Shown one piece after another: positions 1 to 53,299 of a DNA stretch of 53,299 nt. The DNA is from an uncultured Selenomonadales bacterium (lineage in GTDB: Bacteria > Bacillota > Negativicutes > Selenomonadales > Selenomonadaceae). Both the position numbers and the translations under genes were made by a program. Under the pieces are notes generated by a model. That model saw only the letters and a list, made by a program, of their open reading frames with translations, was not told where the DNA came from and ran no database searches. The stretch's first letter is position 1. Every line of letters begins with the position of its first letter. Location: positions 1-53,299 of the forward strand of contig CAMKFB010000008.1 in the NCBI GenBank assembly GCA_946411735.1, given 5' to 3'.

Positions 1-1017
1 AAGCAGCTTAAAGGCATAACTCTGAGCGCTGAGATCGATCGTCAGCGTCAGATCAAGTACACGTTCAAGCATCTCCAAGATGTTCGGATTGTCGAGCCGC
101 ACCGAACCGTCTTTAGTGAAATATGCGCGAACTCCAATCGTTGTATTGTCGCTGTCATTTGCAATCGCGCGCAGATAGTACATGTAATAGCTGAAAATAT
201 CTTTCTCGGCTATCTCGAATTTACCGGCACGTCCGCCAAACTCGCGCCACCCGTCGTTGAATGCGCGACGCTCTTCGGATGTTTTCAAGAAGCTGTAGAT
301 TTTGGCGCGGAGTATATCCGAGTCCGACAGCGACTTGCCGCGATTGTTGATAGTAGAAAAGATCGTCAGCGCCGCATCTCGAGTTTGTGCATTGATCAGG
401 AAGAGTACCGTCTGATTAAGAAGATAGTATACGAACCACTCCGCCGTCGATTGATTTGTATCGTAAAGTTCGTTGAACCGCCGCTGTAACAGTTGATAGC
501 CCTTCGAATATTTATCTTTGCATTTTGCCGGCATTTGTCCGCTCGACAAGAGTTTATGCAACAAATCTTTGTCATTGTCGGCAACCGATTCCGAGCGGAT
601 AAAAATTTTTTCGTAGTCGACGTGCGAGGAGCCCTTTGACAGTTTCTGCCATATCGATGTCCGTATTTCTTTCAACCGCTCCTCGACAAACTCTGTCTTC
701 AACGCTTGAGCAGATAACTTTTCGTAAATCACTCGGAGTAGCATCAACAGCGAAACGATACGTTGTTGCCCGTCGATGATCTCGCGCTCATCATCGTCAT
801 TGACGTACGTGATGATCGTTCCGAGAAAATATGATTCGTCAGAGTCGGTTGACTTAAGCGCCTGCGTAAACTCTTTCAGATCGTCGAAGAGTAAATTGAT
901 CTCACTTTCCTCCCAATCATACGCGCGCTGATAAACGGGGATCAGGAAATGATTTTTTTCTCCTCCTTGGAGGAACGTCATGACAGTTTTTTCTTCGATC
1001 GTCAACGAATTGCTCAT
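1..1017 (-). CDS. DUF262 (GmrSD-type) protein, 3' end cut by window edge
   Basis: The frame is open for 339 codons from an ATG at 1017 to the window edge, so the C-terminus is missing. AGGAG lies just upstream of the start. Near the N-terminus the protein carries IPVYQRAYDW and, about 50 residues later, IDGQQR. These are the two signature motifs of the DUF262 domain, a ParB/Srx-like nucleotide-binding fold. A later TIFSTINNRGKSLSDSD stretch also fits the family. DUF262 proteins include the GmrS half of the type IV restriction enzyme GmrSD, which cuts modified DNA, and many uncharacterised relatives. A C-terminal DUF1524 HNH nuclease domain would lie outside the window, so a nuclease role is inferred only. 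It sits 14 bases from the nspC stop on the same strand. Confidence 0.85.
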   Translation of the reverse strand, partial: MSNSLTIEEKTVMTFLQGGEKNHFLIPVYQRAYDWEESEINLLFDDLKEFTQALKSTDSDESYFLGTIITYVNDDDEREIIDGQQRIVSLLMLLRVIYEKLSAQALKTEFVEERLKEIRTSIWQKLSKGSSHVDYEKIFIRSESVADNDKDLLHKLLSSGQMPAKCKDKYSKGYQLLQRRFNELYDTNQSTAEWFVYYLLNQTVLFLINAQTRDAALTIFSTINNRGKSLSDSDILRAKIYSFLKTSEERRAFNDGWREFGGRAGKFEIAEKDIFSYYMYYLRAIANDSDNTTIGVRAYFTKDGSVRLDNPNILEMLERVLDLTLTIDLSAQSYAFKLL

Positions 1018-1031
1018 ATAACCGCTCCTTT

Positions 1032-2168
1032 CTACGACAGCCGATTTTTGAAATCATTATACTCGAACGCGCGCACGATCTCGAAATTATTTCGGCTGTC
1101 GACGGCGACGATCGCCGGGAGGTTCATACCGTTGAAGGTGTTGTTCTTGACCATAGTGTAGATCGCCATGTCCTCGAACACGAGCCGATCGCCCTCCGCC
1201 AACGGTCGATCGAAGGAGTATTCGCCGATTACATCGCCCGCAAGGCACGTCGCTCCGCCCAAGCGATAATCGAACGCCTTCGCTCCGCGCGGAGCCGCTC
1301 CGACAATCGACGGACGATACGGCATCTCGATCACGTCGGGCATGTGGCAGGCGGCGCTCGCATCGATGATCACATTGCTCACGCCGTCAATCGGAGGCTG
1401 CACCTCGAGTACCGTCGAGACCAACACACCCGCGTTGAGCGCAATCGCCTCGCCCGGCTCGAGATAAATCTCCACATCATATTTGTTCTTCAACCGATCG
1501 ATGATCCGCCTCAACCGATCGATATCGTAATCCGCGCGGGTGATGTGATGCCCGCCGCCCAAGTTGAGCCACTTCATTCGCCCGAGCCAAGCACCGAATT
1601 TTTTCTCGAGCGCCTCAACCGTCTCGTCAAGCGCGTCGGAGTTTTGCTCGCAAAGCGTGTGAATGTGCAGCCCGTCAATCAAATCGAGCAATCCGCGCGG
1701 AGCCGCCGCAAATTCTTTCAAGCGAACGCCAAGTCTCGACGTCGGTGAGCATGGATCGTAAATTGCATGAGTTTGCGTCGAGTGCTCGGGATTGATCCGA
1801 AGTCCGATCGAGCAATGCCACACACTATAAAAAAATTTTTCGAGCTGATTAAAGGAGTTGAAGACGACGTGATCGCAAATCTCGGCAATCCGCTCGATCT
1901 CATCCGCGCGGAAGGCGGGGCTGTAGACGTGATTTTCGCCGTGGAAATACTCCGCCGCCAAGAGCGCCTCGTTGAGCCCCGACGACGCCGTCCCCGACAA
2001 ATACTTTTCGATCAGCGGATAAAAGCGGAACATCGAAAAGCACTTTTGCGCCAACAAAATTTTTATCCCCGCCGACCTTTGCAGCTCCAATAATATCCTG
2101 AGGTTCGCCTCTAATTTTTCCTCGAAGATCACATAAGCCGGCGTCGGCACTCGATCGAGCACAGTCAT
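1032..2168 (-). CDS. nspC: Carboxynorspermidine/carboxyspermidine decarboxylase
   Basis: This is a 378-residue fold-III PLP decarboxylase of the alanine-racemase/ornithine-decarboxylase type. It should remove the carboxyl group from carboxynorspermidine or carboxyspermidine to give the triamine. The PLP lysine is expected at Lys42 in LLAQKCFS. HIHTLCE, the glycine loop LNLGGGHH, EPGEA and the C-terminal DASAACHMPDV segment all match NspC. Length is normal for the family. The ATG at 2168 overlaps the upstream dehydrogenase stop as TGATG, so the two are probably translationally coupled. Together they form the two-step alternative polyamine pathway that starts from aspartate semialdehyde plus a diamine. 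Which triamine is made cannot be told from sequence. Confidence 0.95.
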   Translation of the reverse strand: MTVLDRVPTPAYVIFEEKLEANLRILLELQRSAGIKILLAQKCFSMFRFYPLIEKYLSGTASSGLNEALLAAEYFHGENHVYSPAFRADEIERIAEICDHVVFNSFNQLEKFFYSVWHCSIGLRINPEHSTQTHAIYDPCSPTSRLGVRLKEFAAAPRGLLDLIDGLHIHTLCEQNSDALDETVEALEKKFGAWLGRMKWLNLGGGHHITRADYDIDRLRRIIDRLKNKYDVEIYLEPGEAIALNAGVLVSTVLEVQPPIDGVSNVIIDASAACHMPDVIEMPYRPSIVGAAPRGAKAFDYRLGGATCLAGDVIGEYSFDRPLAEGDRLVFEDMAIYTMVKNNTFNGMNLPAIVAVDSRNNFEIVRAFEYNDFKNRLS

Positions 2169-3370
2169 CAGTCAACGAGCTCCGGCGCAAGGTTTTCGAT
2201 CCACGGCAGCCCGAATTTGTTGAGCGCCTCCATAAACGGATCGGGATCAAATTCTTCCACGTTGCGCACGCCCTCCAACGACCATCGACCGTCCACCAAC
2301 AGCATCGCTCCGATCATCGCCGGCACGCCCGTCGTGTAGCTCACCGCTTGCGAACCGACCTCCCGATAGCACGCCTCGTGGTCGCACACATTATATACAT
2401 AGTAATCCTTCGGTCGACCGTCCTTCGTCCCGCGCACTATGCAGCCGATATTCGTCTTGCCCTTCGTCCGCGAGCCAAGCGATGCCGGATTCGGCAGCAC
2501 CGCCTTCAAAAAATGCAGCGGCACTATCTTTTGCCCGTTGAAGTCGATCGGCTTGATGCTCGTCATTCCCACATTCTCCAAGCACTTGAGATGCGTCAGA
2601 TAGCTTTGACCGAACGTCATAAAAAATCTGAGCCGCCGCACGTTTGGAATATTTTTCGCCAGCGACTCAAGCTCCTCATGATAGATCAAATACATATCTT
2701 TCGCGCCGACCTCGGGAAAATCATAGACGCGCTTGATCTCCATCGGCTTCGTCCGCACCCAATCTCCGTTCTCGTAATACTCGCCGTCGGCGGTCACCTC
2801 ACGAATGTTGATCTCGGGATTGAAATTCGTCGCGAACGGATAACCATGGTCGCCGCCGTTGCAATCAAGAATGTCAATCGTGTCGATCGCGTCAAAGTGA
2901 TGCTTCAACGCGTGAGCGCAGAACACGCCCGTCACGCCCGGGTCGAAGCCGCAACCCAACAGCGCCGTCAAGCCCGCCGCGCGGAAGCGCTCGTCATACG
3001 CCCACTGATATTTGTACTCGAAATACGGATTGCCCTCTGACTCGTAGTTGGCGGTGTCGAGATAATTCACGCCCGTCGCAAGGCACGCCTCCATGATGTT
3101 GAGATCATGATAGGGCAACGCAAGATTCATCACCACGTCCGGCTTCGTTCGCTCGATCAGCGCAATGATCTCCTCGATGTGATCGGCGTCGACCCGATCG
3201 GTCGTCACCGCCGTCGGCGACTTGCCTTCGAGTCGCGCCTTGAGCTCGTCGCATTTCGATCGCGTCCGACTCGCTATGCAAATTTCGTCGAACACCGCGG
3301 AGTTCTCCACGCACTTATTCGCCGCCACACTTGCCACGCCGCCGCTGCCGATGATCAGAGCTTTTGCCAC
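2168..3370 (-). CDS. Carboxynorspermidine/carboxyspermidine dehydrogenase (saccharopine dehydrogenase family)
   Basis: The protein has about 400 residues. It starts with a Rossmann dinucleotide motif (ALIIGSGGVASVAA) and has the saccharopine-dehydrogenase family body with LGCGFDPGVTGVFCAH. The enzyme reductively condenses aspartate semialdehyde with putrescine or diaminopropane, using NADPH, to give the carboxylated triamine that NspC decarboxylates. I chose the GTG at 3370 because GGGGAGG lies nine bases before it. The in-frame ATG at 3394 lies upstream of that ribosome site and would add MGAGRNGK. The gene is first in the pair and overlaps nspC by one base. Some genomes call this gene lys1-like, but lysine metabolism is unlikely given the partner. 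Confidence 0.92.
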   Translation of the reverse strand: MAKALIIGSGGVASVAANKCVENSAVFDEICIASRTRSKCDELKARLEGKSPTAVTTDRVDADHIEEIIALIERTKPDVVMNLALPYHDLNIMEACLATGVNYLDTANYESEGNPYFEYKYQWAYDERFRAAGLTALLGCGFDPGVTGVFCAHALKHHFDAIDTIDILDCNGGDHGYPFATNFNPEINIREVTADGEYYENGDWVRTKPMEIKRVYDFPEVGAKDMYLIYHEELESLAKNIPNVRRLRFFMTFGQSYLTHLKCLENVGMTSIKPIDFNGQKIVPLHFLKAVLPNPASLGSRTKGKTNIGCIVRGTKDGRPKDYYVYNVCDHEACYREVGSQAVSYTTGVPAMIGAMLLVDGRWSLEGVRNVEEFDPDPFMEALNKFGLPWIENLAPELVD

Positions 3371-3460
3371 TTTACCATTCCTCCCCGCACCCATTTTATT
3401 CGCTTGATCATATCATAAATGTCAAGCGGCAACGCAATGAATTTACGATGAAACTTTTTC

Positions 3461-3489
3461 TTGCATTGCGCGGATTTTTTTGGTATAAG
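3461..3489 (+). promoter_or_regulatory. Candidate sigma-A promoter of rsmH-ftsL
   Basis: TTGCAT (3461-3466) and TATAAG (3484-3489) are separated by 17 bases and sit 26 bases before the rsmH start. The -10 box is one base from consensus; the -35 box is weaker. No other gene precedes rsmH on this strand, so a promoter is expected here. Confidence 0.5.
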
Positions 3490-3515
3490 ATGAAGTATGA
3501 ATCGAAGGTGAATAG

Positions 3516-4442
3516 ATGGAATTCAAACACGCGAGCGTCATGCTCAACGAAGCGATTGAAAAGTTGATAACCGAAAAGGGCGGCACGTATGTGGACGGCA
3601 CGCTCGGCGGCGCGGGTCATGCGCAGGCGATCCTTTCGAGGCTCGACGGCGGCAGGCTGATCGGCATCGATCGGGATCAAGACGCCATCGACGCCGCCTC
3701 CGAACGATTGAGCGGACAAAACGTCAGTTTGGTGCGCGATAATTTCGGTCGGCTCGATCAGATCCTCGACGACCTCTCAATTGAGCGGATCGACGGCATG
3801 TTGCTCGACCTCGGTGTCTCCTCTCATCAGATCGACGACGCTCCGCGCGGATTTTCTTATATGCACGACGCGCCCCTCGATATGCGCATGGATACTCGGC
3901 AGGCGTTGACTGCCTTCGATGTGGTCAACGGTTACTCCGAAGAACGGCTTGTAAATATTTTCAGCGGCTACGGCGAAGAAAGATTCTCCAAACGGATTGC
4001 GAAGGCGATTGTCGAGCGCCGTCGGGAGAAAAAAATAGAGACCACCGCTCAATTGGTCGATGTGATCAAGAGGGCGGCGCCGGTCATCAAAGGCGGCGGG
4101 CATCCCGCCAAGCGGGTTTTTCAAGCGATTCGCATCGAAGTCAACGACGAGCTCGGCGTGATCGAAAGCGCCATCCGCGCGGCGGTCAATCGATTGAACG
4201 TCGGAGGGAGGATTGTGGTGATCACGTTTCATTCGCTCGAGGATCGCATCGTCAAATCGACTTTCAAAGAACTCGCCACCGATTGCATTTGTCCGAAGAA
4301 CATCCCGATTTGCGTCTGCGGACATCGGGCTCAAATAAAAATTCTCGGACGCGCCCTTACGCCGACAGCCCAAGAAATTGAACGCAACTCTCGCGCCAAG
4401 AGCGCCAAGCTCCGCGCGGCGGAAAAATTACAGTCTGTTTAG
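3516..4442 (+). CDS. rsmH: 16S rRNA (cytosine1402-N4)-methyltransferase RsmH (MraW)
   Basis: This 308-residue SAM-dependent methyltransferase modifies C1402 in the decoding centre of 16S rRNA. The SAM site is DGTLGGAGHAQ near residue 28. Further family blocks are LLDLGVSSHQID, RGFSYMHDAPLDMRMD, GGGHPAKRVFQAIRIEVNDEL and the C-terminal FHSLEDRIVK. Length is typical. AAGGTG precedes the ATG by six bases. It is followed at once by ftsL, the usual order in the division and cell-wall (dcw) cluster. However, mraZ is absent upstream and no ftsI or mur genes follow, so this is a detached two-gene piece of that cluster ending in a strong hairpin. Confidence 0.97.
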   Translation: MEFKHASVMLNEAIEKLITEKGGTYVDGTLGGAGHAQAILSRLDGGRLIGIDRDQDAIDAASERLSGQNVSLVRDNFGRLDQILDDLSIERIDGMLLDLGVSSHQIDDAPRGFSYMHDAPLDMRMDTRQALTAFDVVNGYSEERLVNIFSGYGEERFSKRIAKAIVERRREKKIETTAQLVDVIKRAAPVIKGGGHPAKRVFQAIRIEVNDELGVIESAIRAAVNRLNVGGRIVVITFHSLEDRIVKSTFKELATDCICPKNIPICVCGHRAQIKILGRALTPTAQEIERNSRAKSAKLRAAEKLQSV

Positions 4443-4455
4443 AGGAGAGATTTGT

Positions 4456-4845
4456 ATGCAGAGGAAAAGGAAGTTGGCTGTCTCACCGGAGATTCCGAAG
4501 TACTACAATCCCGAAGACGGCTTTAATCGAATGCCGCAACCGGCGCCCTTAAAAGTAGTCAAAAATCGGTCGCGGGTCGACACGCGGCTGCGCTCGAGAT
4601 TCCAAATCGCCTTCCTGGTATTTGCTTTGCTTGCGATGCTCGTAACCGTACGAAGCGGCATCAGCGCCAGTCGAGGTTACGCGTTGGTCGCCACTCAAAA
4701 TGAAGCTCAACAGCTCGAGCGCGAGAACGAACGTCTTCGGATCGAGATCGCCCGATTGAAGTCGCCGCAGAGGATCAGTCAAATCGCGGAAGAAGAGTTG
4801 GGCATGGTCGTGCCGAAGAAAATGTACTTCGCTCACGAGAGATGA
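4456..4845 (+). CDS. ftsL: FtsL/DivIC-type cell division protein
   Basis: The protein has about 129 residues with a basic cytoplasmic tail, one membrane helix at about residues 49-66 (FQIAFLVFALLAMLV), then an extracytoplasmic coiled coil (QQLERENERLRIEIARLKS). It ends in the FtsL-like segment RISQIAEEELGMVVP. FtsL-class proteins join the FtsB/DivIC complex of the divisome. I chose the ATG at 4456 because AGGAGAG lies seven bases upstream; an in-frame ATG at 4378 would run into rsmH without a ribosome site. The gene is 13 bases after rsmH and ends just before a terminator. Sequence conservation in this family is low, so the call rests on architecture and position. Confidence 0.85.
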   Translation: MQRKRKLAVSPEIPKYYNPEDGFNRMPQPAPLKVVKNRSRVDTRLRSRFQIAFLVFALLAMLVTVRSGISASRGYALVATQNEAQQLERENERLRIEIARLKSPQRISQIAEEELGMVVPKKMYFAHER

Positions 4846-4849
4846 TATG

Positions 4850-4886
4850 AAAAAAGCTCCGATCGTCGAGGTCGGAGCCTTTTTTA
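4850..4886. terminator. Bidirectional intrinsic terminator between ftsL and azlC
   Basis: The stem GCTCCGA / TCGGAGC (4856-4862 and 4872-4878) has a nine-base loop. A T run follows it (4880-4885) and an A run precedes it (4850-4855). It can therefore end transcription of rsmH-ftsL on the plus strand and of the convergent azlC on the minus strand. Confidence 0.9.
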
Positions 4887-5582
4887 TGTTTTTATCGGAC
4901 GGAGCGCCGCCGCGATCCCCGCAATAAATACCGTCAGGACAATCGTGCGCGTGCCCGCCGATATGTCGCCGAACAGCATCTCCGCCGCAAAGCTCATCGC
5001 AAACGACACGCCGATCGCGATCAGGATCACGCGATCGCTCCGCGCGGGCGGGATGATAATCGCCAAAAACATGCCGTAGAGCGCAACCCCCAATGCCGAT
5101 ACCGCCGCCGGCGGCAGGATGTTGCCCGCGATCACGCCGAGCATCGTGCCGACCGACCAGCCTGGCAGTGCCACCAACATCGCGCCGTAATTATAAAACG
5201 GATTCAATTTGCCCGGGCGCGCCACCGATATGCCGAATATCTCGTCGGTCACGTCGAAGCCCACGAATATTCGATGATAGAACGGCGTCGACGGATCGAA
5301 TTTTTGGCTCAGCACCGCGCTCATCAGAAGGTACCGCGCGTTCGCCACCAATGTGATCATCGCCATCTCCACGTACGACGCGTCCGCCGCGATTACCGTG
5401 AACGCCGCGTATTCTCCCGCCGACGCGTTGTTGAGCAGACTCGTCAGAAAGCCCTCGAAAGGCGTCAAGCCGACGTTGCGCGCCACGATCCCCAGCGTGA
5501 ACGACACGACAAAATATCCCAGCCCGATCGGGATGCCGTCGCGAATGCCGTCGCTCAGCGCCTGCCGATTGGTGCGCAACAT
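4884..5582 (-). CDS. azlC: AzlC-family branched-chain amino acid exporter subunit
   Basis: This 232-residue polytopic membrane protein matches AzlC: GIRDGIPIGLGYFVV at the N-terminus, then SLLNNASAGEYAAF, and several hydrophobic helices to the C-terminus. AzlC works with the small membrane protein AzlD to export branched-chain amino acids or their analogues. AAAGGAG is eight bases before the ATG at 5582 and overlaps the stop of the upstream LysR gene, so the genes are coupled. No azlD lies downstream, since a terminator follows directly. The partner is either elsewhere or lost. The adjacent LysR regulator plausibly controls this gene. Confidence 0.9.
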   Translation of the reverse strand: MLRTNRQALSDGIRDGIPIGLGYFVVSFTLGIVARNVGLTPFEGFLTSLLNNASAGEYAAFTVIAADASYVEMAMITLVANARYLLMSAVLSQKFDPSTPFYHRIFVGFDVTDEIFGISVARPGKLNPFYNYGAMLVALPGWSVGTMLGVIAGNILPPAAVSALGVALYGMFLAIIIPPARSDRVILIAIGVSFAMSFAAEMLFGDISAGTRTIVLTVFIAGIAAALRPIKT

Positions 5583-5595
5583 CAAACCATCTCCT

Positions 5596-6483
5596 TTAAC
5601 AGTCAAACTCGGGATGAGCCTCATAAAAATTTTTGACGATCGAAACAAACTCCGCAACAATCGAGCGACGCTCGCCCGCGTGAGTGCACAACACGCATGA
5701 GATCGTCTCATCGCAATCGAACGGCGTCCACGCAAACTCGCCGTTGTGATCGTTCAAAAAGCCCGGCGCAAGACACACTCCCTTGTGCGCGGCAATGTTC
5801 GTCAGCGTCGATTCGCGATCGTTGCTGTTGAAGTGCTCAAGATTCAGCCGTTCGAGCACGCGCTTCTGTACCGCGCGCAGCTCCGGTTGAGAGCCGCCGC
5901 CCACCATCAATACCCGACCGTTGAGATCATCGACGGTTATTTTTGATTTCGACGCCAACGGGTCGTCGCGCTCGGTGATCAGATATATCCGACTGTCGAA
6001 CAGCGGATGTATTTTTATGTCCGGCACGCCGACCATATCCTGCTCGCGCGCAAACAATATGTCCTGCTCTCCGCGCAAAAACTTTTCGCAACTGCCCAGT
6101 GCAATGAATTCCGGAGTGATGAGGACGCCGGGGTGTTTTGATTCAAACCGTTCGATCGCTCGAGGCAAAAAATAAATCGCCGAGCGCATCGGCAATCCGA
6201 TCGTCAAGCCCGAGCGATATCGACTGCTGAAGTTTTGCCCCTGCTCGATCGCGCGCTTATACTCCGCGCGGAGATTGAACAGATTGGTGCAAAACTGTCG
6301 ACCGGCGGGCGTGAGCACCGCCCCGCGCCCCGACCGTTGAAATATCTCGAATCCGATCTCCTCTTCGATCGATTTGATGTGGTAAGTCAGCGTCGGTTGC
6401 GACAGAAATAAATTTTCCGCCGCGCGGTTGAAGTTGAGCACCTTCGCCAGCTCCAGCACGCAATCAATTTGTCTTGAATTCAT
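5596..6483 (-). CDS. LysR-family transcriptional regulator
   Basis: The protein has 295 residues with an N-terminal winged helix-turn-helix at about residues 1-60 (NFNRAAENLFLSQPTLTYHIKSIEEEIG), followed by a two-lobed periplasmic-binding-like effector domain. It lies between an exported nitroreductase (12 bases upstream) and azlC (overlapping), all on one strand. LysR proteins usually regulate neighbours and themselves. Co-transcription rather than divergent placement is less typical, so its target cannot be fixed from position alone. The effector is unknown; a branched-chain amino acid or a redox signal is possible given the neighbours. The ribosome site before the ATG is weak. Confidence 0.93.
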   Translation of the reverse strand: MNSRQIDCVLELAKVLNFNRAAENLFLSQPTLTYHIKSIEEEIGFEIFQRSGRGAVLTPAGRQFCTNLFNLRAEYKRAIEQGQNFSSRYRSGLTIGLPMRSAIYFLPRAIERFESKHPGVLITPEFIALGSCEKFLRGEQDILFAREQDMVGVPDIKIHPLFDSRIYLITERDDPLASKSKITVDDLNGRVLMVGGGSQPELRAVQKRVLERLNLEHFNSNDRESTLTNIAAHKGVCLAPGFLNDHNGEFAWTPFDCDETISCVLCTHAGERRSIVAEFVSIVKNFYEAHPEFDC

Positions 6484-6495
6484 ACCCGAAATTTT

Positions 6496-7158
6496 TTATT
6501 TGACGACGCCGATTGCTTGCGACAGAAACACTCTTTGATTGTCGTCGAGTTGCGCCGCTTTCGCGAACGCCTCCGCATCGAACGAGCCGCGCACACATCC
6601 GCCCAGCCCCTCGGCCTCGAGCACTAACGCCACGCTTTGTATCATCGCTCCAACCGTCACGCCCACATAGCGCGCCTGCATCATGCCGCCGTTGCCATGC
6701 GGAGAGTTCCTCATTGAGCCGACTTGCGTCACGTACACCAAATTCAACGGCGCCGTCCGCGCGAATTGCTGACCGCCCATCGTCGAGCGGTAATCGCCCT
6801 CGACTACCAACTTCAGCTCATGCTCTTTCGGAGCGTAGAGATAAATCCCGTCCGCCGTGAGCGCGTACACATCGACAAAGTATTTGCCATGCGCCGCCGG
6901 ATTCACTCGCCCTTCGGTCTCGGGGCGGTTGATGCCGTTCGCCGCCCACAATATTTTCGACAACTGTTGCGCGGTCAGCGCCTTATCCGAATACTCCCGC
7001 GCGCTGTGTCGACCCTCGAGCGCCCGCGTTACCGACATACCCTCGCCGATCTCGACCGTCGGCAGAGCTATATCGCCCTTCGCCGCCTCCGCCGTCGGCA
7101 ACAACATCATCACCGTCAAAAGCACCGCGCTCAGCGCCAAAAAAAATCGCCGCATCAT
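6496..7158 (-). CDS. Exported nitroreductase-family (SagB-like) oxidoreductase
   Basis: A protein of about 220 residues with a signal peptide (MMRRFFLALSAVLLTVMMLLPTAEAA) and a nitroreductase fold. Visible features are ALEGRHSAREYSDKALT for the FMN-phosphate site, ILWAANGINRP, and a C-terminal EAEGLGGCVRGSFD block. FMN-dependent nitroreductases normally act in the cytosol, so export is notable, although exported members occur in anaerobes. GGAGG lies seven bases before the ATG at 7158; the ATG at 7155 is nearly as good. It begins a minus-strand run into the LysR and azlC genes. Substrate unknown. Confidence 0.88.
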   Translation of the reverse strand: MMRRFFLALSAVLLTVMMLLPTAEAAKGDIALPTVEIGEGMSVTRALEGRHSAREYSDKALTAQQLSKILWAANGINRPETEGRVNPAAHGKYFVDVYALTADGIYLYAPKEHELKLVVEGDYRSTMGGQQFARTAPLNLVYVTQVGSMRNSPHGNGGMMQARYVGVTVGAMIQSVALVLEAEGLGGCVRGSFDAEAFAKAAQLDDNQRVFLSQAIGVVK

Positions 7159-7206
7159 CACGAAGCCTCCTCGCAAAGAAAATTTATCAGCGATAGGATA
7201 TCACAA

Positions 7207-7236
7207 TTGGACGCGAAACGCAATCGACCGTAAAAT
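7207..7236 (+). promoter_or_regulatory. Candidate promoter of the exported hydrolase gene
   Basis: TTGGAC (7207-7212) and TAAAAT (7231-7236) are 18 bases apart, each one base from consensus, and lie in the 92-base gap between divergent genes. A second -10-like TATAAG lies at 7243-7248. Confidence 0.55.
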
Positions 7237-7268
7237 AAACTGTATAAGTGTGAGCGGAGGTAAGGGCA

Positions 7269-8384
7269 ATGAAATCGATGCGAAAATTATTTTTGAGCGC
7301 GGCGCTCGGGCTGTCGATGGTGTTGTCGGCGCCGATGAGCGCGGACGCCGCCAAGCCGATCGTGCTCGACGAACAGGGCTCGTTTGCAATCGGCGGCTCA
7401 ACAGTCAAACACTCCGGCGTGTTCTCGACAAAAAAATTCCTGTCGCCCGACGGTCAAAAAGCCTACGGCGATCACGCCTACGTCTTCTATCAGATTCCCG
7501 TCAAGGCGAAAAAGTTGCCGCTGATTTTTCAGCACGGCGGCGCGCAATCGAAGCGCACGTGGGAGTCGACGCCCGACGGTCGCGAGGGTTTCCAAAATAT
7601 ATTCCTTCGCAAAGGTTACGGCGTCTATCTGGTCGACCAACCGCGCATCGGCGAGGCAGGGCTTTCGACGCAAGCGGCGGGCGACGCCAATCCTTGGGCG
7701 GGCAATCCGCTTTACGCCGACAAAACTCTTTTCATGCTTTCGAGGGTCGGTGTGTTTGACGGCGACGAGCCGCGCGTTTTCGACAACTCCGCCTTCCCGC
7801 GCGACGCCGAGTCGATCAATCAATTTCAACGGTCGTGGACGTGCTACACCGGCGAGCTCGATAACGATATCAACGCCGATGCGCTTGCCGCGCTGTTCGA
7901 TCGGGTCGGACCGTCGATCCTCGTGACGCACTCGATGGGCGGGACGATCGGTTGGCGCACGCCCTTCCGAACCGACAACGTCAAAGCGATCGTGGCATTC
8001 GAGCCGGGCGGGACGCCGTTCTTATTCCCCGAGGGCGAAGTACCGGAGGCGGAGCCGGCGACATTCGCAATGCTGGGCGCGAGCGCTCAATCGGTGCCGC
8101 TCGAGGATTTCATGAAGCTGACGAAAATCCCGATCGTGCTGTATTACGGCGACAACATTCAAAAGTCGTCGGAGCTGGTCGGACCCGACAAGTGGTACAC
8201 CGAGCTGGACATGGCGAAAAAATTCGTGGCGGCGATCAACCGTCACGGCGGCGATGCAACGCTCGTCGAGCTGCCGAAGGTCGGGCTCAAGGGCAATACG
8301 CATTTTCTGATGGCGGATCAAAACAATCAGGAGCTGGCCGATTTGATGGCGGCGTGGCTGCACTCGAAAGGACTGGATAAGTGA
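7269..8384 (+). CDS. Exported alpha/beta-hydrolase
   Basis: This 371-residue protein has a signal peptide (basic start, hydrophobic core LFLSAALGLSMVLS, cleavage near ADAA). The mature part has an alpha/beta-hydrolase fold: oxyanion region IFQHGGAQSKRTW, nucleophile elbow VTHSMGG with the catalytic serine, and a late LKGNTHFLMAD that can supply the histidine. It resembles secreted esterase-like hydrolases of anaerobes. The substrate is unknown. GGAGG is nine bases before the ATG. The stop overlaps the next gene's ATG by one base, so the acetyltransferase is probably made from the same message. Confidence 0.88.
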   Translation: MKSMRKLFLSAALGLSMVLSAPMSADAAKPIVLDEQGSFAIGGSTVKHSGVFSTKKFLSPDGQKAYGDHAYVFYQIPVKAKKLPLIFQHGGAQSKRTWESTPDGREGFQNIFLRKGYGVYLVDQPRIGEAGLSTQAAGDANPWAGNPLYADKTLFMLSRVGVFDGDEPRVFDNSAFPRDAESINQFQRSWTCYTGELDNDINADALAALFDRVGPSILVTHSMGGTIGWRTPFRTDNVKAIVAFEPGGTPFLFPEGEVPEAEPATFAMLGASAQSVPLEDFMKLTKIPIVLYYGDNIQKSSELVGPDKWYTELDMAKKFVAAINRHGGDATLVELPKVGLKGNTHFLMADQNNQELADLMAAWLHSKGLDK

Positions 8385-8941
8385 TGAATGTGTTTGAACA
8401 ATTGCGCGGCGGCAAGGCGTATGACGTTCGCGACGAAGAATATTTGCGCGAGGCGCACGGCGAGTTCGGTCGCTGCCGGCATCTGTGTTGGCTGATCAAT
8501 TCGACCGATCCCGACGACGTTGAAGCGATCGTCGAGCTTGAGCGGGCGCTGTTCAACGGGCGGCTCGAGGAGGGGACGTTTCTGACGCCGCCGTTTCAGA
8601 TCGACGCGGCGTGTCGAGTATTTCTCGGCAAAAATGTATTCGCCAATCACGGGCTGACGGTGATGTCGGTGGGCACGATCACGATCGAGGACGGCGTGAT
8701 GCTCGGACCGGAGGTCGGGCTGTTCACGGTCAATCACGAGCCGAAAAACATTCGCGTGATCATGACCAAGGAGATCACGATCAAAAAGAACGCGTGGATC
8801 GGAGCGCGGGTGAATATCCTGCCGGGCGTGACGATCGGCGAGAACGCGATCATCGGGACGGGCTCGATTGTGACGAAGGATGTGCCGGCGAACTCGATTG
8901 CGGTCGGCAACCCCGCGCGGATCATAAAGACGATAGAATAG
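8384..8941 (+). CDS. Maltose/galactoside O-acetyltransferase-like hexapeptide transferase
   Basis: The 185-residue protein starts with a MAT-type helical cap and continues as a left-handed beta helix of hexapeptide repeats (IEDGVMLGPEVGLFTVNHEP, then TIKKNAWIGARVNILPGVTIGENAIIGTG in sequence order). The catalytic histidine is expected in TVNHEP. The ending SIAVGNPARIIK is diagnostic of the LbH-MAT group. These enzymes transfer acetyl from acetyl-CoA to a sugar hydroxyl in the cytosol. The sugar is unknown. The start was chosen at the ATG that overlaps the hydrolase stop; a GTG three bases earlier is possible. The two aldo/keto reductases follow on the same strand. Confidence 0.92.
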   Translation: MNVFEQLRGGKAYDVRDEEYLREAHGEFGRCRHLCWLINSTDPDDVEAIVELERALFNGRLEEGTFLTPPFQIDAACRVFLGKNVFANHGLTVMSVGTITIEDGVMLGPEVGLFTVNHEPKNIRVIMTKEITIKKNAWIGARVNILPGVTIGENAIIGTGSIVTKDVPANSIAVGNPARIIKTIE

Positions 8942-8960
8942 CATCGAAGGAGGTTTTACA

Positions 8961-9953
8961 ATGCAGTACGTAAAATTCGGCAGCACGGGCATGGATGTTT
9001 CGAGGATTTGCCTCGGGATGATGAGTTTCGGCAAGCCCGGCAAGGAGAACGGCGTGTTTCCTTGGGCGAAGGATTACGACGACGCCAAGCCGCTTTTCAA
9101 GCGCGCGATCGAGCTGGGCATCAACTATTTCGACACGGCGAATGTCTATCAGATGGGCACGAGCGAGGAGATTACCGGTCGGCTGATCCGCGATTTTGGT
9201 CTCGACCGCGATGAGATCGTCGTCGCCACCAAAGTCAATTTCGAGATGCGCCCGGGTCGTCCCAACGGCGGCGGGCTGTCGCGAAAGAATATCATGGCGG
9301 AGATCGATCACAGCCTCAAGCGGCTGCAGATGGATTACGTCGATGTTTATCAGATTCACCGGCTCGATCCGAAAACGCCGATGCGCGAGATCATGGAGGC
9401 GCTCCACGATGTGGTCAAGGCGGGCAAAGCGCGCTATATCGGCGCGTCAACGATCTTCGCGTGGCAGCTTGAGCGCATGCAGAATATCGCCGCCAATCAC
9501 GGTTGGACGGAGTTTGCGTCTCTGCAACCGCAGTACAATCTGATCTACCGCGAGGAGGAGCGCGAGATCATTCCGCTGTGCAAGGATCGCGGCATGGCGA
9601 TCGTGCCGTGGAGTCCGTTGGCGGGCGGGCGTTGCGCACATCCGTGGGGGACGGTCACGGAGCGCAACAAGATCGACGAGGTTTCGCCGATGGTCTGGAA
9701 CGCGACGAATGATATCGATAAGATTGTCGTCGATAACCTTGAGAAAGTCGCTCGAGAGCACGGTCGATCGATGGCGCAAGAGGCGCTGGCTTGGATGCTG
9801 AGCAAGGATTATATTACGGCTCCGATTGTGGGCACGACGAGCGTCAAGCATATCGAAGAGGCGGTCGGCGCGCTCGACATCACTCTCGACGACGACGAGA
9901 TCAAAGCGCTCGAGGCGCCCTACGTTCCGCACATCAAAACCGGCGCCTTCTGA
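8961..9953 (+). CDS. Aldo/keto reductase (first of two tandem paralogues)
   Basis: This 330-residue NADPH-dependent oxidoreductase has the TIM-barrel signatures of the family: FDTANVYQMG with catalytic Asp and Tyr, VVATKVNF with the lysine, and YQIHRLDP with the histidine. Late blocks such as PIVGTTSVKHIEEAV bind the cofactor. It is close to the AKR group that includes YajO and dioldehyde reductases. Substrate not predictable. AAGGAGG is nine bases before the ATG. The next gene is a clear paralogue with the same opening residues QYVKFG-TGMDVSR, so this pair arose by local duplication. Confidence 0.96.
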   Translation: MQYVKFGSTGMDVSRICLGMMSFGKPGKENGVFPWAKDYDDAKPLFKRAIELGINYFDTANVYQMGTSEEITGRLIRDFGLDRDEIVVATKVNFEMRPGRPNGGGLSRKNIMAEIDHSLKRLQMDYVDVYQIHRLDPKTPMREIMEALHDVVKAGKARYIGASTIFAWQLERMQNIAANHGWTEFASLQPQYNLIYREEEREIIPLCKDRGMAIVPWSPLAGGRCAHPWGTVTERNKIDEVSPMVWNATNDIDKIVVDNLEKVAREHGRSMAQEALAWMLSKDYITAPIVGTTSVKHIEEAVGALDITLDDDEIKALEAPYVPHIKTGAF

Positions 9954-10006
9954 GTTATTGACAGGCGTGATATGATCGTCTCGAGTAACATTCGGGAGTG
10001 ATCAAT

Positions 10007-10996
10007 GTGCAATATGTAAAATTCGGCAACACCGGCATGGACGTGTCGAGGGTTTGCCTGGGCTGTATGAATTTCGGCGATCCCGACCCCAACGATGTGT
10101 TCTCGGTGGCGAAGGGCTACGACGAGTCGCGCATTATTTTCGAGCGGGCAATCGAGCTGGGGATCAATTTTTTCGACACGGCGAACGTCTATCAGACGGG
10201 CTCGAGCGAAGAATACCTCGGACGGCTGATCCGCGAGTTCGGGCTCAACCGTGACAGCCTCGTTATCGCCACGAAGGTCGGCTTCGACATGCGCCCCGAG
10301 ATGCCCAACGGCGGCGGGCTGTCGAGGAAAAATATCTTGGCGGAGATCGATCACAGCCTCCGACGGCTGCAGATGGATTACGTCGACGTCTATCAGATTC
10401 ATCGGCTCGACCCGTTCACGCCCGTCGAGGAAGTGATGGAGACGATGAACGACGTGGTCAAGAGCGGCAAGGCGCGCTATATCGGAGCGACGACGTTGTT
10501 CGCGTGGCAGCTCGAGCGCATGCAAAAACTCGCGGAGCAGCACGGTTGGACGAGATTTGCGTCGATGCAATTCCAGTACAACCTGCTCTACCGCGAGGAG
10601 GAGCGCGAACTGATTCCGCTGTGTCGCGATCGAAAGATGGCGATCGTGCCGTGGAGCCCGTTGGCGGGCGGCAAATGCGCGCAACCGTTGAGCGCGACGA
10701 TGGCGGCGGACGAGGAGGACTTCAACGTGCTGTCGATGCTGCTGACGAAGCCGGCGATTGAGGAGATCGACATGCCGGTGATCGAAGCGATCGAAGCGGC
10801 GTCGATCGAGCGGGGCTGTTCGATGGCACAAGAAGCGCTGGCTTGGATGTTCAACAAGAGCTACGTGACGGCGCCGATCATCGGAGCGGCAAGCGTGGAG
10901 CATTTGGAAGAGGCGGTGTCGGCGCTCGACATCACGCTCGATCGCGAAGAGATCGAACTGCTCGAATCCGCCTACGCTCCGCACTTCAAAAAATAA
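10007..10996 (+). CDS. Aldo/keto reductase (second tandem paralogue)
   Basis: This protein has about 329 residues and aligns with the previous gene along its whole length. It keeps FDTANVYQTG, VIATKVGF, YQIHRLDP and the C-terminal IIGAASVEHLEEAV. I chose the GTG at 10007 because it gives the same N-terminus as the paralogue and GGGAG lies eight bases upstream; a GTG at 9998 is too close to that site. The 53-base gap to the first copy contains no convincing promoter. The TAA stop is part of a dispersed repeat arm that follows. Divergence is strongest around residues 210-260, suggesting different substrates. Confidence 0.95.
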   Translation: MQYVKFGNTGMDVSRVCLGCMNFGDPDPNDVFSVAKGYDESRIIFERAIELGINFFDTANVYQTGSSEEYLGRLIREFGLNRDSLVIATKVGFDMRPEMPNGGGLSRKNILAEIDHSLRRLQMDYVDVYQIHRLDPFTPVEEVMETMNDVVKSGKARYIGATTLFAWQLERMQKLAEQHGWTRFASMQFQYNLLYREEERELIPLCRDRKMAIVPWSPLAGGKCAQPLSATMAADEEDFNVLSMLLTKPAIEEIDMPVIEAIEAASIERGCSMAQEALAWMFNKSYVTAPIIGAASVEHLEEAVSALDITLDREEIELLESAYAPHFKK

Positions 10997-11068
10997 TTTC
11001 TCCCGTCCACCCTCCCAAAAACCTGAACACGTAGTGTTCAAAAGGGCGGGCGGGATTATTTATTTTTG
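10990..11068. repeat. Dispersed repeat element: paired inverted arms around a small palindrome
   Basis: The left arm (10990-11016, core TTTCTCCCGTCCACC) and right arm (11044-11068, GGGCGGGCGGGATTATTT) are inverted copies of the same family sequence. A second stem, TGAACAC / GTGTTCA with a three-base loop (11024-11040), lies between them. The arms include the stop codons of both flanking convergent genes. The unit can fold into one long hairpin. It may help end transcription, but there is no clean T run. Other copies are at 18715, 18935, 21918, 27704, 36679, 36741, 46897 and 52851. Confidence 0.75.
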
Positions 11069-11652
11069 AGCGGCTTAACGGCGCCGGCGGTGAGCATGAA
11101 TCGGAGCGCGTCCTCGGGCTTGACGTCGACGAAAATCACATCGGTTTTCTTGACGAAAAGGTTCGTCCCCGACGTCATGTTGAGGCTCCAAGGCACGAAC
11201 ACGCATACGTACTCGCCGTCGAGCTTCTCATTGACCGCCGTCGGCGCGTCGGAGATCAAAAAGCCCATCGTCAGCGACTGGTGAAACGGCACGAGCACGA
11301 CGGTCTTGAACAGGCTGTTCGACTCGAACATCGCCGTCGAGAACTGTTTGACGCTCTTGTATATGAATTTGACGACGGGGATTTTGTCGAGCAGCGACTC
11401 ACCGAACGCGATCATTTTTTTCAACAGCCAGTGTGACGATATCCAGCCGACGACGAAGATAATGACGAGCAGCGTGATGAGCCCGAGCCCGGGGAAATAG
11501 AACGGCAGATTTTTGCCGAGCGCGCCCTCGGTCAGGTCGAGCACCTCTTTGACGACGAGCAGCGTGATCGCGACGGGGATCAGTACGATCAGCCCGTTGA
11601 TGAAATACCTCGAGACGGCGCTGCCGTCATTATTTTTTTTCTCCACAGTCAT
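11056..11652 (-). CDS. DUF502 membrane protein
   Basis: This protein of about 198 residues has a short basic N-terminus, a first membrane helix in FINGLIVLIPVAITLLVV, a second in GLGLITLLVIIFVVGWI, and a cytosolic or surface domain with IPVVKFIYKSVKQFS. These are hallmarks of the DUF502 family, which has no established function in bacteria. The ATG at 11652 overlaps the era stop as ATGA; a longer in-frame start would run back into era. Coupling with era and a universal stress gene hints at a housekeeping or stress role, but that is inference from position. Confidence 0.9.
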   Translation of the reverse strand: MTVEKKNNDGSAVSRYFINGLIVLIPVAITLLVVKEVLDLTEGALGKNLPFYFPGLGLITLLVIIFVVGWISSHWLLKKMIAFGESLLDKIPVVKFIYKSVKQFSTAMFESNSLFKTVVLVPFHQSLTMGFLISDAPTAVNEKLDGEYVCVFVPWSLNMTSGTNLFVKKTDVIFVDVKPEDALRFMLTAGAVKPLKNK

Positions 11653-12542
11653 TCTCCAAGCCCGAAGCCGCGGATTGCGCCGACGGAGTTTCGCCAATCC
11701 TTTTTGACCTTCACCCACAAATCCAAATACACTTTCGAGCCGAGCAACATCTCAATCTCGGGGCGCGACAACTCTCCAACCTTTTTGAGCATCGCGCCCT
11801 TCTTGCCGATCAAAATGCCCTTCTGCGACTCGCGCTCGACGTAGATGTACGCTCGAATGTAATGATCGCCGTTCGAACGCGTCGTGATCTCCTCGATGTC
11901 GACCGCGATCGAATGCGGAACCTCGTCCTCCGTCAAGTGCAGCAGCTTCTCCCGAATCAGCTCCGCCACGATCAACCGCTCCGGCTGATCCGTCACCATA
12001 TCATCGGGATAATACTTCGGACCTTCGGGCAAATGCTTTTTGAGCTCCTCGATCAGCGCCTCAAGGTTGGTGCCGTCGGCGGCACTGATCGGGACGATCG
12101 CCGCAAAATTTCTCCGCGCGGAGTAATCGGCGATGATCGGCAAAACTTTTTCGCGCTCGATAAGATCGAGTTTGTTGACGACCAGGATCACCGGTCGCTC
12201 CGTCGCCTTGAGCCGCTCGAGAATATATTTTTCGCCGCCGCCGAATTTTTCACTCGCGTCGATCACAAAAAGGATCACATCGACCTCTTTGAGCGTGCCT
12301 TCCGCCGCGCGGAGCATGTATTCGCCGAGCTTGAATTTGGGCTTATGAATGCCCGGCGTGTCGAGGAAAATGACCTGCGCGTCGTCGAGCGTCAAGATAC
12401 ATTGGATGCGCGAACGCGTCGTCTGCGGCTTGTCGGATGTGATCGCGATCTTTTGTCCGATCAGCCGATTGATCAGCGTCGATTTGCCCACGTTCGGGCG
12501 ACCGATCACCGCCGCAAAGCCCGATTTAAAATCTCCCATCAT
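11649..12542 (-). CDS. era: GTPase Era, 16S rRNA maturation factor
   Basis: This 297-residue protein has a Ras-like GTPase domain: G1 GRPNVGKST, G3 LDTPGIHKPK, G4 NKLD. A C-terminal KH domain carries GKKGAMLKKVG. Era binds the 3' end of 16S rRNA and assists 30S assembly. Two ATG codons are adjacent at the start (12542 and 12539), and both overlap the universal-stress stop; no distinct ribosome site is seen, so translation is probably coupled. Era is often next to yqfG (ybeY) and recO in Firmicutes. Here it is flanked by a UspA gene and a DUF502 gene instead. Confidence 0.98.
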   Translation of the reverse strand: MMGDFKSGFAAVIGRPNVGKSTLINRLIGQKIAITSDKPQTTRSRIQCILTLDDAQVIFLDTPGIHKPKFKLGEYMLRAAEGTLKEVDVILFVIDASEKFGGGEKYILERLKATERPVILVVNKLDLIEREKVLPIIADYSARRNFAAIVPISAADGTNLEALIEELKKHLPEGPKYYPDDMVTDQPERLIVAELIREKLLHLTEDEVPHSIAVDIEEITTRSNGDHYIRAYIYVERESQKGILIGKKGAMLKKVGELSRPEIEMLLGSKVYLDLWVKVKKDWRNSVGAIRGFGLGE

Positions 12543-12919
12543 TTGATCACCATCACAGGAATTTTGGCGTGCTCGACAACCTTCTGACTGACGCTCCCGA
12601 GCAGCGCTCCCTTAAACAGCCCCAGCCCGCGGCTGCCCATTATAATCATATCCGAATGCTCCGCCTCGGCGACTTTGAGGATCGCCTTGTAAATCTGACC
12701 GGTCTCGACGTGCTTGTCCGCTTTGATGTCCGCCGGCAGTTTCGTCCAAATGCGGTCGAACACCAAGTGACTCGGAATGTCTTTATTGATCTCGCTGGCG
12801 ACGTAAACGAAATCCATCTTCGCGCGGCACTTCGACGCAAGATAAATCGCCTCATCGACCGCTTTGCAACCTTGCACCGAGCCGTCGACCGGCACCAAAA
12901 TTTTTTTGATCGCTGCCAT
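12539..12919 (-). CDS. Universal stress protein (UspA family)
   Basis: The protein has about 126 residues with the UspA fold. It starts IKKILVPVDGS, and the C-terminal ATP-binding signature GSRGLGLFKGALLGSVSQ is intact, so this is an ATP-binding type. GGGAGGAG precedes the ATG at 12919; an ATG 33 bases earlier lies upstream of that site. Usp proteins help survival in starvation and redox stress. The gene is downstream of tRNA-Leu, but a terminator lies between them. It is followed by era with overlapping codons. Confidence 0.93.
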   Translation of the reverse strand: MAAIKKILVPVDGSVQGCKAVDEAIYLASKCRAKMDFVYVASEINKDIPSHLVFDRIWTKLPADIKADKHVETGQIYKAILKVAEAEHSDMIIMGSRGLGLFKGALLGSVSQKVVEHAKIPVMVIK

Positions 12920-12984
12920 GATGAAACTCCTCCCTTCGATTGTGTGATCCATTGTGGATTATCGAGGGGCGATTGTCAACAGAA

Positions 12985-13020
12985 ATTAAAAATTCCCCCG
13001 CGCCGCTCACGAGGGAATTT
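12985..13020 (-). terminator. Intrinsic terminator after tRNA-Leu
   Basis: On the minus strand an 11-base stem (plus-strand halves 12990-13000 and 13010-13020, one G-T pair) with a nine-base loop is followed by TTTAATTT. It separates tRNA-Leu from the universal stress gene. Confidence 0.8.
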
Positions 13021-13033
13021 GATTGATCTTCAT

Positions 13034-13120
13034 TGGTGCCGAAGGTCGGGGTCGAACCGACACGATGTTGCCATCGGCAGATTTTGAGTCTGCTGCGTCT
13101 GCCTATTCCGCCACTTCGGC
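13034..13120 (-). tRNA. tRNA-Leu (anticodon CAA)
   Basis: Class II tRNA of 87 bases with encoded CCA. The acceptor stem GCCGAAG pairs with CTTCGGC, and the T arm is GTCGG-TTCGACC-CCGAC. The anticodon stem-loop GCAGA-CTCAAAA-TCTGC gives anticodon CAA, reading UUG. The long variable arm GATGGCAACATC is typical of leucine tRNA. Confidence 0.97.
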
Positions 13121-13207
13121 GCGTTTGCCTGTGTAATGTATCATTCGCGCCGCCGATTGTCAAGCAAAATATTTTCGAGCGGGCGGGAGTCGACTCCGAA
13201 AATTTTC

Positions 13208-13236
13208 TTGTGTTGATAAAAGTTTTGTGCTATCAT
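13208..13236 (+). promoter_or_regulatory. Candidate promoter of 6S RNA
   Basis: TTGTGT (13208-13213) and TATCAT (13231-13236) are 17 bases apart. The expected transcription start, about 13243, coincides with the inferred 5' end of the 6S RNA. Confidence 0.5.
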
Positions 13237-13242
13237 AAGAGT

Positions 13243-13430
13243 CAAAGAAGGAACCGCCTGGAGTGTGCGAGGACTTCGTTAATGTCTAACCTACATTTTA
13301 TTTAGGGAATCCGATTTTGGACGGCGGATGGAGAATCGACCTCGAGTCGAATAACAGAACCCGAACTTAGGATACCCACCTGCTGATCGGCAGGTTTAGG
13401 CATATGAAGGAGACGGCACTTTGGACCCCT
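13243..13430 (+). ncRNA. ssrS: 6S RNA (SsrS), regulator of RNA polymerase
   Basis: This non-coding stretch of about 188 bases lies between a promoter-like sequence and a T run. It has features I recall from Firmicutes 6S RNA: CCTGGAGTGTGCG near the 5' end, TAGGGAATCC and GAGAATCGACCTC in the middle, the hairpin CACCTGC-CAGG with GATACC before it, and GGCACTTTGG near the 3' end. TGGAGTGT (13259-13266) can pair with GCACTTTG (13416-13423) as the closing stem. 6S RNA mimics an open promoter and binds housekeeping RNA polymerase in stationary phase. Exact ends are estimates. An Rfam RF00013 search would settle the identity. Confidence 0.75.
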
Positions 13431-13439
13431 TTTTTGGGA

Positions 13440-13473
13440 AGGGATTGTCGGCGCATGTCGGCAGTCCCTTTTT
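13440..13473 (+). terminator. Strong intrinsic terminator after 6S RNA
   Basis: A 13-base stem (13440-13452 with 13457-13469, allowing G-T pairs) with a four-base loop GCAT is followed by TTTTT. It comes just after a T run at the end of the 6S RNA. Confidence 0.88.
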
Positions 13474-13486
13474 ACATGCAAAAGCA

Positions 13487-13515
13487 TTGCGCATATCGCC
13501 GCGAGATGATACAAT
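13487..13515 (+). promoter_or_regulatory. Candidate promoter of the three-gene unknown set and downstream genes
   Basis: TTGCGC (13487-13492) and TACAAT (13510-13515) are exactly 17 bases apart. This promoter lies between the 6S terminator and the ribosome site GGAGGTGA of the next gene, and no later promoter is obvious before 18690. Confidence 0.6.
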
Positions 13516-13535
13516 CAGCCATCGGAGGTGATCGC

Positions 13536-14531
13536 ATGAAAAAATGGGTGCTGCTCGGCGACGAAAGTCGTTGGCTCTTCGCCGAACGCATGCTCCAAAC
13601 TTCCATCGGAACGACAAAATCTCTGCTGTTGAAGCACGGCAGTGAACGCATAAATTGGTCGGACAACATCGTCAGCAGTTATAATATCCCGCCGGGCTTT
13701 GAAGTGTTGATCCCCGCTTACGGCGAGTCGATGAACATCGACGGCTTTGACAACTTCGCGATTTTCGAGAGTATGCCGTATTGGAAGGAGGCGACGGAAG
13801 TCACCGTCAAGCTGCTTGATCGGCGCGATCGGCAGGTGATAGTGGTATTAGCCGATTCGCTTGATGAAAGTATGAAACTTCGCTATAAACAGCTGCGCGA
13901 TCGAGGATTCGACGTGAGCGCGGTACCCGTGGAGGGGCTGCTCGGAGTGCTGCACCAACATCGCCCGCTGTCGGCGGAGATCAAGCGGCAGATGCAGATG
14001 GAGCTCGAGGAGATCAAAAAGCGCGCCGAGGAAATTGATTACGACGAGAGCGCCGATCGGATGAAGTGTCTCACCGACGAGGCGAAGGCGGAGATCGTTG
14101 CGTTTCACAACGTCAAGGGGCGCCCGCACCTTTGGAAGAGCTATAACGAGACGGCCGTCAAGTATCTGTTTCTCGAGGGGCTGAGCGATGCGCTCGACGT
14201 GTATAAAAATATATTGTATCGCGGTCGGCAGAGCATCACGTCGTTCATTTGGGATGAGCAGACCAACGTCGCGGCGCTCAAGGATAAGATCAAGAAAAGA
14301 TTTTTCGATTACATGCGCACGCCGCCGCGCTATCAGGTGTTCATGTCGACGGACGAGCAGCGCAACGAGCGGATATATCAGGCGGTGATCGAGAAGCCCG
14401 GCGGGCGATTTTACGGCATCAAAAAAGAATATCTCAAGCGCTACGAACAATTCATTCGGCACGAGTTGATGGATATCATCAGGGATGAGGCGGCGCACCA
14501 AATCAAAAAGATGGAAGGAATGATAAAATGA
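13536..14531 (+). CDS. Uncharacterised cytosolic protein, first gene of a three-gene set
   Basis: I do not recognise this 331-residue protein. It has no signal peptide or membrane helix. Residues 1-150 look like an alpha/beta domain (MKKWVLLGDES, then RQVIVVLADSLDESM, then GFDVSAVPVEGLLGVL). A charged helical segment follows (QMQMELEEIKKRAEEIDYDESADRM), then a mixed helical C-terminal half rich in Tyr and Arg. The perfect ribosome site GGAGGTGA is seven bases before the ATG at 13536. Its stop overlaps the next ATG as ATGA. Coupling to a membrane-anchored coiled-coil protein and a small helical protein suggests a complex. No catalytic motif stands out. Confidence 0.8.
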   Translation: MKKWVLLGDESRWLFAERMLQTSIGTTKSLLLKHGSERINWSDNIVSSYNIPPGFEVLIPAYGESMNIDGFDNFAIFESMPYWKEATEVTVKLLDRRDRQVIVVLADSLDESMKLRYKQLRDRGFDVSAVPVEGLLGVLHQHRPLSAEIKRQMQMELEEIKKRAEEIDYDESADRMKCLTDEAKAEIVAFHNVKGRPHLWKSYNETAVKYLFLEGLSDALDVYKNILYRGRQSITSFIWDEQTNVAALKDKIKKRFFDYMRTPPRYQVFMSTDEQRNERIYQAVIEKPGGRFYGIKKEYLKRYEQFIRHELMDIIRDEAAHQIKKMEGMIK

Positions 14532-15481
14532 ACGGTCGTGATACCTCGGCGGCAGCCGCCGTCTTCTGCGCGCTCGTGAGCGTCGGCATTCTGCTCAAGG
14601 CGGATGATATCGCCGTCAGCATCGGCGGGGCGGTGTTATTCGCGCTCGCGGCGGCGTTTATGACGAAAAAAGCCGTTATGCAGACCGCCTCGGAGGTCGA
14701 AGACAACATTGGTCGGATCGAGGTGCAGTTTCAACAGTTGCGCGCGAAGGTGAGCGGGGAGCAAGTCGATCAGCTTGAGCGTCAAACGCGGCTGCTCGAC
14801 GGGATCAGCAATAAAGTCAACAGTTTTGAGCTTCCCGAGCGCAACGATCAGTTCGGCGATCAATTGAAGACGTCGCTCGAGCAGTTGATCGAGGTGCAGA
14901 AGGCGCTGCCGGAGTCGCTTGAGCGGTTGGCGGCGCGGTTCGACGATCAGTTTGATCAGTCGAAGGATGACGCGCAATCGATCGTGAAGGAACTGACGAC
15001 AATCGACGAAAAACTGGTGGAGCTGTCGGAGCAAAACGCGAAGCTGATTGACAAGCTCGAGAGCGTGAACTCGGTGATCACGACGGGCGTGAAGCTGGTG
15101 CAGGTGATGGGGCAGCTGATGAAAAACCCGCCGGTGGCGAAGGACGTGACGCATCTGTCGGAGACGCTCGACGCGGCGAACAAGAAATTCGAGGCGATTC
15201 ACACGACGATAACCGACAACGGCAAGGCGGTCGACGACGTGATGAAGGGCGTGCGCGAAAACATGATGGGGCTGACGTTCCAATTCGACAAGTCGCTGGG
15301 CGAGTTCGGCGAACAGATCAAGGGGCTGTCGAATGAGGTCGAAAAACTTATCGAGCGGATCGACGCGTACAACGGGCTGACGAAGGCGACGCTGGATCAA
15401 TATGCAATGTTGACCGAGCAGGACGTACGAGTGCTCGAGGAGTTGACTCGGCGGATGGAGGTTCGCAATGAACGAGTATGA
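14528..15481 (+). CDS. Membrane-anchored coiled-coil protein, second gene of the three-gene set
   Basis: The protein has 317 residues. Two short hydrophobic segments lie at about residues 8-22 and 32-46 (AAVFCALVSVGILL and VSIGGAVLFALAAAF), so the N-terminus is probably a membrane hairpin. The rest is almost wholly alpha-helical and polar, with heptad-like runs such as IDEKLVELSEQNAKLIDKLESVN. It resembles the rod part of chemoreceptors or RmuC-like proteins, but I see neither a receptor signalling hairpin nor a nuclease core. The ATG overlaps the previous stop (ATGA). The stop overlaps the next gene by 14 bases. Function unknown; a scaffold for its neighbours is a guess. Confidence 0.8.
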   Translation: MNGRDTSAAAAVFCALVSVGILLKADDIAVSIGGAVLFALAAAFMTKKAVMQTASEVEDNIGRIEVQFQQLRAKVSGEQVDQLERQTRLLDGISNKVNSFELPERNDQFGDQLKTSLEQLIEVQKALPESLERLAARFDDQFDQSKDDAQSIVKELTTIDEKLVELSEQNAKLIDKLESVNSVITTGVKLVQVMGQLMKNPPVAKDVTHLSETLDAANKKFEAIHTTITDNGKAVDDVMKGVRENMMGLTFQFDKSLGEFGEQIKGLSNEVEKLIERIDAYNGLTKATLDQYAMLTEQDVRVLEELTRRMEVRNERV

Positions 15482-15776
15482 CGCGGAGTATCTGGTCGAC
15501 GACGAGCCGCTTGACCAAAAGCGGGCGCGGCTGCAGAACGAGTTGGTGAGCGGGGTGCTGGCTCAATTGGAGAATGCGTATTTGTCGCGCGAGAAGTTGT
15601 ATAAAAAAATTCTCGAGAGCAAGCGGAGCGCGTTCAGTTGGACGGCGACGATCGATCGGCTGGATTTGATTGACGCGGTGCGGGAGAATGTCAAGACTTC
15701 GCTGCTGTTCGGGAATTATCGGCGTGCGACGTGGTATTTGCGGGTGCTCGATCGGCTGTGTCGAACGGCGTTGTAA
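15468..15776 (+). CDS. Small helical protein, third gene of the three-gene set
   Basis: I do not recognise this 102-residue protein. It is acidic at the N-terminus (NEYDAEYLVDDEPLDQ) and then mostly helical, with QLENAYLSREKLYKKILESK and a basic aromatic C-terminus (NYRRATWYLRVLDRLC). No membrane helix is evident. Its start lies within the coiled-coil gene, a 14-base overlap that argues for tight coupling and probably fixed protein ratios. Only 23 bases separate it from the dipeptidase gene. It may bind one of the two preceding products. Confidence 0.75.
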   Translation: MNEYDAEYLVDDEPLDQKRARLQNELVSGVLAQLENAYLSREKLYKKILESKRSAFSWTATIDRLDLIDAVRENVKTSLLFGNYRRATWYLRVLDRLCRTAL

Positions 15777-15799
15777 GAAAATATTTCGGAGGGATCGGC

Positions 15800-17326
15800 T
15801 TGAAAAAAACTTGCACCACGATGTTGGTGACGAAGGGCGCCTCCGCCGACGGATCGGTTTTGGTGTCGCATTCGAACGACAGCCTGTTGAGCGATCCGTC
15901 GTTTGTTTTTGTGCCGGCGAAGGATCATCCGCGCGGAGCGGCTCGAAAGATATATCCGGCGGCGTTGGCGCTTGAGGAAATGCCCGCTCACAACTGTTTT
16001 TACACGCCGCGACTGGTCGATGGAGATCGAGCGGCGGGCTATGCGTTCGAGGGCAAGGCGCCGACGAAGCCGTTGGGCGAAATTCCCGAGGTTGAGCACA
16101 CGTACGCGTACATCGACAGCGATTACGGCGTGATGAATGAGCACGGGTTGATGCTCGGCGAGTGCACCAATCACAGCGGGCGCATTGATAAATTGCCGGC
16201 GGTCGGGAGCGCGGGGATTTTTTATGCGTCGGAGCTGGGTCGTATAGCGTTGGAGCGTTGTCGGACAGCGCGCGAGGCGATCCGATTGATGGGCGATTTG
16301 ATTGATCGGTACGGTTTATGGGGGACGGGCGAAACGATTTTGGTAGCCGATCGCGACGAGGGTTGGGTGTTTGAATATCAGATGACTGCAACGGGCGTCG
16401 GCGGATTGTGGATCGCGCAAAAGGTTCCCGACGGGGAATTTTTTGTGGCGGCGAATCAATTTCGTATTCGCTCGATCGAGCCGGACAATCCCGATCAGAT
16501 TTTCAATCCGATGTTGCCGGCTCAATTGAAGGAGCTCGGTTGGGCAGAGTATGACGAGCGCGGGCGCGTCGATTGGTTGAGATCGATAGCGGGCTCGGAG
16601 GAAATACATCCGTACTATTCGTTGCGACGGGTGTGGCGGGCGATGACGTTGGCAGCGCCGTCGAGCGCCTTGCCGTCGAAGGTCGAGAGCTGGTCGACGC
16701 GGGCATATCCGTTTTCGCTCAAGCCGGATCGACCATTGACGGTGCGCGATGTGATGAATTTGCATCGAGATTATTACGCGGGCACGCCGTTTGATATGAC
16801 GCGCGGTGACGGGGCGGGGCTGTTCGACTCGCCGTATCGATACGACAAAGTGAATCGGCAGCGTGCGATCACCGATCGGGAGATATCGTATGCGTGGATC
16901 ACGCAAGCGAACGAACGGTTGCCGCGTCCGCTGGCGTGGCTGTCGATGAACGCGCCGCTCGAGAGTGTGTTCGTGCCGCTGACGGTGTCGCCGATGCCGG
17001 CATATGAGCAGGTCGACAACGGTCGGTTTGACGGGTCGAAGATGTGGTGGGTGTCGGCGCAGGTGACGACGCTGACGCGCGGATATTTCAACAATCTGAT
17101 CGGCGACGTCCGCGCGGAGGCGGCTCGACTTGAGGCGCGCTCGGTCGAACTGATCGAACGGTCGAGCGGGTTATCGGCAGAGGAATTTTCGACGGCGCTG
17201 ATGAAAAACGCGGGGCTGATCAAAGAGGATTGGCGGCGGCTGTACGAGCGACTGTTGGCGAAGTCGATCAGCGCCGACGGTTTAAGGAGTGCCGACGGCA
17301 AGCCGGACGATGTCGAAACGTATTGA
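15800..17326 (+). CDS. C69-family dipeptidase (PepD-like)
   Basis: The protein has about 508 residues of the N-terminal-nucleophile peptidase family C69. The expected catalytic cysteine is Cys5 in KKTCTTMLV, followed by the family block KGASADGSVLVSHSNDS. No signal peptide is seen, as for cytosolic C69 dipeptidases, which cleave a broad range of dipeptides. I chose the TTG at 15800 because GGAGGGA lies six bases upstream and the nucleophile must be near the mature N-terminus; upstream in-frame starts lie inside the preceding gene. A PTS permease gene follows 14 bases later, which suggests breakdown of an imported peptide-sugar. Confidence 0.93.
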   Translation: MKKTCTTMLVTKGASADGSVLVSHSNDSLLSDPSFVFVPAKDHPRGAARKIYPAALALEEMPAHNCFYTPRLVDGDRAAGYAFEGKAPTKPLGEIPEVEHTYAYIDSDYGVMNEHGLMLGECTNHSGRIDKLPAVGSAGIFYASELGRIALERCRTAREAIRLMGDLIDRYGLWGTGETILVADRDEGWVFEYQMTATGVGGLWIAQKVPDGEFFVAANQFRIRSIEPDNPDQIFNPMLPAQLKELGWAEYDERGRVDWLRSIAGSEEIHPYYSLRRVWRAMTLAAPSSALPSKVESWSTRAYPFSLKPDRPLTVRDVMNLHRDYYAGTPFDMTRGDGAGLFDSPYRYDKVNRQRAITDREISYAWITQANERLPRPLAWLSMNAPLESVFVPLTVSPMPAYEQVDNGRFDGSKMWWVSAQVTTLTRGYFNNLIGDVRAEAARLEARSVELIERSSGLSAEEFSTALMKNAGLIKEDWRRLYERLLAKSISADGLRSADGKPDDVETY

Positions 17327-17340
17327 GAGTGATGGTGTGA

Positions 17341-18690
17341 ATGGAAAATAAAGAGCTCGCCGCAGCGATCGTCAAGACGGTCGAGGCGACGAACATTCAA
17401 AGCGCAACGAATTGCATGACGCGACTTCGGTTACATTTGGCGCGACGAGATCAGTCGATGCTTGACGGGTTGAAGGCGCTCGAGGGCGTACTCGGGCTCA
17501 ACATCGACGGCGACGAACTTCAAATAATTCTCGGACCGGGGCGCGCGACGAGTGTGACGAACGAGGTCAACGAGATTCTGTCGAAAGCTCCGCGCGGGTC
17601 GGTGAAAGCAGAGATCGGCGATGGCAAGGCGCTCCGAGCGGAATTGAAAGAACGAAACGCGACTCCCGTGAAGTTATTTTTCAAGAGGATCGCGAGTATT
17701 TTTTTGCCGCTGATCCCGGGCTTTATCGCGTGCGGACTGATCACGGGGAGCGTGGGGCTGGCGCTCAAAATCGATCCGACGCTTGCCGATCAATCGATGA
17801 TCAAGCTGCTGATGGTGGCGGGCAACACGGTCTTTTGGGGAATGAATTTGTTCGTGGGCTTCAACGCGGCGAAGGAATTTGGCGGGACGCCGATTCTCGG
17901 GGGGATATTGGCGGCTTTGTTGACGCATCCCGGGCTGAGCGACGTGACGCTCGCGGGAGCGGCATTGCTCCCGGGGCGCGGCGGCGTGATCTCGGTGATA
18001 TTGGTGGCGGGCTTCGGCGCATTCGTCGAGAAAAAATTGCGCTCGATCGTGCCGGAGATGTTTGACCTATTCCTGACGCCGCTGTTGACATTCTTGACGG
18101 CGGGCGCGGCGGCGATCTTCGTCCTGCAACCGCTCGGTGGAATGATCTCCGAGACGATCGGGAGCGCGGCGACGGGCGCGATCCAATCGGGCGGAGCGGC
18201 GGTCGGCGCAATCTTGGCGGGTTTCTGGCTGCCGCTGGTGATGATGGGCGTGCACCAAGCGATGACGCCGATTCACGTCGACCTGATCGCGCAATACGGC
18301 GTGACGATTTTGCTGCCGATATTGGCGATGGCAGGCGCGGGGCAAGTGGGAGCGTCGTTGGCGGTGTATTTGAAGACGAAAAACCGATTCCTCAAAAAGA
18401 CGATCGCGTCGGCGCTGCCCGTCGGGATGATGGGCGTGGGCGAGCCGCTGATATTCGGCGTGACGCTGCCACTCGGCAAGCCGTTCGTGTGCGCGTGTAT
18501 AGGAGGAGCGGTCGGCGGCGCGGTGGAGGCGGCTTCGACGGTCGGCGCGGCGACGCTGGGGATATCGGGGCTGCCGCTGGCGGCGGCGACGAACAACATC
18601 CCGATGTACTTCGCGGGTCTATTGACGGCGTATGCGGCAGGGTTCATAGCGACGTGGCTGATCGGTTTCGACGATCCGATCGAACAATAA
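17341..18690 (+). CDS. PTS EIIBC permease, MurP/sucrose-type (glucose superfamily)
   Basis: This 449-residue phosphotransferase permease has an N-terminal IIB domain whose phosphorylated cysteine is Cys25 in SATNCMTRLRL. An IIC domain of about ten hydrophobic segments starts near residue 105. MMGVHQAMTPIHVDL and GVGEPLIFGVTLPL are characteristic of the MurP and sucrose branches. It imports and phosphorylates a sugar using phosphate from EI, HPr and an external EIIA, since no IIA domain is present. MurP, for N-acetylmuramic acid, is favoured because a dipeptidase precedes it, but no murQ etherase is in the window, so the substrate is open. A strong terminator follows. Confidence 0.9.
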   Translation: MENKELAAAIVKTVEATNIQSATNCMTRLRLHLARRDQSMLDGLKALEGVLGLNIDGDELQIILGPGRATSVTNEVNEILSKAPRGSVKAEIGDGKALRAELKERNATPVKLFFKRIASIFLPLIPGFIACGLITGSVGLALKIDPTLADQSMIKLLMVAGNTVFWGMNLFVGFNAAKEFGGTPILGGILAALLTHPGLSDVTLAGAALLPGRGGVISVILVAGFGAFVEKKLRSIVPEMFDLFLTPLLTFLTAGAAAIFVLQPLGGMISETIGSAATGAIQSGGAAVGAILAGFWLPLVMMGVHQAMTPIHVDLIAQYGVTILLPILAMAGAGQVGASLAVYLKTKNRFLKKTIASALPVGMMGVGEPLIFGVTLPLGKPFVCACIGGAVGGAVEAASTVGAATLGISGLPLAAATNNIPMYFAGLLTAYAAGFIATWLIGFDDPIEQ

Positions 18691-18695
18691 AAAAC

Positions 18696-18722
18696 GGCTC
18701 CTTTATCAGGAGCCAATTTTTT
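18696..18722 (+). terminator. Intrinsic terminator after the PTS permease gene
   Basis: The perfect seven-base stem GGCTCCT / AGGAGCC with loop TTATC is followed by AATTTTTT. The T run merges into the arm of the dispersed repeat family. Confidence 0.92.
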
Positions 18723-18960
18723 ATCCCATCCGCCGGCAAAAAAGGCGCCGTCGACGCGGACTGTCGCCGAAGGACGGGTGCCGCCGACGCGGGTTGACGT
18801 CGAAGGACGGGTGCCGCCGACGCGGGCTGACGCTGAAGGACGGGCGCCGCCGACGCGGGTGGGAACCTCGTACTCTGTCGGGCGCCTACCGTTATGGGTG
18901 GGAGCGTCGGTGGCGCCCATATATATACTTTTCAGCAGGCGGGAGAAATAAATTATTTTT
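18715..18960. repeat. Dispersed repeat element: inverted arms enclosing a minisatellite
   Basis: The left arm (18715-18737, core TTTTTTATCCCATCCGCC) and the inverted right arm (18935-18960, GGCGGGAGAAATAAATTATT) bracket about 200 bases with no gene. The interior is the 33-base tandem array plus a unique tail ending in TATATATAC. The right arm contains the TAA stop of the malic enzyme gene. The arrangement parallels 10990-11068 and 52851 onward. Confidence 0.7.
18745..18861. repeat. 33-base tandem repeat, about 3.5 copies
   Basis: Copies at 18745-18777, 18778-18810, 18811-18843 and a partial one at 18844-18861 share GCCGCCGACGCGG and end in GAAGGACGG. They differ at a few positions. No ribosome site or convincing gene uses them. 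There are no spacers, so this is not CRISPR. Confidence 0.9.
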
Positions 18961-20188
18961 GTTCGAGAAGCTGACGAGTATGCTCCGCCACCTGCTTGGG
19001 CGTAATATCCTTTCGACGCGCCACGCCCGACTCGATCGCCGCGCGCGCCACTGCCGCCGCCACTTGAGGCGCCACTCTTTTATCGAACGGCGTGGTAATC
19101 ACGTGCTCTTCGTCGAGCTCATCTTCGCTGATCAGAGATGCGATCGCATATGCCGCCGCGATCTTCATCTCCTCGTTGACATCCGTCGCGCGAACGTCGA
19201 GCGCCCCGCGGAAGATACCCGGGAACGCCAACAGATTGTTGACCTGATTCGGGAAGTCCGATCGACCCGTGCAGACCACGCGAGCGCCCGCCTTGCGAGC
19301 GAGATCGGGCATGATCTCCGGCGTCGGATTCGCCATCGCCATGATGATCGGCTGCGGCTTCATCTTCTTGACCATTTCCTCCGTCATCAGCCCCGCCTTC
19401 GACACGCCGATGAATACGTCCGCATCGTGAATGATGTCGGTGAGTTGCCCCTGCTCCTTCTTGTCGTTGGTAATGGCGGCAATCTGATCCTTGTACGGAT
19501 TCATTCCCTTCGGTCGACCCGCGTAGATCGCGCCCGTCGAGTCGCAAAGAATTATATCCTTCGCGCCCATGCGCTGGAGGAGTTTCGTGATCGCCATGCC
19601 CGCCGCGCCCGCGCCGTTGACGACCACTTTGATCTCGTCGAATTTCTTGTTGACGAGCTTGAGCGCATTGATCAGCGCCGCCGACACCACAATCGCCGTG
19701 CCGTGCTGATCGTCGTGGAAAACGGGAATGTCGACGGATTCCTTCAACGCGCTCTCGATGTCAAAGCACTCCGGCGCCTTGATATCCTCGAGATTGATCC
19801 CGCCGAATGAGGGCGCCATCAGTTGGATCGTGTGAACGATCTCGTCGACGCTCTGACTGTTGAGGCAAATCGGAATCGCATCGACGCCCGCGAAGCCCTT
19901 GAACAAAATCGACTTGCCTTCCATCACCGGCAGCCCCGCGCCCGCGCCGATATTGCCGAGCCCGAGCACCGCCGTGCCGTTGGTGACGACCGCGACCAGG
20001 TTGCCGCGATTGGTATAGTCGTAAATTTTATCGAAATCCTTCTCGATCTCCAGACACGGAGCCGCCACGCCAGGGGTGTAGGCCAACACAAGGTCGTCGC
20101 CGCTCTCGAGCGGAACCTTGCTGACGGTCGCCAGCTTACCTTGATATTTTCTATGCAGTTCGAGCGCGCGCTCGTAAACATTAGCCAT
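18953..20188 (-). CDS. NAD-type malic enzyme (malate dehydrogenase, oxaloacetate-decarboxylating)
   Basis: This 411-residue enzyme converts malate to pyruvate plus CO2. It has the small prokaryotic malic-enzyme layout: N-terminal domain with [11 protein letters not shown] and [24 protein letters not shown], metal site [12 protein letters not shown], then an NAD-binding domain with [12 protein letters not shown]. No C-terminal phosphotransacetylase-like extension is present. The ATG at 20188 has GGGAG upstream. It stands alone on the minus strand; its stop codon lies in a dispersed repeat arm. In a succinate- or propionate-forming anaerobe it would link C4 acids to pyruvate. Confidence 0.97.
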
Positions 20189-20316
20189 TCGATTACTCCC
20201 TTTCCAATTGGTGTTTGACAGGAATTTATGTTAATCATTCGGCGGCGGAGTGTCAAGGCGCTCAAAAAGAATACACGCCCGAGATTAAATCAAAGTTAGA
20301 CTTTCGTTAAAAATGC

Positions 20317-20347
20317 GTTAAGTGTTACGAGAGCGCTTAACTTTTTT
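20317..20347 (+). promoter_or_regulatory. Inverted repeat with T run upstream of the small gene
   Basis: GTTAAGTG (20317-20324) and CGCTTAAC (20334-20341) can pair with one G-T pair and are followed by TTTTTT. It lies in the 225-base gap between the divergent malic enzyme gene and the small gene at 20414. It could be an operator or an attenuator-like terminator. Confidence 0.4.
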
Positions 20348-20413
20348 CATACTCGATCGATAAACATTAATAATGAGGTGTGGTTGTCTAATTTAAGAGG
20401 AGCGTGTTAACAG

Positions 20414-20662
20414 ATGAAAGTAGTCATCACCAAAAGCAACGACAGCTTGAATTTCTACATGATTTTCAAGAAGATGAAGCTGTACTTATTCTCGCAACAG
20501 TTCACGAAGGGCGTCTACGAGTATTTCAAGAACGGGCGATCGGAGAATGAGATACGGTCGTTCAAAAATTGGGGGAAGAACCCGCGCTTGGATAAGACGT
20601 TGTCGAAAATCCCGATGTACAAAAAATTTGCGTTGAAGGAAGCGGAGCTCGAATACGCTTGA
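20414..20662 (+). CDS. Small basic protein of unknown function
   Basis: I do not recognise this 82-residue protein. It is basic and rich in Lys, Phe and Tyr, with an apparent beta start (MKVVITKSNDSLNFYMIF) and helical remainder (FTKGVYEYFKNGRSENEIRSF). The regular composition, GAGGAG upstream, an isolated intergenic placement and a strong terminator after it support a real gene. Codon use is more AT-rich at the 5' end than in its neighbours. It might be a small nucleic-acid-binding or regulatory protein, but nothing in the sequence proves this. Confidence 0.75.
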   Translation: MKVVITKSNDSLNFYMIFKKMKLYLFSQQFTKGVYEYFKNGRSENEIRSFKNWGKNPRLDKTLSKIPMYKKFALKEAELEYA

Positions 20663-20680
20663 GCGATTGACAGTCGGAAT

Positions 20681-20724
20681 AAAAAAAGGCGGACGCGCCG
20701 CGCGGATGCGGAGCGTCCGTTTTT
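20681..20724. terminator. Bidirectional terminator between the small gene and trmD
   Basis: CGGACGC (20690-20696) pairs with GCGTCCG (20713-20719), with additional G-C pairing inside. It is flanked by an A run (20681-20687) and a T run (20720-20724), so it serves both converging transcripts. Confidence 0.85.
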
Positions 20725-20737
20725 CGTTCCCCAAAAT

Positions 20738-21391
20738 TTATCGGTTGAGCGAAGGACGATGCGCCCGACGCCATTTTGCGATCTCGGCGTGATTGCCGTT
20801 GAGCAAAACCTCCGGTACGAGCCGTCCCTCGAAATCGCGCGGTCGAGTATATTGCGGATAACCCGACTCCGCGTCGTAAAACGAGTCCGTCCGCGCGGAT
20901 TCCTCCGACCCCAAAACGCCCGGCAACATCCGCGCGACCGCGTCGATCACGACCATCGCCGGCAACTCCCCGCCCGTCAATACGTACTCGCCGATCGAGA
21001 GCGCCTCATCCGCCAACTCGTATATCCGCGCGTCGAAGCCCTCGTAATGCCCGCAGATGATGATCAGCTGATCGAACAACGCCAACTGTTTCGCCTTCGA
21101 TTGATTGAAGAGCGCGCCGATAGGGTCCATTATCAGCACCCGCCGACGCTCCGGCTCGAGCGACGTTTCGAGTACCGATCGAACCGCGCGGAACATTGGC
21201 TCGGGCTTGAGAACCATGCCTGCGCCGCCTCCGAACGGCGAGTCATCGACCTGCTTGTGCTTATCGAACGCGAAATCCCGCAATTGGATCAGATTGATCT
21301 CGAGAAGATTTCGATCGCGCGCGCGTTTGATGATGCTGTCCTCGAGCGGCGCAAACATATTCGGAAATAATGTGATCACATCGATGCGCAT
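20738..21391 (-). CDS. trmD: tRNA (guanine37-N1)-methyltransferase TrmD
   Basis: This 217-residue SPOUT-class enzyme methylates G37 next to the anticodon and prevents frameshifting. It opens MRIDVITLFPNMF and keeps DDSPFGGGAGMV, IICGHYEGFDAR and the trefoil-knot block YVLTGGELPAMVVIDAVAR. The protein stops soon after NGNHAEIAKWRR, about 25 residues earlier than common TrmD proteins, so the C-terminal helix is short. The catalytic core is complete. It is the last gene of the ffh-rpsP-khpA-ylqD-rimM-trmD run and abuts rimM. Confidence 0.97.
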   Translation of the reverse strand: MRIDVITLFPNMFAPLEDSIIKRARDRNLLEINLIQLRDFAFDKHKQVDDSPFGGGAGMVLKPEPMFRAVRSVLETSLEPERRRVLIMDPIGALFNQSKAKQLALFDQLIIICGHYEGFDARIYELADEALSIGEYVLTGGELPAMVVIDAVARMLPGVLGSEESARTDSFYDAESGYPQYTRPRDFEGRLVPEVLLNGNHAEIAKWRRAHRPSLNR

Positions 21392-21901
21392 CTAAATCGC
21401 CTCGAGCATTTTCGGATCGATAACGAGCGAACCGCCGTTGATATCAATTTTTTTGACAACCGCCTTGAGCGCGGGGATCAAAATCTCCCGCCCCGCGCCA
21501 TCGACCACAACGAACACATCATTGCTGCCGGTCTTGAGCACGTTTTTAACGGCACCGATTTTTGTACCGTCGAGATCGTGCACGTCAAGCCCGATGATGT
21601 CAAAGGCGTAAAATTCGCCGTCGGCAAGCGGCGCCGCGTCCTTCCGATCGACCGTCAAGAGCTTATTGGTGAGGCTCCGCGCGGAGTCTCGATCGTTGAC
21701 GCCCTCGAAACTGATCACCAAGCCTGCGCCGACCGCCTTGACGTAATCGATCCGAAAAATCCGCTCGTCGATGAACACTTCCTCCAGACCGTCAAAACGA
21801 TCCGCAAAGTCCGTCAGCGGAACCAATTTCATCTCCCCGCTCAAGCCGCGCGGCGCCCCCAACCGTCCGATTATAATTCTGTCGATGCTTTTTGATTCCA
21901 A
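21392..21901 (-). CDS. rimM: Ribosome maturation factor RimM
   Basis: The protein has about 169 residues. The N-terminal RimM barrel starts IDRIIIGRLGAPRGLSGEMKLVPLTDF, and the C-terminal PRC-barrel has FYAFDIIGLDVHD and PALKAVVKKID. RimM binds S19 and helps 30S head assembly. I chose the TTG at 21901, eight bases after AAAGG, which gives the usual length. Longer in-frame reading would translate a dispersed repeat arm and part of ylqD. It is followed directly by trmD with no gap, the standard pairing. Confidence 0.94.
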   Translation of the reverse strand: MESKSIDRIIIGRLGAPRGLSGEMKLVPLTDFADRFDGLEEVFIDERIFRIDYVKAVGAGLVISFEGVNDRDSARSLTNKLLTVDRKDAAPLADGEFYAFDIIGLDVHDLDGTKIGAVKNVLKTGSNDVFVVVDGAGREILIPALKAVVKKIDINGGSLVIDPKMLEAI

Positions 21902-21917
21902 AGATGAAACCTTTGAA

Positions 21918-21944
21918 GGGCGGGCGGGCGGGATAAATTTCTTA
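21918..21944 (-). repeat. Dispersed repeat arm between ylqD and rimM
   Basis: Read on the minus strand, the ylqD stop TAA leads straight into AAATTTATCCCGCCCGCCC. It matches the arms at 10990 and 27704. Only one arm is present in this 40-base gap. Confidence 0.7.
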
Positions 21945-22346
21945 GCTGCGGATTGCAATGATCTTGTCATCCTCGACGAGCACTTCAACATTCATGATCT
22001 CGCGCATGTCGGAGCCGATCTCGAGCTCAACTTCGCGCTGCAGCGTCCCTTGAATGATCTCCGCACCGAGCGCCAGCTTCTCAAGATGCTCTTTACGCGC
22101 TTGCGCCTCCGCCAAGAAATTTTGCCGCTTGCCGATCTCCTGCCCGAAATACCGACGGATCGACGCCTGCTTCTGCGGCGTATCGCCCTGCTCCTTCATT
22201 GCCCGATCCTGATCCGATTCGATCTGCTGAATTTCGCGCTCCGCTTGAGCGATGTTGCGATTGAGATCATCGAGCATCCGCGTTTTGAGTTTTTCCGTCA
22301 GCTTCGCTTTGATTGTGACCGGCACTTGCACCATTACGCTGTCCAT
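21942..22346 (-). CDS. ylqD: YlqD family protein
   Basis: This protein of about 134 residues matches the YlqD family by content and by its fixed place between khpA and rimM in Firmicutes. It opens with a short beta segment (VMVQVPVTIKAKLTEKLK), has a long charged helix of about 70 residues rich in Gln, Glu and Arg, and ends in a small beta part (IMNVEVLVEDDKIIAI). GGGAGG is seven bases before the ATG at 22346. Function is not established; its neighbours suggest ribosome or RNA work. An attenuator-like hairpin lies between khpA and this gene. Confidence 0.85.
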   Translation of the reverse strand: MDSVMVQVPVTIKAKLTEKLKTRMLDDLNRNIAQAEREIQQIESDQDRAMKEQGDTPQKQASIRRYFGQEIGKRQNFLAEAQARKEHLEKLALGAEIIQGTLQREVELEIGSDMREIMNVEVLVEDDKIIAIRS

Positions 22347-22371
22347 TTTTCTTCCTCCCGTTGTCGAAAAC

Positions 22372-22404
22372 AAAAAAGGCGGCAGGCTTACCGCGCCCCG
22401 CCGC
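22372..22404 (-). terminator. Terminator-like hairpin between khpA and ylqD
   Basis: On the minus strand GCGGCGGG and CCTGCCGCC form an imperfect G-C stem followed by TTTTTT (complement of 22372-22377). Inside a conserved gene run, this may lower expression of ylqD-rimM-trmD relative to ffh-rpsP. Confidence 0.7.
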
Positions 22405-22422
22405 TCCATTTTATGTGATCTC

Positions 22423-22650
22423 TTATTCGATATCGACCGAATATCTCTGATTCTCGCGTGTGGCAGCGGCCTTGACGATGACGCGGATTGCCTTGGCGAT
22501 GCGTCCCTGCTTGCCGATGACTCTGCCCATATCATCCGGCGCAACGTGGAGCTTGATCACGGTCCGATCTTCCTCCTCGACCTCTTGCACCTCGACCGCG
22601 TCCGGATTCGAGACTAATGCTGATGCCATTACTTTAACCAGTTCTTTCAT
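22423..22650 (-). CDS. khpA: KH-domain RNA-binding protein KhpA (YlqC)
   Basis: This 75-residue protein is a single KH domain with the RNA-binding loop Ile45-Gly-Lys-Gln-Gly49 in DDMGRVIGKQGRIAK. It opens MKELVKVMASALVSNPDAVEV, typical of KhpA. KhpA pairs with KhpB to bind many RNAs and affects cell division and elongation in streptococci. It lies after rpsP and before ylqD as in most Firmicutes. Its length is normal and the ATG is preceded by a purine-rich ribosome site. Confidence 0.95.
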   Translation of the reverse strand: MKELVKVMASALVSNPDAVEVQEVEEEDRTVIKLHVAPDDMGRVIGKQGRIAKAIRVIVKAAATRENQRYSVDIE

Positions 22651-22681
22651 CGAAATCGTCCTCTTTTCAAGTGAATGTCAG

Positions 22682-22954
22682 TTACTTCGCAGTTTTTGCA
22701 GCTTCGATCTTTGCCATAATTCCCTTCTTGGTGAGAAGCGAACGAACGGTATCAGTGGGCTGCGCGCCCTTTTTAATCCAGTCAATGACTTTGTCCTCAT
22801 CGACATTGACGACCGCCGGCTCCTGCAAAGGATCGTAATTGCCGAGAATCTCGATGAAACGACCGTCGCGCGGGGAGCGGCTGTCCGCCGCCACGATACG
22901 ATAGAACGGTTTCTTCTTCGAGCCGAACCGACTAAGTCTGAGCTTTACCATCAT
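22682..22954 (-). CDS. rpsP: 30S ribosomal protein S16
   Basis: The protein has about 90 residues and the S16 signature [24 protein letters not shown] at the start, then [13 protein letters not shown]16 is an early 30S assembly protein in the 5' domain of 16S rRNA. AAAGGTGG precedes the ATG at 22954; the next codon is also ATG. Upstream in-frame ATG at 22969 lies before the ribosome site and is rejected. It follows ffh by 21 bases. Confidence 0.98.
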
Positions 22955-22975
22955 TTCACCACCTTTCAATGCGAC

Positions 22976-24382
22976 TCATCGACGGAAAGGAAACCCGCCG
23001 AAACTGCTCAACAAATCTCCGAGATTGGGGAGCTTGGATTTACCCTTGCCCTTCTTGCCTTTTTTTGACGGCGCGGATTGTTGTGTTTTGAGCTTGCGCA
23101 TCATTTTTTTCATCTCGCCGAACTGTTTCAGAAGGCGATTGACATCCTGCACCTTGGTGCCGGAACCCGCCGCGATCCGCTTGCGCCGTTTGGCGTCGAT
23201 GATGCTGACGTCGGCGCGCTCCTTCGGCGTCATCGATAAGATGATCGCCTCCATATGCTTGACTTCTTTGCCGTCGAGATCGATATCGGCGCCTCCGAGC
23301 TTCTTCTTCAGACTGCCAAGCCCGGGGATCATTCCGAGTATATCATTGAGCGAGCCGAGCTTTTTGACTTGCTGCAGTTGCTCAAGGAAGTCGGCGAGCG
23401 TGAACTCGTCGGCTTTGATTTTCTTGACCATCTTTTCGGCGGTCTTGGCATCGATCGTTGATTGCGCCTTCTCAATCAGGCTGAGCACATCGCCCATGCC
23501 GAGTATCCTCGACGCCATTCGATCGGGATGAAACACCTCGAGCGGCTCGATCTTTTCGCCCATGCCGACGAATTTGATCGGACAACCCGTCGCCGCCTTG
23601 ACCGACAAAGCCGATCCGCCGCGCGCGTCGCCATCGAGTTTCGTCAACACGATCCCGCTGATCTCGAGCGCCTCATGGAAGGTCTGCGCGACATTTACCG
23701 CTTCCTGACCGACCATCGCATCAATCACCAACAGAATTTCGTGCGGCTTGACGGTTGCTTTTATATCTTTGAGTTCCTGCATCAACTTCTCGTCGATTTG
23801 CAGGCGCCCCGCCGTGTCGATGATCACGACATCCTTCGCGTGAGAGTTTGCGTACTCGAGCGAGTCCGCCGATATCTTGACGGCGTCTTGAATGTCTTCT
23901 GTAAAGACCGGCACGTCGATTTTCTTGCCTATGACCTGCAGCTGTTTGATCGCCGCCGGTCGATAGATGTCCGCCGCCACCAGCACGGGCTTTTTACCCT
24001 GCTTGCGCATCGACAGCGCCAATTTCCCCGCCGAAGTCGTTTTGCCGGAGCCCTGCAGCCCCGCCATCACGATCACCGTCGGCGGATGCGGCGAGATGTT
24101 CAGCCGACTTTCCTTGCCGCCCATCAGTTCCGTCAATTCTTCGTTGACGACTTTGATGACCGCCTGGGCGGGCGTGAGCGTGTTGAGTATTTCGGAGCCG
24201 ACCGCGCGTGCTTTGACGTTTTTCTCGAACTGCCGAACGATCTTGTAGTTGACGTCCGCCGACAACAACGCCATGCGCACGTCGCGCATCGCCTTGTTGA
24301 TGTCGTCCTCTGTGAGCTTGCCGCGGCTTCGAAGTTTCTTGAAAGCGTCCTGCAGATTTTGTGTCAGACTCTCAAAAATCAT
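22976..24382 (-). CDS. ffh: Signal recognition particle protein Ffh
   Basis: This 468-residue SRP54 GTPase targets membrane proteins with 4.5S RNA and FtsY. An N-domain helical bundle opens MIFESLTQNLQDAFKKL. The G domain has GLQGSGKTTSAGKL, DTAGR and TKLDGDARGG. The methionine-rich M domain near the C-terminus includes LGMIPGLGSLKKK and SMTPKERADVSIIDAKRRKRIAAGSGT. The C-terminal end is Lys and Gly rich. It heads the protein-coding run leading to trmD and lies downstream of two tRNA genes. No ylxM is seen upstream. Confidence 0.98.
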   Translation of the reverse strand: MIFESLTQNLQDAFKKLRSRGKLTEDDINKAMRDVRMALLSADVNYKIVRQFEKNVKARAVGSEILNTLTPAQAVIKVVNEELTELMGGKESRLNISPHPPTVIVMAGLQGSGKTTSAGKLALSMRKQGKKPVLVAADIYRPAAIKQLQVIGKKIDVPVFTEDIQDAVKISADSLEYANSHAKDVVIIDTAGRLQIDEKLMQELKDIKATVKPHEILLVIDAMVGQEAVNVAQTFHEALEISGIVLTKLDGDARGGSALSVKAATGCPIKFVGMGEKIEPLEVFHPDRMASRILGMGDVLSLIEKAQSTIDAKTAEKMVKKIKADEFTLADFLEQLQQVKKLGSLNDILGMIPGLGSLKKKLGGADIDLDGKEVKHMEAIILSMTPKERADVSIIDAKRRKRIAAGSGTKVQDVNRLLKQFGEMKKMMRKLKTQQSAPSKKGKKGKGKSKLPNLGDLLSSFGGFPFRR

Positions 24383-24465
24383 GGAACATTCCCTATCAAA
24401 AGAATAGCACCGCTCGACGGCAGTGCATCAAACATCTATATCAATCTTGACGAATATCTTTCGCT

Positions 24466-24539
24466 TGGAGGCGACACCCGGAATCGGACCGGGGATAGAG
24501 GTTTTGCAGACCTCGGCCTTACCACTTGGCTATGTCGCC
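24466..24539 (-). tRNA. tRNA-Cys (anticodon GCA)
   Basis: A 74-base cloverleaf with encoded CCA. The acceptor GGCGACA pairs with TGTCGCC, the discriminator is T (U), and the anticodon arm GAGGT-CTGCAAA-ACCTC gives GCA. The T arm is CCCGG-TCCGATT-CCGGG. It lies 37 bases from tRNA-Asp. Confidence 0.97.
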
Positions 24540-24576
24540 GACTGCAAACTTATTGGTCCGTCGCTTCTAAAGCGAC

Positions 24577-24653
24577 TGGCGACCCGGATCGGACTTGAAC
24601 CGACGACCTCCGCCGTGACAGGGCGGCATTCTAACCAACTAAACTACCGGGCC
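24577..24653 (-). tRNA. tRNA-Asp (anticodon GTC)
   Basis: A 77-base cloverleaf with encoded CCA. The acceptor GGCCCGG pairs with CCGGGTC (one G-T pair), and the anticodon arm CCGCC-CTGTCAC-GGCGG gives GTC. The D arm contains TAGTTGGTTAGA. It is first of a two-tRNA set upstream of ffh. Confidence 0.97.
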
Positions 24654-24741
24654 GCGTGCGTTGATGACTCTTGCCGTCAACGGTGTGAATTATATACGCG
24701 ATTACGATTGAAGTCAAGCTATTTTTTGTCGAAAACACATA

Positions 24742-24766
24742 GAGCCCGAGAAAACCTCTCGAGCTC
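24742..24766 (-). terminator. Possible terminator after the zinc-ribbon gene
   Basis: GAGCCCGAG (24742-24750) and CTCGAGCTC (24758-24766) form a nine-base stem with one G-T pair on the minus strand. The T stretch after it is interrupted, so efficiency is uncertain. Confidence 0.5.
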
Positions 24767-24801
24767 CATCGAAATTCGTTATGATAAATTCAGCGCTGCG
24801 A

Positions 24802-25095
24802 TTATGCTCCGCGGTTGAGCCGATGCTTGCTGAAGCAGTCGCGGCAGTAGACCGGTCGATCGTTTTTCGGCAAGAACGGAACCTCCGTCTCCTTGCCGCA
24901 ATCGGCGCAAATCACTTTGTGCATCTGACGTCCCTCGCCGCCCTCATGACTGCGGCGACGTTTGTCGCGGCAATCGCGGCAGCGCGAAGGCTCGTTCTCG
25001 AAGCCCTTCTCCGCGTAAAATTCCTGCTCGCCTGCGCTGAAGATAAATTCCTTGCCGCAGTCTTTGCAAACGAGTGTCTTGTCCTCAAAAGCCAT
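24802..25095 (-). CDS. Double zinc-ribbon protein
   Basis: This 97-residue protein has two Cys4 zinc sites. The first is CKDCGKEFIFSAGEQEFY with a later CRDCRDK, the PF13451-type zinc ribbon (zf-trcl). The second is CADCGKETEVPF with CRDCFSKHR, the CXXC-20-CXXC type. Both are common in Clostridia and related groups. Proteins of this kind probably bind RNA or DNA, but no role is proven. The linker KRRRSHEGGEGR is strongly basic. It is a single gene with its own hairpin downstream. Confidence 0.9.
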   Translation of the reverse strand: MAFEDKTLVCKDCGKEFIFSAGEQEFYAEKGFENEPSRCRDCRDKRRRSHEGGEGRQMHKVICADCGKETEVPFLPKNDRPVYCRDCFSKHRLNRGA

Positions 25096-25208
25096 ATCAA
25101 TAAAAACTCCTCTACACTAAAAAAAATTACCTATGCTGCGTTGCACACAGCATAAATGCATTATATCATCGATCACAAAAAATGCAAGCGATTTTGATCA
25201 AATCATTC

Positions 25209-25238
25209 TTGACTTGGAGTTGCTCACGATAATAAAAT
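25209..25238 (+). promoter_or_regulatory. Candidate promoter of the flavoprotein gene
   Basis: TTGACT (25209-25214) and TAAAAT (25233-25238) are 18 bases apart, each one base from consensus. They lie 31 bases upstream of the start at 25270. Confidence 0.6.
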
Positions 25239-25269
25239 CGATCGGAGCATTTGAAAGGAGCGTTTTGCG

Positions 25270-25887
25270 ATGAAGGTTATGATGATTAACGGCTCGCCGC
25301 ATGTCAAAGGCAATACGGCGTTGGCGCTCGAGGAGATGAAAAAGATTTTTGAGACGGCGGACGTCGAAGTCAATCTCGTCCACGTCGGCAACAAGGCGGT
25401 GCGCGGCTGCGTCGCTTGCGGCAGCTGTTTCAAGACCGGCAAGTGCATTGTCAACGACATCGTCAACGAGAGCGCCAAGATTTTTGAGGAGGTGGACGGC
25501 GTGGTGGTCGGCTCGCCGGTTTATTACGGTTCCGCCAACGGCACTCTGATTTCGTTCCTCGATCGGCTGTTTTTCAGCACGGGCTTCGACAAGCGGATGA
25601 AAGTCGGCGCGTCAGTGGTGATCGCTCGGCGCGCGGGCACGACCGCCACGTTCGATGAGCTCAACAAGTATTTTGCGATCAGCGGCATGCCGATCGCGCC
25701 CAGTCAATATTGGAATAACGCGTTCGGTCGAGAGCAGGGCGAAGTGTCGCAGGATGCGGAGGGACTTCAAACGATGCGGACGTTGGCGCGCAATATGATC
25801 TTTATGATGAAGAGCATCGCGCTCGGTAAAGAACAATTCGGCATGCCCGAGCTCGAGCCGTGGACGCCGACGCATTTTATAAGATGA
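25270..25887 (+). CDS. NADPH-dependent FMN reductase / iron-sulfur flavoprotein family
   Basis: This 205-residue flavodoxin-like protein opens MKVMMINGSPHVKGNTALAL, the FMN-phosphate loop. RGCVACGSCFKTGKCIVND is the compact four-cysteine motif of iron-sulfur flavoproteins (Isf), and GSPVYYGSANGTLISFLDR is the second flavin loop. Such proteins act as redox partners or quinone/oxygen reductases in anaerobes. AAAGGAG is nine bases before the ATG. The stop overlaps the next ATG as ATGA, coupling it to a FliB-like gene. Confidence 0.93.
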   Translation: MKVMMINGSPHVKGNTALALEEMKKIFETADVEVNLVHVGNKAVRGCVACGSCFKTGKCIVNDIVNESAKIFEEVDGVVVGSPVYYGSANGTLISFLDRLFFSTGFDKRMKVGASVVIARRAGTTATFDELNKYFAISGMPIAPSQYWNNAFGREQGEVSQDAEGLQTMRTLARNMIFMMKSIALGKEQFGMPELEPWTPTHFIR

Positions 25888-26912
25888 AGTGTTGGCGCCC
25901 GACTTACGTCAAGGATTTTCGATGTGACGGTCGAAAGTGTTCGAGCCGCTGCTGTCGAAATTGGCGCGTCGTCATCGATCGCGATACTTATAAAAAGTTG
26001 GCGGCGCTCGACAATCAAGCCGTTCTCGATCGGATCAGATTCGTCGAGGAGGAAAAAATTTTTGTCGTCGAGCTCATGCCCAACGGCGATTGCCCTTTCC
26101 TCGACGGCGATCTGTTGTGCGTGCTTCAAAAAAACTTCGGCGCCGATCACTTAGCCGCCATCTGCCACGATTATCCGCGCGTCACTTATAAAATTGACAA
26201 CCTTCTCGAGCAGTCGCTTACGCTTACCTGTCCGATTGTCGCTCGCTCGGTTTTATTGTCGGAGGAGCCGATCACATTTGAGACCGTCGAGATCGAGCCG
26301 CCGCGTTTTATGTTCGATTGGAGCGATCGGATTGACGACGTCGATGAGGCGATCGAGCTTCAACGTCGGGCGATCGCTCTGCTGCAGGATCGGGCGTTGC
26401 CGATCGATCGTCGGCTCCAAAATTTATATCGACTGATCGATGAGCCGACCGTCGAGCGGAAAAATTTTTTTGAAGTCGAGCGCCACGCGGATATTATGAT
26501 CGACATTTTCGATCGGATGTACGCCGCTGAAATGAGCGCCGATAAAAAGTCGCAGATCAAAAAAATTTATCTCGGGCTCCGCGCGGAGATTACATCGATG
26601 TTGCCGGACGTCGTGCTCGAGAATTATCTGGTCAACGAATTTTTCATGCGCTGCTATCCGTTCTCGCGCAACGGCGATCGGCGGCTTGCCTGTCGAATGT
26701 TCATCGTCGGCTTCAAAGCGATGGAGTTTGCGCTCACTTTGGCGGCGATCTCGAAAGGCAATCGATTTACCGTCGACGATCTTCTCTCGACGATCGACGC
26801 CGTCAACGAGCGCCTCGACCACAATCGAGACGGGATGCGCGCCGTTCGAGACTCCGCGCGGAGCCTCGCCGATTGGAATGAATTTGTCGCAGCAATGTTC
26901 GATACAGATTGA
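25884..26912 (+). CDS. FliB-like flagellin lysine N-methylase
   Basis: This protein of about 342 residues has the FliB cysteine motif near its start: Cys3, Cys14, Cys19, Cys23 and Cys24 in KCWRP and CDGRKCSSRCCRNW. Further cysteines follow in CPFLDGDLLCVL and CHDYPR. FliB proteins methylate flagellin lysines in Salmonella, apparently as iron-sulfur enzymes. Homologues are widespread in Firmicutes, including species without flagella, so the substrate is uncertain. No flagellin gene is in the window. I chose the ATG at 25884 since it overlaps the flavoprotein stop. The coupled flavoprotein could supply electrons; that is inference. Confidence 0.88.
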   Translation: MKCWRPTYVKDFRCDGRKCSSRCCRNWRVVIDRDTYKKLAALDNQAVLDRIRFVEEEKIFVVELMPNGDCPFLDGDLLCVLQKNFGADHLAAICHDYPRVTYKIDNLLEQSLTLTCPIVARSVLLSEEPITFETVEIEPPRFMFDWSDRIDDVDEAIELQRRAIALLQDRALPIDRRLQNLYRLIDEPTVERKNFFEVERHADIMIDIFDRMYAAEMSADKKSQIKKIYLGLRAEITSMLPDVVLENYLVNEFFMRCYPFSRNGDRRLACRMFIVGFKAMEFALTLAAISKGNRFTVDDLLSTIDAVNERLDHNRDGMRAVRDSARSLADWNEFVAAMFDTD

Positions 26913-26926
26913 TTGGAGGAAGATTT

Positions 26927-27709
26927 ATGCGTTGGAAGAAAATGTTGTCGCTCGGGCTGTTGATGCTCGGGGCATCGTGCTTTGCGGTCGGCTCGGAGGC
27001 GTCGGCGAAGGTGCTCGAGAAAAACGATCCCGAAATGTCGGCGGTGCTCGAGCGCTACGTCTACGGCGACACCGTCAAGCAATCGGCGGCACTCAACGAT
27101 ACCGATCGGGAGCTGGTTCGGATCGCGTCGATAGCGACGATCGGCAGTCAAAAATATCTCGAGATCGAGACGGAGAATGCGTTAAAGGCAGGCGTCAAGC
27201 CGCTCGAGATTCGTGAGGCGATTTATCAAATTACGCCGTACATCGGCTTTGCGCGCACGGTTGATGCGCTCGAGACGATCAACAAAGTTTTCAAAGCGCA
27301 CGGCGTAAAGTTGCCGCTCGAAAAGCAGGGCACGGTCGATGACTCGACGCGGTTCGATAAGGGGCTGGGCGTGCAGATTGAGATATTCGGCGACGCGATC
27401 AATCAGATGCGCAAGAACGCTCCGTCGGATGCGGCGCATTTCAATGACGACTTGGCGGAGTTTTGTTTCGGCGACACTTACACGCGCGGCACGCTCGATC
27501 TCAAGCAGCGTGAGATGTTGACGATGGCGGCAATCGCGTCGCTCGGCGGTTGCGAGCCGCAATTGAAGGCGCACATCGCGGGCAATCGGAGCGTGGGAAA
27601 TACGCGGGCGCAGATGATCGGGGTGCTGACGGCGATCAACCCGTTCATCGGCTTCCCGCGAACGCTCAACGCTCTTGCATGCGTCAATGAAGTCATGCCG
27701 CCCAAATAA
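26927..27709 (+). CDS. Exported tandem carboxymuconolactone-decarboxylase-family protein
   Basis: The protein has about 260 residues with a signal peptide (LSLGLLMLGASCFAV) and two CMD-like domains. Each has a helical unit: RELVRIASIATIGSQKYLEIE with PYIGFARTVDALETI, and REMLTMAAIASLGGCEPQLKAH with PFIGFPRTLNALACV. The CxxC of AhpD peroxidases is absent, so disulfide chemistry of that type is unlikely. Exported CMD proteins are common in anaerobes and unassigned. GGAGGAAG is six bases before the ATG at 26927. The TAA stop is part of a dispersed repeat arm. Confidence 0.88.
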   Translation: MRWKKMLSLGLLMLGASCFAVGSEASAKVLEKNDPEMSAVLERYVYGDTVKQSAALNDTDRELVRIASIATIGSQKYLEIETENALKAGVKPLEIREAIYQITPYIGFARTVDALETINKVFKAHGVKLPLEKQGTVDDSTRFDKGLGVQIEIFGDAINQMRKNAPSDAAHFNDDLAEFCFGDTYTRGTLDLKQREMLTMAAIASLGGCEPQLKAHIAGNRSVGNTRAQMIGVLTAINPFIGFPRTLNALACVNEVMPPK

Positions 27710-27729
27710 TTTTTCCCGCCCGCCCACCC
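27704..27729 (+). repeat. Dispersed repeat arm at the CMD gene stop
   Basis: AAATAATTTTTCCCGCCC followed by GCCCACCC begins in the last sense codon and includes the TAA. The next 60 bases have no gene and contain a copy of the TCCGCGCGGA palindrome (27772). Confidence 0.75.
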
Positions 27730-27793
27730 ACATAAGGGCTATCGCCCCTAGACCCCAATGAGACGGTCGGCTCCGCGCGGAGCGAAAAAATCA

Positions 27794-27826
27794 GGCGCTG
27801 CCCTCGACAGGCGGCGCCCTTTTTTA
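27794..27826 (+). terminator. Intrinsic terminator after the CMD gene
   Basis: GGCGCTGCC (27794-27802) pairs with GGCGGCGCC (27810-27818) around a seven-base loop, followed by CTTTTTTA. It ends at the mrr stop of the convergent gene. Confidence 0.88.
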
Positions 27827-27827
27827 T

Positions 27828-28679
27828 TCAACCCATAAAAAATTTTTTATCGATGTACTTCAGCTCGTAGGTTCGAGTCGTGACGCCGAGGTTGTGGTCG
27901 AGCATGAGATTGATCACATCATCGACATCAAGCAAGTACACCGAGTGCTCGTCCGCATACTCCTTCGCCTCGTCCGAGAACATCGCCGTCGCCAAAAACA
28001 TTCCTTTTTTGATCTGCGAGCGATCATCCATCGCCTTAACGAAACGCTGCAGTTCGTCTTCGTCAATCACTTCATCGTACGGCAGACGTTTTGCCTCAAC
28101 ATGTCGCACATCGAAGCCGCTCCTGTTGCGCAGCATGAGCGAGCCGCTAAGGTTGCCGTTTTTGTCGGGGTTGAGCGCAACGTCAACAACTTCTTCGCCG
28201 TCGTAATCCAACGTCCTCAACAGCCGATCAATCAGCCCTTTGAACTTCTCAGACGGCAGGTTGAGAATCACGTCCAACAGATCGTCGATAAAACCTTTCT
28301 CCAATTCGAGATACAGTCGCTCAAACCGGTCAATTTTTTGGAGCGGATCACTGCCTTCATCGAGGTCGAGCGGCGAATCGACCTCATCATCAACATTTGA
28401 AACACGTCCCGACAAATACTTTTTACCCGCGTCGGTGATTTGATAGTGAGCACGCTGAGGCGCGACGATCATTTCGTCTTCTTTTAATTTCCTTATCGCC
28501 CAGGCAATGTTATTAGTCCATACCGGTGCGCCGCTGTTCGTTTTTTTCGCCCGTTGAGCGGCGGTCAAATGAAATCTGCGCCTTATAAATTTTTGCAACT
28601 GCTCGGATGTATGAACTTCGCCGTCACTCAAAAATTCCAAGACGGGATCGTACAGCTCGTTTTGTTTTGGGATTGCCAT
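27828..28679 (-). CDS. mrr: Mrr-family restriction endonuclease
   Basis: This 283-residue protein has the Mrr_N winged-helix domain at about residues 5-90 (LYDPVLEFLSDGEVHTSEQL and ITDAGKKYLSGR) and an Mrr catalytic domain at about 130-270. The PD-(D/E)XK core is readable as Asp166 and Glu195-Ala-Lys197 in VRHVEAKRLP, where many Mrr proteins have a QxK or CK form. The late block KGMFLATAMFSDEAKEYA fits the family. Mrr cuts methylated foreign DNA (type IV restriction). No methylase partner is adjacent, as expected. It shares the window with another modification-dependent candidate at 1-1017. Confidence 0.92.
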   Translation of the reverse strand: MAIPKQNELYDPVLEFLSDGEVHTSEQLQKFIRRRFHLTAAQRAKKTNSGAPVWTNNIAWAIRKLKEDEMIVAPQRAHYQITDAGKKYLSGRVSNVDDEVDSPLDLDEGSDPLQKIDRFERLYLELEKGFIDDLLDVILNLPSEKFKGLIDRLLRTLDYDGEEVVDVALNPDKNGNLSGSLMLRNRSGFDVRHVEAKRLPYDEVIDEDELQRFVKAMDDRSQIKKGMFLATAMFSDEAKEYADEHSVYLLDVDDVINLMLDHNLGVTTRTYELKYIDKKFFMG

Positions 28680-28696
28680 CGAATATCACCTCGCCG

Positions 28697-29734
28697 TCAA
28701 GGGTACATCGGCACCACATCCAACGCCGTCCTCTCCTCGAAACCCGCCGCGATGTTCAAATTCTGCACCGCTTGACCTGTCGCCCCCTTCACCAGATTAT
28801 CGATCGCCGACAACACTATCACGCGCCGCGTCCGCGGATCGACGTGCCAACCGATATCGCAGAAATTCGAGCCGCGCACTGCCTTCGTCATCGGATAACC
28901 GCCGCGCCCGAGCAGTCGAACGAAAAATTCTCCGCCGTACATCTTATGAAATGCCGCGTCGATCATCTCCGGCGTGATCTCCGCGCGCATCGTCGCGTAG
29001 CACGTCGCCAAGATTCCTCTCGACATCGGTACCAAATGCGGCGTGAAGTTTATGATCGTCGGCTCGCCTCCGATATCCGTCAGCGCCTGCTCGATCTCCG
29101 GCGTATGTCGATGCGTCGCCACGCCGTACGCCTTCAGACTGTCATAAAGCTCGGGGAAGTGATTCGCCTGATTCGGCTTGCGACCCGCCCCCGAGACGCC
29201 CGACTTCGCGTCCACCACGATCGAGTTCACATCGATCAAGTGATGCTTCGCCAGCGGCGCCAACGCCAGGATCGATGCCGTCGTATAGCAGCCCGCGTTG
29301 GCGATGATCTTCGCGCCCTTGATCTCCTCTCGATAAAGCTCCGCCAGCCCGTACACCCTCCGCGCGGAGCGATGCGTGTGCTTGACTTTATACCATTGCT
29401 CGTAGACGTTCGGATCGCTGAAGCGATAATCCGCGCCCAGATCGATGATGCGCGTCGGCATGTCCTCGAGCCGCCGCCCGATGTCCATCGCGTGACCATG
29501 CGGCAGCGCCACAAATATAAAATCGCTGTCCTCCGCAATCGCCTCAAGCTCTTTCAAACTCTCGAGCTGTCGATCGTAAAGCCCGCGCAGATGCGGATAT
29601 AAATCCGAAATGAGTTCGCCGGTGTGACTCTCCGACGTGATGTGCGTGATCGAAATTTGCGGGTGGCGATTCAATATCGAAAACAATTCGGCGCCGGCAT
29701 ATCCCGTCGCGCCCACGATGCTGATTTTTATCAT
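28697..29734 (-). CDS. argC: N-acetyl-gamma-glutamyl-phosphate reductase
   Basis: This 345-residue enzyme carries out the third step of arginine synthesis, NADPH reduction of N-acetylglutamyl phosphate. It opens with the Rossmann motif KISIVGATGYAGAELF and has the catalytic cysteine in IANAGCYTTASILAL. The later GRKPNQANHFPELYDSLKAYGV and HLVPMSRGILATCYA blocks are typical. GGAGG precedes the ATG at 29734; a GTG lies one codon earlier. The usual partners argJ, argB and argD are not nearby; mrr follows it. ArgC is complete. Confidence 0.97.
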   Translation of the reverse strand: MIKISIVGATGYAGAELFSILNRHPQISITHITSESHTGELISDLYPHLRGLYDRQLESLKELEAIAEDSDFIFVALPHGHAMDIGRRLEDMPTRIIDLGADYRFSDPNVYEQWYKVKHTHRSARRVYGLAELYREEIKGAKIIANAGCYTTASILALAPLAKHHLIDVNSIVVDAKSGVSGAGRKPNQANHFPELYDSLKAYGVATHRHTPEIEQALTDIGGEPTIINFTPHLVPMSRGILATCYATMRAEITPEMIDAAFHKMYGGEFFVRLLGRGGYPMTKAVRGSNFCDIGWHVDPRTRRVIVLSAIDNLVKGATGQAVQNLNIAAGFEERTALDVVPMYP

Positions 29735-29828
29735 CACATTACCTCCAGTCGCGACGAATTATAGATCGAGCATAGGATTTTTTCAATCGACAGCGAATAG
29801 GCACATCATAAGCCTCGAAGGGAATGAA

Positions 29829-30305
29829 ATGTTTATGCCTGTGATGGAAATAAAAAAGATGGGCGAGCCGGTACTCAAAGAAATTTGCGCGCCGGTCGAG
29901 CGCATCGACAAAAAGATCAAACACCTGCTCGACGACATGGCGGAGACGATGTACGCAAATGAGGGCGTGGGGCTTGCCGCACCGCAAGTGGGAGTGCCGA
30001 TTCGCATGGCGGTGATCAACGTCGACAAGAAAAAACTTTACGAGCTGATCAATCCGGTGATCGTCGAGCGCGAGGGCGCGGTTGTCGATCAAGAGGGCTG
30101 CCTGTCGTTCCCGGGGCTGTTCGGTGATGTCGAGCGCGCCGAGAAGGTTCGCGTCGAGTACATCAATCGATATGGCAAGAAACGCTTCGTCGAGGCGGAA
30201 GGATTGTTGGCGCGCTGCCTTCAACACGAGATCGATCATCTCGACGGCAAGCTGTTTATCGAGATCGCACAGAATCTCTCCGAAGGGCGCCGTGACAGAT
30301 CATGA
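29829..30305 (+). CDS. def: Peptide deformylase
   Basis: This 158-residue metalloenzyme removes the formyl group from nascent proteins. All three motifs are present: GVGLAAPQVG at about residues 46-55, EGCLS with the metal ligand Cys91, and HEIDH with His133, Glu134 and His137. The ATG at 29829 has GAAGGGA upstream; longer in-frame reading would cover the argC promoter region. It overlaps fmt by four bases, the standard def-fmt pairing that balances formylation and deformylation. Confidence 0.98.
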   Translation: MFMPVMEIKKMGEPVLKEICAPVERIDKKIKHLLDDMAETMYANEGVGLAAPQVGVPIRMAVINVDKKKLYELINPVIVEREGAVVDQEGCLSFPGLFGDVERAEKVRVEYINRYGKKRFVEAEGLLARCLQHEIDHLDGKLFIEIAQNLSEGRRDRS

Positions 30306-31225
30306 AGCTCCGAACGATTTTCATGGGCACGCCCGACTTCGCCGTCGCCAGCCTCGAGACGTTGATCGAGCGAGGGGATGTTGAGGTCGTCGGCGTCGTC
30401 ACGCAACCGGATCGCCCGCGCGGACGCGGTCATAAGTTGATGCCTTCGCCCGTCAAGGTCGTCGCTCAAAATAATTCTCTGCCGATACTTCAGCCCGAGC
30501 GTCTAAAAAACGATAACGTTATTGATGAATTGGCGGCTCTTGCGCCCGACTTGATCATCGTCGCCGCCTTCGGGCAAATTCTTCCTCAGCGCGTCCTCGA
30601 CATTCCTCCGCGCGGATGCATCAATGTGCACGCGTCGCTGCTGCCGAGATATCGCGGGGCGGCTCCGATCGAGTGGTGTCTGATCAACGGCGAGCGGTCG
30701 ACGGGGATCACGACGATGATGATGGATGCGGGGCTCGACACCGGCGACATGCTCGTAAAGCGCGAAGTCCCGATCGACGAGAACATGACGCTGCCGGAGC
30801 TCTACGACAAGCTGATCGATCGAAGCGTCGAGGCGCTCAATGAGACGATCGATCGGCTGCTCGACGGCACTCTCGAGCGCCAAAAGCAGGACGACGCTCA
30901 ATCGACCTACGCGCCGATGATCAAAAAAGATACCGGCGCCATTGATTGGCATCGCTCTGCGCGGAGCATACATAATTTGGTGCGCGGGCTGTGCGGGCGC
31001 GCGTTCGCGACGCTCGACGGTCAAATCTTCAAAATCTGTCGGACGCGGCTCGTCGATCCTCCGCTCGATTGCACGGTCGAATGCGGCGGCGTGATGTGCG
31101 CGGATCGGCGCGGGCTGATCATCAGGACGGGCGAAGGCGCCGTCGAGATTCTCGAGCTGCAGGCGCCCAATTGCAAACGGATGTCGGCGGCGGATTATCT
31201 CAAAGGGCATTCGCTCGGGAGGTGA
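30302..31225 (+). CDS. fmt: Methionyl-tRNA formyltransferase
   Basis: The 307-residue enzyme formylates initiator Met-tRNA using 10-formyltetrahydrofolate. It has the N-terminal formyltransferase fold with IFMGTPDFAVASLE, the folate and catalytic block INVHASLLPRYRGAAPIEW, TGITTMMMDAGLDTGDML, and the C-terminal OB-like tRNA domain from about residue 210. The ATG overlaps the def stop (ATGA). The DUF116 gene follows four bases after its stop, so def-fmt-DUF116 is one unit. Confidence 0.98.
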   Translation: MKLRTIFMGTPDFAVASLETLIERGDVEVVGVVTQPDRPRGRGHKLMPSPVKVVAQNNSLPILQPERLKNDNVIDELAALAPDLIIVAAFGQILPQRVLDIPPRGCINVHASLLPRYRGAAPIEWCLINGERSTGITTMMMDAGLDTGDMLVKREVPIDENMTLPELYDKLIDRSVEALNETIDRLLDGTLERQKQDDAQSTYAPMIKKDTGAIDWHRSARSIHNLVRGLCGRAFATLDGQIFKICRTRLVDPPLDCTVECGGVMCADRRGLIIRTGEGAVEILELQAPNCKRMSAADYLKGHSLGR

Positions 31226-31229
31226 GGAC

Positions 31230-31997
31230 ATGATCGGCACATTCGCGCTCGCCCGACCGAAGAAGCGTGTATTTCTCGGGCTGATGCTCGTGACGGAATT
31301 TCTCGCCGCGCTCGTGCTCTACGGAATGTGGAAAATCACTTACCTCGGGCTGTCGGACATCTATGAAAAGCTCCCCGCAATGCTCGGCGCGGCGATCATC
31401 ACAATCTCGATCTTCTCGATCGGAATCGTCGTCAACATGGTGCTGGCGATGGAAGGGCTGCCGTTCCTGCCGCTGCTGCGTCGATATTCCTACGCGCTGA
31501 TCCGATTGTTGTTCCCTATGGCGGTGCGGATCGGAAAAATTTTCGGGATCAGTCGGCGACAATTGGAAGGGTCGTTTATCGCCGTCAGCAATCTGATTTT
31601 CATCAAATGCGGGATCAAAGTCAAAGCCGAGCGGCTGCTGGTGCTGGTGCCGCATTGCCTCCAACTTGCGACGTGCCCTCATAAGATCACGCGCGATCCG
31701 AATAATTGTAAGCGATGCGGCGGGTGCAATATCGGCGATCTGATGAAGCTGTCGGACGAGCTGGGCTTTCATTTTTTGGTCGCGACGGGCGGGACGTTGG
31801 CGCGGCAATTCGTCAAGCAAACGAGACCGAAGGCGGTGCTGGCGATCGCGTGCGAGCGCGATCTGATGAGCGGCATTCAAGACGTTTATCCGCTGCCGGC
31901 GGTCGGGGTGCTCAACATTCGACCGAACGGTCCGTGTTATAATACGCGCGTCGACATCGACGACGTCAAGCGGATGCTCGAAAAGATTATCGAATAG
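31230..31997 (+). CDS. DUF116 membrane protein
   Basis: The 255-residue protein has two N-terminal membrane helices (FLGLMLVTEFLAALVLYGMW and AAIITISIFSIGIVVNMVL), then a cytosolic DUF116 domain with conserved cysteines: VPHCLQLATCPHKI, CKRCGGCNIGDL, AIACERDLMSG and PNGPCYNTRVD. The cysteine set suggests a metal or iron-sulfur site. Biochemical function is unknown. Placement directly after def-fmt is conserved in many anaerobic Firmicutes. GGGAGG is eight bases before the ATG. Confidence 0.92.
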   Translation: MIGTFALARPKKRVFLGLMLVTEFLAALVLYGMWKITYLGLSDIYEKLPAMLGAAIITISIFSIGIVVNMVLAMEGLPFLPLLRRYSYALIRLLFPMAVRIGKIFGISRRQLEGSFIAVSNLIFIKCGIKVKAERLLVLVPHCLQLATCPHKITRDPNNCKRCGGCNIGDLMKLSDELGFHFLVATGGTLARQFVKQTRPKAVLAIACERDLMSGIQDVYPLPAVGVLNIRPNGPCYNTRVDIDDVKRMLEKIIE

Positions 31998-32045
31998 GGC
32001 GGCGGCGCGGCTGTCGGCAACAACAAAGGGAATGAGGTGTGTCAA

Positions 32046-32912
32046 ATGTCAGTGAAGGGAATCGTCATCGTGAACGCGAGTGCCGACAGGCATTACGGTC
32101 AGCGCGCGCTGCACAGTCTTGAAAATTTCAGTGCCAATCTCACGACGCGAGACTTTGACGCGCTCGAGCGCAATCAGAAAACGATGTCGGAGGAATTGCG
32201 CGAGAGATTTAAACGGGCGGCGGAGGAGGACGGCAACGATATCAACTATACTTTATACGCTCGAGACGACGACCAAAAATCGCCGTCGAAACTCGATGAG
32301 CACTCGTCGATCCTGAATCCGACGTTGTCTCGAATAAAAGCGTCGGGTCGACTGTCGTCGCCGGCGGAGTGCCGAACTTGCGCCAATCGCAAGACAAGCG
32401 GCGGCTCGAGAAATAAAGCGGCGCCGCTTCAAACGTCGCTGCCTTTGGCGCCGACGATCAACGCCGATCTCGTGCTCGGGACAGGTAATCTGCAGTATGA
32501 AAGTTCCTACGGTCAATACACGGAGGAGCATGCGCATTACGTGATCGACGAGGACGAATTGAAGGCTTATGAGGAGTCGCGCGACGAGGACGGCATTCCG
32601 ACGTTGCCGCGTCCGCAGCCGCATCTCGAGCACACCACTCACATCGACCACGTCACGCAGCATCACTCGGTCAATCGGTCGTTGGCGATCAGCCACCGGC
32701 ATCATCATCCCGCGGCGGCGGTGGCGAACGTGTCGGCGCAGTTGCGCGTGGACATTTGCCCCGAGTGCGGGCGCGCGTACATCTCCGGCACGGTCGCCAA
32801 CTCCCAAGTGCAGTTCTTCAGCGATCTCGACGAGACCAATCCGTATCATCAGCAGCTGTTGGGCGAGGGCGAGGCAGATTTTGTCGGCAACAACGTCGAG
32901 GTCGACGCGTAA
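32046..32912 (+). CDS. Protein with paired CxxC motifs, related to a Firmicutes metalloprotease-like family
   Basis: The 288-residue protein carries CRTCANRK at Cys109/Cys112 and CPECGRAYISG at Cys238/Cys241. A common uncharacterised Firmicutes family has the same two blocks, usually with an HEQEH zinc-protease-like motif between them. Here the middle is longer, acidic and His-rich (HTTHIDHVTQHHS, HRHHHP) and I see no HExxH. It may bind metal through histidines and cysteines. GAGGTG is six bases before the ATG at 32046. It lies between DUF116 and secD on one strand. Family membership is from memory of the motif pair. Confidence 0.75.
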   Translation: MSVKGIVIVNASADRHYGQRALHSLENFSANLTTRDFDALERNQKTMSEELRERFKRAAEEDGNDINYTLYARDDDQKSPSKLDEHSSILNPTLSRIKASGRLSSPAECRTCANRKTSGGSRNKAAPLQTSLPLAPTINADLVLGTGNLQYESSYGQYTEEHAHYVIDEDELKAYEESRDEDGIPTLPRPQPHLEHTTHIDHVTQHHSVNRSLAISHRHHHPAAAVANVSAQLRVDICPECGRAYISGTVANSQVQFFSDLDETNPYHQQLLGEGEADFVGNNVEVDA

Positions 32913-32940
32913 AACACTTTATGAAAGGACCGGAAGTATA

Positions 32941-34218
32941 TTGCAGCGAACCAATTTAATAAAACTGATAGTCTGCGTCGGCGCGATCGTCGCAGTCTTT
33001 TTTGTGTTCATTCGACCGCTGGCGCATTCGATTCGACAGGGGCTCGACCTGCAGGGCGGCACGCACGTGGTGCTCGAGGCGGAGGACACCGAGATCGCGC
33101 AAGTCAACGACGACGCCATGCAGCGAGTTGTCTCGATAATGGAGAAGCGCATCAACGAGCTTGGCTTGACGGAGCCGATCATTCAACGCGAAGGCGAACG
33201 GCGCGTGATCATCGAACTGCCGGGCATCAAAGACCCCGACGCGGCGATTCAAACGATCGGCAAGACGGCGATGCTCGAGTTCCGTGACGAGGACGGCAAT
33301 GTCGTTTTGACGGGCACGGATTTGAAGGACGCGCAGGCGGCGATGAATCAGCAGAACAATCAATGCGTCGTCAATCTCGAGTTCAGCGAAGAGGGCGGCA
33401 AGAAATTCGCCGATCTGACGCTTGCGAATGTCGGTCGGACGATCGCGATCCTGCTCGACGGCGAGGTTTTGACTGATCCCGTCGTGAGGGAACCGATCTT
33501 GGGCGGGCGCGCGGAAATTTCGGGTCAACGGACGCTCGAGGAGGCTCAACGGTTGGCGATCCTGCTTCGGAGCGGCGCGTTGCCGGTCAAAGTCAACATC
33601 ATCGAGACGCGCACGGTCGGACCGTCGCTCGGTCAAGACTCGAAAGACAAGAGCGAATTCGCGTTCGTGATCGGCATCGGCGCGGTGCTGGCGTTCATGC
33701 TGATTTTCTATCGAATGTCGGGGCTGATCGCCGATATCAGTCTGATGGCGTACACGGTCGCGCTGTTGGCGGTGCTCAAAGGGCTCGACGCGACGCTGAC
33801 TCTGCCGGGCGTGGCGGGGATCATACTGTCGATCGGCATGGCGGTCGACGCCAACGTGCTGATTTTCGAGCACTTCAAAGAGGAATTTCGGCTGGGCAAA
33901 ACTTTGCGGCTGTCGATGGACGCGGGTTTCGATCGCGCCTTTACGACGATTTTCGACTCCAACATCACGACGATCATAGCGGCGGCGGTTCTGTTCTTAT
34001 ACGGTACGGGCACGATTCGCGGCTTTGCGATCACGCTCGGGCTGGGCGTGCTGCTGTCGATGCTGACGGCAATCACGTTGACGCGCTACATGTTGAAATT
34101 GATGATCGCGTCGAAGATATTTACTTCGCCGAGCGCTTACGGCGCCGACGGATTTTTGCTGTTCGATCCCAATTACGGTCGCGAGACCAAGCGGAAGGCG
34201 GTGAAGGACAATGCCTAA
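32941..34218 (+). CDS. secD: Protein translocase subunit SecD
   Basis: The protein has about 425 residues. The first membrane helix is IKLIVCVGAIVAVFFVFIRP, followed by QGLDLQGGTHVVLEAED, the SecD D1 motif. The large extracytoplasmic P1 region has GRAEISGQRTLEEAQRLAILLRSGALPVK. Five more helices include SIGMAVDANVLIFEHFKEE (D4). SecDF uses the proton gradient to aid late steps of Sec export. I chose the TTG at 32941: it precedes the first helix directly, with a GGA-rich site upstream, and earlier in-frame starts lie within the previous gene. secF overlaps its end by eight bases. Confidence 0.95.
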   Translation: MQRTNLIKLIVCVGAIVAVFFVFIRPLAHSIRQGLDLQGGTHVVLEAEDTEIAQVNDDAMQRVVSIMEKRINELGLTEPIIQREGERRVIIELPGIKDPDAAIQTIGKTAMLEFRDEDGNVVLTGTDLKDAQAAMNQQNNQCVVNLEFSEEGGKKFADLTLANVGRTIAILLDGEVLTDPVVREPILGGRAEISGQRTLEEAQRLAILLRSGALPVKVNIIETRTVGPSLGQDSKDKSEFAFVIGIGAVLAFMLIFYRMSGLIADISLMAYTVALLAVLKGLDATLTLPGVAGIILSIGMAVDANVLIFEHFKEEFRLGKTLRLSMDAGFDRAFTTIFDSNITTIIAAAVLFLYGTGTIRGFAITLGLGVLLSMLTAITLTRYMLKLMIASKIFTSPSAYGADGFLLFDPNYGRETKRKAVKDNA

Positions 34219-35128
34219 GTTTGACATCGCGGGGCGCTACAAAATTTGGTTTATGATATCGCTGCTGGTAATTGTGCCGGGGCTGATTTCGATGGCGATG
34301 CGCGGGCTGAATTTCGGCATCGACTTCACGGGCGGGACGATCATCGATCTCAAATTCGAGCAGCCCGTTCAAATTCCGCAGATTCGAGATTCGCTCCGCG
34401 CCTACGGACTGGAGGGCTCGACGATCCAACTGTCGGGCGAAACGAGCGGCGTAGAGTCGTCGACGAACGTAATGATTCGGACGGTCGATCTCGAGGAGAA
34501 CGATCGCAAAGCGTTAATGGCGTCGCTCCGCGCGGATGTGGGCGCGTACGAGGTGATGCGCTAAGAAAAAGTCGGCGCGACCATCGGCGGCGAGCTGATC
34601 ATGAACGCGGTGATGGCGCTGGTAATTTCGTGGGGCATCATCATTCTCTACGTGGCGTATCGATTCGAGTTCCGCTTCGGCATCGCGGCGGTGCTGGCAC
34701 TGGTGCACGACATTCTGGTCGTGATGGCGTTCTTCTCGTTCACGCAACGGCAGGTCGACTCGTCGTTCGTGGCGGCGCTGCTGACGATCGTCGGCTATTC
34801 GATCAACGACACGATCGTCATTTTCGATCGCATTCGAGAGAATTTGAAGCTGCATTTTCGACGGGGCGGCGACATAAAGGAGCTTGTCAACCGCTCGATC
34901 TATCAGACGCTGACGCGGTCGCTGTTCACGGTTTTCACGGTTCTGTTCACGACCTTCGCGCTCTACTTCTTCGGCGGCGAGACCACAAAAGATTTCTCGT
35001 TCGCGCTGATGGTCGGCTTCTTCAGCGGCTGCTATTCGTCGATATTCATCGCCGGACCGTTATGGATGGTGTTGCGCAACGCGGCGGAGGCTAAGCGCCA
35101 TCAAGCCGTCGAGCCGAAAACCGAATGA
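34211..35128 (+). pseudogene. secF: Protein translocase subunit SecF, interrupted by an in-frame TAA
   Basis: The reading frame encodes a complete SecF of about 305 residues but for TAA at codon 118 (34562-34564), with no frame change. The first part holds helix 1 and LNFGIDFTGGTIIDLKF. The second part has the remaining helices with VLALVHDILVVMAFFSF and TIVGYSINDTIVIFDRIREN. At the stop the context reads VMR-stop-EKVGATIGGEL. SecF proteins often have E-E-K-V or similar here, so a GAA to TAA change is likely. An ATG at 34601 could restart without a good ribosome site. Either a sequencing error, a recent mutation, two separate chains or read-through explains it. Confidence 0.85.
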
Positions 35129-35137
35129 GGAATCGCC

Positions 35138-37465
35138 ATGCTCAACAATTGGACATTATATGACGACGATAATATGATTATAAACTCGATCGCGGCGGAG
35201 CTCGGGATCAATCGCCTGACTGCCGCCGTGCTCAATCATCGCGGCATCAAAGACGCCGATTCCGCGCGGAAATTTCTCGATCCCGAGCGCGCTCAACCGT
35301 TTTACGATCCGTTTTCGATGAAGGGCATGAGTGAGGCGGTCGAGCGGATCGCGCGCGCCGTTGAAAATCGCGAGCGCATTGTCGTTTACGGCGACTACGA
35401 TGTCGACGGGATGACAGCGTCGTCGATTATGGTTCGCGCGTTGCGACGGCATGGCGCGGCGGTCAACGCCTACATTCCGAGCCGACAGACGGAGGGCTAC
35501 GGGCTCAATGTCGATGCGCTGAGGAAGCTGACATACGAGTGCGAGTTGGTGATCACGGTCGATTGCGGCATTTCAAACGACGCGGAGATTGCCGCTGTCA
35601 AAGATTCGCTCGACGTGATCGTGACGGATCACCATCTGCCGAGCGGCGCGGTGACGAATGCGATTGCCGTGCTCGATCCGCATCAGCCCGATTGTGCTTA
35701 TCCCGAGAAAAATCTTTGCGGCGCTGGCGTGGCTTTCAAGTTGTGTCAAGCGCTCGACTTGCGGATCAACGGGAGCGATTATCGAGATTATGTCGATAAC
35801 ATTGAGCTTGCCGCGCTCGGGACGGTTGCCGATCTGGTGCCGCTGACGGGAGAAAATCGCAAGATTGTTCGGCTCGGGCTGACGCGCATGAGTAAGACCG
35901 CCAACGTCGGGCTGAAAGAATTGATCACGGTTGCGGGGCTCGACGGAAAAAAACTTAACGCCGGTCATTGCGGCTTCAGTCTGGGACCGCGCTTGAATGC
36001 GGTCGGGCGGCTGGAGAGCGCGCTGATCGGGCTGGAGCTTTTGACGACGGATAATCCTGTCAAGGCGCGGCAGATTGCTTTGACGCTCGATCAGGAAAAT
36101 AATCGACGCAAGGATATCGAGACGAAAATGCTTGCGGAGGCGGACGGAGAATTTCAACGCCGACGGGAGGAAAGCGGCGGCGGGCTGAGCTCGATCGTGA
36201 TCGCGCGGGAGGGCTGGCATCGCGGCGTGATCGGTCTGACGGCGTCAAAACTGTTGGAGCGATATTATCTTCCGACGATCGTGATCGCGCTCGACGACGA
36301 GCTTGCAGTCGGCTCGTGTCGGAGTATTGCGGCGCTGCACATGAAAGAGGCGCTCGATCAGTTTGCGGATCGATTTTTGCATTACGGAGGGCATGCGGCG
36401 GCGGCGGGCTTCACGCTCAAGCGCGAGGACGCGGAGAATTTTGCGCGGGACTTCGACGAATATGTTCGACGAAAGTTGCGCGACGAAGATTTTATGCCGA
36501 CTCAAAAATTGGACGCGCTGATCCATCCGGCGGAAATGACGGAGGAGCTGGCGGAGGAATTTGAGCGGCTGGCGCCATTCGGGATCGGCAATCCGCATCC
36601 GAAGTTCGGGTGGCGCGGGGTGCGCGGGGTTGAAGTGCGGCTGATGGGCTCGAGCTTCCAACATTTGAGCTTCGAAACTTTTCTCCCGCCCGCCGGTCCC
36701 ATAAAGGCGCCGCCCTTTAAATCCGACGGGGCAACGAATATTTTTATCCCACCCGCCCACTCAATCTCTGCGGAAACCGAGCTTTCTGCCGTCGACGTTC
36801 CCCCGCCGTCGCGCGGCATCGACGAGATTGACGAGGACGCCGCCGCTTTCGCCGATTTCGACGCCCGCCCCGACTTCGTTGATGAAGACCTCGACGCCCG
36901 GCCCGACTTCGCCGAAGAGGATTTCGACGCCCCCATCGATTTCTTTGACGATGACGATGTTCCGCTCGACAGCCCCGCCGTCATGCCCGTTAAAAAAATC
37001 CGCGCCGTCGCATGGAACTTCGGCGCGCTTGCCGATCTCGTCGAGCACGAGCCCGTCGATATCACTTTCGAGCCGTCCATCAACGAGTTCAATGACATCC
37101 GCTCCGTCCAATGCATGATCTCTACCCTCGAGCCCTCCGGCGACGCCGACCAATTTCCCGATCGCCCCGCACTCGCGCGCATCTATAAATTTCTCCGCGC
37201 TCAGTCGAGGGAAGCCGCGTTCCGCTCCTTCAATCTTTGCAAGCTCGCCGCCGATTTCCGTCGCTCGAATGTGGCGTTCGACGATCAAAGGCTCAACTCC
37301 ATCTACACCTTCGCCGCCGCCGTCAAAGTTTTTTCGGAGATCGGGCTGATTCATTTCGACGCCGACGGAAAAAATTTCTTCATGCCCGTACCCAATAAGG
37401 CTTTCGACCTCAACCGCTCGCGTCTTTTCAAACTCAATTCCGAAGGTGATGCCCATGAACGATAA
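35138..37465 (+). CDS. recJ: Single-stranded-DNA exonuclease RecJ with an inserted acidic segment
   Basis: This 775-residue 5'-3' exonuclease acts in recombination and mismatch repair. The DHH phosphoesterase part has YGDYDVDGMTASS (Asp86, Asp88, Asp90) and VTDHHLPSG (Asp164-His-His166). The DHHA1 part has GGHAAAAGFTLK, followed by an OB domain. The OB domain is split: after SSFQHLSFE (to residue 513) come about 105 unusual residues, then KKIRAVAWNFG (from 619) resumes. The insert begins with dispersed-repeat DNA and continues with acidic repeats DARPDFVDED/DARPDFAEED. A C-terminal domain with ALARIYKFLR follows. GAGGAA is six bases before the ATG. It overlaps relA by 11 bases. Confidence 0.96.
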   Translation: MLNNWTLYDDDNMIINSIAAELGINRLTAAVLNHRGIKDADSARKFLDPERAQPFYDPFSMKGMSEAVERIARAVENRERIVVYGDYDVDGMTASSIMVRALRRHGAAVNAYIPSRQTEGYGLNVDALRKLTYECELVITVDCGISNDAEIAAVKDSLDVIVTDHHLPSGAVTNAIAVLDPHQPDCAYPEKNLCGAGVAFKLCQALDLRINGSDYRDYVDNIELAALGTVADLVPLTGENRKIVRLGLTRMSKTANVGLKELITVAGLDGKKLNAGHCGFSLGPRLNAVGRLESALIGLELLTTDNPVKARQIALTLDQENNRRKDIETKMLAEADGEFQRRREESGGGLSSIVIAREGWHRGVIGLTASKLLERYYLPTIVIALDDELAVGSCRSIAALHMKEALDQFADRFLHYGGHAAAAGFTLKREDAENFARDFDEYVRRKLRDEDFMPTQKLDALIHPAEMTEELAEEFERLAPFGIGNPHPKFGWRGVRGVEVRLMGSSFQHLSFETFLPPAGPIKAPPFKSDGATNIFIPPAHSISAETELSAVDVPPPSRGIDEIDEDAAAFADFDARPDFVDEDLDARPDFAEEDFDAPIDFFDDDDVPLDSPAVMPVKKIRAVAWNFGALADLVEHEPVDITFEPSINEFNDIRSVQCMISTLEPSGDADQFPDRPALARIYKFLRAQSREAAFRSFNLCKLAADFRRSNVAFDDQRLNSIYTFAAAVKVFSEIGLIHFDADGKNFFMPVPNKAFDLNRSRLFKLNSEGDAHER
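36679..36758 (+). repeat. Two dispersed repeat arms inside the recJ coding region
   Basis: Arms TTTTCTCCCGCCCGCC (36679-36694) and TTTTTATCCCACCCGCC (36741-36757) lie in direct orientation and in frame. Between them is AAAGGCGCCGCC, also shared with 18743 and 52885. They encode LPPAG and IPPAHS instead of stopping translation. Confidence 0.8.
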
Positions 37466-39674
37466 AGACAAATCGCCCGTCACAATCGAGTCGCTGCTCG
37501 CCGCTGTCGCCTCCTATCAGCCTAACGCCGATTTAAAGCTGATCGAGCGCGCCTACCTCGTCGCAAAGGAAGGGCACGAAAAACAAAAGCGCGCCTCCGG
37601 CGAACCTTATATAAATCATCCGCTGCAGGTCGCGCAAATTTTGACCGAGCTCCACCTCGACGACGAAACGATCGCCGCCGCGCTCCTGCATGATGTGGTC
37701 GAGGACACCGTTTTTGAGCTCGACGAAGTTGAGGACATGTTCGGTCCCGAAATCGCCGCGCTCATCGACGGCGTCACAAAACTCGGGCGCATACCCTTCA
37801 AATCGAAAGAGGATCAGCAGCTCGAGACCTATCGCAAAATGTTCCTGGCGATGTCGAAAGATATCCGCGTCATCATGATTAAGCTGGCCGATCGATTGCA
37901 CAACATGCGCACGCTCAAATTCATGCGCGAAGAAAAACGTCACCGCATCGCTCAGGAGACCATGGATTTGTACGCGCCGCTTGCCAATCGGCTCGGCATC
38001 TCCAACATCAAGTGGGAACTGGAGGATTTGAGCCTGCGATATCTCGACCCCGCCGTTTATTATGAGCTGGTCGAGAATGTCAATCAGAAGCGGCGCGAAC
38101 GTCAGGACTTCGTGCTCGAGGCAGTTCGACAGATTGAGGAGGAGTTCGACGACTCCGACATTCACGCGTCGATCAGCGGGCGCGCCAAGCATTTCTACAG
38201 CATCTACAAAAAGATGATGCGCGATCACAAGGACATCGGCGAGATTTACGACCTGTCGGCCGTGCGCATTCTCGTCGATACCGTCAAGGATTGCTACAAC
38301 GTGCTCGGCATCATTCACTCCAAGTGGAAGCCGATTCCCGGGCGCTTCAAAGATTACATCGCCATGCCCAAGTCGAACGGCTATCAATCGCTGCACACGA
38401 CCGTGATGGCGCTCGGTTATCCGCTCGAGATTCAGATTCGCACCTTCACCATGCACAAAATCTCCGAGTACGGCGTGGCGGCGCATTGGAAGTACAAAGA
38501 GACCGGTCGGAGCGTCGATGCCGACGGCGCGTTCGATCAGAAGATGTCTTGGCTGCGGAAGGTCGTCAATCTGCAGGACGAGATTACCGATCCGCGCGAG
38601 TATTTTGAGGCGCTCAAGGTCGACATCTTCAGCGACGAGGTCTTCACCTTCACGCCCAACGGCGATATTTTGTCGCTGCCGAGGGGATCTTGTCCGATCG
38701 ACTTCGCCTATCGAGTGCACACCGAGGTCGGGCATCACTGCATCGGCGCGAAGGTCAACGGCAAAATCGTGCCGCTCGAATATAAGCTGCAGAACGGCGA
38801 TTTCGTCGAGATCATCACCAACAAAAACAATCCCGGTCCGAGTCGCGACTGGCTCAACATCGTCGCCTCGAGCGACACGCGCAGCAAAATTCGAGCGTGG
38901 TTCAAAAAGGAAAATCGCGAAGAAAATATTGCCACGGGGCGCGCGCTTCTCGAGCGCGAATTGAAACGGCTCGGCTATACTCCGAAGGAAATGCTCAAGG
39001 ACGATCGCTTGGGCGAAGTCTGTCGGCGGCTTAACATCCCGAACGAAAACGATCTGCTGGCGGCGGTCGGCTACGGCGGTCAGAGCGTCCAAGGCATCAT
39101 CACCAAGCTCGTCGAGATGCACAAGAAGGAGCTCAAGGATCACATGTCCGACGACGTCTCGGCGCTGCTGTCGGAAATAAAAAAGCCGCAACGCGGCAAT
39201 CAACGCAAGACCGATCACGGCGTGCTGGTCGAGGGCGAAAGCGGCTATTTCGTGAGACTTGCCAAGTGCTGCAATCCGATCCCGGGCGATCCGATCTCGG
39301 GCTACATCACGCGCGGGCGGGGCGTGTCGGTGCACCGCGCGGATTGCCCCAACATCATGTCGGGGACGGATATCGAGCGGATGATCGAAGTCAGTTGGGA
39401 GGCGGGGCTCGAACGCGATTACTCGGCGGAGATCGAAATCATCTGCAACGACAAGAGCGGCGTGCTGGCGTCGATCCTGGCGATGCCGGCGGAGATGAAG
39501 CTCAACATTCACTCGGTGCACGCTACTCCCAATAAGAGCAACAAGACTTCGACGATCGATCTGACGGTCGAGGTCAAAAACGCCGAGCAGATCGACCAAC
39601 TGATGAATAAAGTCAAGCGCGTGGCGGATGTTTACAGCGTGGCGCGCCCGATGGACAAAATTGTATCGAAGTAA
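37455..39674 (+). CDS. relA: Bifunctional (p)ppGpp synthetase/hydrolase RelA/SpoT
   Basis: The protein has about 739 residues in the Rel/SpoT order: HD hydrolase domain with INHPLQVAQIL and LLHDVVEDT, synthetase domain with YDLSAVRILVDTV and EYGVAAHWKYKE, TGS domain (FTFTPNGDILSLPRGSCPIDFAYRVHTEVG), a zinc-finger-like CCNPIPGDPISGYITRGRGVSVHRADC, and a C-terminal ACT domain (CNDKSGVLASIL). The HD motif is intact, so hydrolase activity is expected. It makes and degrades the stringent-response alarmone. I chose the ATG at 37455 because AAGGTGA is upstream; it overlaps the end of recJ. A hairpin follows. Confidence 0.97.
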   Translation: MNDKDKSPVTIESLLAAVASYQPNADLKLIERAYLVAKEGHEKQKRASGEPYINHPLQVAQILTELHLDDETIAAALLHDVVEDTVFELDEVEDMFGPEIAALIDGVTKLGRIPFKSKEDQQLETYRKMFLAMSKDIRVIMIKLADRLHNMRTLKFMREEKRHRIAQETMDLYAPLANRLGISNIKWELEDLSLRYLDPAVYYELVENVNQKRRERQDFVLEAVRQIEEEFDDSDIHASISGRAKHFYSIYKKMMRDHKDIGEIYDLSAVRILVDTVKDCYNVLGIIHSKWKPIPGRFKDYIAMPKSNGYQSLHTTVMALGYPLEIQIRTFTMHKISEYGVAAHWKYKETGRSVDADGAFDQKMSWLRKVVNLQDEITDPREYFEALKVDIFSDEVFTFTPNGDILSLPRGSCPIDFAYRVHTEVGHHCIGAKVNGKIVPLEYKLQNGDFVEIITNKNNPGPSRDWLNIVASSDTRSKIRAWFKKENREENIATGRALLERELKRLGYTPKEMLKDDRLGEVCRRLNIPNENDLLAAVGYGGQSVQGIITKLVEMHKKELKDHMSDDVSALLSEIKKPQRGNQRKTDHGVLVEGESGYFVRLAKCCNPIPGDPISGYITRGRGVSVHRADCPNIMSGTDIERMIEVSWEAGLERDYSAEIEIICNDKSGVLASILAMPAEMKLNIHSVHATPNKSNKTSTIDLTVEVKNAEQIDQLMNKVKRVADVYSVARPMDKIVSK

Positions 39675-39676
39675 AG

Positions 39677-39697
39677 GCGCCGACGGCGCTTTTTTTA
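39677..39697. terminator. Short terminator after relA
   Basis: GCGCC-GAC-GGCGC is followed by TTTTTTTATTT. The stem is only five bases but G-C only. It lies at the 3' end of the convergent gene too. Confidence 0.65.
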
Positions 39698-40264
39698 TTT
39701 GAACACTCTCGGTTTGCTCCGCGCGGAGTCTTTGATGAGCGGTCGGGCGATCGTGTCAACGGTGTCGTCGATGGCGTCCTCGATCACCTTCAGCGGCGGG
39801 CGTTCATCCTTCTTTGCGATGTTGCTCCGCCCGAGTCGATTCTTGTTATAAAGGACTTTGCCGTCGGACAATCGGATCACCTTGACGTTGACCGAGATTG
39901 CAAACACCGGTTTCGTCGCGTGCACCCAGCCCAGCGCGCCCAATGACGACCCGCTCAACGGCTCGACGAACAACGACGCGAACGAGCCGCCCAATGAGAT
40001 CGTCGTTGCCAGCCCGTTGTTGACCAGCTTGCCGATGCCCATGTTCAATACAAACACTTCGATTTTATACTCCGGCGCGTCGGTGAACTCGAATGAGCCG
40101 TCCAATCTCCCGCGCAGTTGATCGTTGAGCAAAGCGATCAGCTCGGGGCTGTAAAGTTTGACGTCGTCGCGCAGGCTCAACTCGATCGTCGGCGCCGCGC
40201 CCGCCGTCGAGAACGCCGTCGAAAACAGCAGCGCCATCATCATCGTCAGTAAAAATTTTTTCAT
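39695..40264 (-). CDS. Exported protein of unknown function
   Basis: The 189-residue protein has a clear signal peptide (MKKFLLTMMMALLFSTAFSTAGAA), with cleavage after AGA-A or nearby. The mature part is mixed alpha/beta, with PELIALLNDQLRGRL, then YKIEVFVLNMGIGKL, a hydrophobic Gly/Ser-rich stretch (TTISLGGSFASLFVEPLSGSSLGALG), and AISVNVKVIRLSDGKVLY. The pattern resembles lipoprotein-like envelope proteins with a CsgG-type core, but I cannot assign it. No lipobox is seen. It is a single gene convergent with relA, with a basic C-terminal tail. Confidence 0.8.
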   Translation of the reverse strand: MKKFLLTMMMALLFSTAFSTAGAAPTIELSLRDDVKLYSPELIALLNDQLRGRLDGSFEFTDAPEYKIEVFVLNMGIGKLVNNGLATTISLGGSFASLFVEPLSGSSLGALGWVHATKPVFAISVNVKVIRLSDGKVLYNKNRLGRSNIAKKDERPPLKVIEDAIDDTVDTIARPLIKDSARSKPRVFK

Positions 40265-40312
40265 TGCCGTAACCGCCTTTTTGATTGTATTCTAGCACGC
40301 CGCGCCGAATTA

Positions 40313-40321
40313 TGCTATACT
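40313..40321 (+). promoter_or_regulatory. Candidate extended -10 promoter of the orphan GTPase gene
   Basis: TGCTATACT has the TGN extension plus a -10 box one base from TATAAT. No good -35 box lies at the usual distance. It is 35 bases from the start at 40356. Confidence 0.45.
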
Positions 40322-40355
40322 CTCTCAAAAGGAAAATCCGAAGGGGAGTGATCGC

Positions 40356-40877
40356 ATGACAAGCGAAAATCATTTCGAGCCGAGCAGTACGATGCGCGAG
40401 CCGGAGAGTCGCAAGTTCGGGCTCTTCGGCAAAAGGAGCAGCGGCAAATCCGCGCTCATTAACGCCCTCCTCGGTCGAGACGCCGCCGCCGTCAAGCCGA
40501 CCGTCGAGCCGACCTATCAGGCAATGGAAATTTACGGGATCGGCTCGGTGACGCTCGTCGACACCGCCGGGCTCGACTCGACCGGCAAGCGCATTCAAAA
40601 AACTCAAGCCGCCGCCGAAAAACTTGACGTCGCGCTGATGCTCATGGCAAATGATTCGCTCGAGCTCGAATTGGTTTGGATGAGTCGCTTGCGCCACAAC
40701 GGCGTCGCCATCATTCCCGTCATCAGTCAGATAGATAAGATGCCCGACGAGGGCAGGCACCTTGCCGCCGCCGTCCGCGAAGTCACCGGCATCAAACCGA
40801 TTCGTGTGAGCGCCAAGCTCGGCGTCGGGCTTGATGAGCTGCTCGACGCAATGCGCAGTGTGAATAGAGGTAATTGA
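40356..40877 (+). CDS. Stand-alone HydF-like GTPase domain protein
   Basis: The 173-residue protein matches the N-terminal GTPase domain of HydF, the [FeFe]-hydrogenase maturation scaffold. It has the P-loop GKRSSGKS (residues 25-32), the switch region PTVEPTYQAMEIYGIG, G3 VDTAG (68-72) and the G5-like RVSAKLG. G4 is SQID (124-127) instead of NKxD, so guanine specificity may be altered. The HydF dimerisation and cluster-binding domains are absent and the frame simply stops. No hydrogenase gene lies nearby. GGGGAG is seven bases before the ATG. The next gene, for an exported protein, starts one base after its stop. Confidence 0.82.
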   Translation: MTSENHFEPSSTMREPESRKFGLFGKRSSGKSALINALLGRDAAAVKPTVEPTYQAMEIYGIGSVTLVDTAGLDSTGKRIQKTQAAAEKLDVALMLMANDSLELELVWMSRLRHNGVAIIPVISQIDKMPDEGRHLAAAVREVTGIKPIRVSAKLGVGLDELLDAMRSVNRGN

Positions 40878-40878
40878 C

Positions 40879-41802
40879 ATGAACAAGAAAATGATCGCCG
40901 CCGCCATGCTCGCCGGAGCGCTGGTGATGCCGTCGGCTCCCGTCGATGCCGCTCCAACGGACGCCTCTACGGATGCCTCGACCGAAAATATTACTCAAGC
41001 CGCCGATGAGTGGTACTGGCTGGCGTCGGACAATAAATACAGCAAGTATTTCGAGCCGAGTTCGGTGAAGGTGCTCAAATCGTCGAAGCGCGAAAACGGT
41101 CGTGAGGTTGCGACGCAGATCGAGGCGTGGACGAAGACGACCTACTCGTATGACGGCGCCGCAGAGACCATCGACAATTACGAGATCAGAGCGTTGTTGC
41201 CGGACCCTTCGCGCTTGAGCTATTCGTTGGCGCTGTTGAAAATCAATCCGCAGAATCGGACGATACAATACGCGCGGGAGGATTTCTACGACAAGTCGGG
41301 GAAGGTGATTTGGTCGAAGGCGGAGGGGCGCATCAAGGAGATCAATTCGCAGTCGTTCGACGAGGATTTTTATTGCGCGATCGTCGACGAGGTTTTCAAG
41401 CAGGGCGAATACGAGAGGAAGAATGCGCCCGACCGTTGGATTGATTTGTGCAAGATCATCAATCGGGACGGCTCGATCACGACCATCACCGCCGACACGA
41501 CGACGATGCGGCTGAAGGGCTCGAATTTGATCGTGTGGGAGTGGCAGGACACGCGTGACGCGACGGGCAACGTGACGGAGATTCGGTTCATGAAGAAGGC
41601 GGTGAATTTGCCGCAAGGCACGGAGCGGATCACGACCGGCGAGATATGGACGCCGCATCAAGGTTGGCAGGAGCTTGAGGACGAAAACGACGGGGCGTAT
41701 GTGATGATCAACGGCGACGCGCCGGAGTATAAGGGGCTGGTGCGCTTGCGGGCATTCGCGAAGGGCTATACGGCTTGGGTCAATCGCTACGCGATAGATT
41801 AA
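40879..41802 (+). CDS. Exported surface-adhesin-E-like protein
   Basis: The 307-residue protein has a signal peptide (KKMIAAAMLAGALVMPSAP, cleavage near VDAA) and a Thr/Ser/Asp-rich linker. Two related beta-rich units follow: WYWLASDNKYSKYFEPSSVKV with QIEAWTKTTYS, and DRWIDLCKIINRDGSITTITADT with LIVWEWQDTRD. This W...D...Y...S...W pattern is that of surface-adhesin protein E domains, frequent in Veillonella and Selenomonas relatives. The role is unknown; secretion to the envelope is likely. AGAGGTAATTGAC precedes the ATG. Confidence 0.8.
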   Translation: MNKKMIAAAMLAGALVMPSAPVDAAPTDASTDASTENITQAADEWYWLASDNKYSKYFEPSSVKVLKSSKRENGREVATQIEAWTKTTYSYDGAAETIDNYEIRALLPDPSRLSYSLALLKINPQNRTIQYAREDFYDKSGKVIWSKAEGRIKEINSQSFDEDFYCAIVDEVFKQGEYERKNAPDRWIDLCKIINRDGSITTITADTTTMRLKGSNLIVWEWQDTRDATGNVTEIRFMKKAVNLPQGTERITTGEIWTPHQGWQELEDENDGAYVMINGDAPEYKGLVRLRAFAKGYTAWVNRYAID

Positions 41803-41828
41803 TTAGGAATTAGGAATGAGGAATTGGA
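41801..41828 (+). repeat. Short TTAGGAA direct repeats before metA
   Basis: AATTAGGAATTAGGAATGAG and a following GAATTGG are three tandem 7-9 base units between the adhesin-like gene and metA. Similar tracts occur in non-coding DNA of many anaerobes. Function unknown. Confidence 0.6.
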
Positions 41829-41831
41829 ACC

Positions 41832-42743
41832 GTGCCGATAAAAATACCTAATAATTTGCCGGCGGCGCATGTGCTCGAGGGCGAAAACATTTTTGTGATG
41901 GACGCCGACCGCGCTTACAGTCAAGACATTCGACCGCTGCGGATTTTAATCCTGAATCTGATGCCGATAAAGCACGTCACGGAGACTCAACTGCTTCGCC
42001 TGCTCGGCAACACGCCTCTGCAGGTCGAGGTCGACTTCATCTACACCAAGTCTTACATCCCGACGCATACCTCGCAAGATTACTTGACGGAGTTCTACGG
42101 CACCTTCGAGGACGTTCGCAAAAAAAAATACGACGGCTTCATCATAACCGGCGCGCCCGTCGAGCTGCTCGAGTATGAAGACGTCATCTATTGGAGCGAA
42201 CTGGGCGAGATCATGGATTGGAGCCGCACGAATGTCTACTCGACCTTCCACATCTGTTGGGGGGCGCAAGCGGCGTTGTATTATTATTACGGCGTGCCGA
42301 AGTACATTCTCGACGAAAAAATTTCGGGCGTGTTTCGACATCATCTGTGCGTCAAGCACGAAAAATTATTCCGCGGCTTCGACGATAAATTCTTCGTCCC
42401 GCACTCACGACACACTCAATTGCTCCGCGCGGATATCGAGAAGGTGCCGGAGCTGACGATCCTGTCGGAGGGGGAGGCGGGGGTGTACGCGATCGCAAAT
42501 CTCGAGCGGCGGCAATTTTTCATCACGGGGCATGCGGAGTATGATCCGCTGACGCTGAAGGCGGAGTACGAGCGCGATCTGAAGGCGGGGCTGAATCCGC
42601 ACGTGCCGGACAATTATTATCCGAACGACGATCCGACGCGCGAGCCGATCGTCCGATGGCGGAGCGTGGCGCACTTGCTGTTCGCGAACTGGCTCAACTA
42701 CTATGTGTATCAAGAGACGCCGTACGAGATCGACCGCATTTAA
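41832..42743 (+). CDS. metA: Homoserine O-acetyltransferase (MetA family)
   Basis: The 303-residue enzyme activates homoserine for methionine synthesis. The catalytic Cys142 lies in [15 protein letters not shown], the partner HRHLC-like region in [13 protein letters not shown], and the late Glu in GHAEYD. Residue 111 is Glu ([11 protein letters not shown]). In this family Glu111 goes with acetyl-CoA and Gly111 with succinyl-CoA, so acetyl transfer is predicted even though annotation often says succinyl. The start is a GTG at 41832; GGAA lies four bases upstream, a weak site, preceded by short TTAGGAA repeats. Confidence 0.95.
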
Positions 42744-42755
42744 ACGGAGGGCATT

Positions 42756-43397
42756 ATGTCAAGCGTAAAAAAAATAATGGCGGCGCTGCTGACAATCGGT
42801 CTGATGGTCGGCGCGTCGCCGGCGGAGGCTGATGAATACGACGAACCGTCGCTCGAGGAGGAAGATTTCATCGAGGGCGTGGTAGAGGAAGTGCCGGAGA
42901 CGATCTACAAGTGGGTGCAGTCGACGGCGCGGGCGAATTATTATTTCAACTATCGACGGATGGGCTATCGGATCGATGAGGACGGCTATTTGGATTTGGA
43001 CGTGCTGATGGTGCCGACGCTGTTCATCTACGACGAAGTGCAGAAGGAGGATGTGATCGCGAAGCGTCGGTGGCGGAATCAGTCGCTCGAGGGCTATGAG
43101 ACGCTGACAGGTCGAGCAGATTATTTGGAGTTTCGCTTGACGGACGGGACGGTGCGCGTGACAGAGCGGGTCGACCTTGACGAGCAATGGGGCGTGCTGG
43201 ACACGGATCGCAGCGGCGAGCCGATCGATTTGTTGAGCATGCCGACGGGCAGCGTGGAATATAAATTTTATCGGGCGATCATCTACTATGCGCAGCTGCA
43301 CAACAGAGAGCTGATCGAGCGCTCGAGAGGAAAATTATCGCCGGCGGCGGATATGGACGAAGAACAGCTGCCGATCATGCAATTGGAGTTGCCATGA
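42756..43397 (+). CDS. Exported protein of unknown function
   Basis: This 213-residue protein has a signal peptide (KKIMAALLTIGLMVGASPAEA). The mature protein is acidic at first (DEYDEPSLEEEDFIEG) and then beta-rich with aromatic runs such as YKWVQSTARANYYFNYRRMGY and LDLDVLMVPTLFIYDE. The style is like the adhesin-E-like protein two genes upstream, but I cannot show homology by eye. ACGGAGGG is seven bases before the ATG. Its stop overlaps the following glycosyltransferase-like gene (ATGA), suggesting joint expression. Confidence 0.8.
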   Translation: MSSVKKIMAALLTIGLMVGASPAEADEYDEPSLEEEDFIEGVVEEVPETIYKWVQSTARANYYFNYRRMGYRIDEDGYLDLDVLMVPTLFIYDEVQKEDVIAKRRWRNQSLEGYETLTGRADYLEFRLTDGTVRVTERVDLDEQWGVLDTDRSGEPIDLLSMPTGSVEYKFYRAIIYYAQLHNRELIERSRGKLSPAADMDEEQLPIMQLELP

Positions 43398-44572
43398 GAG
43401 CGGCGGTCGTCATTCCAATTTATAAACCGTTCCGCGCGGATTTAAATTGGTACGAGCCGATCTCCTTGCGTCGATGCTTAGAAGTCCTCGGACATCATCC
43501 GATCGTGTTCGTCGCGCCGGAGGGGCGGCAGTTCGATTATCTTCCGTCGGAGATCGATTACACTGTCGAGACGTTCGATCCGATTTACTTCAGCAATATC
43601 AACGGCTACAATGCGCTGATGTTGCGCCCGGATTTTTATGAGCGCTTCCGTCGATTCGATTACATTCTGCTCTATCAGCTCGACACGTTTGTGTTCTCGG
43701 ATCGTCTGGAGGAGTTTTTTCGACTCGGATATGATTACATCGGCGCGCCGTGGTCGCTCGGCATCGGAAGGTGTAACGGCATACATCTCTGCAGCGGTAA
43801 CGGCGGATTTTCTTTGCGTCGAGTCAGGGCTTGCATCGACGTGCTCAAAAATAATGCCGCGCTCGTGAGCACATCGCGTATGCCGGAGGATACGATCTTT
43901 GCATACTTGGGCAAGACAAAGCCGGACGAATTTAAAATCGCGCCGATCGGGACGGCAAGTCGATTTGCCGTCGAGTGTTTGCCGGAGCGGTACTGTCGAA
44001 AAAACGAAAATGTACTGCCGTTCGGTTGTCACGGTTGGCAAAAATACAGTCGGTCGTTCTATGTTCGAGTGTTTGAAGAGTGTGGTTATGACCTTGCGCC
44101 GTTCGAGCATTTGATGGACGATCAAGATTTCAAACTGCAATACGAAACCTTGAAATCGTTGATGCGTTGGCGGCTGTTTCATCGCTTCCACGAGGGTTAT
44201 TCGATGATGCGATATCTGCCGTCGGACGAAACGTTTTATGCATTTGCCGCTTCAAATGAAGAAGGCGCCTTGGTACAGCGCCTTTATGATGAAGGATTGC
44301 GGATTATCAATCTCGATAACATCCCGTTCCTCGACAGCGACGATCAGATTCGAGCGGTGGCGGAAGTGCTGAAATTGATCGACGTGCGCGGGCTGTTGAT
44401 CTCAATGAAGGACGACTCCAATATGGCGGATAAACTGATCGGGCTCGGAGGGGTGAAATACGGTCAGCATTTTATCTCATATTGGCGCGAGAGTTGGCGA
44501 CAGTCGTCGGCATTGCTACGTCGGCTCAGCCGTCCGACCGTCAAGCGTCTGATCAATCGCGGGCTCGTTTGA
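43394..44572 (+). CDS. DUF5672 glycosyltransferase-like protein
   Basis: The protein has 392 residues. It has a DUF5672-type core: AVVIPIYKP at the start, YILLYQLDTFVF, the metal-site-like GYDYIGAPW, then SGNGGFSLRR and MPEDTIFAYLG. These blocks mark a GT-A-like sugar transferase family common in polysaccharide and flagellin-modification loci. After about residue 240 there is an extra C-terminal part of unknown type (LVQRLYDEGLRIINLDNIPFL). No membrane segment. It overlaps the exported-protein gene before it, and its 3' end overlaps the convergent HNH gene by 20 bases. Confidence 0.85.
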   Translation: MRAAVVIPIYKPFRADLNWYEPISLRRCLEVLGHHPIVFVAPEGRQFDYLPSEIDYTVETFDPIYFSNINGYNALMLRPDFYERFRRFDYILLYQLDTFVFSDRLEEFFRLGYDYIGAPWSLGIGRCNGIHLCSGNGGFSLRRVRACIDVLKNNAALVSTSRMPEDTIFAYLGKTKPDEFKIAPIGTASRFAVECLPERYCRKNENVLPFGCHGWQKYSRSFYVRVFEECGYDLAPFEHLMDDQDFKLQYETLKSLMRWRLFHRFHEGYSMMRYLPSDETFYAFAASNEEGALVQRLYDEGLRIINLDNIPFLDSDDQIRAVAEVLKLIDVRGLLISMKDDSNMADKLIGLGGVKYGQHFISYWRESWRQSSALLRRLSRPTVKRLINRGLV

Positions 44573-44930
44573 GTATCTTGCCGATTGCCGCCTTCGCTTT
44601 CTTTTTTTGTTGTTCGATGTGCTTCTCGACCTTTTTTTGGACTGCCTTCTTCTTTTGATCGATCTTGTTATCAACCTTCTGCTTGGCGCGATCGACATTC
44701 GCTCCGACCAAATCCGGCAGCGTATCTTTCATGCTGTCCTGCTTCGACCGATTGCAATGCTTGCACAGCCCCTGCAGGTTGGCGATGTGATCCGGTCCGC
44801 CGTAGTGCTGCGGAATGATGTGGTCGACATCCATGTCCTTCTTGCGAAACTTGCCGCCGCACTTTCGACACGTGTACCAACCGTGGTCGGATTTTACCTC
44901 CGCAAAGTATTTGTCTCGATAATTGCCCAA
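44553..44930 (-). CDS. HNH endonuclease with a charged helical tail
   Basis: The 125-residue protein has an HNH domain at about residues 18-65: two CxxC pairs in TCRKCGGKFRKKD and LCKHCNRSK frame DVDHIIPQHYGGPDHIANLQ, with the catalytic His and Asn. The C-terminal half is a Lys/Gln/Asp-rich helix (DNKIDQKKKAVQKKVEKHIEQQ), probably coiled coil. The start is a TTG at 44930 with GGGAGGG seven bases upstream. Small free HNH proteins occur in phage, restriction systems and as chromosomal orphans. No mobile element borders are seen here. Confidence 0.88.
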   Translation of the reverse strand: MGNYRDKYFAEVKSDHGWYTCRKCGGKFRKKDMDVDHIIPQHYGGPDHIANLQGLCKHCNRSKQDSMKDTLPDLVGANVDRAKQKVDNKIDQKKKAVQKKVEKHIEQQKKKAKAAIGKILKRARD

Positions 44931-44952
44931 ATGTGATCCCTCCCGTCGACCG

Positions 44953-46608
44953 TCACGCGCGACAGATGCGCGCCTCCAACGGTTTCAACACCGACGGCTG
45001 AGGATTGTGTTCGCTGCCGAGCAGTACTTCCAACGTTGAAAATCGCTTCGGCAGTTTCGCCTCTGCCGTCGAGAAGTTTACCAACGTGATCAATTTTTTG
45101 TCCCCGAGTGCACGTTCGAACGCAAAAATCTTTTCGTCGTCGCTCAACAGCTCTTCGTATGTGCCGCTCAACAATTCCTCGTGTGACAGTCGAAATTCCG
45201 TCAGCGCTCGATACCATTCGAGCACCGGATTCAATTCCGTCGCCGCCCAAGGGAGCGGGATTCGCGCGTTGTCTCGACTGCGCGCTTGGACGCATTCGAG
45301 CGCCTCTTCCGCCGTCAAACCTTCCTTCAGCGCGAACTCGTATTGCGCGCGCGATTGAATGTCCTCGTATTGATCGATCGACGTACGCGCCACGTTCGTC
45401 ATCCCGAGCTCTTGTCCTTCGTAGATGAACGGCGTCCCGCGCATCGTCAGCAGCACCGTCGACAGCGCTCGCGCCGCCTTTACAGGATCCGCGCCCTTGG
45501 CGAAATACTGATTCACTCCGCGCGGCTGATCGTGATTCTCGAAAAAGATCGGGTACCAACCGTTGAGTGCCGTCGCCTTTTGACTCGCGCTCAACGCCTT
45601 TTTCAGTTCCGTCAACTTCCAAGCGCGCGGTCGACACCACACCTCATTTTCGATCCCGAGATTCAAATGGCTGAACTCGAACAGCATATCGAACACGCCG
45701 TTCGAGCCGACCCAATCCTGCAGCTCCGACGGCTTGACGCTGTTCGCTTCGCCGACCGTCACGATATCACGACCGTCGAAACACTCCCGCTTGAACTCGC
45801 GCAGATAATCCAATATGCCCGCCGTATTCGCCGTCATCGCGTGAATGTTGACCATGCCGTCGGCGCCGTCGGGCGTGCCGTCGAGGAACGTCGGCGGCTT
45901 TTTGATGTAAACGATCGCGTCGATCCGAAATCCGCCCACGCCCCGATCGAGCCAGTTCCGCGCGGAGTCGTAGAGCGCGCGACGGACGGCGGGATTCTCC
46001 CAATTGAGATCGGGCTGCTCCTTCGCAAAGGTATGCAGATAATATTGCCCGCGCTCCTCGCACCACTGCCACGCACTCCCGCCGAAGATCGCGCGCCAAT
46101 TCGTCGGAGGCTTGCCGTCGATCGCATCACGCCAAATGTACCAATCCTCCTTCGCGTTCGTCCGACTCGACTTCGACTCGACGAACCACGGATGTTGATC
46201 GGAGCTGTGATTATACACCAAATCCATGATGATGCGGATGTTGCGCGCACGCGCCTCCGCAATCAACTCGTCGAAATCCGCCGGCGTCCCGTAGCGCGGA
46301 TCGATCGTCGAGTAATCGGAAATGTCGTAGCCGTTGTCGACCATCGGCGAAGGATAAATCGGCGTGATCCAAATCGCCCCGACATTGAGGCTCTTAAGGT
46401 AGTCGAGACGCTCGATAATCCCGCGCAAATCGCCCGTGCCGTCGCCGTCGGCATCGTTGAAACTCTTGGCGTAGATCTGATAGAAGATCGTCCGTTGCCA
46501 CCACTTTTGATTAGTCGCCGCCATCGCGTCACCTCCGAGCATCGACGGAGCGATCCACAAGCCCGCAGTCAATGCGAGGGAGCCCTTGATAAAATCGCGC
46601 CGATTCAT
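44953..46608 (-). CDS. Tat-exported GH13 oligo-1,6-glucosidase-like enzyme
   Basis: This 551-residue glycoside hydrolase starts with a twin-arginine signal, NRRDFIKG, and a hydrophobic stretch with a cleavage site near DAMA. The GH13 barrel runs from KWWQRTIFYQIYAKSF with MDLVYNHSSDQHPWF, nucleophile Asp230 in GGFRIDAI, acid Glu287 in VGEANSV and Asp360 in FENHDQPR. The ordering fits the oligo-1,6-glucosidase/alpha-glucosidase subgroup, which is usually cytosolic, so Tat export is unusual. Likely substrates are isomaltose-type or short alpha-glucans. An ATG with AGGTGA upstream starts the gene. It is followed by the HNH gene and preceded by a TSCPD gene. Confidence 0.93.
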   Translation of the reverse strand: MNRRDFIKGSLALTAGLWIAPSMLGGDAMAATNQKWWQRTIFYQIYAKSFNDADGDGTGDLRGIIERLDYLKSLNVGAIWITPIYPSPMVDNGYDISDYSTIDPRYGTPADFDELIAEARARNIRIIMDLVYNHSSDQHPWFVESKSSRTNAKEDWYIWRDAIDGKPPTNWRAIFGGSAWQWCEERGQYYLHTFAKEQPDLNWENPAVRRALYDSARNWLDRGVGGFRIDAIVYIKKPPTFLDGTPDGADGMVNIHAMTANTAGILDYLREFKRECFDGRDIVTVGEANSVKPSELQDWVGSNGVFDMLFEFSHLNLGIENEVWCRPRAWKLTELKKALSASQKATALNGWYPIFFENHDQPRGVNQYFAKGADPVKAARALSTVLLTMRGTPFIYEGQELGMTNVARTSIDQYEDIQSRAQYEFALKEGLTAEEALECVQARSRDNARIPLPWAATELNPVLEWYRALTEFRLSHEELLSGTYEELLSDDEKIFAFERALGDKKLITLVNFSTAEAKLPKRFSTLEVLLGSEHNPQPSVLKPLEARICRA

Positions 46609-46617
46609 TTCGTCACC

Positions 46618-46878
46618 TCACGCGGTTTTCTGATTGAGCGCGCCGTCGATCGCGATCGAAAGTTGATCGGCGCAGGACGTGCCGCGCCCGCCGCAATCGT
46701 TGCCGCGCAGGATATCGGCGATCTCGCGCGCGTCTTTACCCTCGACCAGCTTGCCGATCGCTACCAGATTGCCCGGACAGCCGCCGAGGAATTTGACGTT
46801 GCGGAGTTTGCCGTCGTCGATCTGGAAAAAGATTTTCTTTGCGCACACGCGCTGAGGATTGAACGAATAACTTTCCAT
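46618..46878 (-). CDS. TSCPD domain protein (TIGR03905 type)
   Basis: The protein has about 86 residues and opens with SFNPQRVCAKKIFFQIDDGKL. It keeps VKFLGGCPGNLVAIGKLVEGK, DCGGRGTSCADQLSIAI and cysteines at the TSCPD positions. TSCPD domains occur at the C-terminus of some ribonucleotide reductases and as free small proteins of unknown role, common in anaerobes. I chose the ATG at 46878; GGGAG lies about 13 bases upstream, farther than usual. A dispersed repeat arm sits directly upstream of that site. It lies nine bases before the glucosidase gene. Confidence 0.87.
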   Translation of the reverse strand: MESYSFNPQRVCAKKIFFQIDDGKLRNVKFLGGCPGNLVAIGKLVEGKDAREIADILRGNDCGGRGTSCADQLSIAIDGALNQKTA

Positions 46879-46896
46879 CAAAAAAAACACTCTCCC

Positions 46897-46921
46897 AAAA
46901 TAATTTTCCCGCCCACCCGCC
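46897..46921 (-). repeat. Dispersed repeat arm upstream of the TSCPD gene
   Basis: AAAATAATTTTCCCGCCC followed by ACCCGCC on the plus strand. It lies in the 101-base gap between the MATE gene stop and the TSCPD start, and the other end of the gap carries the palindrome TCCGCGCGGA (46969). Confidence 0.7.
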
Positions 46922-46979
46922 ACACGAAGACAGTCGCCTTCGACCACAAAACGACTGCTGCCGCAAACTCCGCGCGGAG

Positions 46980-48344
46980 TCAGCCGTAATGATGCGCCCG
47001 TCGAAGATCGCGCCGCGTGATGAAGAAGGCGACTGCTAACGGAATGCACCCTCCGATCCACGCCAGCGGGCTCGACACGCACGCTCCCACATAGCCGAAC
47101 GCGTCAACCAAAAAGACCGCCGCCAACACTCGCATTATCAGCTCAATCACACCCGCGAGCGTCGGCACGAAACTTTGTCCCAGCCCCTGCAGCGTGAAAC
47201 GGAATATGAACAGCAGCGACAGTACCCAATAGCATGCGCCGTTGATGACGAAGAATTGTTGACCGTACTCGATAATCTGCTCTTGACCATCGCCCACAAA
47301 GATGCGCATCACGTCCGTCCCGAATACTATCAGCAGCGCCGCGATCGCCACGCTGAACGTGCACGACATCATCACGCACTTGCGCACGCCCTCCGCGATC
47401 CGATCGAATTTTTGAGCGCCGTAGTTTTGAGCCGTATACGCCGCGATCGCCACGCCGAAGGACATCATCGGCATTATTGCAATCCCGTCCACGCGATGCG
47501 CCGCCGCAAACGCCGCGATTGCCGTCGACCCCAGCCCGTTGAGCGCCATCTGCAAGACCACCGCGCCGATTGCTATGATAGACGATTGAAAGCCCATCGG
47601 CAAGCCTATTCGCGCATGCTCCCAAAGATTTTTTCGGTCGAGCGCCCAATCCTCCCGTCGCGTGTGCAGAATCGGCACCCGACGTCGAATGTAGATGAAT
47701 ATGATCGCGTTGCCGATCATCAGAGAGACGATCGTCGCAAACGCCGCGCCCGGGATGCCGCCGTCAAGCCCGATGATCGCAATCGGCTCGAGGATGATGT
47801 TGATCGTCAACGTCGCCGCTTGAAATACCGTCGGCATTTTGCTGTCGCCGAGCGCGCGCAGCAGGTTCGATTGCAGTTGGAGCATCAAAAACATCGACAT
47901 GCCGCCGTAGATGATCACGATGAACGAATAGGCGCCGTCGAGGATCGCGGGCGGCGTGTCCATCAGGATGAGCAGGTCGCGGCAAAACATCACGCCGAGG
48001 ATCGTCATCACAATCGACACGCCCATCGACAGCACCGTGCACGCGGCGACGCTCCTTCGGATGCCGACGAAATCTTTTGCGCCGAAACGTTGTCCGGTGC
48101 AGATCGTCACGCCGCTCGTCAAGCCCATTACGAAGCCGAGGAATAAAAACATCAGCGGACCGGTGCAGCCGACGGCGGCAAGCGCGCCCACGCCGAGGAA
48201 GCGCCCGACGATCAGCGTGTCGACGAAGCCGTAGAGCTGTTGAAAAATGTTGCCGGCAAGCAGCGGCAGCGTGAAGAACAAAATCAGTTTCGAGGGGTCG
48301 CCCTCAGTCAAATCCTTGACGGCGGAATTTTTATCGGAGCTCAT
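46980..48344 (-). CDS. MATE-family efflux transporter
   Basis: This polytopic protein has about 454 residues and twelve predicted membrane helices in two halves. Family blocks are PLLAGNIFQQLYGFVDTLIVGRFLG in the first half and GLPMGFQSSIIAIGAVVLQ with FAAAHRVDGIA in the second. MATE pumps use Na+ or H+ to export cationic drugs, metabolites or other compounds; the substrate cannot be predicted. I chose the ATG at 48344; the longer frame to 48383 lies deeper within the upstream glycosyltransferase gene. The start overlaps the end of that gene by 14 bases. Confidence 0.95.
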   Translation of the reverse strand: MSSDKNSAVKDLTEGDPSKLILFFTLPLLAGNIFQQLYGFVDTLIVGRFLGVGALAAVGCTGPLMFLFLGFVMGLTSGVTICTGQRFGAKDFVGIRRSVAACTVLSMGVSIVMTILGVMFCRDLLILMDTPPAILDGAYSFIVIIYGGMSMFLMLQLQSNLLRALGDSKMPTVFQAATLTINIILEPIAIIGLDGGIPGAAFATIVSLMIGNAIIFIYIRRRVPILHTRREDWALDRKNLWEHARIGLPMGFQSSIIAIGAVVLQMALNGLGSTAIAAFAAAHRVDGIAIMPMMSFGVAIAAYTAQNYGAQKFDRIAEGVRKCVMMSCTFSVAIAALLIVFGTDVMRIFVGDGQEQIIEYGQQFFVINGACYWVLSLLFIFRFTLQGLGQSFVPTLAGVIELIMRVLAAVFLVDAFGYVGACVSSPLAWIGGCIPLAVAFFITRRDLRRAHHYG

Positions 48345-49929
48345 TATAGGCAGCCTCAATGTCGGACATATACGCGGCGGCATCCATCAACGGCGAACTT
48401 TCCATCATCGATCGCAACGTTCGATGATATTGCTCGATCCGATCGACATCGCCCGCCAATTCGATCGCCCTTCGGACATAATCCTCCGCGTCCGTCGCGC
48501 AAAGCTCCGCCGCGCCGACATTCGTCACGAAACTCAATCCGAAACGCGAGCCGTGCCGATCGCCCGCTCGAGTGATCACCGGCACGCCCATGTAAAGCGC
48601 GTCGCAAGTCGTCCCGCCGCCAACGTACGGATAACTGTCGAGCATCACATCAACCGCGCGCATCTTTCTAAGGTAGCCGTCAAGGTTGGAGCCGCCCTCG
48701 ATCGTGATCCTTTGAAGATCGATCGACGCCGCGCGGAGCCTCTCGAGCGCAATCTCCTTTACGTATTTCGAGTTGAAGACCGTGCTCTTGATCAAAAGCC
48801 GCGCGCTCGGAACCGCCGCCATGATCTCCGACCACAATCGAAGCTGATCGGTCGTCACCTTGGAAAAATTATTGAACGAGCCGAACGTGATAAAGCCATT
48901 CGATCGGCACGGCGCCTCACCGATTTCGATCTCGACGTCGGGTCGACGATAGCAGAAATGCATGTGCGGCAGACGAATGATCTTCTCGGTAAAAAATTTT
49001 TCGCCGCGCTTGTCCTCGACAGTATATCGATCGACAAAAAAATAATCAACCGTCCGAAGCCCCGTCGAGCCGATCCAACCAATCCCGCTGATTTGAATCG
49101 GCGCCGGCTTGTGAGCCAAGATCGGCAGACAATTGTGCGCCGTGTGACCGCTCAGGTCGACCAAAATATCAAGCTCGTCCTCAAAAATTTTTTGCGACGC
49201 AACGTTGGGAGCGTCGCCGAAAATATTCCTCCAACCGTCAGCGTTCCGCTTCAACTGTTCGCTGAAGGCATCCTCCTTGCACGCCGCATAGCCGATCACT
49301 TCAAACCGATCCCGATCGTGATGCGTGAAGAAGGGCGCCGCAAAATATCCCGCAACGTGCGATCGAAAGTCGGGCGAAATATATCCGACGCGAATTTTGT
49401 CATGTCGATGCGGCTTGTGTTTGAAGCGCTTGACGCCGGCATAAAGTTTGTCGTAATTCTTGATCGCCGAAAAAATTTTTTGCGACGTAACCTCCGTCGG
49501 CGACATCCGATGCAACGCAAACAAATAATTGCTGTAATCCTCCCGCCGATCGGCAATCAGCTCCGCGCGGAGCGTCTCATCGTCGATCGAACGAAGATCA
49601 ACGCGGCTGCTCATTAGATATTGCTCCGCCGCCCGATCGATCGCTCCGATCTTGTCATAGGCCATCGCAAGGATATTTCGGAGCATCATCTCATCCTTCG
49701 GTTGGAGCCCGCGCCGCGCAAGCGCCGCCTCGCCGTCGACGATCACATTCCGATAATCCTCGTAAATGTCGAAGAGTCGCACCTTCAACAGCAATATCTT
49801 GGCGTCGATCGGAAATTCTTTCATCATCTGCTCGACGGTCGGGATCGCCTTGTCGAGTTGGCGGCTCGCAATGAACATCTCCGCCATCTGCTCAAAAAAT
49901 TGTCGGCGGTTCTCAAATTTGATCTCCAT
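48331..49929 (-). CDS. TPR-containing O-GlcNAc-transferase-like (GT41) protein
   Basis: This 532-residue protein has a tetratricopeptide-like N-terminal part to about residue 110 (QMAEMFIASRQLDKAIPTVEQMM) and a GT41/SPINDLY-type transferase from about 165: IRVGYISPDFRSHVAGYF, DILVDLSGHTAHNCL, FGSFNNFSKVT, TTCDALYMGVPVIT and GSRFGLSFVTNVG. Bacterial members glycosylate surface proteins or flagellins. With the DUF5672 protein and the FliB-like protein in the same window, flagellin modification is possible, but no flagellin gene is seen. The ATG at 49929 overlaps the DUF1385 stop (TGATG), with GGAGGG upstream. Confidence 0.92.
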   Translation of the reverse strand: MEIKFENRRQFFEQMAEMFIASRQLDKAIPTVEQMMKEFPIDAKILLLKVRLFDIYEDYRNVIVDGEAALARRGLQPKDEMMLRNILAMAYDKIGAIDRAAEQYLMSSRVDLRSIDDETLRAELIADRREDYSNYLFALHRMSPTEVTSQKIFSAIKNYDKLYAGVKRFKHKPHRHDKIRVGYISPDFRSHVAGYFAAPFFTHHDRDRFEVIGYAACKEDAFSEQLKRNADGWRNIFGDAPNVASQKIFEDELDILVDLSGHTAHNCLPILAHKPAPIQISGIGWIGSTGLRTVDYFFVDRYTVEDKRGEKFFTEKIIRLPHMHFCYRRPDVEIEIGEAPCRSNGFITFGSFNNFSKVTTDQLRLWSEIMAAVPSARLLIKSTVFNSKYVKEIALERLRAASIDLQRITIEGGSNLDGYLRKMRAVDVMLDSYPYVGGGTTCDALYMGVPVITRAGDRHGSRFGLSFVTNVGAAELCATDAEDYVRRAIELAGDVDRIEQYHRTLRSMMESSPLMDAAAYMSDIEAAYNELR

Positions 49930-50795
49930 CAATCCGATCCCTCCGTCGGAAGAACCGCGTTGAGCGACGCAATCGCTACCTCGACCATCTCGTCGTCGGG
50001 CGGGCGCGTCGTCAAGTATTGCAGCCACAGCCCCGGCGCTATCGCCGCGCGGATTAAAACATTCTCCGAGCGCGCCGCCAATCGAATGATCTCGTAAGAG
50101 ATGCCCGCCACCACCGGCAGCAAAATTATTCGGCTCGTGATCCTCAACCATAAATCCGGCCAACCGAGGAACGCGAATACGAATATCGAAACCAGCATGA
50201 CGATCAGCAAAAACGTCGTGCCGCAACGCGGGTGCAGCCGCGGAAATTTCTGTACGTTCTCGACCGTCAGCGGCTGATTCGCCTCGTAACAGAATATCGT
50301 TTTATGCTCCGCGCCGTGGTATTGAAACACGCGCCGTATGTCCTTCATCTGCGAAATCGCCAGCAGATAGCCCAAAAAGATTATCAGTCGGAGCGCGCCC
50401 TCCATCAGGTTCAAGAAGAACGGGTCTTCGGTGATCGAATGAAACAGCTTCGCCGAGCCGGTCGGGATTGCGATGAACAGCACCGACGCCAGCACCAACG
50501 CCAGCGCGATCGTCAGCGCCATTTCCCGATCGGTGAGCTGCTCGTCCTCTTCGCCCGCCATCCGCGCGGAGTATGACAGCGATCGCATCCCCAGCACGAG
50601 CGACTCGTAGAGCGTGACCGAACCGCGCAGAAACGGCTTCTTCAATATCGGATAACGATCGGCGATCGAGTTGACCGGCTTGACTTCGATTGCGATGTGA
50701 CCGTCGGGCTCGCGCACCGCCGTCGCGGTTTTTCCGAAGCCGCGCATCATCACGCCCTCGATCACCGCTTGACCGCCGACGATTGGTTTGTCCAT
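49929..50795 (-). CDS. DUF1385 membrane protein (YqhQ-like)
   Basis: The 288-residue protein opens with GGQAVIEGVMMRG, the family hallmark, and has several membrane segments: ALTIALALVLASVLFIAIP, LMEGALRLIIFLGYLLA, and LLIVMLVSIFVFAFLG. The middle has YHGAEHKTIFCYE and LHPRCGTTF, conserved with a possible metal-binding His/Cys set. DUF1385 proteins are often next to prfA, rpmE or hemK in Firmicutes; that context is absent here. Function unknown. It is divergent from lonC across a 100-base gap with a palindromic operator-like sequence. Confidence 0.93.
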   Translation of the reverse strand: MDKPIVGGQAVIEGVMMRGFGKTATAVREPDGHIAIEVKPVNSIADRYPILKKPFLRGSVTLYESLVLGMRSLSYSARMAGEEDEQLTDREMALTIALALVLASVLFIAIPTGSAKLFHSITEDPFFLNLMEGALRLIIFLGYLLAISQMKDIRRVFQYHGAEHKTIFCYEANQPLTVENVQKFPRLHPRCGTTFLLIVMLVSIFVFAFLGWPDLWLRITSRIILLPVVAGISYEIIRLAARSENVLIRAAIAPGLWLQYLTTRPPDDEMVEVAIASLNAVLPTEGSD

Positions 50796-50840
50796 GCTTT
50801 GACCTCCAACGAAATTGTCGGTGACATTATATCAAAGGGC

Positions 50841-50852
50841 GCAAGCGCTTGC
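50841..50852. promoter_or_regulatory. Perfect 12-base palindrome GCAAGCGCTTGC, LacI-type operator candidate
   Basis: GCAAGCGCTTGC is its own reverse complement and has the central CG found in many LacI/GalR-family operators. It overlaps the -35 box of the lonC promoter by four bases. It could act on either of the two divergent genes. Confidence 0.55.
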
Positions 50853-50877
50853 AATTTTGTCGACGATGTTCGATAAT
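50849..50877 (+). promoter_or_regulatory. Candidate promoter of lonC
   Basis: TTGCAA (50849-50854) and GATAAT (50872-50877) are 17 bases apart. The transcript would start near 50884, only a dozen bases before the start codon, giving a very short leader. Confidence 0.6.
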
Positions 50878-50898
50878 GACTTGATGGGAGGATCGATG

Positions 50899-52848
50899 AT
50901 GAGATTTTTGGACAAAATATCGAAGATGCTCGGGAATCGGCGCGCGCCGAGCCGCCCCGACTTCCCGCGCCACGTGACGGAGCTCGATCGAGAAATATCG
51001 GCACTGTATTCGCTGATGATGGACGTGATGGGCTCGGATCGAATGGTGATCCAAGCGGGGCGGATGGACGCGTTGAAATACATGCGCTCGAGCGACCCGG
51101 GTGAAAGAATTTTGGCGTTGCGAAGAATTTTGGAGGAAAATCCGACGCTGGGACCGGTGCCGTCGTCGTCGGAAATTCCGGCGGAGCTCTTAAAATTATC
51201 GGAGGACATCGCCGACATCATGGCGCGGCGCAATCTCGAGGATAAAATCGAGCGCAAGATTACCGAGAAGCTCGAGCAGGATCACAACGAGTACGTCAAA
51301 GACATACGGATGCAAGTACTTCGTGAGGAGAAGCCGGACGAGGAGTCGCCGCACGATCGACAGAAGCGCGAGGAGCTTGAGGCGCTCGACAAAGTCAAAT
51401 TGACGCAGGCGGTGATGGAACTTCTTCGCCCGTCGTCGCTCGACGAGATTGTCGGTCAACAGCGCGCGGTCAAGGCATTGCGATCGAAGTTGGCGTCGCC
51501 GTATCCTCAACACTTGCTGTTATACGGTCCGCCGGGCGTGGGCAAAACGACGGCGGCGCGGTTAGTGCTGGAGGCGGTACGCGGCAAACCGCCCTCGCCG
51601 TTCGGACCGAAGGCGCCGTTTGTCGAGACCGACGGGACGACGTTACGATGGGACCCGCGCGACGTGACCAATCCGCTGCTCGGGTCGGTACACGATCCGA
51701 TCTATCAGGGCGCGCAAAAGGCGTTGGCGGAAAACGGCGTGCCGGAGCCGAAGCCGGGGCTGGTGACGGAGGCGCACGGCGGGGTGCTGTTCATCGACGA
51801 GATCGGCGAGATGGATTTAATGTTGCAGAACAAATTGCTGAAGGTGCTCGAGGACAAGCGGGCGTATTTCGAGTCGTCGTATTACGATCCGACGGACGAG
51901 CGCGTGCCGGCGTATATAAAGATGCTGTTCGAGAAGGGAGCGCCGGCGGATTTTGTATTGATCGGAGCGACGACGCGGGAGGCATCGGCGATCAATCCGG
52001 CGTTGCGCTCGAGATGCGCGGAGATATATTTCGAGCCGTTGACGCCGAAAAACATCGTCGACATCATCAACAATGCGGCGCGACGGCTCAACGTTGAGCT
52101 CGACGACGGGATCGCGGAGACGATTAGCGAATACACGATTGAGGGTCGCAAGGCGATCAACATTTTGGCGGACGCGTACAGTCTTGCGATTGAGCAATCA
52201 GGCGCGGGCGGCAAGAAAATCAGCTTGGTGAAGGAAAAAATCCGAATCGAGAAGCAGCACATCTACGAGGTGACGCAAGTCAGTCGGCTGTACCAATACG
52301 TGACGAAGAAGGCGGGCTCGACGCCGGAGGTCGGACATATTTTCGGGCTGGGGGTATCGGGTTTCCTCGGCTCGGTGATCGAGATCGAGGCGATCGCGTT
52401 CGAGGCAGCGGAAAAAGGCAAGGGCACGGTGCGCTTCAACGAGACGGCAGGGTCAATGGCGAAGGACTCGGTGTTCAATGCGGCGTCGGTGTTGCGGCGC
52501 GTGACGGGGAAGGATTTACATGATTATGATGTGCACATCAACGTAGTGGGCGGAGGCAACATCGACGGACCGAGCGCGGGGACGGCGATCCTTGCGGCGT
52601 TGGTGAGCGCGGTGACGGGGCGAAAAATCAAACAGGACGTGGCGGTGACGGGCGAAATTTCGTTGCAGGGACGAGTGCGACCGGTCGGTGGCGTGTTTGA
52701 AAAAGCGTACGGCGCCAAGCAGGCGGGGATCAAGACGCTGCTGATTCCAAAAGAGAACGAAAAGGACATACCCGAGGGTCATTTGGGGCTGGAGATTCAT
52801 GCGGTGTCGACGGCGGAAGAGGCGTTCCGATATATCTTCGCCGATTAA
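50899..52848 (+). CDS. lonC: Lon-family ATP-dependent protease LonC
   Basis: This protein of about 649 residues has an N-terminal helical region to about residue 165, an AAA+ domain with Walker A GPPGVGKTT and Walker B GGVLFIDEIGEMD, sensor GATTREASAINPALRSR, and a C-terminal Lon protease domain with the serine in DGPSAGTA and the lysine in RPVGGVFEKAYGAKQAG. The large N-domain of LonA is absent, and an insert after Walker A (FVETDGTTLRWDPRDVTNPLLGS) is of the LonB/LonC type. GGAGG is seven bases before the ATG at 50899 and four before another at 50896. It is a single gene. Confidence 0.94.
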   Translation: MRFLDKISKMLGNRRAPSRPDFPRHVTELDREISALYSLMMDVMGSDRMVIQAGRMDALKYMRSSDPGERILALRRILEENPTLGPVPSSSEIPAELLKLSEDIADIMARRNLEDKIERKITEKLEQDHNEYVKDIRMQVLREEKPDEESPHDRQKREELEALDKVKLTQAVMELLRPSSLDEIVGQQRAVKALRSKLASPYPQHLLLYGPPGVGKTTAARLVLEAVRGKPPSPFGPKAPFVETDGTTLRWDPRDVTNPLLGSVHDPIYQGAQKALAENGVPEPKPGLVTEAHGGVLFIDEIGEMDLMLQNKLLKVLEDKRAYFESSYYDPTDERVPAYIKMLFEKGAPADFVLIGATTREASAINPALRSRCAEIYFEPLTPKNIVDIINNAARRLNVELDDGIAETISEYTIEGRKAINILADAYSLAIEQSGAGGKKISLVKEKIRIEKQHIYEVTQVSRLYQYVTKKAGSTPEVGHIFGLGVSGFLGSVIEIEAIAFEAAEKGKGTVRFNETAGSMAKDSVFNAASVLRRVTGKDLHDYDVHINVVGGGNIDGPSAGTAILAALVSAVTGRKIKQDVAVTGEISLQGRVRPVGGVFEKAYGAKQAGIKTLLIPKENEKDIPEGHLGLEIHAVSTAEEAFRYIFAD

Positions 52849-52850
52849 AA

Positions 52851-52874
52851 AGAATTTATCCTGTCCACCTGCCC
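52851..52874 (+). repeat. Dispersed repeat arm after lonC
   Basis: GAATTTATCCTGTCCACCTGCCC starts three bases after the lonC TAA. It is followed by GAAGGGCGCCGCCGACGC, similar to 18743 and 36705. Its place before a minisatellite repeats the plan at 18715. Confidence 0.7.
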
Positions 52875-52989
52875 GTCGAGTTTGAAGGGCGCCGCCGACG
52901 CTCCCACCCGTCGATTGCGGCGCCCAACAAATCCTGCGGTTCCCACCCGGCGTCGGCGACGCCTCTTATTGAAAAACTTTTTTCCAAAT

Positions 52990-53299
52990 TGATTCGGCAA
53001 CGGCGGTTGGTCGAAGGCGCGGCGGTTGGTCGAGGACGACGGCGGTCGGTCGACGGCGACGGCGGCTGATCGAGGGCAGTGACGGTTGGTCGACGGCGAC
53101 GGCGGCTGGTCGAAGGTGACGGCGGTTGGTCGACGGCAACGGCGGTTGGTCGAAGGTGACGGCGGCTGGTCGAGGATGACGGCTACGGTCGAAGGTGACG
53201 GCGAGCGGTCGAAGGTGACGGCGGTCGAAGGTGACGGCGGTTGGTCGACGACGCGGCGGTTGGTCGACGGCGACGGCGGCTGATCGAAGGTGACGGCGG
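52990..53299. repeat. Minisatellite of about 20-base units, running off the window
   Basis: About fifteen imperfect copies of ACGGCGGTTGGTCGAAGGTG follow each other from about 52990 to the edge, with unit lengths of 15-21. Variants differ mainly at TTGG/CTGG/TCGG and AAGG/ACGG. There are no spacers. Part of it is open as 65 codons of Gly, Asp and Trp but lacks a ribosome site, so I do not call a gene. The preceding 52875-52989 has no gene that I can support. Confidence 0.9.

What the first reader, a model, noticed from the sequence alone, without database searches (positions are those of the whole stretch)
1284..50570. A ten-base palindrome, TCCGCGCGGA, is iterated across the window like cyanobacterial HIP1
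Reading by eye I find exact copies starting at 1284, 1903, 3842, 6263, 12113, 15928, 17109, 20890, 21676, 26578, 26853, 27772, 29359, 30607, 34527, 35261, 39718, 42424, 43431, 45957, 46969, 49562 and 50561, and there may be more. At this base composition one 10-mer should occur well below once in 53 kb. Copies lie in coding DNA in several frames (reading SAR, LRAD/LRAE or PRG) and in gaps (27772, 46969), so codon use alone does not explain them. Near-copies with one change are also common. HIP1 (GCGATCGC) in cyanobacteria is the only close parallel I know; I know of no such report for this group. Possible roles are a methylation or repair target, a chromosome-structure mark, or a mutational by-product.
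Basis: partly seen in the sequence, partly recalled or inferred. Interest (0 to 1): 0.85.

Follow-up and report, generated by a model that had tools for sequence, protein, structure and literature searches.

The report
Genome-wide repeated palindrome outside cyanobacteria
Two related rumen bacteria have peppered their chromosomes with hundreds of spaced-out copies of one short palindrome, much as many cyanobacteria have with a different one; the copies are kept at the level of the DNA, and what reads them is unknown.

Summary
TCCGCGCGGA occurs 24 times in the window (shuffle mean 0.53) and 841 times in the 2.42 Mb genome, a rumen Selenomonadaceae MAG (reversed control 5). One sister species has 592 copies; the other 64 same-genus genomes have 0-25, and no other of 763 distinct genomes searched exceeds 36. 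The CCGCGCGG core is nearly all-or-none, with a palindromic extension towards GCTCCGCGCGGAGC in all three reading frames and between genes. Synonymous-codon shuffles give 9-10 coding copies against 129 observed, and the motif biases the codon that follows. Of 13 sister copies, 11 are intact at the orthologous place, against 16.9% of GC-matched 10-mers, although their flanks are 69% identical. Copies avoid one another (about 200-300 bp in one species, 700 bp in the other), and three phage-gene-bearing stretches lack them. It behaves like cyanobacterial HIP1: a substitution-born, DNA-level, spacing-limited mark. No cognate methyltransferase was found: none of three tested tracks the motif. I favour a site read genome-wide by an unidentified symmetric DNA-binding or DNA-modifying protein; a DNA-uptake sequence is the main rival. 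New variant of a known kind.

The parts
1284..1293 (.). palindrome copy in carboxynorspermidine decarboxylase gene (1032-2168 -), frame xxT CCG CGC GGA (APRG)
1903..1912 (.). palindrome copy, same gene, FRAD frame; 211 bp from 1692, the smallest spacing in the window
3842..3851 (.). palindrome copy in ORF 3516-4442 +, APRG
6263..6272 (.). palindrome copy in ORF 5596-6483 -, LRAE; intact at the orthologous place in the sister species
12113..12122 (.). palindrome copy in ORF 11649-12542 -, SARR
15928..15937 (.). palindrome copy in ORF 15731-17326 +, HPRG
17109..17118 (.). palindrome copy in ORF 15731-17326 +, VRAE
20890..20899 (.). palindrome copy in ORF 20738-21391 -, SART
21676..21685 (.). palindrome copy outside called genes (gene call uncertain here)
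26578..26587 (.). palindrome copy in ORF 25860-26912 +, LRAE
26853..26862 (.). palindrome copy in ORF 25860-26912 +, SARS
27772..27781 (.). palindrome copy in a 118-bp gap between convergent genes
29359..29368 (.). palindrome copy in ORF 28697-29737 -, SARR
30607..30616 (.). palindrome copy in ORF 30302-31225 +, PPRG
34527..34536 (.). palindrome copy in a 117-aa conserved ORF 34211-34564 +, LRAD; the 7 congeners printed have 2-8 mismatches here
35261..35270 (.). palindrome copy in recJ (35138-37465 +), SARK; intact in the sister species, 3-8 mismatches in the 6 congeners printed
39718..39727 (.). palindrome copy just after relA/spoT (37446-39674 +); placed in ORF 39695-40264 - by an uncertain gene call
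42424..42433 (.). palindrome copy in ORF 41832-42743 +, LRAD; the sister has GACGAGAGGA (RRED)
43431..43440 (.). palindrome copy in ORF 43394-44572 +, FRAD; intact in the sister
45957..45966 (.). palindrome copy in a glycoside-hydrolase-like gene (44953-46608 -), SARN; the sister keeps the core
46969..46978 (.). intergenic palindrome copy beside the MATE transporter gene (46980-48383 -)
49562..49571 (.). palindrome copy in ORF 48331-50226 - as called (another long ORF overlaps on the + strand); the sister has TCCGTGCGGA on the + strand
50561..50570 (.). palindrome copy in ORF 50232-50576 + as called (gene call uncertain); the sister has TCTTCGCCGA

Best explanation
This is a genuine highly iterated palindrome (HIP) of a two-species lineage in a rumen Selenomonadaceae genus (Negativicutes), outside cyanobacteria. 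Shown: strong genome-wide enrichment of CCGCGCGG with a palindromic extension; a cause at DNA level that overrides codon and partly amino-acid choice; origin by substitution; retention between species beyond that of the flanks; mutual exclusion over a few hundred bp; absence from three phage-gene-bearing stretches; restriction to two of the 763 genomes searched. Inferred: the palindrome is the site of a two-fold symmetric DNA-binding or DNA-modifying protein that acts along the whole chromosome with a reach of about 0.2-1 kb, so one site per interval is useful and a second one nearby is not. Point mutations that create or keep a site are favoured until the chromosome is covered. The protein is not identified.
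For: Enrichment: 24 in the window, 841 in the genome, 592 in the sister; 157 in 402.6 kb against 3.4 (order-4) and 12.6 (order-5 Markov). Restriction to the lineage: apart from the two, no genome above 36 in the class scan of 380 or above 26 in the phylum scan of 398 (15 genomes shared, 763 distinct). Symmetry: the outer T/A is present on both sides in 157, on one side in 107 and on neither in 22 of 286 core sites, as independent choices at p about 0.74 would give (arithmetic mine). The logo T 0.74, C 0.56, G 0.45 outward is symmetric and appears in 3 frames and in gaps. DNA level: 129 coding copies against 8.9 or 10.1 under two synonymous-codon shuffles of 100 runs each; after TCCGCGCGG the next base is A in 39 of 48, after other SAR codings in 8 of 34. 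Retention: 11 of 13 sister copies and 11 of 29 own copies intact at the orthologous place, against 1247 of 7389 GC-matched 10-mers (binomial 1.8e-7 and 0.006). Exclusion: spacings under 200 bp 2 of 259 against 18.7 expected; in the sister, spacings under 500 bp 2 of 151 against 19.8. Three stretches of 14-20 kb with phage genes carry 0 copies.
Against: No cognate protein was found. For the HpaII-like C5 and the m4C-like methyltransferase no ortholog was found in the sister, and the one solitary methyltransferase found to be shared is also in seven same-genus species with 0-5 copies. Exclusion and density selection are equally expected of an uptake-sequence drive. Density differs between the species (348 against about 204 per Mb), so no fixed spacing is kept. 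The GC-matched control does not match CpG content or codon position; gene calls are simple; the alignments cover only 73.5 kb.
Confidence: 0.5

Rival explanations
1. It is a DNA uptake sequence: transformation machinery prefers fragments that carry the motif, so the motif spreads by biased uptake and recombination (molecular drive). One copy per fragment suffices, which would space copies out.
For: Mutual exclusion, islands of retention, excess in gaps and lineage restriction fit. ComEC and pilus/T2SS-type ATPases are present; natural competence is reported for Veillonella, another Negativicutes genus (title and start of abstract in a listing). Overall one-mismatch excess is about threefold (153 against 50.6, my sums), similar to Haemophilus influenzae in Bakkali 2007 (section 5 read). 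Even spacing of such sequences was reported by Karlin as cited there, though Bakkali doubts that it is very even (passages).
Against: The motif is an exact palindrome with palindromic extension; Bakkali states that known uptake sequences are not palindromes (passages). The machinery genes are also in all 6 motif-less congeners tested, and these families match 10 of 14 (ComEC) and 14 of 14 (ATPase) control genomes, so their presence says little. One-mismatch excess here is nearly confined to the outer base.
Confidence: 0.2
2. Elhai-type by-product: a solitary cytosine methyltransferase plus methylation-directed mismatch repair favours mutations that create its site; the palindrome has no function of its own.
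For: Elhai 2015 (abstract, Results parts 1-2 of 4, Discussion parts 1-2 of 3 read) reports that every cyanobacterial genome with HIP sequences has a methyltransferase predicted to recognise some portion of them, and predicts saturation near one site per kb, which would also space sites out. The nearly all-or-none core resembles an enzyme site. One solitary methyltransferase (G000:C10) is shared with the sister at 79% identity.
Against: That enzyme is 62-67% identical in seven same-genus species with 0-5 copies, and its C-terminal part is 63-80% identical to theirs in 30-residue windows for the six aligned. The two C5 enzymes of the own genome have no close relative found in the sister: the HpaII-like one by whole-genome search, the GGCC-type one only in the fetched stretches. 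Elhai himself notes some HIP1-rich genomes without the CGATCG enzyme.
Confidence: 0.15
3. It is a passive product of codon pairs, base composition or a neighbour-blind context-dependent mutation bias.
For: LRAE, SARS and APRG peptides are enriched in the called proteins, which would raise coding counts if the peptides came first.
Against: Shuffles that keep the peptides and codon usage give 9-10 copies, not 129. Copies are as dense or denser between genes (29 of 157 in about 12% of bases). Copies exclude one another while the seven other common palindromes tested show no marked deficit. Core variants expected of a C-to-T repair bias are not depleted.
Confidence: 0.08
4. It is a Chi-like or self-recognition mark that tells chromosome from phage DNA to nucleases or CRISPR adaptation.
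For: Three phage-gene-bearing stretches of the sister MAG (54 kb) hold no exact copy and one core, while the sister sample as a whole averages 2.0 copies per 10 kb.
Against: Any slowly acquired chromosomal motif would be missing from phages; Chi sites are asymmetric (recalled; the E. coli one is listed in Bakkali). The stretches may be mis-binned.
Confidence: 0.07

Closest known systems
HIP1 (GCGATCGC) of cyanobacteria
   Same: GC-rich palindrome, hundreds per Mb, palindromic extensions, one-base deviations mostly at the ends (Elhai); spread by substitution (title of Robinson 1997 seen in a reference list); selection inferred for HIP1 (Xu 2018 as described in PMC6604393).
   Different: Different sequence and phylum; no GATC or CGATCG; restricted to two species of one genus among those searched; no cognate methyltransferase found.
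Alternate HIPs of single cyanobacteria (GGCGCC, GCsGC, rCCGGy, GGGATCCC)
   Same: Lineage-specific GC-rich over-represented palindromes that appear in one or two genomes (Elhai 2015).
   Different: GGCGCC, GCsGC and rCCGGy each coincide with a gained methyltransferase for that sequence; here three candidates were tested and none fits.
DNA uptake sequences of Pasteurellaceae and Neisseriaceae
   Same: Hundreds to about 2000 copies, more than expected outside genes, spacing called even by Karlin as cited.
   Different: Not palindromes; preferential uptake known there, untested here.

Membership tests
Highly iterated palindrome (HIP class sensu Elhai 2015) | far over-represented GC-rich palindrome, hundreds to thousands per Mb | tested here: met
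   841 in 2.418 Mb (348/Mb); the sister, 592 in 2.9 Mb (about 204/Mb), is below the 300-2700/Mb given for HIP1
Highly iterated palindrome (HIP class sensu Elhai 2015) | found in coding frames and in gaps, not explained by codons | tested here: met
Highly iterated palindrome (HIP class sensu Elhai 2015) | deviations biased to first and last bases; palindromic extensions | tested here: met
Highly iterated palindrome (HIP class sensu Elhai 2015) | arises by substitution, not insertion | tested here: met
   2 of 29 own copies and 0 of 13 sister copies gapped in alignment
Highly iterated palindrome (HIP class sensu Elhai 2015) | a methyltransferase for part of the sequence accompanies it | tested here: inconclusive
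   three methyltransferases do not track the motif; three others were not tested across relatives; both MAGs are incomplete and specificities are unknown
HIP1 proper | sequence GCGATCGC in a cyanobacterium | tested here: not met
   sequence is TCCGCGCGGA; relatives are Selenomonadaceae
DNA uptake sequence | competence machinery present | tested here: met
   ComEC and pilus/T2SS-type ATPases in 8 of 8 genomes, 6 motif-less ones included
DNA uptake sequence | non-palindromic motif | tested here: not met
   exact palindrome with symmetric extension; criterion
DNA uptake sequence | preferential uptake of motif-bearing DNA | not testable with these tools
   needs a transformation assay

The most novel reading that the evidence does not exclude
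A genome-wide addressing signal arose within one bacterial genus and spread to hundreds of sites: either the first palindromic DNA-uptake or self-recognition sequence of diderm Firmicutes, or the binding site of an unknown chromosome-organising protein whose range (0.2-0.7 kb) is written in the exclusion zone between copies. The same genus holds 64 searched species without it, so the responsible gene should be findable by comparison.
Probability: 0.35. Interest if true: 0.9.

Novelty: new variant of a known kind. Interest (0 to 1): 0.75.

Why it matters
The function of HIP1 is still unsettled (PMC6604393), partly, in my view, because it is shared by most cyanobacteria. Here the same kind of element is limited to two species within a densely sampled genus, with 64 motif-less congeners searched beside them, so its gain, its drivers and its cognate gene can be sought by comparison. 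The spacing rule and the pull on the following codon give quantitative constraints that any model, for HIP1 or for uptake sequences, must meet.

Tried and rejected
Cognate methyltransferase. Two PF00145 enzymes and six PF01555 matches were found in the own genome; two of the six lie in one gene (C10) and one is weak and below the cut-off (C20). The HpaII-like C5 enzyme (C4) has no ortholog found in the sister (best 35%) but relatives of 61-69% in nine congeners with 0-8 copies. The m4C-like enzyme (C21, nearest solved chain a cytosine-N4 methyltransferase) has no ortholog found in the sister but relatives of 68-76% in most of their length in nine congeners with 0-16 copies. The solitary enzyme at C10 is in the sister and in seven congeners with 0-5 copies. 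The C14 C5 enzyme lies beside an NgoPII-type restriction gene, which fits the near absence of GGCC, not this motif. C14, C58 and C1 were compared only with fetched stretches. Other methyltransferase families were not searched.

Insertion of a mobile 10-mer: rejected, only 2 of 29 sites are gapped. Block replacement at single sites: the 12 ungapped sites not kept in the sister differ at 1-6 bases with flanks 72% identical; no clear sign of it. Terminator role: 28 gap copies lie between same-strand (13), convergent (9) and divergent (6) genes; per base they are densest in convergent gaps (816, 597 and 458 per Mb for convergent, same-strand, divergent), so a weak tendency is not excluded. 10-, 10.5- or 11-bp phasing of spacings: none striking (largest vector 0.13 of 149 gaps). 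Other palindromes in relatives: in 80 named loci of 3-22 kb some 8-mers were enriched in single loci (for example CCTGCAGG, CGATATCG, AAAATTTT) but none was followed up.

Literature: the listings showed no report of such an element in Selenomonadaceae; (Selenomonadaceae, overrepresented, palindrom) found 0 papers, and one search listed 12 of 493 papers holding the letters, so this is not a proof of absence.
Full report
Check. The window holds 24 exact copies of TCCGCGCGGA; the 23 listed positions are right and 1692 was missed. Dinucleotide shuffles give mean 0.53, maximum 3. Among 10-mers with at least 10 counts it has the top z-score at Markov orders 3 to 5. The whole MAG (2,418,287 bases, 135 contigs, 93% complete) has 841 places; the reversed control palindrome has 5.

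Whose genome. A scan with the window's RelA/SpoT protein found rumen Selenomonadaceae MAGs among its best matches; the most similar named locus, L034 (RGIG4916, roe deer rumen), is 91% identical in that protein. Among the 80 loci returned, only L034 has more than one copy (3 in 15.7 kb). Its whole genome, G060, has 592 copies in 2.9 Mb, control 3. In a class scan of 380 genomes the own genome and G198 (592 copies, by size and counts the same as G060) stand alone: the other 64 same-genus genomes have 0-25 and the rest 0-36. A phylum scan of 398 genomes, drawn evenly, at least 80% complete, gave at most 26 apart from the own genome. The two scans share 15 genomes, 763 distinct in all.

Anatomy. 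In 402.6 kb of the own genome there are 157 copies against 3.4 (order 4) and 12.6 (order 5) expected; the core CCGCGCGG has 286 against 53.2 (order 4). Single changes inside the core sit near background (46 against 34.9), changes of the outer base do not (107 against 15.7). Outer T/A on both sides, one side, neither: 157, 107, 22 of 286, as two independent choices at 0.74 would give (sums and the 0.74 fit are mine). The symmetric extension continues as C/G 0.56 and G/C 0.45 over 285 core sites and is seen in each reading frame and in gaps; the outer T/A is strongest in gaps (0.84 and 0.87 of 38 sites).

DNA level, not protein level. With simple gene calls (313 genes; 177 with homologs in relatives, 136 by length), 128 copies are coding in frames 66/39/23 and 29 are not, in about 12% of the bases. 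Shuffling synonymous codons within genes gives 8.9 copies (maximum 15 of 100 runs); a genome-wide shuffle that keeps the next base gives 10.1 (maximum 19), against 129 observed in gene sequences. LRAE occurs 41 times against 4.7 and SARS 19 against 2.4 expected from residue frequencies. After TCCGCGCGG the next base is A in 39 of 48; after other codings of SAR in 8 of 34. The motif therefore steers the codon that follows and with it amino acids.

Evolution. Orthologous alignments of 73.5 kb (77.7% identity) hold 29 own copies: 11 intact and 16 core-kept in the sister. They hold 13 sister copies: 11 intact and 12 core-kept in the own genome. GC-matched 10-mers are identical in 1247 of 7389 (16.9%). 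Flanks of the intact copies are 69% identical. Only 2 of 29 sites are gapped. Copies without a kept core in the other species are nearly all on one side: 13 own against 1 sister copy, so the own lineage seems to have gained more, or the sister lost more. In congeners that lack the motif the places in recJ and a 117-aa ORF differ by 2-8 bases in the rows printed.

Spacing. In 767 kb of the own genome, spacings under 100 bp number 0 against 9.5 expected, under 200 bp 2 against 18.7 (259 gaps). In the sister, under 500 bp 2 against 19.8 (151 gaps). Seven other common palindromes of the own genome show no marked deficit under 200 bp. Pair counts recover beyond about 300 bp in the own genome and 700 bp in the sister, in bins of few pairs. 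Three sister stretches longer than 9 kb have at most one core per 10 kb (L141, L168, L189: 0 exact copies; 0, 1 and 0 cores). Of ten of their longer ORFs scanned, nine match phage families: terminase and portal; primase and terminase; DNA polymerase, tail and transposase.

Search for the reader of the mark. The own genome has two PF00145 enzymes and six PF01555 matches in five genes. C4 is HpaII-like by recall, its nearest solved chain by sequence is HhaI; no sister ortholog was found and it is present in motif-less congeners. C21 shows the same pattern. C10 is shared with the sister at 79% identity but is also in seven motif-less congeners, with the C-terminal part fairly conserved in the six aligned. 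C14 stands beside an NgoPII-type restriction gene. Two DPPY-type enzymes (C58, C1; sequences) would methylate adenine by recalled motif rules, and the core has no A; they were not tested across relatives. ComEC and pilus/T2SS-type ATPases occur in 8 of 8 genomes tested, with or without the motif, so uptake is possible but not indicated.

Comparison. Elhai 2015 (abstract, Results parts 1-2 of 4 and Discussion parts 1-2 of 3 read) describes HIPs as over-represented, mostly GC-rich palindromes, shows alternate HIPs in single cyanobacteria, and links them to cognate methyltransferases, while noting some HIP1-rich genomes without the CGATCG enzyme. This element meets the sequence features of that class. 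The methyltransferase link was tested in part and is inconclusive. Xu 2018 was not held; what is said of it comes from PMC6604393 passages. Bakkali 2007 (outline, passages and section 5 read) gives the uptake-sequence benchmarks.

Verdict. A highly iterated palindrome outside cyanobacteria, limited to one lineage of two species among those searched, maintained at DNA level with a spacing rule. Best guess at the mechanism: a site for a symmetric DNA-binding or DNA-modifying protein with limited reach (0.5); uptake sequence next (0.2). The protein, any modification, and uptake itself were not observed.

Noticed in passing
L081 (G000:C14:33425-37402) and genome-wide: GGCC is almost absent (O/E 0.08 own, 0.02 sister) and the own genome has a C5 methyltransferase beside an NgoPII-type restriction gene.
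   Followed up: partly
G000 and G060 samples, genome-wide: GATC is common here (O/E 1.23 and 1.35) but rare in the pooled congener loci (0.12 and 0.39), and CTCGAG likewise (2.24 and 1.39 against 0.00 and 0.04): restriction landscapes seem to differ sharply within the genus.
   Followed up: no
G000:C10:2368-3168; L133-L139: A solitary HPPY-type DNA methyltransferase gene stands beside different ORFs in different species (neighbours judged by eye from their first residues, no search), as if it moves alone.
   Followed up: partly
G060 sample (L034, L109-L123): A second interspersed repeat containing AGGCGGGCGCCC and GGCGGCTCGCCC is over-represented in the sister species.
   Followed up: no
window and genome: AAAAATTTTT is also over-represented (75 against 7.2 by order 3 in 402.6 kb), perhaps from terminators or bent DNA.
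   Followed up: no
L208:708-9425 (G000:C3): A single 2905-aa open frame fills most of a 9.96-kb stretch without any core copy in the own genome, the only listed long gap with zero cores.
   Followed up: no
window 13252-13431 +: 6S RNA, with a tRNA on the opposite strand nearby.
   Followed up: no
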